Part shown: positions 1 through 64,000 of the stretch, piece by piece
Position numbering within the stretch: position 1 is the stretch's first letter
Layout of the letters: every line of letters starts with the position of its first letter
Assembly: GCA_947179485.1 (NCBI GenBank)
Contig: OX359246.1
Span: 20,274,001 to 20,338,000 of the forward strand
DNA: 64,000 nucleotides
Direction: 5' to 3'
Source of the DNA: Allacma fusca
Taxonomy: Eukaryota > Arthropoda > Collembola > Symphypleona > Sminthuridae
Program-made: the position numbers and the translations under genes
The notes under the pieces: generated by a model
Databases searched by the model: none
Told to the model about the DNA's origin: nothing
The model's input: the letters and a program-made list of their open reading frames with translations, nothing else

Positions 1-525
1 CAGGATCGCTTCGCATCGATTTGCAATTTCGACATAATTTCATCTCGGGAAGAAATTTTAGCTGCAATAAGCCTGCCTTATTTCAAATTGCGATGGATTC
101 CAGCTGATAAGAGAGACGAGTTTCGACAATTTTTCATTCAGGAATCAAAATTATTTGAAACACCTGTGGAGTTAGATGCGCAAGAAGAATTTCATGTCAT
201 CGACGATTTCTTCGAGTTTTCATCTCCCACCGCAAGCGTTATTGAGAATAGAGAAAACACTGCTGAACTGGAATGCTTGAGATATTTTCAAAATTCTTCT
301 CAAGAATTAATTTCCCTTCACAACTTTCCCATTATTAGAAAGATGTTTTTGCACTTCAATACACCGTTGCCTTCATCTGCCCCTTCAGAACGATTGTTCA
401 ATTATGCTAATATGGTAATGCGTCCAAACCGTTACAACCTCAGCGACCCAGTATTTGAACTGTTGGTTCTCCTTAAAGTCAATGGTGACGAACTTGACAT
501 GATGCATTGCAAGGATACAAATTAA
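1..525 (+). CDS. hAT transposase, C-terminal part (partial at window start)
   Basis: The frame is open from base 1 and stops at 523-525, giving 174 residues of a longer protein. The first ATG is irrelevant because the frame clearly continues upstream. The first ~30 residues carry the LAAISLPYFKLRWIP stretch usual in hAT transposases upstream of the dimerisation region. The last ~70 residues carry the hAT C-terminal dimerisation signature: PLPSSAPSERLFNYA, then RPNRYNLSD, then LLVLLKVN. In active hATs this segment mediates transposase multimerisation. The visible part has no frameshift or stop, so this copy may be fairly young or recently active. Identification to family is secure; activity cannot be judged without the 5' part. 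Confidence 0.88.
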   Translation, partial: QDRFASICNFDIISSREEILAAISLPYFKLRWIPADKRDEFRQFFIQESKLFETPVELDAQEEFHVIDDFFEFSSPTASVIENRENTAELECLRYFQNSSQELISLHNFPIIRKMFLHFNTPLPSSAPSERLFNYANMVMRPNRYNLSDPVFELLVLLKVNGDELDMMHCKDTN

Positions 526-1069
526 AATTGTCGTTCTTTTGTGATTTTAAAGTGGTGTCAAGCCTTTTTACTGATTACCGAGTAACAAGTCTCCGTTCTC
601 TCGCCCAAAATCTGTACATATTTTAGTATTTTTAGTACTCTTTATATTAGTATTTTAGTTAAATATAATGATTGAAATGTGTGTTATAAACATGTGGATT
701 TGAATTGTGATTTGAACTATGTACATCTTTAATTTTTGGACTATTTCTGGTTAAAATTTATCCATAACTTCATACTAATGAATTTGAATCAATGGGACCA
801 GCATTGTTAACTAAACCAACTATTTGGATTTTTACGTCACCGCATTATCTCAATCCTAATCCATGCCAAATTTGCGGTGCCCAATAGCTCAAAAACCTAT
901 GCATTGGCAAATGTTGGCCCGTTGATGTACTGTAAGTAAGAATTAATTTGGTCTATGTGCTAATCCGTTAGAAAATTTGTTTTTCTCAATGGCCTTAATA
1001 AAATCCACATCAAAACGCCAATCACATGTAAATCTGCGAATTTTTATTTATTTTTATGAATTCTTTACT

Positions 1070-1569
1070 CTAATCCAACTGATCGGAAATTTTGTGCTTA
1101 ATCCCGTAATCCAATCCATGTGATCGGAATTTTTGTGCTTAATCCCGTAATCCAATCCATGTGATCGGAATTTTTGTGCTTAATCCCGTAATCCAATCCA
1201 TGTGATCGGAATTTTTGTGCTTAATCCCGTAATCCAATCCAAGTGATCGGAATTTTTGTGCTTAATCCCGTAATCCAATCCATGTGATCGGAATTTTTGT
1301 GCTTAATCCCGTAATCCAATCCATGTGATCGGAATTTTTGTGCTTAATCCCGTAATCCAATCCATGTGATCGGAATTTTTGTGCTTAATCCCGTAATCCA
1401 ATCCAAGTGATCGGAATTTTTGTGCTTAATCCCGTAATCCAATCCAAGTGATCGGAATTTTTTCGCTTAATCCCGTAATCCAATCCAAGTGATCGGAATT
1501 TTTTCGCTTAATCCCGTAATCCAATCCAAGTGATCGGAATTTTTTCGCTTAATCCCTTAATCCAATCCT
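1070..1569. repeat. 41-bp tandem repeat, about 12 copies, at the hAT 3' end
   Basis: The marker GATCGGAA recurs at 1081, 1122, 1163, 1204, 1245, 1286, 1327, 1368, 1409, 1450, 1491 and 1532, exactly 41 bp apart. Units are nearly identical, differing mainly at CATG/AAGT before the marker and at TTTTGTGCTT/TTTTCGCTT after it; the last three copies share the TTTTCG variant. It lies between the transposase stop codon and the element's right terminus, so it is a subterminal array of the hAT element. Confidence 0.93.
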
Positions 1570-1600
1570 GCAGGTCGTCTGACTAAATTTCCCATCCCTG

Positions 1601-2746
1601 CATACGTACGTTCGTACACTTAATAAAGTGTAGTATGTATTCATTCAGCACGTGCCATATGCATATTTTCATCAACAAAGATATCAAGAGACTGGGATTA
1701 GGATTTAATATTGTTACTTTATTAGCTGTGGACATGGTTTGTAGAGGGAAACTCCACAATTTTATAAGCCTCCCGCTAGATTGACGATATCGTATGGAGA
1801 TACGATATCGCTTCAAAAGACCGAGAACTATACCGTAGTTAACATGTCTAGAATCAATGTTTTGTTGTATCCCTTCAATGTGCTAATGGGGAAAGATATT
1901 GTTACACATGTATGTACATATAATCTTATAATATCAAATTTGGTGGTCCCAGAGTTTCTTTCCCAAGGATTTGTTTAAATTAGATCATCGGATATTCGGT
2001 TTTAAAGGAAAAATTTGGATTATTATGCTAAATTCCGAATGGTAAAAATCGTCAACATTGAAAAATTAAAAATATTCATGGGATTTAACATTAACTATGG
2101 TCCTGTTTTGAATTTTGAAACTTTCGAGGCACTCCTGAGTGAACAATACAAAATGTCTTCGAGTTACTTGAGTTCTGAAACTCATTAGGGGAGTACTAAA
2201 ACATGTGCTATGTTTCGTTACCTTGTTAGTTCATTTTGTCTTTGCTGAAACTGCTTGTATATGTTTTTATACAGACCGAAAATGCACCTTCATCATTTTG
2301 ACTCTTCACCAATGATATTACACTTCAGTATATCACTCCGCCCGGCAGTTAATTTTTCAATTAGTGCCAGTCACAGGTCTTAATAATTCCAAATCAATAA
2401 GCATATAATGATTACTCCGTTTTCAATTTTGATATTATGATTACACTAAGTAATAACCATGATGTAATATCTATTTATTTTTATTAAACGAAATTACTAG
2501 AGCAAATTTTTGCTAGTTCTTGCAATAAAGATCTTGTTTACCCTATGACTTAAAATATGCATAGGAGGAGCAGCAAAAAATAATTGTGAATGGCTTAGTT
2601 ATAAAAAAATAATTGCTGGTTTTATTAACCCACTTTGGTCTTTTTTCATTAAAGATCATTACTGCAATTTATTCGATCATAATATAGTTTATCATAAATA
2701 GGTTGCGAATAGAGGCGGTTTCAGTCGACTGTTCTACGCTTTTTTT
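1601..2746. other. Intergenic; 5' edge of duplication unit A from 1961
   Basis: I see no gene here. Short open frames around 1583-1978 have no family resemblance. From 1961 onward the sequence is the 5' flank of the chemoreceptor-like pseudogene and aligns with 9754-10565 upstream of the second copy, so it may contain that gene's promoter. Confidence 0.5.
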
Positions 2747-4403
2747 ATGTTGAAGCCGCCTGAAAAGAAACGGTGTGAGCACTATGGACTTCTCCCTTCA
2801 TTTCAATTAAGACTTGAAGGGAACAACATGCTGACAAAAAAAGAATGGAGCTTACAATTAGTCAAATTCACTTTGAAAATATACTGCAAAACCCACACCG
2901 TTCCCTTGGACTGGAATGATGAGCAGGAATGTTTAAGCAGAACATCATCAAAATTCAAAATTTGGACTTCCAAGTTTTGCTTCGTCAGCACATTTTTATA
3001 CTCCAGATGCTTCCGTTGCAGATTGCGTGATGCATTTCGTCACTCTCAGTTGGTACGCAACAATTTGGATTTGGCAGATTACGAATTTGAGTAACCAAGA
3101 CAGTGTCGCGTTACTTTTCAATCAAACTGCGTTTTTAAATATACATCATGGTAAGCATTACACTAACCGCTTTGACCGTTTGAGTTACATATTATTATAT
3201 TTACAGTTGTAGCCTGCAATTTTTCAGAAAGAGTAATTGTATTAAATTTGTGTACCCAGGTTCCAGGTTTACTGGGGAGCCTTTTGCGAAGAGCAAGTAC
3301 AGGCACATCTTTCTGAAAGCCTTTAACAACAATTTACTTCCGTGTGTCTTATTGTTAGTTTGGGCAGGCGTTGTTATCGGAGCGAGACACCAGCATTTTT
3401 TCGTTTTCTCACTTTTCCCAGAAAACATGCAATCCTTTTACATTATAACTTACGTCACATTTGAAATTTTATTTGTGCTACAGTATTATCCAACATACAC
3501 ACTCCTGATTTTTTTTCAGTACATGTATCTGATGAGTTCCAAATATTGGCTCCAAATAGTTTGGTACGTGAAACGTTTTTGCCAGTATTTATTAAACTTT
3601 ATTGACATTTTGTTTATAAACATAAGTGCCTGAATTTCATAATCATGTGCAACTAAAAACGACATGCAGGCAATGGTAATTGGGACAACATCTTTGCCCA
3701 ATATTTTAAACTACAATTAGCCAACCGTATGTAAAAAATAAGTCTTCTGGAATAATTGATGATTTCAAACATTGTTGAGTGTAAATAGAATCACTCCACT
3801 CTATGGGCTAGAAGCGGGAGGCAGTTTTAGCTGGAATATTACAGTTAGATTTATTATAATAATAACAGAACATTATTATATTACAGCATTGAGTGGCCAA
3901 AGAAGGTAGAAAATCGTTTGGGAGCTTCCTCCAAAAACCCGGATTTGGAAACAACCTTCCAATACTACAAAAGCCTGGATTTGATTAACAAAGTGTATAA
4001 CGAATGCTATTCGTCTATTCTGATACCATCTTTTAAGGTTATGAGTTGTTTGTGCGTGATTGTTTCCACCTACGCCTGCATTCGTTTCGGACACTCTATG
4101 ATCCCAAGCATGGCAGTTATGCTGGGATTCGTGGCTCTCTTGCAACTCGCTTTTGTCCTTTGTCTTTGCACCTTCGCTGCGGAGTTCCACGACAGGACGA
4201 AAAGATTCCCTGAGAATTTTAAAACTTGTATTGTCAAATCTGAACACTACAAATATCCTCTTCGAGTTTATATCAAACGTGCAAAGACTTGCTGGCCATT
4301 TGGGTTCCGTGTGGGAAGTTTCTACTTTATTAAGAAAATCACCAAGATTTCTGTGGTGAATTTAATTGTGAATGGTGTTTTGTACTTATTGATTTCCTAT
4401 TGA
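2747..4403 (+). pseudogene. Chemoreceptor-like multi-pass membrane protein, copy 1 (broken)
   Basis: Same three-exon plan as copy 2 (10566-12408): exon 1 from ATG 2747, exon 2 at 3260-3563 and exon 3 at 3887-4403, with good donors (GTAAGC, GTACGT) and AG acceptors. Compared with copy 2, exon 1 has lost a net 41 bp near 3000, inside the first membrane segment. This shifts the frame and leads to a stop shortly after. The downstream part of exon 1, exon 2 and exon 3 remain open in their proper frames, and exon 1 also has a 6-bp in-frame insertion near 2860. With exons 2 and 3 intact, the loss looks recent. An alternative is that the deletion is an assembly error or a polymorphism. Confidence 0.8.
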
Positions 4404-6058
4404 TGTTTATGTTACAGAAAATAATTGAAGTTGTTATTGTCTAAGCTGGCTGTAGGTCTTACTGATGGGTATGTCCCAGAGGTAACTTAATATTTTATAG
4501 CATCACTAATATGCTTTTATGGCGTGGTCCTGTCGTTAACAATAATTATTAGAGTCGTTGTCAAATTTTTCCTTGATATGACCGCAATTACTAATAATTT
4601 TTTACTACTCATTCTAATGCCGGTGCAAGCTATGTGTTACCTTGCGTTGATTAGTTTTGTCCCGGCTCTGTATTTATGGTGAGACTTTAATTATTCCAGA
4701 ATAGTTTGATAATGATTGATGTTGTAAATATTAATTCTGTACGTGGAGGAACATGTGCACCGCATATCACGCATGCCTTTAAGTCTCTAACATAAAAATT
4801 GTGACAGCTACCTGTAAAGTATTAGTTAAAAGACACACTTTACTATCATCACCACTTGAAGGGAATCCTTTATACTTACAAATAAGGACCATTATTTACT
4901 GGACAAGAAAGCTCAGCTTTCCATAAGATCTTTAGTAACATACACAACTAACTTAATGTTGTAATAAAATAATTAGCCCAGCCCAACTGAATGAAGCTGT
5001 TTTTATTGCCCTATATTATATGAACAATTCCAGGGTGACAGTGACAGGGAGCAGAATTTATTGTGAAGTTGGGGCGCTTGTATGCTTGTTTCGTTGTGAT
5101 TGTTAATTTAAGTCATTTATGCAATAGCTTCAACAACCATGGGTAACAAAAAGCTGTTGGACATTACCTGCGCAAAAGAATGCGCAAAAGAAAATAGGGG
5201 CTATAATTGGAAACATCGGGTTTTCTGAGGTATCGCCTTAAAACAAATACCATATTCCTCACCGATGTCACAAATCCAAGATTTTCTCTTGAGATTTCTT
5301 AAATTTCAATGCCAAACTTTTTTCCCATATGCTTCGCCAAACTTGAGCACGTGATTACTACAAACATTCTAAGAATCAAACCCGTACCACATTTTTAAGA
5401 GAAATGAAAGAAGGATTGACATTTCGCCAGAGTAACCACAATCCTTATTATTAAAGGGCACTTTCTGTTCGTTTATTTAAAGTTCCGCGCGTTCATAGTT
5501 CAATGGCCTCACAACGCCCAAAAGGTGGCATGCCAAGCACTATTATTGTTAGCGAGCACTACCTGTCTGTTTATTTAAAACGCTACTCTAATATAAGCGC
5601 GCACGATTTTGGCATACAACAAGTCTCTACGGCAGGGCTTGATTCGTAAGCCGTTTGGCTTTTAATTTCTACAATCAAACTATCACCTCTTTAAGTAATT
5701 GTCCCTGTGAAGCACAGGGCTTTTACTAGTTTACAATATAATCTTGCACGTGTAAACATTATTTAAGGTTCCCGCAACCCCAATTTTGACTGGGAACTAT
5801 TTTAACAAAATCAAATGAATCCACATCCAATTGTGAAGCAGGTCAACTTTTTAGTAACCCTTTACAACAGCCAGATCGGTCATGATAAAATGAAGTAATT
5901 AACTCAAAATTCTTCAAATTTTTTTTTCTCAACGACCTATTAAACAGATCCTCAAAGCACCAATAAAATTTACAAGTAGGATTTTCTCCCAACTTTGATC
6001 CTCATTGCAAAAATTCTCAACGCATAAACCCAAATTGTAGTCTATATTTAAACGAAGA
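4404..6058. other. 3' flank of copy 1, non-coding
   Basis: Duplicated 3' flank, paralogous to 12409-13800. No convincing coding region. It contains one unit-A-specific block at about 5445-5745. Confidence 0.6.
5445..5745. repeat. Block of about 300 bp present only in duplication unit A
   Basis: In unit B the flanks run together: GCCAGAGTAACTACAATT is followed directly by TATAATTTAATCTTGCACG (13475-13510). In unit A the same flanks are separated by about 300 bp that include TTCCGCGCGTTCATAG and AAAAGGTGGCATGCC. It could be a small inserted element in A or a deletion in B. I see no clear terminal repeats or target duplication. Confidence 0.5.
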
Positions 6059-6066
6059 ATTTTGAC

Positions 6067-7787
6067 CAGGCCTGGATAACGTTATGGAATAATGTTATTT
6101 CATAACGTTATTACCGGAAAAATGACAGTAACGGTTTTTAAAACCTAACGAAAACCAACAAAAAAAAGAATAACGATAAACGAAAACAAACGATAAATGT
6201 GTTTTAGTAAAAACCGAAACGGAAACGGAAAAAATACAGTTATTTTAGGTTTTTTCTCAACTGTAAATGCGACCAGTACCCCTCCCTTCCAACTGTCGAT
6301 TGAACTCAATGCAAACGTATACCGTTGGAATGCGGGGCTAATTGTAAACGTATTTTATATGAGTATGTACATATCGGTGCGTTGATTACTCACCTAGTGA
6401 GCATGAATTACTTATTGTTAGATTCTGTTATAAATAAAACTGCTGGGACTCACTCAAATAGCTACCCTAAAGCAGATGCAGACTGTTGATGGCGGATAAT
6501 AGAGAAAATATGTAGTTTAGATTTTAAGTATTTATTAAGTGTGCAAAATACAAATAGTACTGCAAGCAGTAAGCACAAAGTTGCCACCCAAAATTTCCAG
6601 TAGATTTGGAATCGGACATCTCCTCATACATGTTCTTAATTATTATATACAAGTACAGAGGAGTAAAAATCGGAGTGCGGACCTAGGAGAGGCGCGCCAT
6701 TTCATTCATACTGGTCATTCATTTCCTTAGCACTAACAAGAACAATAGGATTACATAATGGCTGCATTCCTCAGCCGAGTAGATTATGTGAAACGGAGTA
6801 ACCGCGACAGACACCAGAGTAAGAGAATACAACGTACAATGAGTCGACCTACCTATGTACATACCATTCGCAACAGATTCGTTAAATTTGAGCGTATTTC
6901 GACTTATGTATTGTTAGTTTCGTTCAGCGTATTTCGGTTTCTACTAATAGTGCTAATTGTTAGTTCCACTGTATTTACAACTTATGTTCCAAGGGTTTAA
7001 AAACATTTGACCACAAAAATGGGCACACAAAAAGTCAGCGTAGTTTTTCAACATTTTGAGTTCAGAAACGCTGATCAAACATCTCGCAGCTTAGTGGAAG
7101 GTTGTGATTCGATTGTTCGGGTAAGCACATAAATGCATAATGAATGTACAATCGAGCAGCCTGAAGCTAATGTTTCTGATGACGATGAGGACCCGTTCGA
7201 AGTATTTCTGAGGAATAAAGACAAGAACAAATAATCTGCATTTACGACTTCTGTTTCCAGCTAAACTGCATTGCTGGAAGGTTTAGCCTCATATGAGAAA
7301 ATTCCGCGTGAAAAAAACAAAAAAGGTGTAAAGTTAGATCTATTCGAATGGTGGGCCAGTAATGGTCCAACTTCGTTGAGATATATAGCTAGAGTAATTA
7401 TTTGCCTTCCTGCGACTCAAGTCAGTGTTGAACGCCTGTTTTCAGCCTTAGCATTTGTACTACCTGAAAGACGAAGCAGTATGAAGGACGAGGTACTGAA
7501 CGCCGTTTTGTTCCTTCGAACCAACGGATTTTGAATGGTATTGGATATGTGGTTTTGAAATGTTTGAATAATACTGTAGTTATTAGTCTAATCAAATATA
7601 AATTTAAAAATAGACAAAATTTGTTAAATACCGTTATTAACCGTTTAACCGAATTTATTTTGATTGTAAACCGTTTTAATCGATAACGGTATTTTAAAAT
7701 AACGAAAACAAAAACGAAAACGGAAAAAAATTGACAATAACGTATAACGAACTAACGGAAACCTTATTTTTAGGTTATCCAGGTCTG
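6067..7787 (+). mobile_element. hAT transposon, internally deleted, ATAACG family
   Basis: Ends are CAGGCCTGGATAAC at the left and, inverted, CAGACCTGGATAAC at the right (13 of 14 match). The element is flanked by a perfect 8-bp target duplication ATTTTGAC at 6059-6066 and 7788-7795. Both subterminal zones are dense in ATAACG/AACGGTT words (6075-6190 and 7625-7765). Near the right end lies the C-terminal piece of a hAT transposase (7271-7534). The 1.7-kb length shows that most of the transposase is gone. The paralogous unit B has the uninterrupted target sequence. Confidence 0.93.
7271..7534 (+). pseudogene. hAT transposase C-terminal fragment
   Basis: An 87-residue open stretch that begins mid-protein (no genuine start at 7271) and ends at a TGA. 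It carries the hAT dimerisation signature: FEWWASN, then IARVIICLPATQVSVERLFS, then LPERRSSMKDEVLNAVLFLR. It lies just inside the right end of the ATAACG element, where hAT transposases usually end. The rest of the gene is absent or too decayed to read; a short stretch from 7019 might be the start of a BED-finger region, but this is weak. Confidence 0.85.
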
Positions 7788-7795
7788 ATTTTGAC

Positions 7796-10565
7796 ATGGA
7801 AAATTGAAACTACCGAACTTCCGCCAGAGTATCAAAGTATATTAAAACATTCATTTTTCCCCATGGTAAATTTTATGCCATAATTATACCTATCGTTTCC
7901 ATAATTTTTAGTTTTCGAGTGGAATCCGAAGACCCAAAAGTGGAGTGAGGTTATGCAAATCTTATCTCATCTAATACATACGCAGCGCTAGTTCATGACT
8001 TCGTTCTGCCTACGAACTAAATTCAACATAAAAGTTGCTACAACGGGGGTGAAAAAATAAGGAAAATTCTGTGAAATCGAGAAAAATCGAGTATTTTTAA
8101 CACCCCATTGTCAAAACACAAGGTTCTTCAATAATTCCAGAAATAATGCTTGAATTTAGGAGAGAATTGAAAATTTGAAAAAACTTTCCTTTCTCTGTAT
8201 CCCTCGTTTTATTTATAAGGCTCACATTGTGTGTAGATAGAAAGTCTAACTCGAGAGAAGAGTGAGGGGAGTAATATGAAAGTTTCCTTTAGATTTGTTG
8301 GAGAGAAGAAAATAACTTTGTTTAGGGTTTAGAGTGCCGGAACAGTTTAGTATTTCCTGTTAAATAGTGTTTACAGTATGTCCGCGTAATATACGCCCTC
8401 TCCCTCATCAGTCCTCAAGTGATTAAATGGAAACGATCTTTAAAAAAAGAGACTATATCACAAACCAGTCCTTCCAAGCCTTCAACATTCAAGATTATCT
8501 GCGTATATAAGAATATTATATAGTTATTTACGAAAATATCTGTATTTAACCCTCCGGATTTTTCAATAGAAACTTAGTTAAATTTCCGGCGTGAACTAAT
8601 CAAGATTGGCCAAAACTTGTGTCATGGTCTCAGATTGGTAACTATTGGACACAGCATTTTAAAGTTTACTCCATTGACATCTGGCAATATCAACTTCTGG
8701 AAAACAAATAAAAACTGAAAATTTGAAATTCTGACAAAACGACTTTCTTTGGCCTTTCTCTTTTTAATTTCCTCCATCAGGAATTTCCCTTTCTTAAACT
8801 TGTGATTCCTGTAGAAATTTTTTTCAGAAGTTATTTTGACGCCAGCTTGCACGCAATGTTGAAGAATTTCAAGCGAACTATTCCACAGGTCTATACGTAG
8901 GGAATTGTAGACACGATCTAAATTTGTGAGGATGAAATAAAAAACAAATATTTATTTGATGGCAACTTTTTAAACTTAACTTTAACTTTTTCTTAAACTT
9001 TCCCACACAAGTTTAGGGTTTCAGACCGTAATAATTCTTGACACAGGAAGACGATAACATATTCAAATGAATCCCCTTGTTAATTTCTACCAAACGCAAC
9101 TATCCAGACAAATTTGTTAAACTCCACAAATCTAATAAAATAAAAATAATAAAAAACCCAATAATCTATTAAAAATAGCAAGAACAAGAACTCATTTTCC
9201 GCAACTTCCTCAGTTGAATATCTAAAAATTAGCTCTGAAGAACTCACGACCCATCACATGACCCCCATTCAGGAAGGTCACAGAACTACACAATGATCTG
9301 GGTCGTGGGCCCACAACTGAGTTTTTGGACCTCTGAAAGTCAACGCATGGTCAACATAAATGAGTCTGGAGCTAAAAAATATAAAATTCAAATAAATAAA
9401 GTATTTAGGAACGAAGGTTCGCCAACTCCCCTACATACATTACATTCATACTGTGTCCCGGCAATAGTTGATACTCAAGCCTTACAATTAGAACGTATAG
9501 ATTCGATTTCAGTTGTGACAATTGTGAGCTTACTGATTTAAAAAGCCCGTTACAATAGCAAATGTAAAAAAACTATTAATATGGGAAAACTTTCTGAATT
9601 CCAAAATAGCAACAATTTTAACGAAACTTCTATTCCAAATGTTTTCCCCTTTTCCCTGCACGATTTAGTAGAAGAGATCCATTTTACTCACTAATACCGA
9701 GAGCAAGTGTGTATATGATTGATATTAAATGTATTTCTGCACTTATATACACTTCCCAAGGATTTATTTAAACTAGATCATCAGATATTTCGTTTTAAAA
9801 GAAGTATTTGAATTACTATAATTATGCTAAATCCCGAATGGTAAAAATCGCCGAATTTGAAAAATTCAAAATCGTCATAGGATTTAACATTACCTACGGT
9901 TCTGTTTCGCATTTTGAAACTTTTGAGGACCTTCTGAGGGAACAATACAAAATGCCTTCGAGTAACTTAAATTCTGAAACTTTTACTACTGGAGTACCAA
10001 ACCATGTTTTGCTACTATGTTAGTTCATTTTGCCTTTAGTCAAACTACGTGTATATGATTTTTATACAAACCGAAAATGCACCTACATCCTTTTGATTCT
10101 TCACCAACGATATTACACTTTAGTATATCACTCCGCCCGTCAGTTACTTTTCAGTTAGTGCTAGTCACAGGTCTTAATAATTCCAAATCAATAAGCATAT
10201 TAATTATGATTACACCAAGTCGGAACTATAATGTAATATCCTAATCATTTTAATTGCACCAATTTACTAGCAACAAATTGTTGCTAGCTCTTGCAATAAA
10301 GATCTTGTTTACCCCATGACTTCAAAATATGATAGAGAATAATAATTTATTGTCAATCAAATATGCCGTGCCTTGGAGGAGCAGGAAAAAATAATTGTGA
10401 ATGGTTTAGCTACAAAAAAATTAATTGCTGCTTTTATCAACCCACTTTGGTCTTTTTCCATTAAAGGTCATTATTACAATTTATTCGATCATAATATACA
10501 TAGTTCATCATATATAGATCGCGCATAGAGGCGGTTTCAGCTGTCGATTGTTCTACGTTTCTTTT
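7796..10565. other. Flank between the two duplication units; 5' flank of copy 2
   Basis: 7796-8601 is the tail of unit A. 8602-9753 is unique spacer, and 9754-10565 is the duplicated 5' flank of copy 2. A minus-strand open stretch around 8622-8900 (KITSEKNFYRNHKFKK) looks protein-like but matches nothing I recognise and has no credible exon borders. No other gene is supported. Confidence 0.45.
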
Positions 10566-12408
10566 ATGTATATTGAACGTCAGCCGCCTGAAAAGAAACG
10601 ATATGATCAGTATGAACTTCTCTGTTCATTTCAATTAAGGCTTAAAGGGAACAACATGCTGACAAAAAAAGAATGGAGCCTAGTCAAATTCACTTTGAAA
10701 ATATCCTGCAAAACTCACACCGTTCCTTTTGACTGGAATGATGAGCAGGAGTGTTTAAGCAGAACATCATCAAAATTGAAAATTTGGACGTCCAAGCTTT
10801 GCTTCGTCAACATGTTTTTATATTTAACCTTCGTCTGTGCTCGCTTTCCTAGTACTGTACTTAATCCAGATGCTTCCGTTGCAGATTGTGTTATGCATTT
10901 GGTCACTCTCAATTGGTACGCATTAAATTGCATATGGCAGATTACAAATTTGAGTAACCATGACAGTGTCGCGTTACTTTTCAATCAAACTGCGTTTTTA
11001 AATATACATTATGGTAAGAATTATATTACCCTCTATGATCGTTTTAGTTACATATTATAATATTTTACAGTTGTTGCCTTCAATTTTGTATACTACATAA
11101 ATTTAAATTTATTTCAACAGGCTCCAGGCTTACTGGGGAGCCTTTTGGGAAGAGCAAGTACAGACACGTCTTTCTGAAAATCTTTAACATCAATTTACTT
11201 CCGTGTGTCTTAGTTTGGACAACCGTTATTATCGGAGCGAGACATCAAAATTTTTTTATGTTCTCAATTTTGCCAGAAAACATGCAATCCAAATTTTACA
11301 TAGTAGCATATGTTACAAATGAAATATTTTTTATGCTCCAGTATTATCCAACATACATACTCCTGATTTATTTCCAGTACATGTATCTCATGAGTTCCAA
11401 ATATTGGCTCCAAATAGTTTGGTGCGTAAAACGTTTTTGCCAGTGTTTATTAAATTTTACGAACATTTTGTTTATACACATAAGTGCCTGCATTTCGAAA
11501 TTAGGTGTATACTGTAACTAGGAACGACATGCAGGCTGTAACAAAACACTGCTGTCCTCTATCCCATACAAGGGGTGACTCATCCAGTATGTATTCCCTT
11601 AATGTCTTCCACATTTTATAAAATTGTTTCATTGACCTATGTCAATTTAGAGCGTTACATTAGGTCAGCAGGGACAAAATATTCGTCCCGTATTTCAATC
11701 CCATAATTTATGCAATTAGCCAACCGTAAACGTATGTAAAAAATGAATCTTCTGGAATAATTGATGGGATCAAACACTCTCGAGAAAAAAAGGAGTCACT
11801 CCATTCTATGGGCTAGAAGCGGAAGGCAGTTTTAGTTAGAACATTACAGTTAGATTTATTATAATAATATTAGAAAATTATTGTATTACAGCATTGAGTG
11901 GCCAAAGAAGGTAGAAAATCGTTTGGGAGCTTCCTCCAAAAACCCGGATTTGGAAACAACCTTCCAATACTACAAAAGCCTGGATTTGATTAACAAAGTG
12001 TATAACGAATGCTATTCCTCTATTCTGATACCATCTTTTAAGGTTATGAGCTGTTTGTGCGTGATTGTTTCCACCTACGCCTGCATTCGTTTCGGACACT
12101 CCATGAACCCAAGCATGGCAGTGATGCTGGTAGTCGTAGCTCTCTTTCAACTCTCTTTTGTTCTTTGCCTTTGCACCTTCGCTGCGGAGTTCCACGACAG
12201 GACGAAAAGATTCCCTGAGAATTTTAAAACTTGCATTGTCAAATCTGAACACTACAAATATCCTCTTCGATTTTATATCAAACGTGCGAAGACTTGCTGG
12301 CCATTTGGGTTCCGTGTGGGAAGTTTCTACTTTATTAAGAAAATCACCAAGATTTCTGTGGTGAATTTAATTGTGAATGGTGTTTTGTACTTATTGATTT
12401 CCTATTGA
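10566..12408 (+). CDS. Chemoreceptor-like multi-pass membrane protein, copy 2 (intact)
   Basis: Three exons: 10566-11013, 11121-11421 and 11892-12408, with introns of phase 1 and 2. The total of 1266 nt encodes 421 residues. ATG 10566 is the first in-frame ATG and aligns with the copy 1 start; ATG 10654 (MLTKKEW) is the alternative, used in copy 3. Hydrophobic segments lie at about 76-94, 106-126, 175-195, 208-240, 300-325, 330-352 and 400-420. A conserved QYYPTY(I/V)LLIYFQYMYL block falls in the fourth and VNGVLYLLISY at the C-terminus. Length, topology and a short hydrophobic C-terminal segment resemble arthropod gustatory or odorant receptors, and local tandem copies fit that. The canonical TYhhhhhQF motif of gustatory receptors is not present, so the family call is inference. 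Confidence 0.72.
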
Positions 12409-15366
12409 TGTTCACGTTACAGAAAATAATTGTAGTGGTTATTGTCTAAGCTGGCTGTAGTTCTAACTGATGGGTATGTCCCAGAGGTAACTTAATATTT
12501 TATAGCATCACTAATGTGCTTTTATGGCGTGGTCCAGTCGTTACCCATAATTAGAGTCGTTACCAAATTTTTCCTTGATATGACTGCAATTAATAATAAT
12601 TTTTTACGACTCATTCTAATGCCCATGCAAGTTGTGTCGATTAGTTTGGTCCCGGTTCTGTATTTACAATTTATGGCGAGACTTTAATTATTCCAGAATA
12701 GTTTGATGATGATTGATGTCGTAATTATTAATTATGTAGTAATTAAGTGGAGGAATAGTATGTACACCGCATAATCATGCATGCTTATAAGTATGTATCA
12801 AAAAAAGTGTGGCAGCTCCCTTTAAAGTACTAGTTGAAAGTCTCACTTCAGCTCAGCTTTCCCTGAGAGCTTTAGTAACATACATGACTAACTCAATGTT
12901 CTAATAAAATATTTAGCCCAGCCCAACTGAATAAAGCTGCTTCTATTGCCCTTATTTTTTATAAACAATTGCAGGGAGACAGGGAGCAGGATTTATTGTG
13001 CTGAAATGCTACATGTTTTTTTACGAGCCGCTGTTTATGCGCGGGTATGTGCGTTTCGATGTGTTTGAAATCAGAAACTTTTGAAACTCGAAATTAGGAT
13101 TCGATTTTAACTATCCTGGGTTGGCGCAGATTATTTCCATGGCTTATTTGTTAATTTGAGCCTTTTATGCAATATCTTCAAAAATCATGGATAACAAAAA
13201 ACTGTTGGAAATTACCTGCACAAAAGAATCGCCAAGTTTGTGGGGCTATAATGGGAAATATCGGGTTTTCTGAGATATCGCCTTGAAACAAATACCATAT
13301 TCCTCACCGATGTCACAAATCCAAGATTTTCTCATGAGATTTCAAAAATTCCAATGTAAAACGTTTTTCCCACATTCTTCGCTAAAATTCAGCTTATGGC
13401 GGTGGTTACTGCAAACATCATAGAAATCAAACCTATATGGCATTTTTAAGAGAAGTGAAAGAATTGATAATTCGCCAGAGTAACTACAATTTTTTATAAT
13501 TTAATCTTGCACGTGTTAACAATATTTAAGGTTCCAACAAACCCAATTTTGACAGGGAACTATTTTAGCAAACAAATGGATCCACATTCAATTTTTAAGA
13601 CGCTCAACGTTTTGGTATCCTTTTACAACAGCCAGATCTGCCATGATAAAATGAAGTGACAAAAAATTCTTCCGAGTTTGTCTTCTCAACGAATTATTAA
13701 ACAGCTCCTCAAAGCACCCATTAAATTTACAAGTAAGATTTTCTCCCAACTTTGATCCTCATTGCCAAAATTCTCAACGCGTAGACCCAAATTGCAGCCT
13801 ATGGAATTTTGTCATGGAAAATGGAAACTACCAAACTTTCGCCAGAGTATCACATGGTATGAAAACATTAATTTTTCCCCAGGGCAAATTTTATGGCACA
13901 ATTGTGCCTCCATCATTTTCACAATTCTTAATCATGCAAATTTGATAACATCCAATGCTTACGCTACGCTAGTCCATGACCTCGTTCTGTCTACGAACTA
14001 AATTCAATAAAAAAAGTTGCTTCTACTGGGGCGAAAAATAAGGAAAACTTTGAGGAAAATAATCGAGTATTTTCAGTAGCCCATTGTCGAAATACTAGGT
14101 ACTTCAATTCCAGAAATAATGTTTGAATTTAGGAAAGAATTGATAATTTGAAAAAACCTTCCCTTCTCAGTATCCCTCGTTTTCTTCGATCGGGATTTTT
14201 GATTCCCTGATACAATCAAGCCAACGTAACTGTACACCCCTGTATATCAGTACTATACAAGTGGTCATTGTGATATTGTTGTGAAATAGTTTGTAATAGT
14301 GTTTAGAGTATGTCCGCTTAAGTTGCGTCCTCCCCCTTCATCAGTCCTCAAGCGATTAAATGGAAATGACCCATTTGATAGATTGTCATAATTACAAATA
14401 ATCTTAATACATTTCGATTTTACGATATCTTTGGTATATGTCAAATTAATTAAATCAAATTGACGAAGGCTGTTACAAAAAAGGGAGTCTCCTTTTTTAC
14501 GACATTTTAATATAGTGAGTCGCTTTGGGGAGGGAAATATATTATTGCACATTGCACATACACAAATTGGTAATACTATTATCTACAATGTAGGACATGG
14601 GCAAGAAGTTCCTGGTTGTTGAAAATAGCACGTATCAGGAAAGGACAAAAATATATTGTGCTCACTGTTTGTGTCATTATTTGTAGATATGTTAATAACG
14701 GAGTTTTGTATGAAGAAACCCATTAAATAAACATTGCGATTATTTAAACGTAATTGTATCGGAGACAATTTCCATTTGTTGCACCATGCAAAATTCAGCA
14801 TCGGATCCTAAAGCATCCTGGCCTGATTCGTCGAACGCTATTCTCTGACCTGTCAATTAAGCGAATAACATTATAAATTGATACTAATCCCGGCAGATAA
14901 CTGAAATTGTAATTTATGGGTACAAATGTCTGAAATTCAGTTATTTAAAATGAAGTTTTATTTGCAATTTGATGAGAAATAAGACTCCAATATTCTTATC
15001 AATGAACGAACAGGTAGATACATTTTGAACACTATGAATGCCGCATCAGCTGAAAAAATTGGTATTTCGATGTGTTAAAATTGTTGCAACATCATGGGCA
15101 TTGAATCATCTTATAAGTCTCAGCTTTCAAATTTGAACGTAGCTTTTTAAATTACGTTAGTTTATAGTTGTCCATTTGATCCGCGGACACGTTGTCAAAT
15201 TTTTATACCTAAGAACCTTCAGGAACTGCTTCTATTCCGCAGAACTGGGTCACATCCTCAGCAATCAGTATTTTATTGCTTCGAAACAAGTAATTTGAAT
15301 TTAACAAAAAGGGAATATCATAAACCAGTTCTTTCTAGCCTTAAATTTAGGATTATCTGCGCAAAC

Positions 15367-15397
<31 letters not shown>

Positions 15398-15475
15398 ATA
15401 TAACTATTTATGAAAATATTTAACCCTCAGAGTTTTTTAATACAAACTGAGTTCAATTTCTGGCGTGAACTAATC
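12409..15475. other. 3' flank of copy 2 with a unit-B-specific block
   Basis: 12409-14367 is paralogous to the copy 1 flank; the target site of the unit-A hAT element is uninterrupted here (about 13805-13830). 14368-15305 occurs only in unit B: upstream and downstream anchors GATTAAATGGAAA(T/C)GA and CATAAACCAGTTCTT are adjacent in unit A near 8420-8470. No transposase, terminal repeat or target duplication was recognised in the block. No gene is supported. Confidence 0.55.
15366..15399. repeat. AT dinucleotide microsatellite
   Basis: A run of ATATAT interrupted by one GT. The matching position in unit A (about 8500-8520) has only short TATA tracts, so it expanded in unit B. Confidence 0.9.
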
Positions 15476-15739
15476 TACCTAATTTAGTAATTTCTGAAAT
15501 TAAACCCTAAGCCTATCAAGCAGAGTAATGTAATATGTACGGGTTCAGGTAATGCCAAATTAACCTCATTATTATTTACAGATGAAAGAATATACCCTAA
15601 GGTGGATATTTTGACTCATTAGAGAAGTGGTGAATAAACCAGATTCTAAACCCTATACAACTTTCCAAGTGACGACAATGCAAACTTTTTAGAATTAAAT
15701 TGTATTAGTAAATTGAATGTCATGTAAATACAAAAATTA

Positions 15740-16234
15740 GCCCATAATCTTCATACCCTCATCGTCATTTCGTCGGAAATTTTATGGGGCTGTGTTTTCC
15801 AGGCAATCTTTCTGGATGCTATGAAATTGTTATTTATAGAAATATTTGGCCCAACTTCGAGTTTCAGAAAATTAGAGTTAATGACATTTGTACCATATGG
15901 TGCAATTATTGTGCAAATTTGACTGACATTTTTGGACATTTACGGTAAACGTATGATGTTTATTGCTCAAGCTTCAGGAGTTCCTCCAAACGTTCTAGTT
16001 GTTATTAGCAGGCTCGGGAAAAATGGTGCGGTTATTTTAGCTATTGAAAAGTTAAATTGGAAAGAAATAGATGGATTTTTTGCAAGCTTATGTTTATTAA
16101 ATGGAATCTTTTTTTATATTTACTACCGATTTTTAAAATCATCTTTAAAAACTGACGTAATTATCTTAATGTACCTGCAGCTAAGTGCGTTAACAAGACG
16201 GGTAACTGTCTCAACCAAACACTTTAGTGTCTAA
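15740..16234 (+). other. Hydrophobic open stretches, unidentified
   Basis: Two adjacent plus-strand stretches, separated by a stop, read like transmembrane segments: one with FVPYGAIIVQI and one from about 15930 with FASLCLLNGIFFYIYYRFL near its end. This resembles the last helices of a transporter-type protein, but I cannot assign a family and no credible exon borders were found. It could be an exon relic or chance AT-rich hydrophobic coding. Confidence 0.2.
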
Positions 16235-16633
16235 AAATGAGCAAACTGTTATTTGTCCAAAACAGACAGGTGTCTTTAAAAATAATTGATAATAACACAT
16301 CTCCGTGGGACAGAGACCAGGGACACGGAACATATATCGAAATGTTGGTTGGAAATTTCCGTCTGAGTTTAAGTCATACTTGCGTAATACTTGACGTTCT
16401 AGATACAAGAAGTGAAACTTTGGAAGGAAAGTTTCAAATAATTTGAAGTTTTTATTACTTTGCCCTGTCTTTTTGTTACTTCTTGTGTGTATTCCTGCAA
16501 AATTTATTTTTTCGGTGCTACTTTTATACCCAAAAACACTAACATTAAATATAAACCGTACTGACGCCCAATCCCATGGTGCTGTGACCCGTTTCTAAAC
16601 CATGTCATTGCAGTCAAGAGCTGTTGTCGGGTG

Positions 16634-16846
16634 TTAATGCAAAATTAAAGTTTTATGCAAAAGCTTTCCACCAATTTTACCCAGAATATATTCAAACGTG
16701 CATTTGGAAATTCTGAATTGTTTGGTAAAGTAGAATGAATTAGGATTTCCAAAAATTATTCGGGGTTTAAATTTTCTCCTTGCTCTTTCTCGAGAAATCC
16801 GATCATTTTCGTCACTTTCACTACTTGTATCAAGTAAACAATTCAT
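16634..16846 (-). pseudogene. PIF/Harbinger-like transposase N-terminal fragment
   Basis: A 70-residue minus-strand stretch with an acidic Ser/Glu run (DTSSESDEND), a basic segment (RERARRKFKPRI) and FRISKCTFEYILGKIGG. This order resembles the N-terminus of HARBI1-type nucleases, where a basic linker precedes an F-R-M-S-x-x-x-F helix. The catalytic part is not visible. Downstream at 17165-17183 the sequence ATGAAATAGGGCC could be an element terminus, but no matching opposite end was found. Confidence 0.4.
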
Positions 16847-16859
16847 GTTTACTGTTTAA

Positions 16860-17799
16860 AATCTGTCTAAATCAATAATATGTATATATAATATTTTTTT
16901 GTATCTATACCAAAACAATTTTATATAAACTCTATTTACAATTTGACAGCCGTTTAAGGTACTGTCACCTTTGAGCGACAATTGTAAGTCACTTGTAATT
17001 ACGCTGGTATATGAAACGTAATAACTGTAAATCATTTACAATTTCCTGTCATTATCAGTAGATTTTTCCTGTCACTGGTCATTGTCAAACGGCTTTTTAT
17101 AAAATCATAGTTCAATTGACAATTGACAATTTGTCACTTCTCACTTGTAATTGTCGGATTGTAATGTTTATGAAATAGGGCCTCTATTTTAATATTTTTA
17201 CAGTTACTGATGGGCGAAATAATTTGAAGTATTTAAGAGAATTCCATAAAATACAATGGTTGTTATTATTAAGTTTAATTTTCAAACCACATGAGTTTTA
17301 GCATTGAAACTGCGGAGGTGTAATCAATTTTTTTTAAGTGAACAATTCGTCACAGGAAAGGAGTAGCTCCACCCGAAGTAACTGTAACTGTGGAGGGGTT
17401 TTGGCTAGTGACATTTACAGTATCGAGATTATCGCTGTATAAGCTCCGTAATCATTGTGAGTTCAATGTCGGTATTTCTTAAACAATAATTTATAGCTAA
17501 TACATAAACCATGGATTGATAGAACAGGAAAATATAATCAATAATTGTGGCCCGTTCAGGTAAAACAATTTAATTGGTGATTTTGTTCGTACTACGTTCT
17601 TATTTGAAAATAGATTCATTATTGAAATTAATTCGATCTTGAAGTTGTTTATGCTAAATATGTGACTTTTGTATGAAGGCTGAAACAACTACACTAGAAA
17701 TAGTCTCTTGTCTGCTGTACAGCAGCAACCTAAAGAACAATTTGGAACAGCGTCCTTCATTTTTTCCTTCATTGTCCTTCACAGTAACAAAATCACAAA
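16860..17799. other. Non-coding; short inverted TTGACAATTGTAA-like words
   Basis: 16930-17190 contains repeated TGTAATTGTC/GACAATT words in both orientations, as in a transposon subterminal zone, ending at the possible terminus near 17183. 17190-17799 shows no gene; it includes the 5' flank of copy 3. Confidence 0.35.
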
Positions 17800-19406
17800 A
17801 TGTTGACACAAAAAGAGTGGAATTTAGTCAAATTCACTTTGAAAATAACCTGCAAAATTCACACCGTTCCTTTTGACTGGAATGATGAACAGGAGTGTTT
17901 AAGCAGAACATCATCAAAATTCAAAATTTGGACTTCCAAGTTTTGCTTCGTCAGTACATTTTTATATTTAACCTTCGTCTGTGTTCGTGTTCCAAGTACG
18001 GTCCTTAATCCAAATGCTTCAGTTGCAGATTACGTTATGCATTTGATTGCTTTCCTGTGGTATGCTTTAAATTGGATTTGGCAGATTACGAATTTGAGCA
18101 ACCCTGATAGTGTTGCATTACTCTTTAATCAGACTGCGTTTTTAAATATACACCATGGTAAGCCCGTCGCTGCGCATTACACTAACAGTTTGATCGTTTT
18201 AGTTGATCAGGATTGGCAGGAATTGCTAGTTTCACATGAACCCTATTGTTGATTTACTTTTGCTATTCCCAGACGTAATATTCTACAATAAATTATTATT
18301 TATTTTCCCAGGTTCCCAGCTTACGGGAGAGCCTTTTGGAAAGAACAAGTACCGACATATTTTTCTGAAGATTTGTAACTACAGTTTTCCTCTATGTATC
18401 GCAACTTGGACAGCCGTTATTATAGCAGCGAGACATCAAAGTTTCTTTGTGTTCTCACTTTTCCCAGAAAACATGCGATCCTTAGCTTACATCCTAATTT
18501 ACGCCACATCTGAACTCATATTTTTGTTTCAATATTATCCAACATACGTGCTCTTGATTTATTTCCAGTACATGTATCTGGTCAGTTCCAAATATTGGCT
18601 CCAACTAGTTTGGTACGTAAACCTTTTTTGACAATATTTATTTTTTTATTCTATATTATTTCAATTATTTCATAATTAGGGAAAATAAGTAACTAAATGC
18701 AGGGTGGAACTAAACATTCCCACCTCCTTGCTCCTACAGATAGGAACAAGTTTCATAAAAATTTTAAAAAGAATTTCCCACAAACTAGAGAAGTCAGTAG
18801 TGCTTGAATTACTTCCTGCTATGAGCTAGAGGGGACAAATGTTTTTTTATATATACCCTGCAAATTACAACTGAGTTATTTTGTTACAGCATGGAGTGGC
18901 CAAGGATGCTGAAAAATTCTTTGAAAACATCACCCAGAGACCTGGATTTGGATACAATCTTTCAATATTACAAAAGCCTAGATCTGATTAACAAAGTTTA
19001 TAATGAGTGCTATTCCCTTATTTTAATACCATCTTGTAAGGTTAAGAGTTGTGCCCTTGTGATCGCTTCGACATATGCCTACATTCGTTACGGTCATTCC
19101 ATGATCCCAATCATAGCAGCTATGCTAGGTGTAATTGCTTTCATTCAACTCGCTTTTGTTCTTTGTCTTTGCACCTTCGCGGCGGAGTTCCACGATAGGA
19201 CCAAATGGTTTTGTGTGAATTTCAAAACTTGTGTAGTCGAATCTCGGCGCCAAAATCATTCTCTACAATTTTATATCAAGCTTGCAAAGACTTGCTGGCC
19301 ATTTGGGTTCCGTGTGGGAAGTTTCTACTTTATTAAGAAAATCACCAAGATTTCGGTGGTCAATTTAATTGTGAATGGTATTTTATATTTATTGATTTCC
19401 TACTGA
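17800..19406 (+). CDS. Chemoreceptor-like multi-pass membrane protein, copy 3 (intact)
   Basis: Exons 17800-18157, 18312-18612 and 18890-19406 total 1176 nt and encode 391 residues. Junctions are G|GTAAGC with CCCAG|G, and TG|GTACGT with TTACAG|C, in the same phases as in copies 1 and 2. ATG 17800 (MLTQKEW) is preceded by an in-frame stop, so the N-terminus is about 30 residues shorter than in copy 2 unless an upstream exon exists. The protein shares the WNDEQECLSRTSSK block, the VALLFNQTAFLNIHHG exon end and the C-terminal block CWPFGFRVGSFYFIKK with the other copies, but is clearly more diverged elsewhere. Topology is the same, with about seven hydrophobic segments. Its flanks do not obviously align with units A and B, so it is an older duplicate. 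The chemosensory role is inferred from size, topology and tandem arrangement only. Confidence 0.72.
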
Positions 19407-19652
19407 TTTTGACATACATTACAGAAAATACTAGCGTCGGTTTGTTTCCAGGCTGACTCACAGTTGTGTCAATGTTTCATATAATATAGGTATATTGTGC
19501 GACCATGAAATATCAGAACATATAGCCTGAAACGTTCACGCATTTGAAATGATGCCCTTGACAATGGTTGATGACCCCAATGCGAACTTGTTTTAAAATA
19601 CTCATGGTTTACTCGCCCTTGTGTAGACCTCTGGAACGTTATTAACATAAAT

Positions 19653-20268
19653 TAGGAGTGGGACTGTTCCGGAATGTTCCAGGATTTCTTGGAATGGTCT
19701 GGTCCTTGAGCCTGGACCAGACTATTTGATCTGTTCTCAGTGTAGGACCAGGACCATAAGGTCTTTTAGATTTTAGGACCGGAACAATCTGGTCCGTACA
19801 AATTGCTGGAACAGGAACATATGTTCTGTTCCTCAAAATAACTCGGACCAGACCGGAACAGAACAGACCAGACCACTAGGACCGAATAGGTTCATAATAC
19901 TATCACAACATTCAAGCATTTGACAATTTAGATAATGTTTTGAATAATTTATTTGATTATTTGAAACAACGTGTAGCAAAATCTAGCATCATCTATTCGC
20001 GGGAATTGGAAATACGTAAATGGTCATCTATCGAATCTGGTCCGACCATTTGACATGTTTGCTGGAACGTTCCAAATGGTCTGGTCCAAACAAAGGACCA
20101 AACATTCTGGTCTGTTCTTTGAGCTGGACCAGGTCTAATTGGTCTAAGAAGGTTCTTGGACCAGATACATTTGGTCCTTTGGTAACCAGGGAACAGACCG
20201 GAACAGACCATGGAACAGAGCAGAACGGACCAAAATTTCTGGTCGGGACCAGAACAGTCCCATTCCTA
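19653..20268. mobile_element. hAT-type non-autonomous element, GGACCAGA family
   Basis: 616 bp with inverted termini TAGGAGTGGGACTGTT (left) and TAGGAATGGGACTGTT (right, inverted), 15 of 16 matching. It is flanked by the perfect 8-bp target duplication ACATAAAT at 19645-19652 and 20269-20276. Almost the whole body is a degenerate series of GGACCAGA/TCTGGTCC words in both orientations (for example around 19695-19870 and 20035-20255). There is no coding content. A related fragment lies at 45645-45779. Confidence 0.92.
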
Positions 20269-20751
20269 ACATAAATACCGTCTAGCTCAATAATGTCGAT
20301 TCATAATTATTAGCACAGACTCGTATGGATAAAACTACCTTTATTTCCTCTGAAACAAGCATTTACGCACTACTTTCATTTACACGTAGACAAGTCAGAT
20401 AATTTATTTTAGGGCAATGCCATATATATAGATATTAGTATACTTCCACAATTCCACTTTAGATAAGCATGTACAAATAAGATAATGTCTTATAATTAGA
20501 GGTTTCCAATAAGTTCCCATCATTCATTGTCTGATTGTGAGCTGGACCATTTACTTAAACTAGAACCAGGAATTATTAAACTGAAGTTATAGTATTTACT
20601 ACTTTTTTCGCAGGTGTTAAATGTTCCTCCGCAATGTAGTATGTATATGTATGTATAATTTCTGCTGTGCAGGCAACCCCACAAAACCTATCCTACCCCA
20701 GAAAACCATGTTAAGACCAATGTATAAAATTACGAGAATGTAAGTATATAA

Positions 20752-21114
20752 AAAACAATTGGAGTACAATCTGAATTTTATGCAACATTTGTTAAGGCTA
20801 AGGCTGTCCATACGTACGTAATTGATATATTGGAAACTGGAGAATATTACCAGTTTAGACAAGACAATTTATCAACAACAACACGAAACAACAAACACGA
20901 TGATTTTTTAGATAACTGTGGATCTCAATTATATGTGGAATGGCAAAACGTGGATGCAGAAATTAGTTGCACAATTACTCCGGAGTCCGGAGGAATTGGA
21001 GCAGTCTGTCAAATGCATCCACTCCGACTCTGCGACGGACGTGATGGAATATATATAGCAATTAAAAACATTAGAGAAATCGGTTGCTACATTACAATTG
21101 ATCACTTAATGTGA
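20752..21114 (+). CDS. Unrecognised open reading frame, possible exon
   Basis: The plus frame is open from a stop at 20749 to TGA/TAA at about 21112, giving some 120 residues with no ATG near its start. It would therefore have to be a downstream exon or a relic. It contains five cysteines, SGGIGAVCQMHPLRLCDGRD and a final GCYITIDHL. The composition is protein-like (balanced residues, few low-complexity runs), but I recognise no family. No strong acceptor was identified upstream. Confidence 0.25.
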   Translation, partial: KTIGVQSEFYATFVKAKAVHTYVIDILETGEYYQFRQDNLSTTTRNNKHDDFLDNCGSQLYVEWQNVDAEISCTITPESGGIGAVCQMHPLRLCDGRDGIYIAIKNIREIGCYITIDHLM

Positions 21115-21500
21115 TATCCATATCGGCAGATGTCAGTTACCAATTTTTCAACTAATGGTTGCGTAACAGTAATCGATAGTAATTAATACTTACATTTGAA
21201 AATTGACGATTACAATTAACAATAATTTGCCAAACATGGCAAAACGATGATCGCTGGTAATGGTAATTCAGTGGAGGCCTTGTATAAGGAGAAGCCATGA
21301 TATTGAAAAGCCGATGATGTATGGAAATAAGCCCAGACTACACAATGCCCTTATGTCGCAAAGTGTTTTTCGGATGGACTAGTAGATCCCAAAATACGAT
21401 CGGAAATCCCGAATTACAAGGAGACCCTAATTGTGGCCGACGGCTGCAGGTGTTAACACTGAAAAAAGAATATCAAGCGCTATAACAGCAAAAAATTATT

Positions 21501-21573
21501 GGCCCATGAGGGGATCGAACCCGCGACCTTCGCGTTATTAGCACGACGCTCTAACCAACTGAGCTAATGGGCC
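21501..21573 (-). tRNA. tRNA-Ile (anticodon AAT)
   Basis: 73 nt, no intron. On the minus strand the acceptor stem GGCCCAT pairs with ATGGGCC, the D arm is GCTC/GAGC, the anticodon stem TCGTG/CGCGA encloses the loop CTAATAA, and the T loop is TTCGATC. Anticodon AAT decodes isoleucine after A-to-I editing. The T stem GCGGG/CCCTC has one C-T mismatch at its second pair. A run of T residues (21491-21495 complement) 3' of the gene is the Pol III terminator. CCA is not encoded, as usual in eukaryotes. Confidence 0.97.
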
Positions 21574-22647
21574 TTATTGAAATGTACACGCTTGGGAATT
21601 ACACTCCCTTTTGATATTTTTGTTTTCGGTATCCTCCCGAGTCCTGTCTGATAAAGCAATGGAGCTTAAATGCATTAACTATTTATCATTTATAGTTATC
21701 AGTATTGTACTGTTGATAAAGATTTAATTGTGTTTTATTAGGGTTGAATATTATTTTCTTGCTCTTAACGATAAACCCTTAAACTTTCGATGCTCTTATT
21801 TAGTTGGTGTGAAATGTTTTTAGTAATTATTATAATTAATTTTTTTTGTTACGGCAATTGAAATGGCAATTTTGCACCATTTCTTTAAAACAGCAGGATT
21901 TGTAATCATCCCATAAAAGTGTCCACATCGAAACAATCTTGACTCTTATAAGCAGATAACACTGACGGAAAGGAGAAATCGTTCAAAAATTTTAGAACTT
22001 AAAGCATTCTACCGCCTTGCATTGTCTTGCAAAGCCGTAGATTCTTTATTACAACCAGACTAGTTTGTAATAATTACTAAAACACCCATTTCGGCAAATA
22101 ATTTTGACCCGACAATTTTTTGACTTCTACCAAAAGTTAAAAAACGAGGTTTTTTTTTTTACTTAAATCAAAAAGTGGATTCAATTTTCCTTAGCTCATA
22201 TATATTAAAGTCGATTCTTTAGGTGTAAGAATTTTATTCTTTGGATTTATCCAACCGCATGTTCAAATAATGTTTCAAAATTTTAAGATTCTACGACGCA
22301 TTGTCAATGCCTTCAAGATTAATTAAATACTAATCAAGCTATTCTTGGAAAACTGCCTGAGCAGTTATGGTACTTGTAATCTCTAAATTACGTGTTTGCA
22401 GCTAATATTGTTACCTTTGAGTCCCTCACGTCTCTTTTAATTATGTCAAATAAAGAGAACAGTTTTCGGATTGTATAGTAATTTCTGTCCACAAATAAAA
22501 CAAACTTAAGTTTATTTCAGCATGATCAATTATCCTCATAATTATCCTTAAACTCAGTTTGTCTTCATTTTAAAAGTACCCAAGATAAACAAATAATGTT
22601 AACGCTCTTAAGCTACAAAATAGCCAGGGAAGAAGCAAAAATTAATT
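21574..22647. other. Spacer between the tRNA genes
   Basis: AT-rich, no open frame of interest and no recognisable repeat. Confidence 0.6.
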
Positions 22648-22720
22648 GGCCCATGAGGGGATCGAACCCGCGACCTTCGCGTTATTAGCACGACGCTCTA
22701 ACCAACTGAGCTAATGGGCC
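22648..22720 (-). tRNA. tRNA-Ile (anticodon AAT), second copy
   Basis: Identical over all 73 nt to the gene at 21501-21573, including the T-stem mismatch, and in the same orientation about 1.07 kb away. A T-run terminator follows on the minus strand (22635-22642 complement). Flanking sequences differ, so the pair is not a very recent duplication; identity is probably kept by selection or conversion. Confidence 0.97.
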
Positions 22721-23132
22721 TGATTGAAATTAGTGGAGTATAAAATTACAACAGGTTTTGATAATGTCAATATTTTTATTTTTTAATTAAGTATATCTTG
22801 CAAGTTCCTGTCCGTACATAAACCATTTTCATTTATACATATAATTACATCAGATCTAGTAAGCATGTGAATTTGTTGAGGAACTGCTCCGCCTGTGAAT
22901 GTATAACTGACAATGGTCTGTGCACAGATTACTGGACTTTATTTTTATGATCTTTTGAAATCCTCCAAATCCAGCTGATATTTACTCCATAAAGATAACC
23001 CCTAACGTAGGAATTTAAATCAAGTTGTAATTTCCAATTTTGTAGGACAAGTTGTGTTCAACATCTCCCGAAAGTAATATTTAATAAAGATTTAATTCTG
23101 GATAAAGAAGTGTACAGGTACATTTTGATTCC

Positions 23133-24802
23133 TCAAAAATCGTTCATCTTCCCGCCTTTAAAGCTCTTAGCAGCAGCCATGACTTCATGGAATGCAATGA
23201 AGCCATTCATGAAAAATGTTTTGTCTGCAAGGAGATAAAGCACCATTTATTTAAAAATCCTGAACCGCATAATTCTAAGACTATTAAAATGACTATATGG
23301 GCAAAGGGAAATTCACCGGCTTCTGAATCAGGCATTGCTTCCACTTCATCCTTATAACGCTCTGTTATAGCCTTAGTAATATCAGCACCTGTTGGAGAAT
23401 CCCCCAAACTTGGAAACTCTATTTTCAGCTCAGCTGTCATAGCTTTTGTAAGGTTCTCTTTCGCGCTCTGGGAAAGATACTTCGGCATCATGAGGTTTAA
23501 GAATTTTTCGTAATCCAATGGTGAAGTTAGATCCGAATCTGTGAGAGTACCAGAGATCGTCAGAGCGCAGAGTGGTAACTGCTCCACAGAAATAAGGGGA
23601 AAATTAGTATTTACTACATGCATGGACATTTATGTATAGAAGGTAATTTCGTAATTTCTGACCAATGCCATGGTAACATTCCGACTCTTGTCGCTGTATT
23701 TTTCTTGGAATTTCCGCTGGCACAAGAAACCACTTCGGAGGGTCATAGGAAGGAACAGTATTGCTGGGGCGGCGCCACTTTTGAAAGGTATCATTGGACC
23801 GCGCTTAACCACCTTGTCGCTCTTTTCCTATTGGTACAATCATATTTAATTCTTAACACTCAAAATTCCAGCGTATGTGAAAATTATATCATTGAACTTT
23901 TTTCCAAATAAAGTTAAATAATTATGCGAAAATTAATAAAACCGTCCAACGTTTTCCCGTACTGATGGCCCTTATTTGAAATGGTAGTTAAAACTTACAT
24001 TGCAAACCTGTAACAATACATAAATATAGTGTAAGGGGTTAATACACTGCAGTTTAAAATTTCAAGGAATAAGGAAATGATAAATTAAATAAATTTTATG
24101 TAAAAGTTAACTCACATCTGCTTCTGCGGCGAAATATTGTGACCAGAGTTTTCTCGATTTTGGAGTGCTATCGCTATCATCCGTTACTGCTTGTTTTTGC
24201 ATGATCTCCAAAATTGCAGCTTTCTTTGAATCCGCAAGTGACCCTGCCATCATGTCAACATACGTTATGGGCGTTATCTCATTCGACGCCAGGGATTTCT
24301 CAACGAGACAGTCATAAAAGAGCCACTGTGAACGTAGCGCGTCAGATCAATGTTTTTGTAAAAAAAATTATATTTAATACACTTTTTAGGGAAATTTAAT
24401 TAAGGGTTCGAATTTCGAATTTAATACAAAAAAATAATCTGACCTGACATTCACTAGCATTCAAAGTTGTGTCCTTCGGTTCGACTGCACAATCCTTATA
24501 GTGCTTAAGCAAGGCAGTGACATAACCTGCAATGTAGGATTCCTCTCCGCAACAACGCTCATCAATGAATTCCGACATCTTACCTTTGCGGCAAACAGGC
24601 TCCTCCCCAATGTCATCTGGACCACCTGGCCCTGGAGGCTTTGCTAAAGCTTGCTACAAATTTTTTGCAAAAATGTTTCAAATTTAGGTTGGAATGAAAA
24701 TTTGAAATAAAATTACTGTAATCAAATAAAATTAACTGGCTAATTCGTTGTATTTACTTCCATTATGAGGACCAGAAAGCAAACCAAATGTACTCTTGAC
24801 AT
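23133..24802 (-). CDS. Secreted cysteine-containing protein, unrecognised family
   Basis: Seven minus-strand exons with consistent phases: 24758-24802, 24444-24653, 24116-24325, 23999-24007, 23663-23777, 23317-23538 and 23133-23224. They total 903 nt and encode 300 residues. Exon 1 supplies a signal peptide (MSRVHLVCFLVLIME). The second exon starts QALAKPPGPGGPDD and holds a CC pair (FIDERCCGEES); further cysteines occur in YKDC, SEC, YDC and the 9-nt exon (VCN). The C-terminal third (DYEKFLNLMMPKYLSQ to KGGKMNDF) is helical and cysteine-free. Junctions of exons 1-3 and 7 are strong; the microexon has a perfect TTACAG/GTAAGT frame, while the borders of exons 5 and 6 are less certain. The pattern does not fit classic odorant-binding proteins (the C-C spacing differs). 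Function is unknown; extracellular location is the only safe inference. Confidence 0.65.
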
Positions 24803-25861
24803 TGTATTTTTTGGGCTCCAGTCAATATGTTGCTTACTGGTTTTTGAGAGTTCAACTAAGTGTTAAAATATAATTTGAAGAGGTCTTTTATATGCAAAGC
24901 TCACAAAAAGTAATGATTTTTGAATTTATCAAATATTTCCAGCCTAATTAGTTTTATTCATTGCACGAATAGTTCAGAGTTAAATCTCATGTTATGTGAA
25001 TAGGTTGATGGGAGTCGACGGAAATGAATTGCAAAATTGCAAATGGACAGCTTATTTTTCTAGCGTAATTGAATTAGGTGATAGAAAAATAAATCCTTTG
25101 AGGGACCTTGTACAACAGAAAATAATCATTGCTGTTGCTCAACTAAATGCAGATTCGAATTATTATTAGAATGATCGAGCATTTTTGGTCTGTATAAAAC
25201 CAAACCGTATACAATTTTGACGGATTTCGAGCCAAAAGAAAATAATCTAAATTTTGTGCTCCTTTTGTTACTCTAGCCAGCCGGAAATGTTTTTAATGGC
25301 AATAAGTATATTAGAGCAAAAATATTTTGAGACCCCGGAAATTTCTCTACCAAAATATATGACAGAATCATTTGTTATTGAAACGTTGGACTTTGCTTCA
25401 AGTTTTCTCAATTAAAAGCAAATAAGAGCATTTAAACGCCAAAGTGAATTAACATAATCTTTTTCACAAAATAAAATCATGTTCCACAGCGTACGGAGAA
25501 TTATTCCCTGTTACAATTCTTAAGGTCATAGGTCATTTAAAAATAGCATAGTAATTACAAAGAAACTAACATTTATAATATTCTCATCTGTCCAGGATTG
25601 AGTATTCGAGAATTGTTGAAAAAGCTACCGTAATTCTAGTGGATTTTCTTGTATGTTGATGACAAGTGATCTGCTCTTTCCCAAGAAAATTAGAAATTTT
25701 CACTAATGTTGTGTTCGAAATTTTTGTGCATTTAAATGAATTTCATGAATTTATTGTAATACAATTAAAATTTATTTTTATTATTTGCATTAATGATTTG
25801 GGTTTTGAAATATTTTCTGAGAAATCCAAATTAGACCCAATTTAAATCCCTGTGAGGTAAT
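24803..25861. other. Intergenic between the secreted protein gene and UGT
   Basis: AT-rich with no supported gene. It includes the UGT 3' flank with a minus-strand AATAAA at 25750-25755. Confidence 0.6.
25750..25755 (-). terminator. Possible polyadenylation signal of the UGT gene
   Basis: TTTATT on the plus strand reads AATAAA on the minus strand, about 107 bp past the UGT stop codon, a plausible short 3' UTR. Confidence 0.4.
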
Positions 25862-28180
25862 TTACTTAGATTTTAATTTAGTTTGATTTTTGGGCTGTTT
25901 CATGGCTAGTATCACATTTAAAACTTTTTTCGTTATAAAAACAATTAGTAGGATCACAATCGAAAGGACTAAAAACAGCAGTCCCCACACATCCAGAAGT
26001 CTTCTTTCATACCAGGTCTGGTGAATGCTGAGGGGTTTCAAACTTGACAAATCATCATTTCTTAAGACGTACTCTGTCCACCAAACTGCAGTATCAACTG
26101 GTCTCTCTTTTCGGTCTTTGAATCTCTTAGATAACTCTTGCATATTTTTCTTATACCTGTAAAATTCAGAAAAGTGTACATTAAAAATTTTGTTCCCATC
26201 AAATTTTTTTAAAATATATATTTAAACTAAAAGCAATATTATAGTTTGGTTTCTTTTTCTCGATTCAGAGATCTCCTTTCAAGGACCCCATGTGTGATCC
26301 TTTTAAAAGGTTTACATCGTAAGTCCTGCTTACAGATTATACCGCAAATAATGACAACACGTGCTTAATGACTGTTCAAATTTCTACAAGAAAGTTTTGA
26401 GATTCTGTTTTACTTAGGGTCAGTAGTTACAGTACGAATGGCATCCTCAAGCTTCTGTTGGGTCAACTTATTCGGATCGAGCATGATTCCTCGCTGGGTG
26501 CGTTGAACCCTAAATGCATTATAGTCTTGTTCCGCAAAAAGTGGAATAGTTAATAATGGAACTCCGCTCCAAATTGCTTCCTGCATTCCAAGTAAGCCTC
26601 CATGTGTCAAAAACGCCTTGATTTTCGGGTGAGCTAAAAATAAAAGTTTGTTAGGTCCTTATTAAATTTACAATTACAAACTAAACACTTTAAATTAAAC
26701 AAAAAATATTCCTGCACAATTATTTTTTATTTAAAACCTACCCAAAATAGCTTGCTGAGGCATCCACTTTCCCACAAAAACATTGTCAGGGATTTCCGGC
26801 GTCCTGTCTCCCTCAAATTTCCAAACAAACTTCAGTTTACTGTTTCTCAGAGCGTTATAAAACATTGACTGAAACTCCTTGGGAGCTATGGATATCCTAG
26901 CAGCACTCCCAAAGCTCACGTAAATAAAGCCATTCGACCCGCTTGAATTTATAAATTTTTCCAGCTCCTGCAATCAACATTAGCATTCACATTACTATAC
27001 TTCCCAAAATATTACATGAAATTTTATTAAAAAATTTGTAAATAAAATATTATACTGTATATTTGAGATGACTTCAGCACAATAAGCACTAATCTAAATC
27101 CTGCAATTTTAATACATACTTCAATTTTGACAATTCAAAATTGCACCATTAAATAAATTATTTCTGCTTAAAAATTACAATTGCTAATATAAAATTTATA
27201 TAAAATGACTCGTGATAATTTTGGTTTAAGAATAGAAAGTCGTGTATTATTGTGCTGTTAAGAGAAAAGGTTTGCAACTTTAAATTAAAATACAGGAAAT
27301 TTGGCAAAAAAAATCCTAGCATTACCTGAGGCAGGGTTTGACTATTATCCTCACAATGGATCCCACCCACAGACACCACTAAAGGTGGCAATGATCGGGC
27401 AAGTTCCTCTGAATAATGGGTATTGGTAAAGATTAGGCTTGTTTGTCTTTCCAGTTCAGCCACATCCGGGGCTTCAGGTAAATTCAACGTCCGCTCAAAA
27501 ATTTTCCCCAACGCTGGGTAAAAAATGTTTTGCTTGTGGTAATGGATGGCCAATGGGAGCAAGGTGCTTACTAGCCTTTCGTAGAAGCTCATTGGGTATT
27601 GGTACGATTGGTGGATTTCCGGCGTCCAGGAGCTCTCCGGTACGATCCCAAAAGAATCGTAAAACCATGTGAATGGATGAGTGGTCCCGAAGAGGATTGT
27701 TTTTGCTTTGAATTTATACGCTAATCCAAAACCGCAATCATTAAATAGCCCGTCAATGACTACAAGATCAAATTTTGAATCCTTCACCCATTCCTGAGTC
27801 TCAGGCATGTCCAGAAATCCTTCACAGAGGCTCAGACCCATTTGAGGTAATTGGGTCGCTAGTCCAATGGTAGCATCCCTCCCGCCTTTTAATCGAGTAT
27901 TTAAGAAATCAATTGGATCAGCTCCGTCGGCGCTGTATTCGGGCCCTCCTTTCGGGTAAAATTCTTTAACTTTTGGGTGAGGGTTTTTTGGCGGGTAGGG
28001 CTGTACGAATGTAACATTGTGGCCTTTGTCCGCAAGTGCTTCCACTAATGGCCAAACAACTATTCGGTGGCTGTAAGTTGACACACCGAAAAAGAACAGG
28101 ATATTTGCTGCCTTCGCTGACTCAAAAGAAAGAGCCGTGCATAGGAGCACAATGCATGTCAAATATAACTTCTGGCACAT
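25862..28180 (-). CDS. UDP-glycosyltransferase (UGT), complete
   Basis: Four exons: 27326-28180, 26742-26967, 26414-26633 and 25862-26156. They total 1596 nt and encode 531 residues, the usual length for arthropod UGTs. The start is ATG 28180; the frame is open further up but has no other ATG. A signal peptide (MCQKLYLTCIVLLCTALS) leads into ANILFFFGVSTYSHR, whose His is in the place of the catalytic base; a candidate partner Asp lies in FDLVVIDGLFNDCG. The donor-binding signature spans exons 2 and 3: WMPQQAILAHPKIKAF, THGG, GVPLLTIPLFAEQ. Near the C-terminus is one membrane helix (WGLLFLVLSIVILLIVFI), then a short basic tail ending KLKSK, a KxKxx-type ER retrieval signal. The enzyme would conjugate sugar from UDP-sugars to small lipophilic compounds in the ER lumen (detoxification). 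The substrate cannot be read from sequence. Confidence 0.95.
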
Positions 28181-29985
28181 TTTTGTGTCACTGTATTTTT
28201 TTTTATTATGAGGGAGCAATCAACCACATACAGGCAGAAAAATTTTTGGGATTGTGGGGCGTAAATGAAAATTTTGAAAATTTCAATCGGAGCTTATCTC
28301 AAGTTAAAATTTGATACTGAATATTGACTAGAGGAAAAAACTTGACGGCGTTAGCCTCATTACTAACTTTTAAAAGTTGGATATTGCGGTTGAGAGTCTC
28401 GAACTTCCCACAATCCCATTAGGAGAAATGACACTGCCTGCTCCGTATGTTCACGATGGAACAGTTGGAGCAAATAAGGGTTACATGTCAACAAATGGGT
28501 AAATGTGTGTGTGAGTAAATGTACATGCTAAACCATCATGCTTCATTAACAGTTGTATTGCAAAAGGAAGACCTTCAGCTTTGTCAGTCTCAAGGCTAAC
28601 GAGCTGACACGTGAATATTATATAGGAACATTCTAAAGGCTTCCACAATACATGTACATAGCTCGTTAACGTAAACTTGTATACACTTGAGCGTACTTAT
28701 GTGTGGTTGAAATGATAACATTTTAAATGCTATTGAACTAAATTGTAAGATTAAGGCATAGTAAAAAATTATGGATTGCGAGGCATTTTGCGTACATACG
28801 ATAATATAACAAACTGTGTCATACCCTGTATATAGAAGTTGTAGAATTGTTACATTAAAAGCGTGACCATATTCAGGTGTATATTCGTATATGATCATAT
28901 ATGCATGAAGCCTTCTCATTCACTCACAATCAGCTGCATAAAATAAAAGGAAGAAAAATGTTTGTTTAGCTTGGGTTAATAAACCACTGTTTGTTGGGAA
29001 GATTTAAATTCCATTTCTTTATCCTTGTCGTGCCCTAGTCTAGTCCGACTTGACTAGGAAAATTTGGAATAGACTAGACTAGTGGTTAAGGCGGAATGAA
29101 ATTAAAAGGCTCGAATAGACTAGCGATACGCGACATTTAAAAGACTATAGACGAGACAATACACTAGTCAGGTAATGAAAGCACATTGAATGGAATAGAC
29201 ATGACTAGAAAAATTGACCAATACCTGCTCACAGATTTCGCTCAAATTAGGCTACAAGCGCAAGCACTCGGTTTCATAAAATACTACATATTCTATTGCG
29301 ATAAATATGTACACGACATTCACACATGTAAACAAAAGGATATCAATGCTTTTCTGCACTGCCTTAATAGTAGTATTTCGCCGTTGAAGAAGTTAAGTAA
29401 ACTATATTCATTTTTGATTAAAAGCAAACGCTATACAAGTACATTTGCACGTAGATCGTTATGCTTTTGTTGAAACCGGTTGAAGCTGATTTTTCTTTTC
29501 GAGAACACATATAATTCATTTCCCCTCTTCACCGTTGACTTACTCACCGCATTTATAATTTTTTACAAGAATTGTATAGCTTTTTAAGCAAAAATGAAAT
29601 TAATATCGCATGAAGGCATGATTTTTTACGTTTAAAATTTTGGAACAAGTTAACTTTAGTAGCTTGTTTTATTTTATTAATTTTGTTTTAATAGTTATTT
29701 TATCACTTGTTTTGACAAAAGTTGGTACACATGTTATATTTCAGTAGTAGATTACGAACCTGGAAAAAAATGGTCAGAAAGTCTAGTTTCTGAGATATGA
29801 AATGTCAAAGATCCCATTCGATACTAAAGGGTGTGTTCGTAGTGCGATTAATGTGATTAGTCAGTGAAAAAGGTATTAATAAGTAAATATTGTGGTTGAA
29901 CAAGTATGCGTACTAACGGAATTGAAGTTTGCAAACTCTTATATCGGGAACCAGAGGTTTGCTGACAAAAACTCAGTTTTTTAAT
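28181..29985. other. UGT 5' flank and intergenic DNA
   Basis: No gene supported. A hAT-family fragment lies at 29020-29215. Open frames at 28596-28919 and 29186-29473 show no family features. Confidence 0.5.
29020..29215. mobile_element. Fragment of a GACTAGAAT-family hAT element
   Basis: It begins GTGCCCTAGTCTAGTCCGAC, close to the left end of the complete element at 38189, and contains repeated GACTAG words to about 29210. No opposite end or target duplication is visible, so this is a truncated or decayed copy. Confidence 0.6.
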
Positions 29986-29994
29986 TTAATACTG

Positions 29995-30360
29995 AAATAT
30001 TACATGTGTACCAACCGGGTGTGGCTAAAAGTTTCAAATGGTCAACGATCCTGACAACAGTAAATGGTCAACTAACCCACCGTGGTAAGATAGCCAACAA
30101 TCCGCCGAAAATTTTTTGCCCAATTACCATAAATGTTTGCGCAACTATATACCTGGGTAGCAAAAACAATTTTTGGCCAACTACCTGGGTAGTGTGAAAC
30201 ATATTTTGCCCACCTACCAAAAATGTTTGATCAATTACCTGGGTAGCAAAAGCATTTTTTGCCACACTACAAAATGTATAGGCCAACTACGTGGGTAGCG
30301 TGAAATATATTTGCACAGCTACCATCAGTTTTTGGCCAACTACCAAAATTGTTTCGTGAT
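29995..30360. repeat. Degenerate tandem repeat, ACCTGGGTAGC word
   Basis: ACCTGGGTAG or a one-base variant recurs at 30151, 30183, 30237 and 30289, alternating with CTACCAAAAATGTTT and GGCCAACTAC words, mostly about 52 bp apart. The style matches the word-rich hAT elements elsewhere in the window, but no termini or target duplication were found. Confidence 0.55.
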
Positions 30361-30439
30361 ACATTGACTTTCGGGGGTTCCACAAGATCCGGATCGGATC
30401 AAAATATGCTTGGCAGCGGAGAGAGTACGTCCTAATCAC

Positions 30440-31262
30440 TAGGCTCAGAGTACGACACGACATGTACTGTCGATGGCCAAACGTTTGCATTAAAACGGCG
30501 TTCAAATGGTCTCGGGTGGATAAATCCAACAGGACTTGTACTAAAGGGTTGAAATTTTTAGAATTTACAAATAGAGAGATTAGTAGGAGATGGGTGGGGA
30601 AAAGTAAAGATTTTGTTAGTCAAACCACTATAAAAAACAATTTAAAAAAATTGAGCATTCGTTGTGCCCAAAGTTTGCATTATGCGTACTGCACTCCAGC
30701 TCTTTCCGCACAATTCACGAAAAAAGATCTCTGGATTCGATCTCAATGTTTTTATTTACAGTACAGAGTGTCATAACCAAATTAGGTAAATAACTATGAT
30801 CCAGGAAAACGATTGAAGCCAGGGTTGTCAGGTTTTAATTTTTCGGTGGTAAACAGGCGGTTTTATTATTAAAGGACTCCAAATTGCTGGATGGTTCGTA
30901 TTCAGCAGTTCAAACAGTTATTTTCAGGCAAAGGAGTTTCGGAACAACCAAAAACTATCTCACACTGGCCGACCAGGCATTACCAGTAACAAATTGGATC
31001 GTCAATAAATGAAGACACACATAAAACATAGGACCCGGTTACTGTACCTGAACGCTAGCAGCGTAGAAAGCGGCGCCCATGCCAGTATTAGGGACCGTAC
31101 TTTAAGGCGAAGACTCATGAAAGCCCATTATAAAGGAAATTTTGTCCGAAAAAACTCTTTGCACAAAACATATATGTTGAAAAAAGATGACAGTAGGGCA
31201 AAAACATTTCCCTTATGTGGAGATAATTACTGGGTTAAACGTCAGTCAGTCCCCTCTTCATA
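30440..31262 (+). mobile_element. Tc1/mariner-like transposon relic
   Basis: Plus-strand pieces resemble a Tc1-type transposase in order. First is a DNA-binding part with GKSKDFVSQTTIKNNLKKLS (about 30590-30655), a helix-turn-helix-like stretch. Next is HTGRPGITSNKLDRQ (about 30960-31005), like the GRPR linker and DR region. Last is SIRDRTLRRRLMKAHYKGNF (about 31090-31150), like the second HTH (TLRRRL). The frame is interrupted between pieces and the catalytic DDE core is not recognisable. A second, inverted copy of the first part lies at 32440-32710. Confidence 0.55.
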
Positions 31263-32439
31263 ATATGACGTTATTTTTTAATGGTCACATATAAACATAT
31301 GTTAATACATGCGCCATCAAAACTTGGCGTAGTCACTATTTACCGAACCTTGCAAAACGGTAATGGTTTTTACAAATTAATTCATAAATGCACAAACCCT
31401 CAATATCAAATACGAGCCAGCTAAATTTGTGTAATAGTTTTAAATAATATTCATTCTTGCTTGTATATCATCAGGATAACTAGTGTCTCCCGAAAATTCA
31501 ACCGTTCAATAACCACTAGTTATCTACACAGTCAAACGTATTGCTTATAAAGGATCCACATAACCTCGAAAAAATGAAGGTTTCATATAAACGCACATTA
31601 GATACACATTTTAACAGTAGTGTAAGGTAATAATCTAGCCATCTATTGTAACCATTGACGCTGGAATAAGTAGCATTGCATGGATGCTCCAGGCAATTGG
31701 TTCGTTCGATTTAAGTGAATTTTCGAATTAAAAAAGCTGCTAATTAAAACCTACATACATCCTTCAGCCTGTAAAGTAAATTTTTCTATTCCATTTGTTT
31801 TACAATACATCACTTCGCCAATTTGTGATTTTGTTTACTTGAAGAGGTGAGATGCAAACCAAGTACATTTTCGAAATTTTGCAAATAAAAATTTGTTCTT
31901 AACGTATAACGTATTTGTATTTTATTACTTCTATGTTATAAAATTACTGGCCGAATGATTTACCCACCTCCTATGACCGTCGACCTAGAAGATGTTACCC
32001 AAGAATTGGTGTAATTAGTCTTACAGATGGCAAATAACAAAATTTCGACAACGAAAACGAGGTAAACAAAGCTGACTAAGTGTTATTGCAATGATTATTT
32101 ATTGCAAACGAGCGCAGTTTTAAATAACAATACACCCTGTGGAATTGCACTATACCCACGTATACATGACGTCATATACAGTCAGTCACCCTTCGTTGTG
32201 ACGACGAATGATAATCCAGTCAGTCAGTCGTAATATGCAATATTTTTGAATGACGTCATTTAGTGGCACATTATTTAGACTCTGTTGTGGCCCTTATATG
32301 GCCCAGAGTAATCGTGACCAACTCGAGGCTCTCAGTTAAGTGTTTACAGTATTCCATCCAAAAAGATGCAAAACCTAGTGTAGTCTGCCCTTCAAAAAAT
32401 TCCGGAGCTTATTTAGCTCCGTAGTAGGGCCACCCGCTA
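31263..32439. other. Sequence between inverted Tc1-like pieces
   Basis: No coding region supported. 32180-32225 has CAGTCAGT repeats around ACGACGAATGATAATCCAG. 31490-31530 holds a short imperfect palindrome (AACTAGTG ... CACTAGTT). Confidence 0.4.
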
Positions 32440-32710
32440 TTAAAAATAAAGAGTAGTGGTAGTAATGCAAACGTTTGTTGCAACGAATTCTCACTTTTTT
32501 GTTTTCAATTTTTTTATAGTGGTTTGACTAACACAATCTTCACTTTTCCCCTACCTATCTTCTCTTCACATCTCTATTTGTAAATTCTAAAAATTGCAAA
32601 GCTTTAGTACAAGTTCCATTGGAGTTATCCACCGGAGCAAATCTTTACGCCGCTGTAATGCAATATTTGGCAACCGACTGTATGTATGATGACTATGAGA
32701 ATCAAGGAGA
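32440..32710 (-). mobile_element. Inverted partner of the Tc1-like relic
   Basis: The reverse complement of this stretch aligns with 30440-30700. Shared blocks include ATAGTGGTTTGACTAACA (32517-32534; 30610-30627 inverted), CTATTTGTAAATTCTAAAAA and GGTGGATAA near the outer side. Identity by eye is roughly 75-85%. It carries the same HTH-encoding part in the opposite orientation. Confidence 0.65.
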
Positions 32711-33433
32711 GATTTCTTTATGCAATACATGTGACATGAACTGTATTGTACTAACAAATGTCGATAGGGAAGATATTACCTGAAGTATTTATTCTATGAA
32801 GGTTTGGTTCAGACTCTCGGTTCTCTTGGTCAGGACTCCTTGGATTGGTACCCTCGCCAATAAAAAATGCGACCCGAGATTTATATTAAATGTGGTAGAC
32901 AGTAACATTGATCAAGAATGTACAAAGACCAAAAATTAAGATCTTAAATTAAAGTATACGTATATAAATAATAACGTGTCTGTGCGCCATCCCTCGGGGC
33001 AGTGTTGAAATACTAATCTAATTTCAAGTGCGGGAAAAGGTTACATAGACGTCATGCACGGAGATTTTATATGTAGACATAAGAACCACACCGGTTCTTT
33101 TACAAGGACGCTCCGAGGAAGTGAACGACGCAAATATTTCACGGTAAGAAACTAATTAATTAATTTTAACAGTCAATTTATTTAACCCCGTCAATTCAGT
33201 GAATAGTTTGTATAGTGCAACGACCCGGTGAAATGTCATGTGAAAATAAGCGAAAACCATGACCTGAACACGGATTCACTTCCTCGCTGACTGCTGAGCA
33301 GAGAGGTTTGATATGTTGGCTCCGCTGACGCACTAGTATACTTCTCTACGGTTCCTGGCTGCCAATAAAGCCACGGTTAAATGGGTTAACCAAGCTGTAA
33401 GGGCGCTGGTTCTTGACGTCATAAGGCCACGAC
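32711..33433. other. Non-coding, possible retroelement flank
   Basis: No gene. From about 33240 the sequence is less AT-rich and continues, after the hAT element at 33434-34619, into 34628-34790, which ends in a short ATAATAATAATT tail. This reads like the untranslated 3' end of a retroposed element, but no coding part is attached. Confidence 0.35.
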
Positions 33434-34619
33434 CAGAGCTATGCAGTATTTTCAAATACAGTATTTTAAAATACGTATTTTCAGACCACAAAGTATTTTG
33501 TATTTTAAAGTTGGTAAGCAGTACGCAAGTATTTTGTACTTAGTATTTTGAGAGCCAGGAAGTACAAAAGTGTTTGATATTTACTTACTCTCAATGGAAT
33601 ATGAAATGTAATTCAAATAAATTATTTTGCTCAAAATACTTTTCAATGTTACTATTTCTGATTTTGACATTGTATGCAGCTTATACGATTTGCGATGTCT
33701 GAAAATTCCATTTTCCACATTGGAATAACGTACGTGGGAATGAATGCCTTGGCTACATCAAACATGTTCAGATGCTTGATACTGTATATCGTCGTTGAAG
33801 TTGCGAAATGGTCTAAGTGTGCATGGTTTTTACTGCACAGACCACTTCAATAACGATATTTAAGATACGCCGAAGAAGAAGATCTACTCGATTTAATTTT
33901 CAGTTACTAGCCCCTTTTTATAATAATTATTCCGAAAATACATTTATTTACTAATAAATTGAATTTAATGATATAAATGTTAAATGTTACTTCATTAACA
34001 GTCAAAACGACTTAAAATATAATTATAATGTAATACACTCAATTCTTTGGCTTACGTGGTCAACTTTATTAAAACAAGCTAAATCATATGCAAGTTTCGA
34101 CATCTAACCGACATCCATTAGCTCTTGAATTAAAACTTGAAAGGTTGGTACTTTTATTGTCAACTTTGAAGGTTTAAAGTTTTTTTTAACTTAAAGTTTT
34201 TTATTTTAAATAAGATGTCTGATAAAGGTGTTAACCTGTAAATTATCTTCAGACACAAACAAGCAAGTTTAATAATTATAAACGTTTTAATATTTATAAG
34301 AATAATTATAATGGACTGACCTATTCGGCAACCGTTGAACAATTTGTTACCACACATGTCTTTTATAGTCTTTGAAGTGACTGTTTTAAAACGTTTTTGT
34401 TCTATAAATCGGAGAGTTAGCATTATGTGGGTATTTTAAGAAACGTATTGTATTTAAAATACAGTATTTTGTATTTGAGTATTTTAAATTACCTACGATG
34501 TATCGTATTTTTATTTGTATTTTAGCAATGTAACCTGAAGTATTCTACTTTGTATTTTGTATTTCAAGCATTTAATTTTGTATTTTTTCATCGAAGACCA
34601 AGTATTTTACATAGCTCTG
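33434..34619. mobile_element. hAT-type non-autonomous element, AGTATTTTGT family
   Basis: 1186 bp. Inverted termini are CAGAGCTATGCA (left) and CAGAGCTATGTA (right, inverted). Flanking octamers are GCCACGAC (33426-33433) and GTCACGAC (34620-34627), 7 of 8 matching. Subterminal zones consist of AGTATTTTGTATTTTAAA words in both orientations (33450-33560 and 34430-34610). The middle has no transposase similarity. Confidence 0.88.
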
Positions 34620-34886
34620 GTCACGACCTGTGTAGGGTTCATCTGTAACCTGGTAGGACCTGTATCAAGGGCAACCATATGGAGAACCAAGCGCTGAGGG
34701 TTACAGTCCATTGGCGTCCCATCCCATTTGAAGACCTCAGCCAGGATCCCGTAAACGGAGCAAACCTAGTGGCACCTCAACACTGCATTAAGTAAAATAA
34801 TAATAATTTCATCTACAAATGTACTGTATATTTAATTTTGTGTAATATTAAGATATAAATGAGGCTATTCCCTAAATTTAATATAT

Positions 34887-36655
34887 ATGTACATACATAA
34901 GATCAAAACAGTGCACTACAAAGTAGGCTCGCATGAAAAATGTGGAATATGCAAAACATTTTATGACCGAAAATTAGCAATTCATTGCCAACTCTGCAAA
35001 AAACTATTTCACAACACCAATTGTCTTAATCTTACAAAAAGTAGCACTGAGTTCAAAATACTAATAGATGCAAATATCTGGAATTATATAGATTGCTCGA
35101 AAAAACCTGACACATGTATTGAGGAGATACTCAATACACTAGGAGACAATAATGATTCCTTTCTGCCGACGCAATGCGAAACCTCTAACCTTAGTAATGC
35201 AGTTGTTGTCCAAAATACAACACTACCAAAAGGCGTCTGCATAATGCACTTAAATATATAAAGCTTAAGATTAAAAACTGAACAACTCGCAACTGTGATA
35301 GAAAAATATGATCTAGATATTTTATGCATCACAGAAAGTTGATTTAACCTTCCTATTGATAACTCGGAAGTACCACTATGTGGTTACTACATGTATAGAA
35401 AAGATAGAATAAATAAGAACGAAGGAGGTCTAGTTATTTATGTAAAAGACCATTTAAATACAGAAGAAATTGAAATAGCTACATGCTATATGGAAGCGCA
35501 GGCAATAATTGTAAAACTATGACATACCAAACCTTTTCTCATTGTAAATGTATACAGAACGCCTGGTCATCTTGTTTATGATGACAACTTCCTTATAGAA
35601 ATATCTAACCTATACTACACTATTCAAAGTAAAGCTGCTAAAATATTCATATTAGGAGATTTTAATGTAAACTTCCTCACTCAGAGTAATAACTACAAGT
35701 GCCTACATAAACTCAATAATACTGACTGGCAGATTATTGACACCTTCTCAGATATAGACGATAAAGTATTTGAATCCCTAGTGATACGTATATTAGATAT
35801 TGAAGCCTCAACAGTCAAACGAAGGGTCAAAATTAAACCAGCTGAATGGCTCACCTCTGAAATTAGGAAGCTCATACACAGAAAATGTGATATGAAGAAA
35901 GTAGCTTCTAAAACCCTTTCTCCAAATGACTGGTTAATATATAAAAAGTGTAGAAATGAAGGAACTCTAAAAGTTAGAAAATCCAAAATTGCAGACTATC
36001 AATTATAATTCCAAGCGGCCGATAAACCTAAGGAATTTTGGGATCTCTTGAAATCATTGATATGTGTCAAAACCAGTACCACAAATATAACTGAATTAAT
36101 AAGTAATGACCAAAATATAATCAATGACAGTGATCTTATAAGTGAAGATTTTTTTAAAGCTTTTGTCCTTAACCATAATAATGAAGATGATGAAGCTCTT
36201 GTTAATACATTAACTAATGTATGTACATGTCTAAAATGCTGCAGACCGACTAAATCGACTGAAAATAAAATTATACTTCCCGAATGTTAGGCAGGATTTC
36301 GCAAAAACAGGGGATGTGAAGATCAAATACTTTCCTTAATGGCTATAGTTCAGGCAAAGCTCAGAGTCAAAGGCGGGAAAGTCTTTGACCTGTTCGTTGA
36401 TTTCAAAAGATCTTTTGACAGTATACTCAAAAGTGAACTCTGGATAAAACTAAATAACCTAGGTGTCCGCTCAAACATATACGCGTTCTTTAATATATCT
36501 ACAATAATGCTAGAATGAGAGTGAAGACATCTAAGGGTCATATATACACGTTGTTTTAGTTTCAGGTAGTAGCCGATGTAGAAGAGTACCTTAGCCAGGT
36601 CCAAGCATACGAACGCACTCTGAATATGGTTGTACAGCACCACCGTCTTCGGACG
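34887..36655 (+). mobile_element. Decayed LINE (non-LTR retrotransposon)
   Basis: Three coding parts in order. 34887-35250 is a zinc-finger-like segment (CGICKTFYDRKLAIHCQLC, then FHNTNC). 35255-36008 is an apurinic-type endonuclease with YDLDILCITES, GGLVIYVKDHL, VNVYRTPG and the catalytic IFILGDFNVNF. 36285-36530 is a reverse transcriptase piece (AGFRKNRGCEDQ, FVDFKRSFDSI). The first two share one frame from 34887 to 36008, broken by nonsense codons at 35259, 35340 and 35521. The endonuclease C-terminus is shortened and most of the reverse transcriptase, including the YADD motif, is missing. The finger plus endonuclease order resembles CR1- or Jockey-like clades; the exact clade is uncertain. 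Confidence 0.88.
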
Positions 36656-38180
36656 AAGTAAAGACAGTAAAAAATGTTGGCATCGTTTTGAAGCAATAAA
36701 TTTTTCCGCTTAAAACTTAATTTTTTCTTGTTACCTTAAAGGTATTTGCCAAAGATTTCGTACGAGAAATGTTTGACCAGCGATCGTTGTGACTCGGTTT
36801 TAGCAAGTTTACTTTGCTCAATGCTGGAAATTATATAATCTCCAAAATATGGTTCTTCGTTGAACATAAAAACCGATCGTGATCTTTTTTAATATCAGTG
36901 TAGCTCAGGAAGAACGGGTAAGTTGTGTAGTTGTAGCAGAATAAATGTGGAAGCAAAACCAGGGACTCGTGAGATTTAGATTTCAAAATAAGAAATATTG
37001 AAATAATTTATTTTACTGACTGGCTTATTTGTCTGAGCACTGCTGAATAATAACGTCGACAACCACCAATGTTTACATTGCCTCTTATTTATAAGAATAT
37101 TTGAGAGTAACATTTTAACTTATAATTACGATTATTTTAGTCACGATTATTTACCCTCTAACAGGGAATATCTCCTTATCTTTACCGCGAACATTAAGTG
37201 GGTCAATTTGACCGTTGTCTAAATCTAAATGAACGTTTAGAAAATACCGATACCTTACATGTTGAAATTCAAATCATTGGAATATTCCTAAAAGTCCCTG
37301 GATGAATGGCCTTTGTTCCCTCTGTTTCCCTTACGACTATGTATTCATATATGAAAATGTATTTGTTTACGTTCTGGCTTTAACAATCATACCTATCTCT
37401 ATATAGAACTTTAGGGCTTTATAGTGAACCACATATTCCCTCGGTGGCCGCAACAACGAAAGAGCCCTAGTTTTGATATAAATGTATTTCCTAAACTCAA
37501 ATTTTGCATATCCTGCTTTAGGACCATATACAATTTCGTAGCTTGTATGACGTATTTCTCGGGTGCTAAAGGAAGGTCAACGGTCTCGTCCTGCAGATTT
37601 TATTGGTAGCCCAAATTCACTTTTAAAATATAACCTTTGCCACTCGAGTATGTTTTCCAGTCGATGTGATTTAATTCGCCCACTCGTAGTTTGGCATTTT
37701 AATCTTTTGAACGCAAAAGCTAAATTCACCTCTAATTCCGTCTTTGACCATTTTCAACATTTCAGTGTCCCGAACTTAATCGATTTGTAAAGCACAGAAA
37801 ACAATGCCACGAGTACCTAGTGGTTGTATATACAAATGTAGGATCTAACTTGTCTGTTTCAAAGACTGATGAGAATATTGTCAATTATTGTTTAAATTCT
37901 TGTAAACTGAAAATATCTTTATTTAAAAATCCAAAACTAACTGATGAACATTCTGCCAGTCTTTGTCGCTCAGATTATCAAGCGTAAGATTATTATAGAA
38001 CGATTACCTCGAGGTATTGGATGGCTGTAAAACCCGCTGGAAGTTAAATATGAATATGAATACTTTAGCTCCTCATTAAGCAGATCGGTGTTTATTGCCT
38101 TTCGCTTCAGGAAACACGAATTTCATACCTAGCTTTAGTAGTGTAAATGATTTTGCACTTGCTTTCACAACCAAGACATA
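36656..38180. other. Intergenic, no feature recognised
   Basis: No coding region with family features. Open frames at 37424-37790 are short, overlapping and AT-biased, and I treat them as chance. Confidence 0.5.
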
Positions 38181-39159
38181 ATTTGTTCCAGTGCAGCCCT
38201 AGTCTTGTCCGACTAGACTAGAAAACTAGGGAAGTGAATAGAATATCCTGGTTGTGGAAGCAAATTGAATAGACTAGACTTGAATAGCTTTCCTGCAAAG
38301 TAAAATGGAATAGAATAGACTAGAATACTCAGAATTTTAACATAGAGGGAATAGACTAGAATTGACTAGGGAGATAGAACTATTCCTATCGTCTAAGTCG
38401 GATTGCGAGTCTTTCAACTGCACTGTTGGTACAAGCTAACATTAACATCGACTAAAATGTGCGTTTATCAAGTAGAAAATCGTTTCTGACTTTTTCAGCT
38501 CTGCTTGTACATACATGCATTTCTAATGACATGCACTTATGCAATGCATGTCATAGTAAAATTGTAATGCTGGGTATTTCTTCCTATATGGAATTCTTCC
38601 CACACTTGCCATTTCGGTAAAAACTGTATTTTTAAGGCACTTTTAACCACATTACCTTTCTAGTTTCATCAGTATTCCATTACTTCCTTTGATTTAACTA
38701 GAACTACAAGCAAAAAAACAAGCTTTTTGGTACACGAGCCGAGTTTGGGGATTTCGAATTAGGCAAGTTTTCATTACTGCTTGATGTTTGGCAGTAACAA
38801 AAAACCAGATTTTCGTTATTAATTTTCCCCAAAATGGGGGAAACAATAGACAAACCCCCACGCTGCAAATTTACAATAAAACAATATCAGATGCTGGCAA
38901 GCCAGAAGTAATGTTTAAAAAATGATCTGGGCTTAACAATCCTCCGTCAAATGTCAAAATTAAAAAATTGAGTAAGTCAGATTTCAAATCACAGTTAAAT
39001 AAAGCTACCTAAGTAATAACGATCCTTTTACAATGTACCTAAAACTGCGGATGCAAGTTTCTTTCTAGTTTTGCTTGAAAGCTCAAAGACACGCAGTTTT
39101 CCTTTCTCAGCAACGTCGCATTCCTTGAATATGGTTTTGTTTGTAGTGTATTATGAATA

Positions 39160-40048
39160 CAGGTAAAACTCGATATAACGGATGGCTCTACAACGGATAT
39201 TTAGTTACACCGGACAGATTTATTTGTCCCGGCAAGGCTCCCATATAACTAATGCTAAAAATATTGCATACAACGGAAATATGTATACCGGAAAATTAGT
39301 TATAACGGACACACTTTGAAGGCCTTTGGAAACATTTTGCATGCATATAACAAATTTTAAGCGGAAATTTATTACAAAATAGTATATTGGCTCCCTTTAA
39401 CATGTAATCGTTGGCCAAGGCAATTCAAACGTTTGTTACTCATATATGTAAGTAGGATGAATGGTCATATTGGGACCAAATCGTTGCATATACATTTTGG
39501 TTGAATGAATAAGAACTCTTGAACACTTGCGAGTTTCATCTAATTAGTTTGAATTTATGTCTTGCAATTTGTTCACAGTTCTAAAATGTCCAAAAAATCA
39601 AACCGAGTTAAAATTTAGGAGAAAAAGTATTATATTTGGAATTAAAAGTGGGAACTCTCAAACTCAACTATGCAAAGATCGTGCTCTATCATCAACCAGA
39701 GTGAATGATATTTGGAAGAAATTGTTTAAGTATTCACGTAAAAATGGACCTAAATGATAAAAGCCCAGCAACCAATAACTAAGTTTTTGTGTGTCGATGA
39801 ATATTAAATTATTGTACTTCTATATTTAATCAACTCAATGTTTCTACAGTTGAATAATTATTATATTATTAGTCTGGTGTTTCCATGTTGTATTTCGATG
39901 AATTTAAGTCAATATTCCTAATCAACCTTGTTTGTCATTTAGGAAATTATATAACGGATAAAATCCGTTATGTGCATACAACGGAAATTTTGTATAGCGG
40001 ACAAATTTTTCCGGTCCCCTGGGATTCCGTTATATCGAGTTTTTCCTG
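39160..40048 (+). mobile_element. pogo/Tigger-like transposon, internally deleted, nested in hAT
   Basis: 889 bp with inverted termini CAGGTAAAACTCGATATAAC (left) and CAGGAAAAACTCGATATAAC (right, inverted), 19 of 20 matching. It is flanked by the TA target duplication expected for Tc1/mariner/pogo elements (39158-39159; 40049-40050). Additional TATAACGGA words occur near both ends. It contains the N-terminal HTH part of a CENP-B-type transposase (39557-39757). The DDE domain is absent, so the element is non-autonomous. Confidence 0.92.
39557..39757 (+). pseudogene. CENP-B/Tigger-type transposase N-terminal HTH fragment
   Basis: 66 residues. The stretch IFGIKSGNSQTQLCKDRALS followed by STRVNDIWKKL matches the CENP-B N-terminal helix-turn-helix (basic start, G-x-S-Q-T-Q-L-C-K-D, then S-x-x-V-N-D-I-W-K). 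In pogo transposases this domain binds the terminal repeats. The protein stops at about residue 66, before any catalytic domain. Confidence 0.8.
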
Positions 40049-40218
40049 TAGGTGAATAGACTTGGAATAGAATAGGATTTTGTTGACTTGGTTGGAATTG
40101 GAGTATACTAGAATAGCCAAGTCACAAGCAGATGTGACTAGAATAGGAATAGAATATTACAGTTTGTGTACGTAGTGGACTAGAATTGACTAGACTAGAA
40201 AGTGAACGGGCAGCACTG

Positions 40219-41210
40219 ATTTGTTCTCACCCCAGTCAATTAAAGGGACAATGGAAAAAAGTTTCAATTCCATTATGAATTTTGAATACGATTTTTCTAA
40301 TGTTCATTTCACTAGTAAAACCTTGGATATAGAAGTAAAGTCAGGAATTTTTAGAAAAGGGTAAAGTTCATGGTGTTGCCTAACCGTGGTCATTTCGTTT
40401 TCATAAAATTAATCCAGAGTAATTATTATTAGCTTAACCTGAAAAAGTTGATCTTAGAAGCATATTCATTAAAATAGTAGTCTTAGTAAACCTGGATTAT
40501 TTACAGCTTTGCAAACATTATTAGTCTACTAAAATAATAGGTATACGGCAGCCATGATGTACTACGGTGCTATTTTTTTTACCATATTTACACAATGCTA
40601 CTTGGATAGGTCAGTTTCGTTCTTGGTTTGGTGAACGTGATTATTTTTTCGCTTAATTGGTATAGTTTGGTCCATATCGTTTGATCAGAGTGGTAAGCTT
40701 GGTTCCGTCCAAGGTTGGGATTGTCAATTTGGTGCTTAATTTGAATAGTTTTTAAGGCTTCCACTGCGGACAATTTTTGTGTCCATCCAAAAATCGTCCC
40801 GAAATCATTGGGACAAACTTATGCGTCCCGAAATCACATCGAGACATTATGTGCGTCCCAAAAATGTCCTTTAACCCAGTATTAATCAAAACACTCCGAA
40901 ACCCCATTATTCTGAAAGAGTACTATTAAAAGTGGTTAAATTTATAAAAATATATTAAAGGAAGAGTTATTTACATTGGTTTAAACTGAATATTCCCTTT
41001 TGTACAAATAATTGTCGTTTACGACATAATGTAATATTCCGTCAGGTAATTCTCGGGTTCAAAATGTTTGTCCCGATTCCGTCTTCCGTCCCAGAATAAG
41101 AACAATTTTGAATGATAACAATGAAATTATGAAAAATGATTTGCTAAATCTTGAATCTTAGTACGATTTTATTAGTCCTAAATGTATAACATATATATAA
41201 TAAAAAGTTA
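40219..41210. other. Non-coding with word repeats
   Basis: 40598-40770 has recurring TTGGT words on the plus strand. 40765-41095 has recurring CGTCCCGAAATC words (GTCCCGAAATCATTGGGAC, CGTCCCGAAATCACAT, CGTCCCAAAAATG, then TTGTCCCGATTCCGTC). The style matches degenerate hAT-type subterminal arrays, but no termini or target duplication were identified. No gene. Confidence 0.45.
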
Positions 41211-42010
41211 CTACGATTCCCGATATACTTTCTTCTCTTCGCTGTCGGGCCTATGATTAAATTGCATCCCGGTGAAAAGCCGCCTCTTTTTACCATGCCG
41301 ATTATGTACATATACCGACCCGGGCACGTATGTCTCATCCACATCCTGGGGATCTACTGCAGGCTTCGCATTTCCACATGCCCTAGTATGCCGGTTAAAC
41401 TTCCTATCCCCGATACACTCAAATTCATAAGCCACCCCATCCTGACACATGTAAAAGTTCCTCCCTCCTCTTTCATGGGGAATCTTGTACCCAATTGGCT
41501 TGTTGCACGCTAAATAGGGAAACGGCATTTGAATTTCAGTCACAGCTTAATATTTAAATTCAATAAATTTTAAACTGACCTTTGCAGTCTCGAGCCTCAA
41601 GTTCGTCGAGACATTCTCTTGAGAATGGGTCAAAAGTCTTTCCAGGCCGACATTCCAGTAATTTAGGTCTTGCTCCGTGTTTATGACATCGAAGATATTT
41701 CCTACAATTTCCTAAAGGATGTGGGTAATTACCTTCTTCCTCACATTTGGATTGCTGGAAGAACCGAAGGTTCAATTTAACCTTGTCGGGACTTTTTCCT
41801 CTGTGGGTGATGTATGCAAATACTTCTTTATACAAACCTTTCGGTTTGCAGTGGGCACATCTGTACTTGGACCTCTTTCCTTCTACCTATCAAAAAGATT
41901 AAATTTGGTTAAGCCGAAGATCGTAAATAAAAAATCAATTTATGAAATACCTCAATAGAAAGAACAGAAAGGGTAAAAATCACGACGATTAGCTGCAGAA
42001 ATTTCCCCAT
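41211..42010 (-). CDS. Secreted chitin-binding (CBM14/peritrophin-A) protein, copy A
   Basis: Three exons: 41951-42010, 41580-41886 and 41211-41509. They total 666 nt and encode 221 residues. Exon 1 is the signal peptide (MGKFLQLIVVIFTLSVLS). After a short C-x-x-C segment (RCAHCKPKG) comes a full six-cysteine CBM14 domain: SKCEEEGNYPHPLGNC, KYLRC, LLECRPGKTFDPFSREC, RDC. Exon 3 opens a second, degenerate CBM14 with four cysteines (ACNKPIGYKIPHE, RNFYMC, FEC, RAC). A basic C-terminal tail follows (GKKRRLFTGMQFNH). Secreted CBM14 proteins bind chitin in cuticle or the peritrophic matrix; which one applies here is unknown. Copies B and C share the exon structure and intron phases. Confidence 0.92.
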
Positions 42011-43275
42011 CCTGTATGACGCATGGAAAGGGACATAATGAATGGCAAATATTTCCCTTTAATTATCGTACCATTTCCTTGTTTTTATTCCATGGCGCAT
42101 TCAGGACAGCTTACAATGACAAGGAAGTGTCAGTGCTCAAAGAGGTATTTGATCTTAATAAAAATTCCTTTCTTGTTTACTGACAACAGCGTTAGCATAC
42201 ACCAGTTATGCCCGTACACATGTCAGTGTCACTTGCTCAATGTTTATAAACATTCAATGTGGTCCATTTTCATGCCCGCATCTCACGGTTAAATAAACCC
42301 AAAATACAGCTTCCACTTTGCTGACTTTCCAAAATTGGACAATTTTACAGCAATGGTTTACAGATCAATTTCCAAAATTTTGCTAAATTACGTTGCTAAA
42401 AATGGTGCATATGCACAGGTTAAATATACAAAGTGCATAATCTGCATAAAATCCTGTTAAAACAATTTACTGATTATTTTTCTTCCCTTGCACTGCATAA
42501 CTTAATGCCATACAAATATACAGACTATAATTATCTTATAATGCTGCAAGATGTACAATCTTTGTGTGATACGAACTACCTAGATATGAATAGTAAGTGA
42601 GGTATTTTATTACATGCTTGGAAGTGGATTTTTATGGGAGAAATTAATGAAATTGTCCCTGAATAGACATTCATGGGGTTAAAATTAATAGCATCTTCTC
42701 AAATTTTTTGGGTGATACATGCATACATATGTATAACTATACAGTTTACTTGTCATACAAAAAAACAAAAGAATTGGAGAAGTTGTGCATAGGTTCTTGT
42801 GTTCGAAACCCAAAAGCGAAGGGGGCAGTGGGGTCAACATTTTTGGGAAAGGGGAAATGTCCCTTAGGACGGGAAGAACCATCGGAACGCAATCCTCACA
42901 TTCAATTTTAGGACAGAAAGTATTAGAAATTAATTGGCTCTTGTAAATTTGATGCAATTAAAATAGCAATCCCGGTGATCGTAATCCAAGACTACCACGA
43001 ATGTGACAGTTGAATAATCCAACACAGTAATCTCCCAACAGAATTTAGTTTCAGTAATCTGTAATCACTAATACGCAAGCAGATTTTTTGAAAATTTAAT
43101 CCGTCATGCCGATCCTGGAGGGTCTAATAAATTTGTAATCCTTAATTCGTAATCCCCCTAAGGCAATTAAAAAACTTTAATCCGTAATCTGTAAACTTAA
43201 ATCTTTGCTAATTATTCGGCCCAGCACTTGCTGTATTTTTAACTAAAATTCCTATTGTTCTTGATTTCCCTACAC
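42011..43275. other. 5' flank of CBM14 copy A and intergenic
   Basis: No further gene. 43010-43215 contains repeated GTAATC/TAATCCGTAATC words and ends near CCCAGCACTTG (43220-43231), like the end of a word-rich hAT relic. No left end was found. Confidence 0.45.
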
Positions 43276-43471
43276 CAGGGGTCCGATTTTCAGAAATCTA
43301 ACTGGAAGATACTTTTCGATTTTCCCTGCTGATTCCATCTGATGTTCCTGGTGTGAAGTGAAGATCGAAAATCCCTGCTGAAAATCTTGTGTCAACAAGA
43401 TATTTCCAACCACATGTTCACATATTTAAAAATCCCTGCTGAAGAAGGTCAAGATCAAAGTCCGACCCCTG
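43276..43471. mobile_element. Small inverted-repeat element, CCCTGCTGA family (decayed)
   Basis: 196 bp beginning CAGGGGTCCGATTTT and ending TCCGACCCCTG (inverted: CAGGGGTCGGA). It contains several AATCCCTGCTGAA words. It has the same termini and word as the well-preserved element at 52211-52664. Flanking octamers do not match, so the target duplication has decayed or an end has been altered. Confidence 0.7.
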
Positions 43472-46000
43472 GACCTGAATATGAGTTTACTTTGTATGTA
43501 TGCATCTAATATTTTAATGGAAGAAAGGAGAAGATGTGAATAGGTTTTCGTTGTCTCTTGCTACATTTAACCGGGATCGTTTTTAACCTATGTGAGTATG
43601 TATAACATGAGTTTAACCTGAAATTGATGTGGATAAGTAAAGTAAATTGTATAAAATTTGGAAAGGAATTCTCTGTTAGCTTACTTCGCTGTTGGAATAA
43701 ATAGTTATGACTCACTTCCTTACGCGACCCAGAGGAAAAATGAAATTACCGTGATCCACCCTGAAGATACGAATAAATATTAGTCTTATTGTTAGGTTAG
43801 GCGAAAGGAACGATCCCAGCGTATAATTGTCTATTGCTTTGCTGGTATAATGATGGTAATAACAATGATTTAATTACTTCAATGTATACACAATACTAAC
43901 ATGATTGATTTGTGATGTTCACAAACAGTGCTCGGACTGGATGAAACCCGTATCTGAAATCTTAATATCAGGTACGAAGAAACTCTCTACCTATAACCAT
44001 TCCTCTGCCCGAGAACCCGGGCAAATTTCTTCAGTACCCGTACCTATATTTGAAATTAAAGTAAAATACTCGTTCCCACAAATTTCCCGTACCCGCAATG
44101 CTTCCGAAACCTGCTTTGACAACGGGGCTTACAATTTGGGCATTCGTTAGCAATCAAAATTAGTGCGCCTTGAAAAGCTCGGGCTCTAATTGTAAGAATC
44201 AGAGCCGATTCTCTTTACAACCACATTCTAAAGAGACACTTCTTTTGTACTGACTCACTAAACTCTTTTTAGAACTTTTTGAACTTTTTTGCATGTCCAA
44301 GCGATACCCACATAAAACAGCACATGTTGTAGTACTTCCCTAAGAAGTTCCAGGCGTCAAGTAACTCGAGTGCATTCTGCCCCGTTCTTCCCCCAAAAGG
44401 CTTCAAAATTTGACATGTTAAATCCCATTACCAAATTTCTTTTTCAGGAGTTTACTTTTCCCCAAAGAAAATTTTGCAAGTTAAATTAGCATTCAGTTAG
44501 CTCTAGATATGGTTAAATCCAAATAGATAATTTTGTATAATGGACCTCACGTGAGTAAAAAATTCCAAATTTGAAGTTTATAGTCTAGTTTTGAATCTCG
44601 ACACCTGAAAATCAAGATGAAACCCGGTACTCTCTTAAGAAATCCTACCCCCGATCGAGCTCAAGTCTCAACCCAAAGTTACGATCAAGTTTCAAGTTGG
44701 GTTTTCCAACAGCATAAAAACATGTCTGTTTGAATGTACATATGTTGGAAGTAGCATTTATGGTCAGACAACATTAATGTTCAAGGGCCATTTACCAAGT
44801 TTCAAGTTCAAGTGTAATTTGACACATTAATGTTAAAATGCCATTTACTAAGCTTCAAGTTCGTATCACTTGAACATACAAAATAGTTCCATTTTAAGAC
44901 AGCCTAGATAACATAATAATTACACAACTATGTAATTAAATAAAATTGATACTTTAACAAAGACAAACTTTTTAATGCTTCAGCAACTGTTTCTACAAGA
45001 AACATTTACCTGACAATGAGACCAAACCAGAAAAAAAATCCTATGATGAAATCTTTAAAATGAACATCTTCAGAATTTTAAAACCATTAATTTATGAAAT
45101 TTGATAAACTGTGATTACACTTCTTAACTAGAATGTCGTATCTGGAATATTAATAGCTTTTTCAAAAAAGTTTTTTTTTTGTTGCCCTACATAAAACAAT
45201 TATCTAGAATTAAATTCCAAAATCGTAGTCAAAAGTTTTGGCCATTTAAAAAGTAGCTATTTTTTCACAACTATTTCAACATTCGTTTGAGAAGAAGGAT
45301 TAATCGGAGACCTAGTCCAGCCCCCTTAGAAGTTTATAATTGATTTAGTTCTTAAATTTATTTAAAATTTTGAAAAATTATGTTGACCGGGGTTCAAAAA
45401 TTACAAAATATATCGACTACAGGAGTCATGTTTAATTTAATGCAATTTACTTCTACAAGATTTTATTGTTCAGTAACCATGTTTTAATTAAGCTTGCTGA
45501 AGAAAAATAATACTCAGTCGACTTCATGAGTATTATCCGGAAAAATTTATGATGTTATACAATTACTATATTACGTTAAAGTCAACAATTATTTGTTGTG
45601 TTGTTTATACTATACATATGTTTTTTTGTGCACTTTTAATTCTGGTGGTTACTGGACCATTAAAACGTTGGACCAGACCGGACCAGACAGGATCAGACCA
45701 TTAAAATCTTGAAACCAACCGGACCAAATCAAATAACCGACCATTCTAAATTGTTCGGATCAGACAACTGGCATCCCTAAATCCACTAAGAAAGTTACTA
45801 AAAAGAATTGATTCCCCCTGTTTGTAACAAAGTCTTTTTCAGACTTTCTAAAATTTACTTTATGGATCTGGGTCAATATTTATTGTCACTAGGTCAAGAA
45901 ACGCCAATTCTATGTTTATAAAGTTAATTGTGATTCATCCGAGTCTGTTTTGGTCCAAGGAATTTTGTATTAATTAGTCAATACTTTATAAACCAATACC
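43472..46000. other. Intergenic with repeat fragments
   Basis: No gene. 44767-44870 contains two adjacent copies of a unit of about 54 bp (CATTAATGTT ... CCATTTAC(C/T)AAG ... TTCAAGTT). 45645-45779 is a fragment of the GGACCAGA family. The rest is AT-rich without recognisable content. Confidence 0.45.
45645..45779. mobile_element. Fragment of the GGACCAGA hAT-type family
   Basis: Contains GGACCAGACCGGACCAGAC and related words and ends GGCATCCCTA, resembling the right terminus of the complete element at 19653-20268 (CCCATTCCTA). The left end and target duplication are not visible. Confidence 0.6.
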
Positions 46001-46161
46001 ATTACCGTCTTCACTTCTGGATTGCTGGAACTTTCGTAGATTCAAAAATTGTGCAAGGATAGTTGGAACTTCGAGAGACATAAGCAAAACCGTATTCATA
46101 CAAACACTTTCAGTTTGCAGTGAGAACATCTGGATTTCCATATCTTTCCTTTTTTTTTACC
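46001..46161 (-). pseudogene. Relic of a fourth CBM14 gene (part of exon 2)
   Basis: The plus-strand sequence aligns with exon 2 of the CBM14 copies. Shared blocks are TTACC-TCTTC-CA-TCTGGATTGCTGGAA, a block like CAAACACTTTCAGTTTGCAG (copy A: CAAACCTTTCGGTTTGCAG), then GAACATCTGGATTT, then the splice-acceptor complement ACCTGTC at 46159-46165. The reading frame is lost through small indels, and exon 3 and the rest of exon 2 are not seen. It lies between copies A and B in the same orientation. Confidence 0.7.
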
Positions 46162-46409
46162 TGTCCAAGCTTCTAGTTCCGAACAAAGGACATAAAAAAT
46201 AAATGTACACACATTTGTGAAGTACTGTAATTGGGACGAATATCTGTTTCAAGTGTTACAACTGAAGCCACCAAGATGTATTAACAGTAAATGTGTCTGT
46301 TTATAAGAAATAAAAACAAATTTCCTTGGTTCTGTATAATATCCTTGGACAAATGAACACATTGTGGCGAGCTTCCTCGATCAGTTATGTATATGCAGTG
46401 CAGTCCATC

Positions 46410-47107
46410 TAGTGCATCGCATGGGTTCAAAACAGTCGAACCTGTACCTGAACCTGGACCCAAACTTTGGGTACCTCAAAAGTGTGAACCTGTACCTGAA
46501 AATTTACCCATTTAACAGGTTCAAATTTTTCGATCCTGAACCTGACCCAATTGCATTTTTGTAGTACCCGTACCTGATTAGTACCTGAACCCGAAAAAGT
46601 ACCCAAAAGACGACCTGAACCCGGGTATTTTTGAACCGGACCTGAACATGTTTGGGTACTTGAGAATCCGAACTTTTTTTCAATTTTATCTTGTATTAAA
46701 AGTATCAATTGGGCATTTGTAGTACAAAATATATTTAAAATGAGTAAGGATGCAAGTTCACTGGTTCCTGGGACACCCAGCCATTGCATTTGCGATGGAA
46801 ATCATCTTGGAAGCTTGAAATTCTCCGGCCTTTAACTTTCAATCGATGAACCCAAACATTTCAGGTCTTTTGTGATCAGGTTCAGGTCTTTCATGTGTTA
46901 CACCTGGTCCTGACAGGTAAAATCAAAACGGGTTTTTCTCTGTACCTGGCCCTGAACCTGAACCTGTACCCAATTTCACGGGTCTAAAATATTGTACCCA
47001 GAAAGGACCCAAAATTATTGGGTCCAAAATACATGCACCCATACTGAACCTGAACCTGGACCTAAACCCAAATACCCGGGTGCGACTTGAACCCATGCGA
47101 TGCACTA
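46410..47107. mobile_element. hAT-type non-autonomous element, CCTGAACC family
   Basis: 698 bp with perfect inverted termini of 21 bp beginning TAGTGCATCGCATGGG. Flanked by the perfect 8-bp target duplication AGTCCATC at 46402-46409 and 47108-47115. The body is a degenerate run of CCTGAACCTG/GGTACCC words in both orientations, apart from a unique centre at about 46670-46850. It has no coding content. The perfect termini and duplication suggest a recent insertion. Confidence 0.94.
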
Positions 47108-47307
47108 AGTCCATCCGAAAGTACAGAATTTATAATTTTAACAAAAATAAGTGGCTTTTAATCATTTTAATCGAAATTTCACCCAATCAACGGTAATTGG
47201 TTTGCAAATTTGCTACTGCTAGATTTAACTAACTGAAATATGTAACGTCTTAAAAGCAAAAAATAATTTTTGTAAGGATAAATCAAGGACCCTATTAATC
47301 ATGAGAT

Positions 47308-47313
47308 TTTATT
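47308..47313 (-). terminator. Possible polyadenylation signal of CBM14 copy B
   Basis: TTTATT on the plus strand (AATAAA on the minus) about 37 bp past the stop codon. Confidence 0.45.
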
Positions 47314-47349
47314 CATTTAAATTCAAAAATGTTCCTACGAAAAAAGCTA

Positions 47350-48150
47350 CTACGATTGTGAATATGTTTTCTTTTTTTCGATATCAGGCTTATGGTTAAA
47401 CTGCATCCCGGTGAAAAGCCGCATCTTACTGCCATGTTCATTAACTATGTATACCGAGCCGGGAGTGTAGCTGTCATCCACATCCTCTGGGTCTATTGTA
47501 GGGACAGCGTTCCCACATGTCCCACTATACCTATTAAACCTCATGTTTCCGAGGCACTCAAATTCATAAGCAACCCCATCTTGACACATGTAAAAATTCC
47601 GGCCTGCTCTCTCGTGAGGAATTTTGAATCCAACTGGCTTGTTGCAAGCTAAATACAGAAATTTCTTTTTTAATTGAGGGTATGACATAATAATTAGTTT
47701 TTCCAATGTTGTCTAACCTTTGCAGTCTCGAGCCTCAAGATGGTTAAGACATTCTCTGGAAAATGGGTCAAAGGTTCTCCCTGGCCGACATACAAGTAAT
47801 TTAGGCCTAGCCCCGCGTTTATGACACCGAAGGTATTTCTCACAATCTCCTAAAGGATATGGATAATTACCTTCTTCTTCACACTTGGATCGCTGGAACC
47901 ATACTTGGTTTAATTTAATTTTGTCGGGACCTCTCCCTATGCGAGTGACGTACGCAAAGGCTTCTTTATACAAGCCTTTCGGTTTGCAGCGAGCACATCT
48001 GAATTTAGATCTCCCATCCGCCTGTCGAAACGATTAATTCCAGAAAAATGACTTCAAATTAAAATATTATGTGTATGCCAAATTTTGAAATACCTTATTG
48101 GAAAGAACAACAAGAGTAAAAATCAGAATTAGCTGCAAATTTTTACCCAT
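47350..48150 (-). CDS. Secreted chitin-binding (CBM14) protein, copy B
   Basis: Exons 48094-48150, 47718-48021 and 47350-47648 total 660 nt and encode 219 residues. Signal peptide MGKNLQLILIFTLVVLS, then FRCARCKPKG. A full CBM14 domain follows (KCEEEGNYPYPLGDC, KYLRC, LLVCRPGRTFDPFSREC, RDC). The second domain is degenerate, with only four cysteines (ACNKPVGFK, FYMC, FEC, GTC), and leads into the conserved tail MRLFTGMQFNHKP. This is the most diverged of the three copies. A minus-strand AATAAA at 47308-47313 is the likely polyadenylation signal. Confidence 0.92.
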
Positions 48151-50510
48151 TCTATTTGTAAATTATCCGCAAATGCTTATTATCTTACTCTACTATTTCC
48201 ACACGTCATATGTCGTGACAACTACACGGAAGTGCCACCGATCAAAGATTACTATAATCGGTATCAACAAATATTTTGTTATTCAATGACAACAATAAGC
48301 CAACATACACAATTCATGATTGTACTCATGGTCAGGCTTAAAGTAAGTTCAAATGAATGCTACTTTAAATGCAATTCGTTATAAATATCTTGTGAATCCA
48401 TGATGCTTCTAAGTTGACACGTTTTCGTACCAGATATCAGAGTTGAAATGATTCAACTTTAATGCATTAACTCACCGCTCTTTGTGCATTCATTTATATT
48501 GTTCTCTTCTTAACCTAAATATGTAAGTATGTTATTCCGTTATAATGTGGTGAAATCATTTTTATTTTCGAAAATTCATGATTTATGAAAATCTAAATAA
48601 CATCTCTGAAAAGAGCATATGAAACTTGAAGAGGTATAAAAGATGGTTTCAAAATAAAATTGTATTAACTAAAAAGCAATTTAATTAATTGGTAACATAT
48701 CAAACGAAATATCACAAGTTTTTAACATGTATCGCATGCAGAGAAACGGTAATACACGTGGACCGAGTTGCGAATGTGATTGGCGTGCGGAGTCGCAACA
48801 AGTAGAGTTCATCGCATTACGCGTGCTCATCGCAAATAAAATTTAGGTATTTCCATGTCACTGTAGCGTTCCCAACCGTCCGAAAAATATTTTTATGAAA
48901 TTTGTTTTAGTTAATGGTGTTAGTACATAAATATTTTGATGATTTTGCTAAAATTTCAATAGCTACAATTCGTAATGAGGTGTCGATGAAAATGTTATTT
49001 CACGGAACTGATTAAGGTTATACAAATTAATTAGTTAATTTGTTGAGTTAATTTATAAAAAATAAATGTAATCTTGTATCCATCAATTATTGAAGTTGTA
49101 AATCGGCTGTCCGTTAGTATCCCCCCAACACTAATGTATGTAGCTACACATGAATCGTCATGTAAACGCTAGGTAAATACCCATGGAAAGAAAAGCGTAA
49201 ATTATTGCAAGTCTGAAAGCAGACGAAGGGGCGATCGGACACTTTTCGAGATCCTTATTGATTGTGAGACTAGACTTACAATTAGGCAACTACTGTTATT
49301 GAAAACATTCAACAACTAGAGTTACTTTGTTCTGTGAGCTTGAGCGTAGAAATTGCGTAAGTTGTTATGGAAATACTCATTGTACTTGATTATGTTATTT
49401 GTTCTTTCACTTATTATTAATAATGATATTCCTACTGTAAAATATAGATTATTATTGGCTGCATTAGGTTGGATGAGATGCTATGAAATGTTGTGCAATA
49501 GAATAATAAATTTTATTTGAAGCCATTCTCTCCATCACTCAAGAGATCAACTTTGTGTCTTATCTCTCTCCAGGTTTCCAATTTTTACCAGCAGTTTTTG
49601 GACCCGTTTCAAACTAGAGGTGCTGAAGTTCACCGTTTGTGAAGTTCCTGTTGGAAAGGATTCATATTCGAGAAAGGCAGCTCATGAGCGAGAATCTAAT
49701 GATGCTGACAGGAATATATTTAGCCCCATGGTATTGCGTGACGTTGTCGCCATAACAAATTGTGGCAGCCCATGAATGTATCATGTCAGTTTTTAAACGG
49801 TTAGAAAAGTAATACTGGCCTGCAAATAATCCTTGAAATTGAGTGTAGTGACCCTTTGGAAATTTTTCTGAGAAATAAGGGCAGACATAATGAAACTGCA
49901 CAGATAGCTTCTCTTCCAAAATTGTACTGTTGGAAGCTTTTCCAGTAATAAAAATATTCCGCGTTCTGAACGCAGTTTTTTTTCCTTCGATCCAATGGAT
50001 TTTGAGTATAAAGCGAAAAATTGTTTTGTCTTTTCTTATTACGTACTATATCTAAAAAAAAAATCTTAACAAGGTTGAATATCCTTAAAGCTGGATAAGC
50101 TGGACCGTTATTAATTGTTTAACGGATTTTTTTACTCAAAAACCGTTTTAACCAAAAGCAAAAACCGAAAACAAAATCCAGAAAACGTGTGATTAGCAAG
50201 CGAAGACCATATTTTTCTGTTTTCCGAGTCTGGTACTAAATAGCCGTTAGAACGTGCAGACAAGTATTACATATACTAGCGAGAAAAGGCGATGAAATCT
50301 TATTCCACCAAGTACACCATAAGATGTTTACAACACTTTAAAAACACTGTATTACATGTCAATTATACATTTTGTACGAAACAGAATTTACAAAAAAACA
50401 CTGATACTCTGAGATATGTTTATTAGTTCACTCCTAGTATGTTATCAAGATGAGGATGGAATATTTTATCAGCACATCTTTTGCCAATGATTTAGGTAGA
50501 TGGTTTGAAT
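48151..50510. other. Intergenic, no gene recognised
   Basis: 5' flank of CBM14 copy B followed by AT-rich sequence. 50100-50185 has AACGG/AAACCG words resembling an end fragment of the ATAACG hAT family (6067-7787). The open frame at 49662-49995 has no family features. Confidence 0.45.
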
Positions 50511-51528
50511 CAGAGCTGCGCACAAGTACAAGTAGACCACGATTATTTCAAGTCAAGTTCGCGTTCGGGTCGTGGTCAAGTAAATAAAATTAAAACTATG
50601 AACGGTTCGGGTCGTGTTCAGGAATTTAATGGACTTGACCATGATTTCTTACGTCAAGTCAAGTACGTGGTCAAGAATAATTATTTTACTTGAACGAAGT
50701 ACTTGGTCATGTTCAAGTAAATATTTAGAAGTACTTGACCACGAACTTGAGTTTTTCGTGTACAAGTTCAAGTAATCATGCTTGAGCAAGTCTCCATGGC
50801 TGAGGGAGTTTTCAATTCACTTACGATTCACTATACTAAATAAAACTTAAAGCGGAATTTTAGTGCATCATTTTAAGAGGCCTTAGTTAACTTGTTCCGT
50901 GTGTAAATACAAAAGAATGCTCAACACTCATATGGATCGGCTCCGTAGAAATTGATTTAAAAATGTTCACCCATTTTTACAATAGAATATGTCAACAAAA
51001 CCTAAAAGGAGTTCTGTGTTACCGAAAATGTCAACTGAGACACCAGACACACCGGCTACTCGAAACCAGAGTAGATCTTCATTGTACATTCTACATTCAA
51101 TGAGAACGGTCAAAAATACAATTTTTGTTTTTAGAGGCGGTTGCTCGCATTATGCTGGGTGAAACCTAGTGTGTTAGAAACGAAGTAGAAGTATGTTCAC
51201 GTACACACCTGACAAATATAAATTTTTCTCCAATAAAATTTAAGTATTTTGGTGTCGTACAAGTCAGGTTTCTTGTACTTGAAAGTTCAAGTTCATGGTC
51301 AAGTTCGGGTCATGGTCAAGTCAAGTTAACGTTGGACCCGAAACGCGCGTATAAAATCATGGTCAAGTAATCTGAGAATTACTTGAAAACCCGAACTTGT
51401 TACATTCAAGTATTACTTGAACTGAAATTGTCAAGTTCGGGTTACCTTGAAATACGTACTTGAGAAGTCGGGGTCAAGTCAAGTTCGTGGTCGGATTTTT
51501 ATAAATACTTGACCCGAGCGCAGCACTA
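50511..51528. mobile_element. hAT-type non-autonomous element, CAAGT/GACC family
   Basis: 1018 bp. The left terminus is CAGAGCTGCGC and the right, inverted, is TAGTGCTGCGC. Flanked by the perfect 8-bp target duplication GTTTGAAT at 50503-50510 and 51529-51536. Subterminal zones (50515-50790 and 51260-51520) are made of TCAAGTTC/GGTCAAGTA words in both orientations; the centre (50800-51250) is unrelated and non-coding. Confidence 0.92.
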
Positions 51529-51926
51529 GTTTGAATTGTTCAAAAAATAACGAAATTGTTCCTATTGCTCCAATCACAAGTATTATTACTTCTACTTTTT
51601 CAACATTATGCTTTCTCAACAAAGTATACAATGATCAGACTACTTGCTTAAGTAGATTTGTTTCTTGAGCTCATTTTAAAGAATTTTCTGTTCTACCTGA
51701 TAAATAATGTAATCAACATTTGCCACTGTGTAGTGGCTAATATTGATTCTTTATAGAACTATATATCAATTCTTACATTTGATTCAACTTTTGCTACACA
51801 ATGAATTTTTTCGTAGACATTCCACTTATTCTCACGCTAATGAGTTGCTATTATTTTACGAATACTTTGATGCCTTATATTCCGTAGAAGTTAAATTATA
51901 TGACATGATGCTGACATATAGGCAGG

Positions 51927-52071
51927 CAGGGGTGGATTAATAAAAAAAGTTTTAACCTGGCCATAAGCCTCAAAATGGATTTTTGGGCCACTTATAATCT
52001 GAGGGCCTTCGATAATTTTATTTAACCCTGGCCGAGCCAAGGTGAACCACCCCTAGGTAAATCCATCCCTG
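51927..52071. mobile_element. Small inverted-repeat element (MITE-like)
   Basis: 145 bp beginning CAGGGGTGGATTAA and ending TAAATCCATCCCTG (inverted: CAGGGATGGATTTA), 12 of 14 matching. No matching flanking octamers are visible, so its class is uncertain; hAT-type by terminus only. Confidence 0.55.
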
Positions 52072-52210
52072 TGAGCATCGGTTCCCCTCTTCACAACATC
52101 TGCAAAGAGAACGGCCGGTGCTTGGCCCTGGTAGACAATGAGCTGGAATCAAGCTAGGAGACATCTTTTGAGATTGAATCCATTCCGAATTAGTTGATAT
52201 GACAATATGG

Positions 52211-52664
52211 CAGGGGTCGGATTTTTGTAAATCTCCCTGGAAGATTTTTTCCAATTTCCCTGCTGGTCATGATTTCCCTGTTTGAAGCAAGTTTAAAACT
52301 CCCTGTTGACAAAATAATTTTCGTGAAACACCCCAACAAATTCAAAAATCCCTGCTGAAAAAAAGGTCAACAAATTTGAAAATCCCTGCTGACAAAAAAT
52401 TATTTTCAGTAAAACACCTCAACAATTTCAATAATCCCTGTTGACAAAAATCATTTTCAGTAAAACACCTCAACATTTTCAAAAATCCCTGCTGGCAAAA
52501 ATTGTTTGTGATAAAACACCTCAACAATTTCGAAAATCCCTGCCAAAAAAAAGGTCAACAGATTTGAAAATCCCTGTTTGCAATCCCGTTTGAAAATTTC
52601 CCTGCTGAAAAACTTTTTTCCCTGGGAAGATTCTTCCCGTCTTCCCACATAAATCCGACCCCTG
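52211..52664. mobile_element. hAT-type non-autonomous element, CCCTGCTGACAAA family
   Basis: 454 bp with perfect inverted termini CAGGGGTCGGATTT and the perfect 8-bp target duplication CAATATGG at 52203-52210 and 52665-52672. Inside are about five tandem units of some 52 bp containing AATCCCTGCTGACAAAAA and TTTTCAGTAAAACACCTC. It has no coding content. A decayed relative lies at 43276-43471. Confidence 0.93.
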
Positions 52665-52672
52665 CAATATGG

Positions 52673-54171
52673 TATGTACTCTATGTTGATATATAATATT
52701 ATAAGTAGTAAAGTAGCATTAGTTTGCTGTTTAGTTTGAAAACAATAAGAACAATAAAAAGAACAGTAAAACCAACCAAATGAACATTTATAATTTATTA
52801 GTAACAAGTTAGTAAACTTTAATACTAAAGACTTCTTTCAGTATTTTGGAGTCAAATGCACTTTCACGTGGGTATAAATTTTCGGCATATTTATCCAGCA
52901 TTTTTAACGGGAAGTTTATGCTACGCACTAAATTTGGTATATTAAATCACGCTAGAAATTTGGAACTTCAAATGTAGAACGTTTAGAAAACGTGGGCCAA
53001 AAAAATATGCCAAGTTTTTAAAATGCAACATTACTCATTATTCGACACGTTACGGACTGTGTGAAACAAATGTTTTTCGTGGCTGCCCTTGCAAACTTGT
53101 CAATTCACATATATGACAATATGACGAACTAATTAAAAAGAAATTCCCTACAACGTTTTTTTGGCTGTTTTTACAGATAAATTGTATGTACTGTCGTAAA
53201 ATTTCAAGATCCATTTCTGGTACTTACTAAATTACGATATATTCCTCTTTAGGCTTACCGGCAAATGTTCCATGAGTACTATGTGTGTTTGAATACAGTA
53301 CATCAGAGGTCCCACCCAATACAGTAGCATGATAAAATAAAGTACATTTAATCCTTGAAAACACTTTGACAGAACTTTGTACCACGTGTTATCAAAAACA
53401 TCAATCTAAGTTAATGATAACAATTTATATAAAACCTGCGCTAAAATTTACAACAGAAATTATAAGTTGTGTGAACTAATGGAAGGACCATATTAATCTT
53501 AACAAAGCAAGTTACTTGTACAAAATTTTAAAAGTATTCATTTAATTTATTTGCAGAAATCGGTACTTTCAATGCCATGAATCGAAAGACAGTTCTTGCA
53601 TTTTTACCTGATCATTTTGATTAAAAAACTTCAAGTATTTCTTCAATTAATATTACATGAATTGTTTCAAAGAATGCATCTGATTGAATTCAACTGTAAA
53701 GTGGAAAATCTTACCATCGTTAAGCTACCGTAGTCGAACTTTTTACGATAAGCAAAATTGATGAAACCTATTTTTAGCTCTATAAGATTCATTTCAATTG
53801 TTTATACACTAGGGGGACTTCAGTATCGTTCATCTACTTTTATTATATACTTGCATGGAATTTCTGTAGGGTACAAACCTATGCTTATACCACTCTATAG
53901 GGTCTGTATACGGGGTACACTGTACTCCTTGTACCCCCGTTCACATGGTTCAATCAATCATCAACAATGGTTCAAGTAGTACCTCAGTTTGAAAAATAAT
54001 GGGACCAGTTTGGTCATAGGATAACCAGTGTTTAATCCAAAATGTCATGTAACCGCTCAGAAAATTTTTTAATGATAACAATGTAATAATGAAAAATGAT
54101 GGGAAATATTGAACTTTAGAATGTCTTGATTTGGCGTAAATGTAGAACAGGCCAAACTAATACGACCAAAA
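52673..54171. other. Intergenic, no gene recognised
   Basis: AT-rich; no open frame with family features and no clear repeat. Confidence 0.5.
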
Positions 54172-54969
54172 TTACTTTGTTTCCCGATATTTTTTTTTCT
54201 TCTCGCTGTCGGGCTTATGATTAAATATAATCCCGGTGAAAAGCCGTCTCTTTTTGCCATGTCGATTGTAAACGAATACAGACCCGGGCACGTAGGTCTC
54301 GTCCACATCCTGTGGATCTACTGCAGGCCTAGCGTTTCCACATGCCCTAGTTTGCCGGTTAAACTTCCTATCGCCGGTACACTCGAACTCATAAGCCACC
54401 CCATCCTGACACATGTAAAATTTCCTCCCTCTTTTCTCATGGGGAATCTTGTACCCAATTGGCTTGTTGCATGCTAAATAGGGAAACGGCTTTAGAATTT
54501 CTGTTTTGGCGTCATTAGTTTTTTAAATTATGTCTGACCTTTGCAGTCTCTAGCCTCAAGTTCGTCGAGACATTCTCTTGAGAATGGATCAAAAGTCTTT
54601 CCAGGCCGACATTCCAGTAGCCTAGGTCTAACTCCGTGTTTATGACATCGCAGATATTTTCGGCAATTTCCTAAAGGATGTGGGTAATTCCCTTCTTCTT
54701 TACATCTGGATTGCTGGAAGAACCGAAGGTTCAACTTAACCTTGTCAGGTTTTGTTCCTTCACGGGTGATGTACGCAAACACCTCGTTATATAGGCCTCT
54801 CGGCTTACAGTGGGCACATCTGTATTTGGCCCTTCCTTCTGCCTATCGAAACGATTAATTCCGGAAAATTGCCTTCAATTTAAAATTTTGTGTACGCCAA
54901 ATTTTGAAATACCTTTTTCAAAAGGACAGCAAGAGTTAAAATCAAGATTAGCGGCAAAATTTTACCCAT
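54172..54969 (-). CDS. Secreted chitin-binding (CBM14) protein, copy C
   Basis: Exons 54913-54969, 54539-54842 and 54172-54473 total 663 nt and encode 220 residues. Signal peptide MGKILPLILILTLAVL, then YRCAHCKPRG. One complete six-cysteine CBM14 domain (RCKEEGNYPHPLGNC, KYLRC, LLECRPGKTFDPFSREC, RDC), then the degenerate four-cysteine domain (ACNKPIGYK, FYMC, FEC, RAC) and a basic tail (GKKRRLFTG). It is closest to copy A in both exons, although copy B lies between them, so gene order does not follow sequence similarity. Confidence 0.92.
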
Positions 54970-57279
54970 TCTATTTGTAGATTATGCTGCAAATGCATAT
55001 TCTATTACTGTACTATTTCCTCGTTTTTGTTCTGTGTTTAATGTCATGATAATTACACGGAAGTGTCACCAATCAATGAGTACTCTATTTATTAATAACA
55101 AATATATTTGTAATATTGTTCACTGACAATAATATGCCGACCTACACAATACACGATCGTACACATTGTCACACTTAAGCTATGGCAGCTCATCCTGTAA
55201 GATTAGATTGTGCTTACATTTTGAAATGACTTAATCCTGTATTTACCTGAAATTGCTACGTAAAAAGAAAATATGTAATTATAGGACATTAATGACCATT
55301 GCTATGACGAAGATTTTTTTAAATCTATTCCAAAAATCATCTATTATTGAAGAGGCAAAGGTACACTACGTGATGTAATAGCAAAGGCTGGAAACTACAC
55401 GTACATTATATTTGAAATACTCAAAAATGTTTAGGAGCGTTGAGATGACTATTAGACAGTAAAATGTTTATCCCCACTGGTGCGAGCGTTTGTGGATGAA
55501 CGAACTCATCTGCATACTCACATATTTTAACGACAAATAAAATTTGCCGCCTATAATCACAATCAACATGTTTAGACAAATTTTGAAAACAACTCACACA
55601 TTCAGATTACGCCATTTGGAAGTTCATGCGACATCTATCAGTCCATGTACAATTTAATGCAAACAACAAATGCAATAGATGGCGCAAGCTTGATATACCG
55701 GTATCAACACAGATGCATTTGCATGAGTTTATAATTGACCTAATTTAATTTTGTAAGGCCACCCGGATGGCGGTTGAATTAACTTGCGTTCGTCATTATA
55801 GCGAAAAATCCATTTAAAAAAAATAACCCCTTTCGTGGCTTTCTTTCTAACCTTAAACCAACGTTCAGATTGTGTAAATATCTGTCCAGATGTCCATGTG
55901 TGCCGATGGGAAATTATTACACTGTGCATGTGTACATTTGCCAGGTCTTTTTTTATTGTAGATACTTAAATCAAATAAATCCATCTGCAGTTATAATCTG
56001 TCGGATTGTAAACACACAGAAGTATGCTAACTTTCCGAAGATTGGTTTGGCGGCCTGTTGCAAGGAAATCCTAGCCTGGCATAATTACATGACCAGGGAA
56101 ATTGTAAAGGGTGTAATATACGGTTTAATCCTAGGACTGTATACAATTATTGGGTTTTAAAACAGATTATTTTCTACTACCCCAAATTTCACAACTAACC
56201 ACAGCGTAACACTCTTATGATATGGTATGGATGAATGCGTTTTATTTCGTCGAAGCTGTGAAATAGGAATGTACATATGCATGTAAGTTTTGGTATGGTC
56301 CGAATAATCACGTAAAGGGATTCCCAGCAGAAATGCTCAAACCTAATATTGCAAGACCTGCCGTAACCCCGATCATTGACATTATACGAATCGCAAGGAA
56401 GCCATATTGACGAAATACTCATTGTTTACTACACGTCACTGAATCTAAATTAAATAATCATTTCAATATGTAAACTTTATTAAAACCGACAATTGTACAT
56501 GTATATAAAAGCTTGTATAACTTCACAGTGGTTAACAACAATGTCTTCATTAAGCTCGTTAAAATTAAATTTAATACTTTGTGACCGCTCCCATCCTAGC
56601 GTCATCACCCTCACAAAAATGCACATTCAATTGTGACGTTTCTCAAATGTTTTAAAGATAAGTTGCAGTGGTATTAGTTTACAATAATATTATTAGTGCA
56701 CGTACTAGATTTTAAAGTAAGAGTAGGAATTTCTATGCGACGACATATACATATATGTAAGTAAATGAAAATAAAACGTAACTCCTGCGAACATTGCTGA
56801 CAATAGCCCAGGGAACAAAATGCCTCCAATAACATTTTAATACGAAATTATACTACTCTGTATGGAACGCTCCTAATCACAAATAATTACAAGCATCTAA
56901 AATGCCACTGCAAGTATTTTGACAGTCAAACTCACAAAACAGGGTTAAATTATATTAAAATTAAATCTCATTTCTAATATTCTAAAGCTAGATTTGGAAG
57001 TAGGAAGTGAGTTCTGCTCAAATTAATTAAAGCTATATGTTACAAAGGTGAGTTTAGAGTTAAAATACTGAAATCCTCTACTTTTTCCTACAAATAACTC
57101 TTCCCCTCTGCTTATCTTTACACGATATTTGTACTCATCATCTTTTCTGGGTCATAATGACATGTGACCTTAGACTATGCCCATATTTACCCTGAAACCT
57201 TTTTTAAAAGCAGTGCAAACTGAAGGAATAATTCTTCAATAAATTTCAAATGACCCTTACAATAAATTTTACAACCTTT
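54970..57279. other. Intergenic, no gene recognised
   Basis: 5' flank of CBM14 copy C, then AT-rich DNA that includes the ammonium transporter 3' flank. Open frames at 55870-56160 and 56195-56422 have no family features. Confidence 0.5.
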
Positions 57280-59031
57280 TTATAACCCTGTTAACTGCAT
57301 AGAATTATCCGAACTTTTATCCCAGGCTTGGATCCGCTTTTCATTATTTTTATTCACTTCTCCAGCAGTGGCAAGCTCATTGACGTGCTCGTAAGCCCCC
57401 ATGCCCAGCTCGGTCTGGTCCAGCCCGACCCTCTCCTTCTCAATTTTGACCCGGAGACTCAAGCCTGGGATTTTATTCATCCCATATAAAATTACAAAAG
57501 TTACAATAAAACTCCAACCCACCCCAGCAACGGTATCCACGGCTTGATAACCCACTTGGGCCCAGTTCCCATCCAACCATCCCCCTTCAATCTCCGTGCC
57601 ATCCAACGCTGCCACCCATTTCTGGGCAAATATCCCAGTTAATAAATTCCCTACAATGCCCCCTACCCCATGAACAGCGAACACATCCAGAGCATCATCA
57701 TATTTCATTATATGCTTTAAACTCATTGCCAAATTACAACAAATCGCACCAATGAAACCAAATGCAAGGGATGACGCCGGACTGACAAAGCCACTTCCAG
57801 GTGTGATTGATACTAGTCCAGCAATTGCGCCGGCGCAAAAACCCATCGGAGAGTATTTCCTTTCATGACGGTAGTCCATTAAAACCCAAGTAACCCCCCC
57901 AACGCATGCCGCCAAATTTGTAACCACACAGGCCATGATAGCTCTGGAGTTCGCTGCCAGGGCTGAGCCTCCATTAAAACCAAACCAACCGAACCAGATG
58001 AGCGCCGTCCCTAAAATCACATTTGACATATTATGAGGCTTCGACTCTTCCTTATCCTCTCGAGGCCCCAGAACCACTGCATACGCCAAGGCTGCTGCTC
58101 CAGATGCGATGTGGATCGGCGTCCCTCCGGCGAAATCCAATGCTGCAGGGGAATAAAATTAGAAATTGTTTTTTAAAATCTTCTCCCTTCAAGTAAAATC
58201 AGTACTGCCCAAAATTTTCAGCTGGATTACACAAATTAAATCTGTAATAATTATTTCATATGATTATATACATAATATTATTAAATATTCATTTTTAATC
58301 ACCCCCAAGTTTGAAAACCCAACCACTGGGGTTCCAGGTCCAGAAGGCCAGGAAATCATACACGAATGTGGTCCAAAGTAGCATGAAAATGATGGTAGGT
58401 AAAAACCGGCCTCTTTCGGCTGCTGCTCCGATAGCTAGCGCAGGCGTAATGGCGGCAAATTTAGATTGGAACAAATAAAATAGAATCGCCGGGATTTTCG
58501 GATTTGCTATTGAAGGCTGATCCACTATATTAATAAGGAAGGCATGGTCGAAGTTCCCAATTATAGGGTTGTTACTCTCGGCGAAGGCTAGCGAGTAACC
58601 AAATAGGAACCACTAAAAAATAGAAAAATTAAAAAAACCTGAATCTTTAAGTTCTTTACAAATCTTTCAATGAATTAAAATCCCCCAAAAAATCTTTACT
58701 AAAATGTACTCTGTATGGAAATGAATTCATCAAATACAATAATAACTTTCATTCAATTTTTATAAACAATCAAAAATCCTACCTGAATAGACACAATGAC
58801 TAAGGAACAGAGGCACAGTATGAGGATATGAAGGGCATTCTTGCTCTTGGCCATCCCACTGTAGAAAAAACCCAGGCCAGGGGTCATGAGACATACTAAC
58901 GTTGTGGATGCCAGAACCCATGTGATGTCCCCTGGTGCGTATTCAGGCCTGGCCATGGACTCTGGCACAGGCGCTTCAGTGCTGTTGAGACTTGTCAATA
59001 CCGTCGTTGTGAAGTTCCCTACCTCCTCCAC
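57280..59031 (-). CDS. Amt-type ammonium transporter (5' exon not identified)
   Basis: Three exons: 58783-59031, 58303-58612 and 57280-58142, with phase 0 then phase 1 junctions, giving 473 residues. The first begins at an acceptor (TTACAG|GTGGAGG), so a short 5' exon with the start codon is missing; an internal ATG (MARPEYAPGD) is an alternative start. Amt/MEP hallmarks: LMTPGLGFFYSGMAKSKNAL near the N-terminus; LDFAGGTPIHIASG with the signature Asp and the first pore His; DVFAVHGVGGIVGNLLTGIF with the second pore His; and a cytosolic tail GLDQTELGMGAYEH, the conserved C-terminal regulatory segment. About 11 membrane helices are expected. It conducts ammonium across the plasma membrane (nitrogen excretion or sensing in arthropods). 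It is Amt rather than Rh type because of the tail and the DFAGG motif. Confidence 0.93.
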
Positions 59032-62000
59032 CTGTAATCCATCGAATATCAACAGAACAATTCAGTTTGGATTCCAAAACTCAACTGCCTCAAAAAGTTT
59101 GTTGTTTGTTGGTTTAATCCGTGAATAATTTCTCTCATCCTCGCACAATTTAATTTTTAGAGGAAAGAGGGATGGGGGGGGGGTTAACGTAACGTTTATT
59201 CTGTCATCCCTTAAAAAAATCCGTCAGACTTGATTGTACTATTGGCTCTGATAACTCTATCAAAGCTGAATTCTCTGACGAGGGAAACTTTATAAACTCA
59301 TTTTTTCAATCAGTGACTTGAGAAATTTTTAAATTGAGATCTGCACGCAAACTTGGACGCATACACTTTTGGGCCAACATGCATATAATAATTACGTATA
59401 TCTATCTACACACACATATGTGTACACAGATTCAAAGCCCTGATTGTCATAAACATTCCCATTACTATTTACCCTATGCTATGTATGTACATATGTTCCA
59501 TATCTTTTAGACCTCCATAATAATTTCATACTCACAATGATAAATAATTGTCCTCAGACCGCGCGTCCCTAAGTCGTGTAATGCAAAATAACTTAAATAA
59601 TTATGACTCCACTTTTTTTCTTGCTCTTCCAATGTTCCCCCTCCCATTGCATGCTATTTTAACCCAAGGCGGCTTCCCTTTACAATCCATGCACATACAT
59701 TTAATATGCGTCCTCACTATATAGTCCAATGTCTGGTGACTGTAACATTTGACGCCAATGCCAAGTCCAACAATGGACTTGTCAGTGCTCTCTGATTTCT
59801 TTGAGCGTCCTGTCACCGTAATGTCAGTTGAGGATATGTGCATACATACATAGAGTCCGCTCTGCAGTAATTTAGCTACCATGAAGTCGCCAGGAAAAAT
59901 TACGGACTTATCTTGATGAGACCTACAGTTTCTCTGAGATAATATGAAAAATCAGAGGAGATCAACCCCTCAGGATTTTTTTATGTTCTGTCTGTCTTCC
60001 CTCCCCCCAAAACACAAAACACATAATTAAATAAAATAGAACACACACACAAGTACTTGATCATTTTCGACAGTCAGATGCGAACATCTGCAAAAATGTT
60101 GAAAGTGAAAGAGAAAAAATTGAGCACGCTCATTTACTTCCACATTTTTTTTCCAACAAGATTTTTACTGTCAGATACGAAAGTCAAAATCCGCAGAGGT
60201 TTCTACTGCAAAATTGTATCTATTCCAAAGTGAATTAACTCAAAAATTATCAGCTCACTATCCTCCTGCAAGAACAGATCGTACTCTATCATATGAAACT
60301 ATTTATATTCAAATGCCCAGCAATTAACAACGTGCGTATACATATTTAATTCAGATTCTTAAGATTTCCCAGACTATCGTACTTCCGTTAATTAGACTGT
60401 CGTAAAATGTTTCTAGGTCCATGTTGGTCCTTAACAGGCAGATATGATCACTCTTTTTCATATAAAAATTCAAATCTTTTAGAATGCAAAATCTTCAATG
60501 TGTATCTCATGTTAATTGGGACCGAGACTCAGGTTAGGGTTAGTTTCGCAAAAAAAAAAAACCTTTTCCCTCCGACAATTTTCTCATCGGATTGACTGCA
60601 AAATCCTGACTGTGACACACACATGGAAGTAAAAAAAACAACTTAGAGTCTTGTTCCTATATAATTACAAGCCCTGCCTTGTAAGGCCCGTATCCTGTGG
60701 ATATACTTGTGAGTGATGAGACTCAACATGGGAATCATTACAGACACGCTATTTGTTTTGTACTTTTCCTCTTATATTTGCACCCCTGCTTTAAATCACT
60801 GTCCTACTACGTCAGATGTGCAAGTCTTACCAGCTTCGTTAGATTTTCCATTTGATTATCCCCTTCGGAAAAGGCACTGCGGGCACTTAAAAAATTCTTT
60901 TCAGCAAGTGTCCCAGAGAACAAGGGTTTTCTATTAACCTCACAATGATAAAGTCAAACTCGAAGGAGATACATAAATAGTTGTGAGAAATCCCTCGGAA
61001 ATTTGCTCGTTACAGAAAACTCTGGGACTTTTAGGCTCGAGAGGGACACAAGCCTCCGGAGGATTGCACATTAACACTGAATGAATAGAAGTTAATATTT
61101 CCAATTTTTCAGCCCACTCAAGGAAAAAGTTACTTTAGTACAGGGATATATTCTTATTGTTAGCCGTTTACTACCTCCATTACGTCAGGGCAATCCTAAT
61201 GAAGTTCCTTGTAATACCAGTACCTGTGAGACTGAGTCCCATTGGAAATAAATACACACTACATATATTACATACGTACATACATAAAAAATGCAAATTT
61301 TATTTTGGTAGTACAGATATATATTACTCTCACATGTAATTATGTATGTATCCTTATGTGAGTAAAAATAAACAGCTATGGAAAACATGGGACATTTCTT
61401 TCCCTCGTACATTTTTCCACCAAGGAAATGTGAAAAAATTCGATGAAATGCTTCGTACATGCTAATAGTAATCAGTCATGGTATTGATAATGATTTATTC
61501 CTGGTTGCTGATTTATTCTTCCACGTCTCTGTACATAAAGCCACTAAATTGCTTTGTATCAGTTGTAGCTCTGCATTGCTTGTAATGTTGTAATATAGTT
61601 TCTGTTTACGTATAATAATTATACGTGTGTCCCTAATTCCGAGACTATTGTCAACATAACGCAGTTAGGAAATTTTCCCTCTCTGCCCCTCTCACAATTC
61701 CTAAGGCAAAACGTACCAGGGCCGTTATATGTACATATGTATATGGGCTCTAAATGCAAAACATTGTCATTAGCTTTCAGCGTAGAGGATATATACTAAA
61801 CACGCTATTGCATAAAACTCATTCTGGGATTAGCTTCCTATGCATAAAAACACACTAATTACGTTACCCCAATGGAGTGCCTACAACTGTGTTTGTATGT
61901 ATCTACATACTGTGGGTAATTGCTGTGGGTAATGGTTGTGGATAGAAGCGTTTATGGCCTTAATTTGTCACTCGAGAGCATCCTCATTAGCAAGTCTCCA

Positions 62001-64000
62001 TGGCATGACCAGCGCAATTCCTTTTGTTAGGGAAATTTGCTCCTGCCATGGGAAATTATATCTGACTTTTAACAGAATACAGCTACAGTAAATCTATGGG
62101 AATAGGTGTCAAAAGTTTTATTATCTACAGAGTAGAGATAGATACAGGGGCTGTATCAGCATATGTAAGTATCTACGAAACACTTGAGGCATTATATTAC
62201 CACTTCCTCGCAGTACATTTGCAAGTAGCTATTCTGTAAATGCAAAATGTGCTGGAGCTATTTTAGCGTGTCCGTGAGTGTTTAGTAAATACAACGTTGG
62301 GGTTTAAATTGCCGAAAGTTATTTTTAGACGGTTCATTTAAATGTAAAATAATAACTCATTCCAATGTCAACTCCTGTTTCGGAATTAACGACGGGGAAG
62401 TAGTCTTCCCAGGAAAAGGAATATCCTCGAGGCACCTCTTGTAGATTTTTTGGCCAATGTAAGTATACTGTATATACACATGTCGGGAAGGTACACGTGA
62501 TGGGACTGTGGACGAGGAGACTGCCAATTTATATTATCAAGGTTGTACTTCCACCTTAGTTTTTGCTATTGTGGGATTTTTTTCCATGCGGGTTATAGTA
62601 GTAGTGTACTCGTACGTATGACTATTATTGATTATGTATGTTTTGCAGGTTCATCCCCATCATGACGCTCTGCATCCCAGCATAATGTCCACAATAAATA
62701 GGAGGGTAGTGGGATAAGGAGCAAATATGGACAGATGCAAAGGAGTCCCAAAAGGAACACCAAAAGGAAGGCAAAAATTTAGGAGTTGGGAAAAGTGAAC
62801 GCAATCTAAAACTTGAGTCCTTCTGTGGAGCTTACCAAAATTTAGTATCTGTGCAGCATTTATGCAGATAATTGTTAATTCTTAACCAGACGGAATTACC
62901 TTACAAATATTTACAGTCAATTTACACGTCCTTCCCTAGCGTACTCCAATTCCTAGGAAATACACATGTTTCAGTATCTGTAGATGCGTTCTACAGTACA
63001 ATGTCCCTATAAGAGCACCCCCTTACCAAATAAGATTCGAATCTCAAAGTGACATGTTCTTATGAGGAGGAAAAATAAAATTACCCTGAATAGGAAAATG
63101 TGTGTACGCTTTCGCTCTTAAACTAAAGCTCTTCCAATGGGATTCCTAACGGCAAGAGTGGGCTGTAAATGTAAAACCACACCATGGTACGAGTAACACA
63201 TAAAATCTTTTAATTTGTCATTCAGACTGTTACGTCTATTGTGACGGATGAAGGATACTGTTTGCGAATAAATACTACACACTCAGAATCCCATATTACT
63301 TATGTAACATTTGACTTAATTTAATAAAAATAAAATGCTAAAATCGCCCTTACCATTTTCATAAAGGAGTTCCTAAAGTTTGATTTTCTCTCACGTCTCT
63401 TGTGCTTTTATAATTTGTATGTAACCAGGTTTGCTAAATGTAGGGTGGATTTATTGAAGAACTTTGAAATTTTATCTAATTATTTAACCACGTGCTACTA
63501 GTCCTAAATGTCAACATGCAAAGGAAAGCTCTGCTGATGCTCTGTTGATTTGAGTGACTACATAGGATTCATGTTGAATGTCTAGTTTATAAGTGTTTGC
63601 ACAAATCCATTGAAATCAGGGAAATAAAAACGTCAAACCAGTAATGTTGAGAGCGGGCTTGCATTTACGTAGAATAGGAAATGACGAATTAATACAGGAC
63701 TTTCCGTCTACTATGATTCAATCTATTGTGAGGTCAGCCAGATGTATATAATGCACACATGGACAATTCCTGAGAATTTTGTAGTAAAAAAAGGTGTAAA
63801 TAGTTCCAGGAATAGTGTAGTCAACGCTTAAGGAATAGAGCCCATCGGCTTGGGATTGAGTGTTGATTAAATTTATGAGGAGAAGATAAATTGCAAAGAC
63901 CAATTATTCCGGATTACTGGAAATTATTTTGTTCCTTTACAAATTAAATACATGCATATTGTCAGGATGATGTGCTTATACGTTGATAGCAATTAAGACT
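59032..64000. other. No convincing gene; possible transporter 5' region
   Basis: AT-rich DNA with a G homopolymer at about 59171-59181 and TA-rich simple tracts. The missing 5' exon and promoter of the ammonium transporter should lie here. One minus-strand open frame is listed separately. No transposon termini or RNA genes were recognised. Confidence 0.45.
59601..59882 (-). CDS. Unrecognised small open reading frame
   Basis: 93 codons from a genuine ATG (59882). The sequence has a Cys-rich stretch (CMCMDCKGKPPWVKIACNGRG) and a basic end, and is less AT-biased than its surroundings, but matches no family I know. Its first 11 codons are followed by a good donor (TAT|GTATGT, phase 0), which would fit the missing 5' exon of the ammonium transporter; that is speculation. 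It could equally be a chance frame. Confidence 0.2.
   Translation of the reverse strand: MVAKLLQSGLYVCMHISSTDITVTGRSKKSESTDKSIVGLGIGVKCYSHQTLDYIVRTHIKCMCMDCKGKPPWVKIACNGRGNIGRARKKVES

Follow-up and report, generated by a model that had tools for sequence, protein, structure and literature searches.

The 64-kb stretch of DNA analysed here (the window) raises the question of whether several hAT transposons lying close together carry, in their ends, amplified binding sites for their own transposases, each family being written in its own short word. We conclude that the word arrays of the seven elements designated E1–E7 are very probably ordinary hAT subterminal repeats (STRs), putative sites of the BED zinc finger of the transposase, with one specificity per family. 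The phenomenon is an expected hAT feature and no new system; it is here unusually clear and varied.

Termini and target duplications

The initial annotation listed seven hAT elements, and CAG/TAG inverted termini (TIRs) with 8-bp target duplications (TSDs) were recovered at all of their coordinates. These features, none of which is assigned a strand, are as follows (array limits are approximate):

E1, 6067–7787: hAT element, 1721 bp; TIR CAGRCCTGGATAAC, TSD ATTTTGAC; word AACGRAAA/AACGG; arrays ~6067–6231 and ~7628–7787
E2, 19653–20268: non-autonomous hAT-type element, 616 bp; TIR TAGGARTGGGACTGTTC, TSD ACATAAAT; word YGGWCC/GGACCAGA; arrays ~19653–19876 and ~20035–20268
E3, 33434–34619: non-autonomous hAT-type element, 1186 bp; TIR CAGAGCTATG, TSD with one mismatch; word AAAATAC; arrays ~33434–33550 and ~34429–34619
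E4, 38189–40218: non-autonomous hAT-type element, 2030 bp (nested insert included); TIR CAGTGCWGCCC, TSD ATTTGTTC; words CTAGWCTA/GAATAG; arrays ~38189–38387 and ~40052–40218
Element nested in E4, 39160–40048: TA target duplication, TIR CAGGWAAAACTCGATATAACGGA; separate from the hAT element
E5, 46410–47107: non-autonomous hAT-type element, 698 bp; TIR TAGTGCATCGCATGGGTTCA (20/20 match), TSD AGTCCATC; words GGTTCA/TGAACC and GGTNC type; arrays ~46410–46647 and ~46845–47107
E6, 50511–51528: non-autonomous hAT-type element, 1018 bp; TIR YAGWGCTGCGC, TSD GTTTGAAT; word ACTTGA(C); arrays ~50511–50776 and ~51274–51528
E7, 52211–52664: non-autonomous hAT-type element, 454 bp; TIR CAGGGGTCGGATTT, TSD CAATATGG; body a 34/51/86-bp minisatellite with TCCCTG

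All 14 ends start with CAG or TAG. The TSD is exact in six elements (E1, E2, E4, E5, E6 and E7) and has one mismatch in E3 (GCCACGAC/GTCACGAC); TIR identity is 9–11 of 11 in six elements, and in E3 the initial 10 bp are identical. Compared with the Hermes-type target preference nTnnnnAn, the duplications have T at position 2 in 4/7 and A at position 7 in 4/7. A blind scan of the window for such termini returned 29 matches, 4 of them with an exact TSD; all four are listed elements, and none has more than one TIR mismatch in 14. The corresponding control, six Markov-simulated windows, gave 79 matches and a single exact TSD, with 3 TIR mismatches. E3 was among the 25 matches lacking an exact TSD (3 TIR mismatches, 1 TSD mismatch), and E4 and E6, whose TIRs are shorter (10 and 9 of 11), were found by a relaxed scan alone, among 15 rows. 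TIR and TSD alone would not suffice to single out E3 and E6. The TIRs of E4, E5 and E6 have similar cores, YAGWGCWKCSC. The element nested in E4 is presumably pogo/Tigger-like, judging from the likeness of its termini.

When viral contigs were scanned, no matches were obtained with the E5 and E2 termini or with either end of the element nested in E4. The termini of E7 and E1 occurred in 3 and 4 contigs, respectively; in these seven stretches the terminus is never present a second time (at up to 2 mismatches in 14), and the occurrences were taken as chance.

Coding remnants

A significant coding remnant was found in E1 alone, and no BED-finger transposase was found for any family in the window. 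Two features are relevant here:

7331–7531, forward strand: remnant of a hAT transposase C-terminal dimerisation domain in E1, 67 aa (Pfam PF05699, E = 1.4e-11)
1–1577, forward strand: E8 (tentative), right-hand portion of a hAT-like element truncated at the window start; ORF 1–525 resembling a hAT C-terminus, followed by a tandem array of 41-bp units (1072–1568) dense in TAATCC; end uncertain

The E1 piece is situated between the two word arrays of that element, and in a PDB search it matched transposase chains (Hermes; E = 0.0015–0.002). No N-terminal transposase part was recognised in E1, which is a deletion derivative retaining a piece of its transposase. For E2–E7, none of the 21 frames scanned (out of 56 stop-to-stop frames of at least 45 aa) scored above the Pfam cut-off. 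A coding origin of the long E5 ORF (46427–46801) was rejected, as it has no Pfam match and lies mostly within the word array. The hAT identity of the elements is supported by their ends and by E1. Several hAT families are represented among E1–E7, most of which are non-autonomous.

The eighth element proposed for the window start is weakly supported. The whole ORF 1–525 has no PF05699 match and two shorter pieces of it score below the cut-off (E = 0.10 and 0.14); a piece of it resembles the E1 fragment by BLAST (1e-5, for that single comparison). With this ORF, the PDB search gave nothing sensible and a scan of prokaryote genomes gave 29 pattern matches, none of them a relative. NCBIfam returned nothing for three sequences.

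Words shared between the two arms of an element

Repetition of 8-mers exceeds that of every same-length outside stretch examined in six of the seven elements; the exception is E1, whose level is equalled by 16/74 outside stretches. Likewise, the best single 6-mer is exceptional in 6/7, that of E1 being reached by 8/96 outside segments. In a held-out test, words were learned blindly on one arm and counted in the other, the counts being compared with those of ~2,110 outside windows. Thirteen of the 14 motif/arm pairs beat every outside window, those of E1 included; the failure at width 8 was E7 R, whose count was reached by 402/2,116 outside windows (73/2,124 without the TIR). With the terminal 25 bp removed, 12/14 pairs for 8-bp words and 9/14 for 10-bp words still beat all outside windows. 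E1 R then failed at width 8 (8/2,116), and the failures at width 10 were E1 L (303), E3 L (2), E3 R (398), E4 L (5) and E4 R (1), each out of 2,116. A composition artefact as the source of the words was rejected on the basis of shuffles and of these outside windows.

Motifs learned separately on the left and right arms agree in E2, E3, E4 and E5, and partly in E1 and E6; over the whole of E1 the word is weak, and the motif learned on the left arm of this element is not the one learned on the right. A different word had been claimed for each family. The cross-family matrix is mainly diagonal, which bears this out, but the words of E2, E5 and E6 partly cross-match. Six of the elements carry 29–43 word copies and E7 carries 13. 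E7, with TCCCTG present 12 times, is more aptly called a 34/51/86-bp minisatellite that contains this word, and in part it looks like a plain minisatellite.

Extent, orientation and period of the arrays

With variable-width motif search the words obtained for E1 (AT-biased) and E7 were poor, and the position profiles were built on 6-mers instead. In E1–E6, core 6-mer cover is 0.20–0.57 per 50-bp bin in the outer 200 bp and 0.003–0.015 over the 2-kb flank; the words are rare in the flanks, contrary to the possibility that they are equally common outside the elements. Change-point analysis of six families (12 arms) showed the predicted sharp thinning inwards, with array lengths of 117–266 bp (6-mers) or 160–363 bp (profiles). 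It had also been suggested that words often make up most of the body, and this holds for the short elements E2, E5 and E7 and for about half of E6, but in E1, E3 and E4 the words lie mainly at the ends.

Words in both orientations, another part of the initial description, are found in E2, E5 and E6, where 14/31, 18/31 and 21/42 neighbouring words, respectively, have the same orientation; those of E3, E4 and E7 are strongly one-stranded. For the E1, E3 and E4 words the majority strand is equal in both arms rather than mirrored. In the motif tests the majority strand was the same across arms in 10/14 cases (opposite or tied in E2 L, E5 L, E6 L and E7 R); the 7/7 agreement obtained with 6-mers is softer, because both the choice of the 6-mers and their orientation were made by eye. 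Four families (E2, E4, E5 and E6) show an autocorrelation peak at 5 or 6 bp (z = 4.3–5.8).

Such a period could be a repeat unit, the arrays being functionless, microsatellite-like slippage products grown in transposon ends. The autocorrelation peaks, the tandem repeats that form the E7 and E8 arrays, and the mostly one-stranded words of E3, E4 and E7 are all in its favour. However, slippage leaves unexplained why one word is common to two separate arms, why the thinning distance from the tip is similar in six word families and why neighbouring words switch strand in E2, E5 and E6; moreover, at its threshold TRF finds nothing in E1, E4, E5 and E6, and in E2 and E3 no more than short stretches. 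We consider slippage improbable as the full explanation, though it may be the route by which the arrays grew.

It is very improbable that these are fold-back elements, in which words in two orientations form single-strand hairpins (for excision or silencing, or as small-RNA sources). Folding was computed for E2, E5, E7 and the left arm of E4. It beats all shuffles in E2 (z = −10.8; 20 shuffles), E5 (z = −7.5; 20 shuffles) and E7 (z = −3.8; 100 shuffles), but TIR pairing supplies part of that energy, the E4 left arm folds no better than its shuffles (z = −0.96; 37/200 as good), and the words of E1, E3 and E4 lack the mirrored arrangement. That the elements acquired the words as sites for host transcription or chromatin factors is hardly credible either: short degenerate words suit many DNA-binding proteins, and domesticated hAT fingers such as CGGBPs also bind short motifs (according to the accessible part of PMC8097297), but mostly different words per family, arrays starting just inside the TIR at both ends and transposase-like distances fit the element's own protein better.

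Subterminal repeats as putative transposase-binding sites

The words behave as amplified transposase-binding sites would, which the initial annotation had suggested they may be: they are mostly family-specific, common to both arms, rare in the flanks and concentrated over about the length of end that known hATs need. We infer that the transposase binds the words, that each word has a transposase of its own and that selection keeps the arrays. In the reading as subterminal repeats, the N-terminal BED zinc finger of a family's transposase would bind the short word repeatedly over the outer ~200 bp and so gather the multimeric transposase on the element end, while the catalytic core would read the short CAG/TAG-type TIR and cut there. 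Each word would be the signature of the finger of its own transposase, so relatives with similar TIRs could carry different words.

A more specific version is unlikely, with a small but appreciable chance of being right: phased arrays (about half a helical turn, 5–6 bp, in four families; a majority strand that, in E1, E3 and E4 at least, does not change between the arms although the TIRs are inverted; thinning at ~200 bp) might nucleate a transposase ring or filament along the whole arm, the word acting as a fast-evolving password that stops cross-mobilisation of coexisting families with similar TIR cores (E4, E5 and E6). Should each word prove to be bound by the BED finger of its own family, a single animal genome would provide many natural pairs of finger and word, from which the specificity code of BED zinc fingers could be read by sequence comparison, and the question of how coexisting transposons avoid cross-mobilisation would become approachable.

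Comparison with known hAT systems

The elements resemble Hermes and hobo in their 8-bp TSDs, short TIRs, many short words in the ends and array spans near the ~200 bp needed by Hermes, whose transposase the E1 domain resembles. In contrast to Hermes (word AAGT), the words here are different, hold ~5–9.5 bits in E1–E6 and, in four of the families, frequently overlap at 5–6-bp steps; unlike Hermes and hobo, the elements are mostly without recognised coding.

In maize, the Ac transposase binds subterminal repeats, so far as the accessible accounts describe. The Ac site AAACGG is similar to the E1 word AACGG; no evidence of close kinship with Ac was found in E1. For Tol2, a highly repetitive subterminal sequence is reportedly essential for transposition (Urasaki, 2006).

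The array length had been singled out as extreme. However, the literature treats subterminal repeats as a hallmark by which hAT elements are defined, and Tgf2 has 17 + 18 copies (both from the accessible text of PMC4890040); the Hermes BED finger binds AAG(T/C), which occurs 17 + 14 times (PMC10368747). The 29–43 copies found in six of the elements here are therefore not extreme, allowing for motif definitions that differ between counts. Less usual are the presence of several word 'dialects' side by side and the dense arms. Hermes needs ~200 bp of its end (PMC10368747), and the accessible part of the same paper gives 200/150 bp for Tol2, at least 200 bp at each end for Ac/Ds and ~100 bp for Tag1. 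Mutation of inner putative Hermes sites caused no dramatic loss of activity in cells (PMC10368747), so not every word need be used. Different 8-mers are bound by different hAT-encoded proteins, and in 4/4 cases the Repbase model of the protein's own element has matches in its subterminal regions (in the portion of PMC8097297 available), and yet another subterminal motif is bound in Herves (in that of PMC3143072). The E6 word ACTTGA/TACTTG recalls the Tol2 palindrome AAGTACTT (Koga et al., as quoted in the accessible text of PMC10368747), although Tol2 and Tgf2 are autonomous, whereas no coding was recognised in E6, which also has a different TIR. Finally, E2–E7 have a length that fits MITEs, and would be short non-coding hAT derivatives like Mar of Drosophila, a hAT MITE according to the accessible part of its description.

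Termini of the elements

Inverted termini with 8-bp target duplications had been claimed for seven hAT-type elements (E1-E7), and at all of their coordinates (7/7) both ends were indeed found to carry CAG or TAG with an 8-bp duplication, the two sides of which differ in E3.

hAT-type elements of the window (forward-strand positions), with 8-bp target duplication (TSD), array ends left/right in bp (6-mer change points) and number of word sites
E1: 6067-7787; TSD ATTTTGAC; 165/160; 31 sites
E2: 19653-20268; TSD ACATAAAT; 224/234; 32 sites
E3: 33434-34619; TSD GCCACGAC/GTCACGAC; 117/191; 29 sites
E4: 38189-40218; TSD ATTTGTTC; 199/167; 31 sites
E5: 46410-47107; TSD AGTCCATC; 238/263; 32 sites
E6: 50511-51528; TSD GTTTGAAT; 266/255; 43 sites
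E7: 52211-52664; TSD CAATATGG; 13 sites

All within-genome tests were confined to the 64-kb window. A blind scan for termini (terminal inverted repeat, TIR, at least 11/14; TSD with at most 1 mismatch) gave 29 matches, four of which had an exact TSD (E1, E2, E5 and E7, none with more than 1 TIR mismatch). Six simulated windows yielded 79 matches, with an exact TSD in a single one that had 3 TIR mismatches. When the scan was relaxed (exact TSD, TIR 9/11), 15 rows were returned, E1, E2, E4, E5, E6 and E7 among them. E3 and E6 are supported by the combined evidence and not by TIR and TSD alone.

Extent of the word arrays

The short subterminal motif (word) of each family was expected to thin out sharply inside the elements and to be rarer outside them, and both expectations held for E1-E6. 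Core 6-mers covered 0.20-0.57 of each 50-bp bin across the outermost 200 bp; coverage did not exceed 0.18 at 250-300 bp, fell to 0-0.03 farther inside and was 0.003-0.015 over 2 kb of flanks. Fitting profiles instead of 6-mers gave array lengths of 160-363 bp, the E5 right arm being weakly fitted (log-likelihood gain 0.8); these fits always return a change point, and no length can exceed half the element (308 bp for E2, 349 bp for E5). The right array of E4 is less certain in length because its end adjoins a nested TA-flanked element.

Words and their specificity

Words of 8 bp were searched in each arm separately by expectation-maximisation. The two arms gave the same or matching words in E2 (ctGGtCCa), E3 (AAAATAC), E4 (CTAtTCtA and CtAtTCaA) and E5 (GGTnC type). 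Agreement was only partial in E1 (left AACGnaAa, right AAaAccG); in E6 the left arm gave a palindromic reading and the right arm ACtTGAac, and both E7 motifs were AT-rich. When words were counted in the held-out opposite arm, the count exceeded that of every outside window in 13 of 14 tests, the failure being E7 R (402/2,116 outside windows reach its count). Without the terminal 25 bp, 12/14 tests passed at width 8 (failures: E1 R, 8/2,116; E7 R, 73/2,124) and 9/14 at width 10 (failures, each of 2,116: E1 L, 303; E3 L, 2; E3 R, 398; E4 L, 5; E4 R, 1). E1 was unexceptional in its whole-element 8-mer pairs (16/74 outside stretches equally high) and in its best 6-mer (8/96 outside segments).

That the word differs between families is true in the main, since cross-family matches were rarer than home matches; however, the words of E2, E5 and E6 overlap in part (the home count of the E5 R word is 14, against 11 for E2 and 7 for E6), and the E4 R word of width 10 is found 10 times in E2 versus 7 at home.

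Autocorrelation against order-1 simulations (22 lags x 7 elements) had its peak at a lag of 5 bp for E2 (z 4.4) and E4 (z 5.8), and of 6 bp for E5 (z 4.3) and E6 (z 5.7); E1 was marginal (z 2.7 at 6 bp), E3 gave z 2.5 at 15 bp, and E7 had no peak among the 22 lags. The word lay on the same strand in both arms in 10/14 tests (E1, E3 and E4 agreeing in both tests; E2, E5 and E6 mixed). Hermes left-end repeats 2-7 are described as antisense and right-end repeats 1-5 as sense (PMC10368747), and would likewise fall on one strand if both ends were numbered inward from the tip.

Comparison with known hAT systems

According to PMC10368747, the end length needed is about 200 bp for Hermes, 200/150 bp for Tol2, at least 200 bp for Ac and about 100 bp for Tag1; in the Hermes model set out there, several protomers engage short repeats close to the left end through their BED fingers, with the TIR held by the catalytic core. 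hAT proteins differ in 8-mer preference, each matching its own subterminal regions (PMC8097297), and Herves has a subterminal motif of its own (PMC3143072). Family-specific words concentrated in functional ends are what the Hermes BED model would predict. Subterminal repeats are described as a defining hAT feature, with 17+18 in Tgf2 (PMC4890040). The initial annotation had regarded the arrays as extreme, which was not supported: with 13-43 sites, E1-E7 are of the usual hAT order, although E2 and E5 pack theirs into short elements.

The elements are a genuine and clean instance of a type already known. Fish genomes contain hAT elements whose repeated words are, for example, GTAACT or AAGTAC. 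Among the titles listed by our literature search, which mostly left subscription literature aside and does not prove absence, none was recognised as surveying multiple word families within a single genome. The value of the window lies in many word dialects standing side by side, from which a finger/word code would become readable with the whole genome available.

Coding remnants

An open stretch of 67 aa in E1 (7331-7531) was identified as a hAT dimerisation domain (PF05699, E=1.4e-11), with a PDB match to Hermes transposase (E=0.0015); it sits between the two arrays, the layout of a normal hAT element. Pfam scanning of 21 of the 56 open frames of at least 45 aa in E2-E7 gave none above cut-off.

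An eighth element, cut by the window start, had also been proposed; its hAT identity is a weaker case than that of E1. A piece of its ORF resembles the E1 fragment (BLAST, 1e-5), and about twelve 41-bp tandem units follow, TAATCC/GGATTA occurring 25 times in 1050-1577 versus twice in the preceding 524 bp and twice in the following 523 bp. The whole ORF did not match PF05699, and two pieces of it gave E values of 0.10 and 0.14.

Other elements and genes

The element nested in E4 (39160-40048), which we take to be Pogo/Tigger-like, has a TA duplication and is enriched in AACGGA (8 copies in 889 bp; 3/212 outside segments equally high). The E7 start (GGTCGGATTTTTGTAAAT, 52215-52232) recurs with 1 mismatch in the E6 right arm (51489-51506); 1/100 shuffles had at least 2 matches at 3 mismatches or fewer. 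Further features are:
29720-30016: 42-nt inverted repeat pair (GTTGGTACACATGT...), 86% complementary, spacing 211 nt; possibly a small MITE of unassigned kind
30030-30375: zone dense in CCAACTACCTGGGTAG-like words (TRF units 33-90 bp), with no recognisable termini and an unexceptional best 6-mer (17/596 outside segments equally high); perhaps a decayed element of the E1-E7 type
30485-30637 and 32510-32663: stretches duplicated in inverted orientation, complementarity 79% and 95%, separated by about 1.9 kb
34863-36008: ORF with PHD likeness (E=0.0018, under the Pfam cut-off), then a second ORF, without Pfam match, in which the stretch FILGDFNVN resembles an endonuclease; by likeness, presumably a decayed non-LTR retrotransposon
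2012-5348, 9811-13393 and 17788-19406: three tandem copies of an apparent multi-exon membrane-protein gene, with no Pfam match above cut-off in the pieces scanned; perhaps chemoreceptors
41211-41546, 47350-47712 and 54172-54522 (minus): three tandem chitin-binding (CBM_14) genes, the first assigned by Pfam scan and the others as its repeats

The window has the look of animal DNA, and its gene content points to an arthropod as the likely source: it encodes a chitin-binding peritrophin domain, a UDP-glucosyltransferase and an ammonium transporter, and carries two tRNA-Ile genes.
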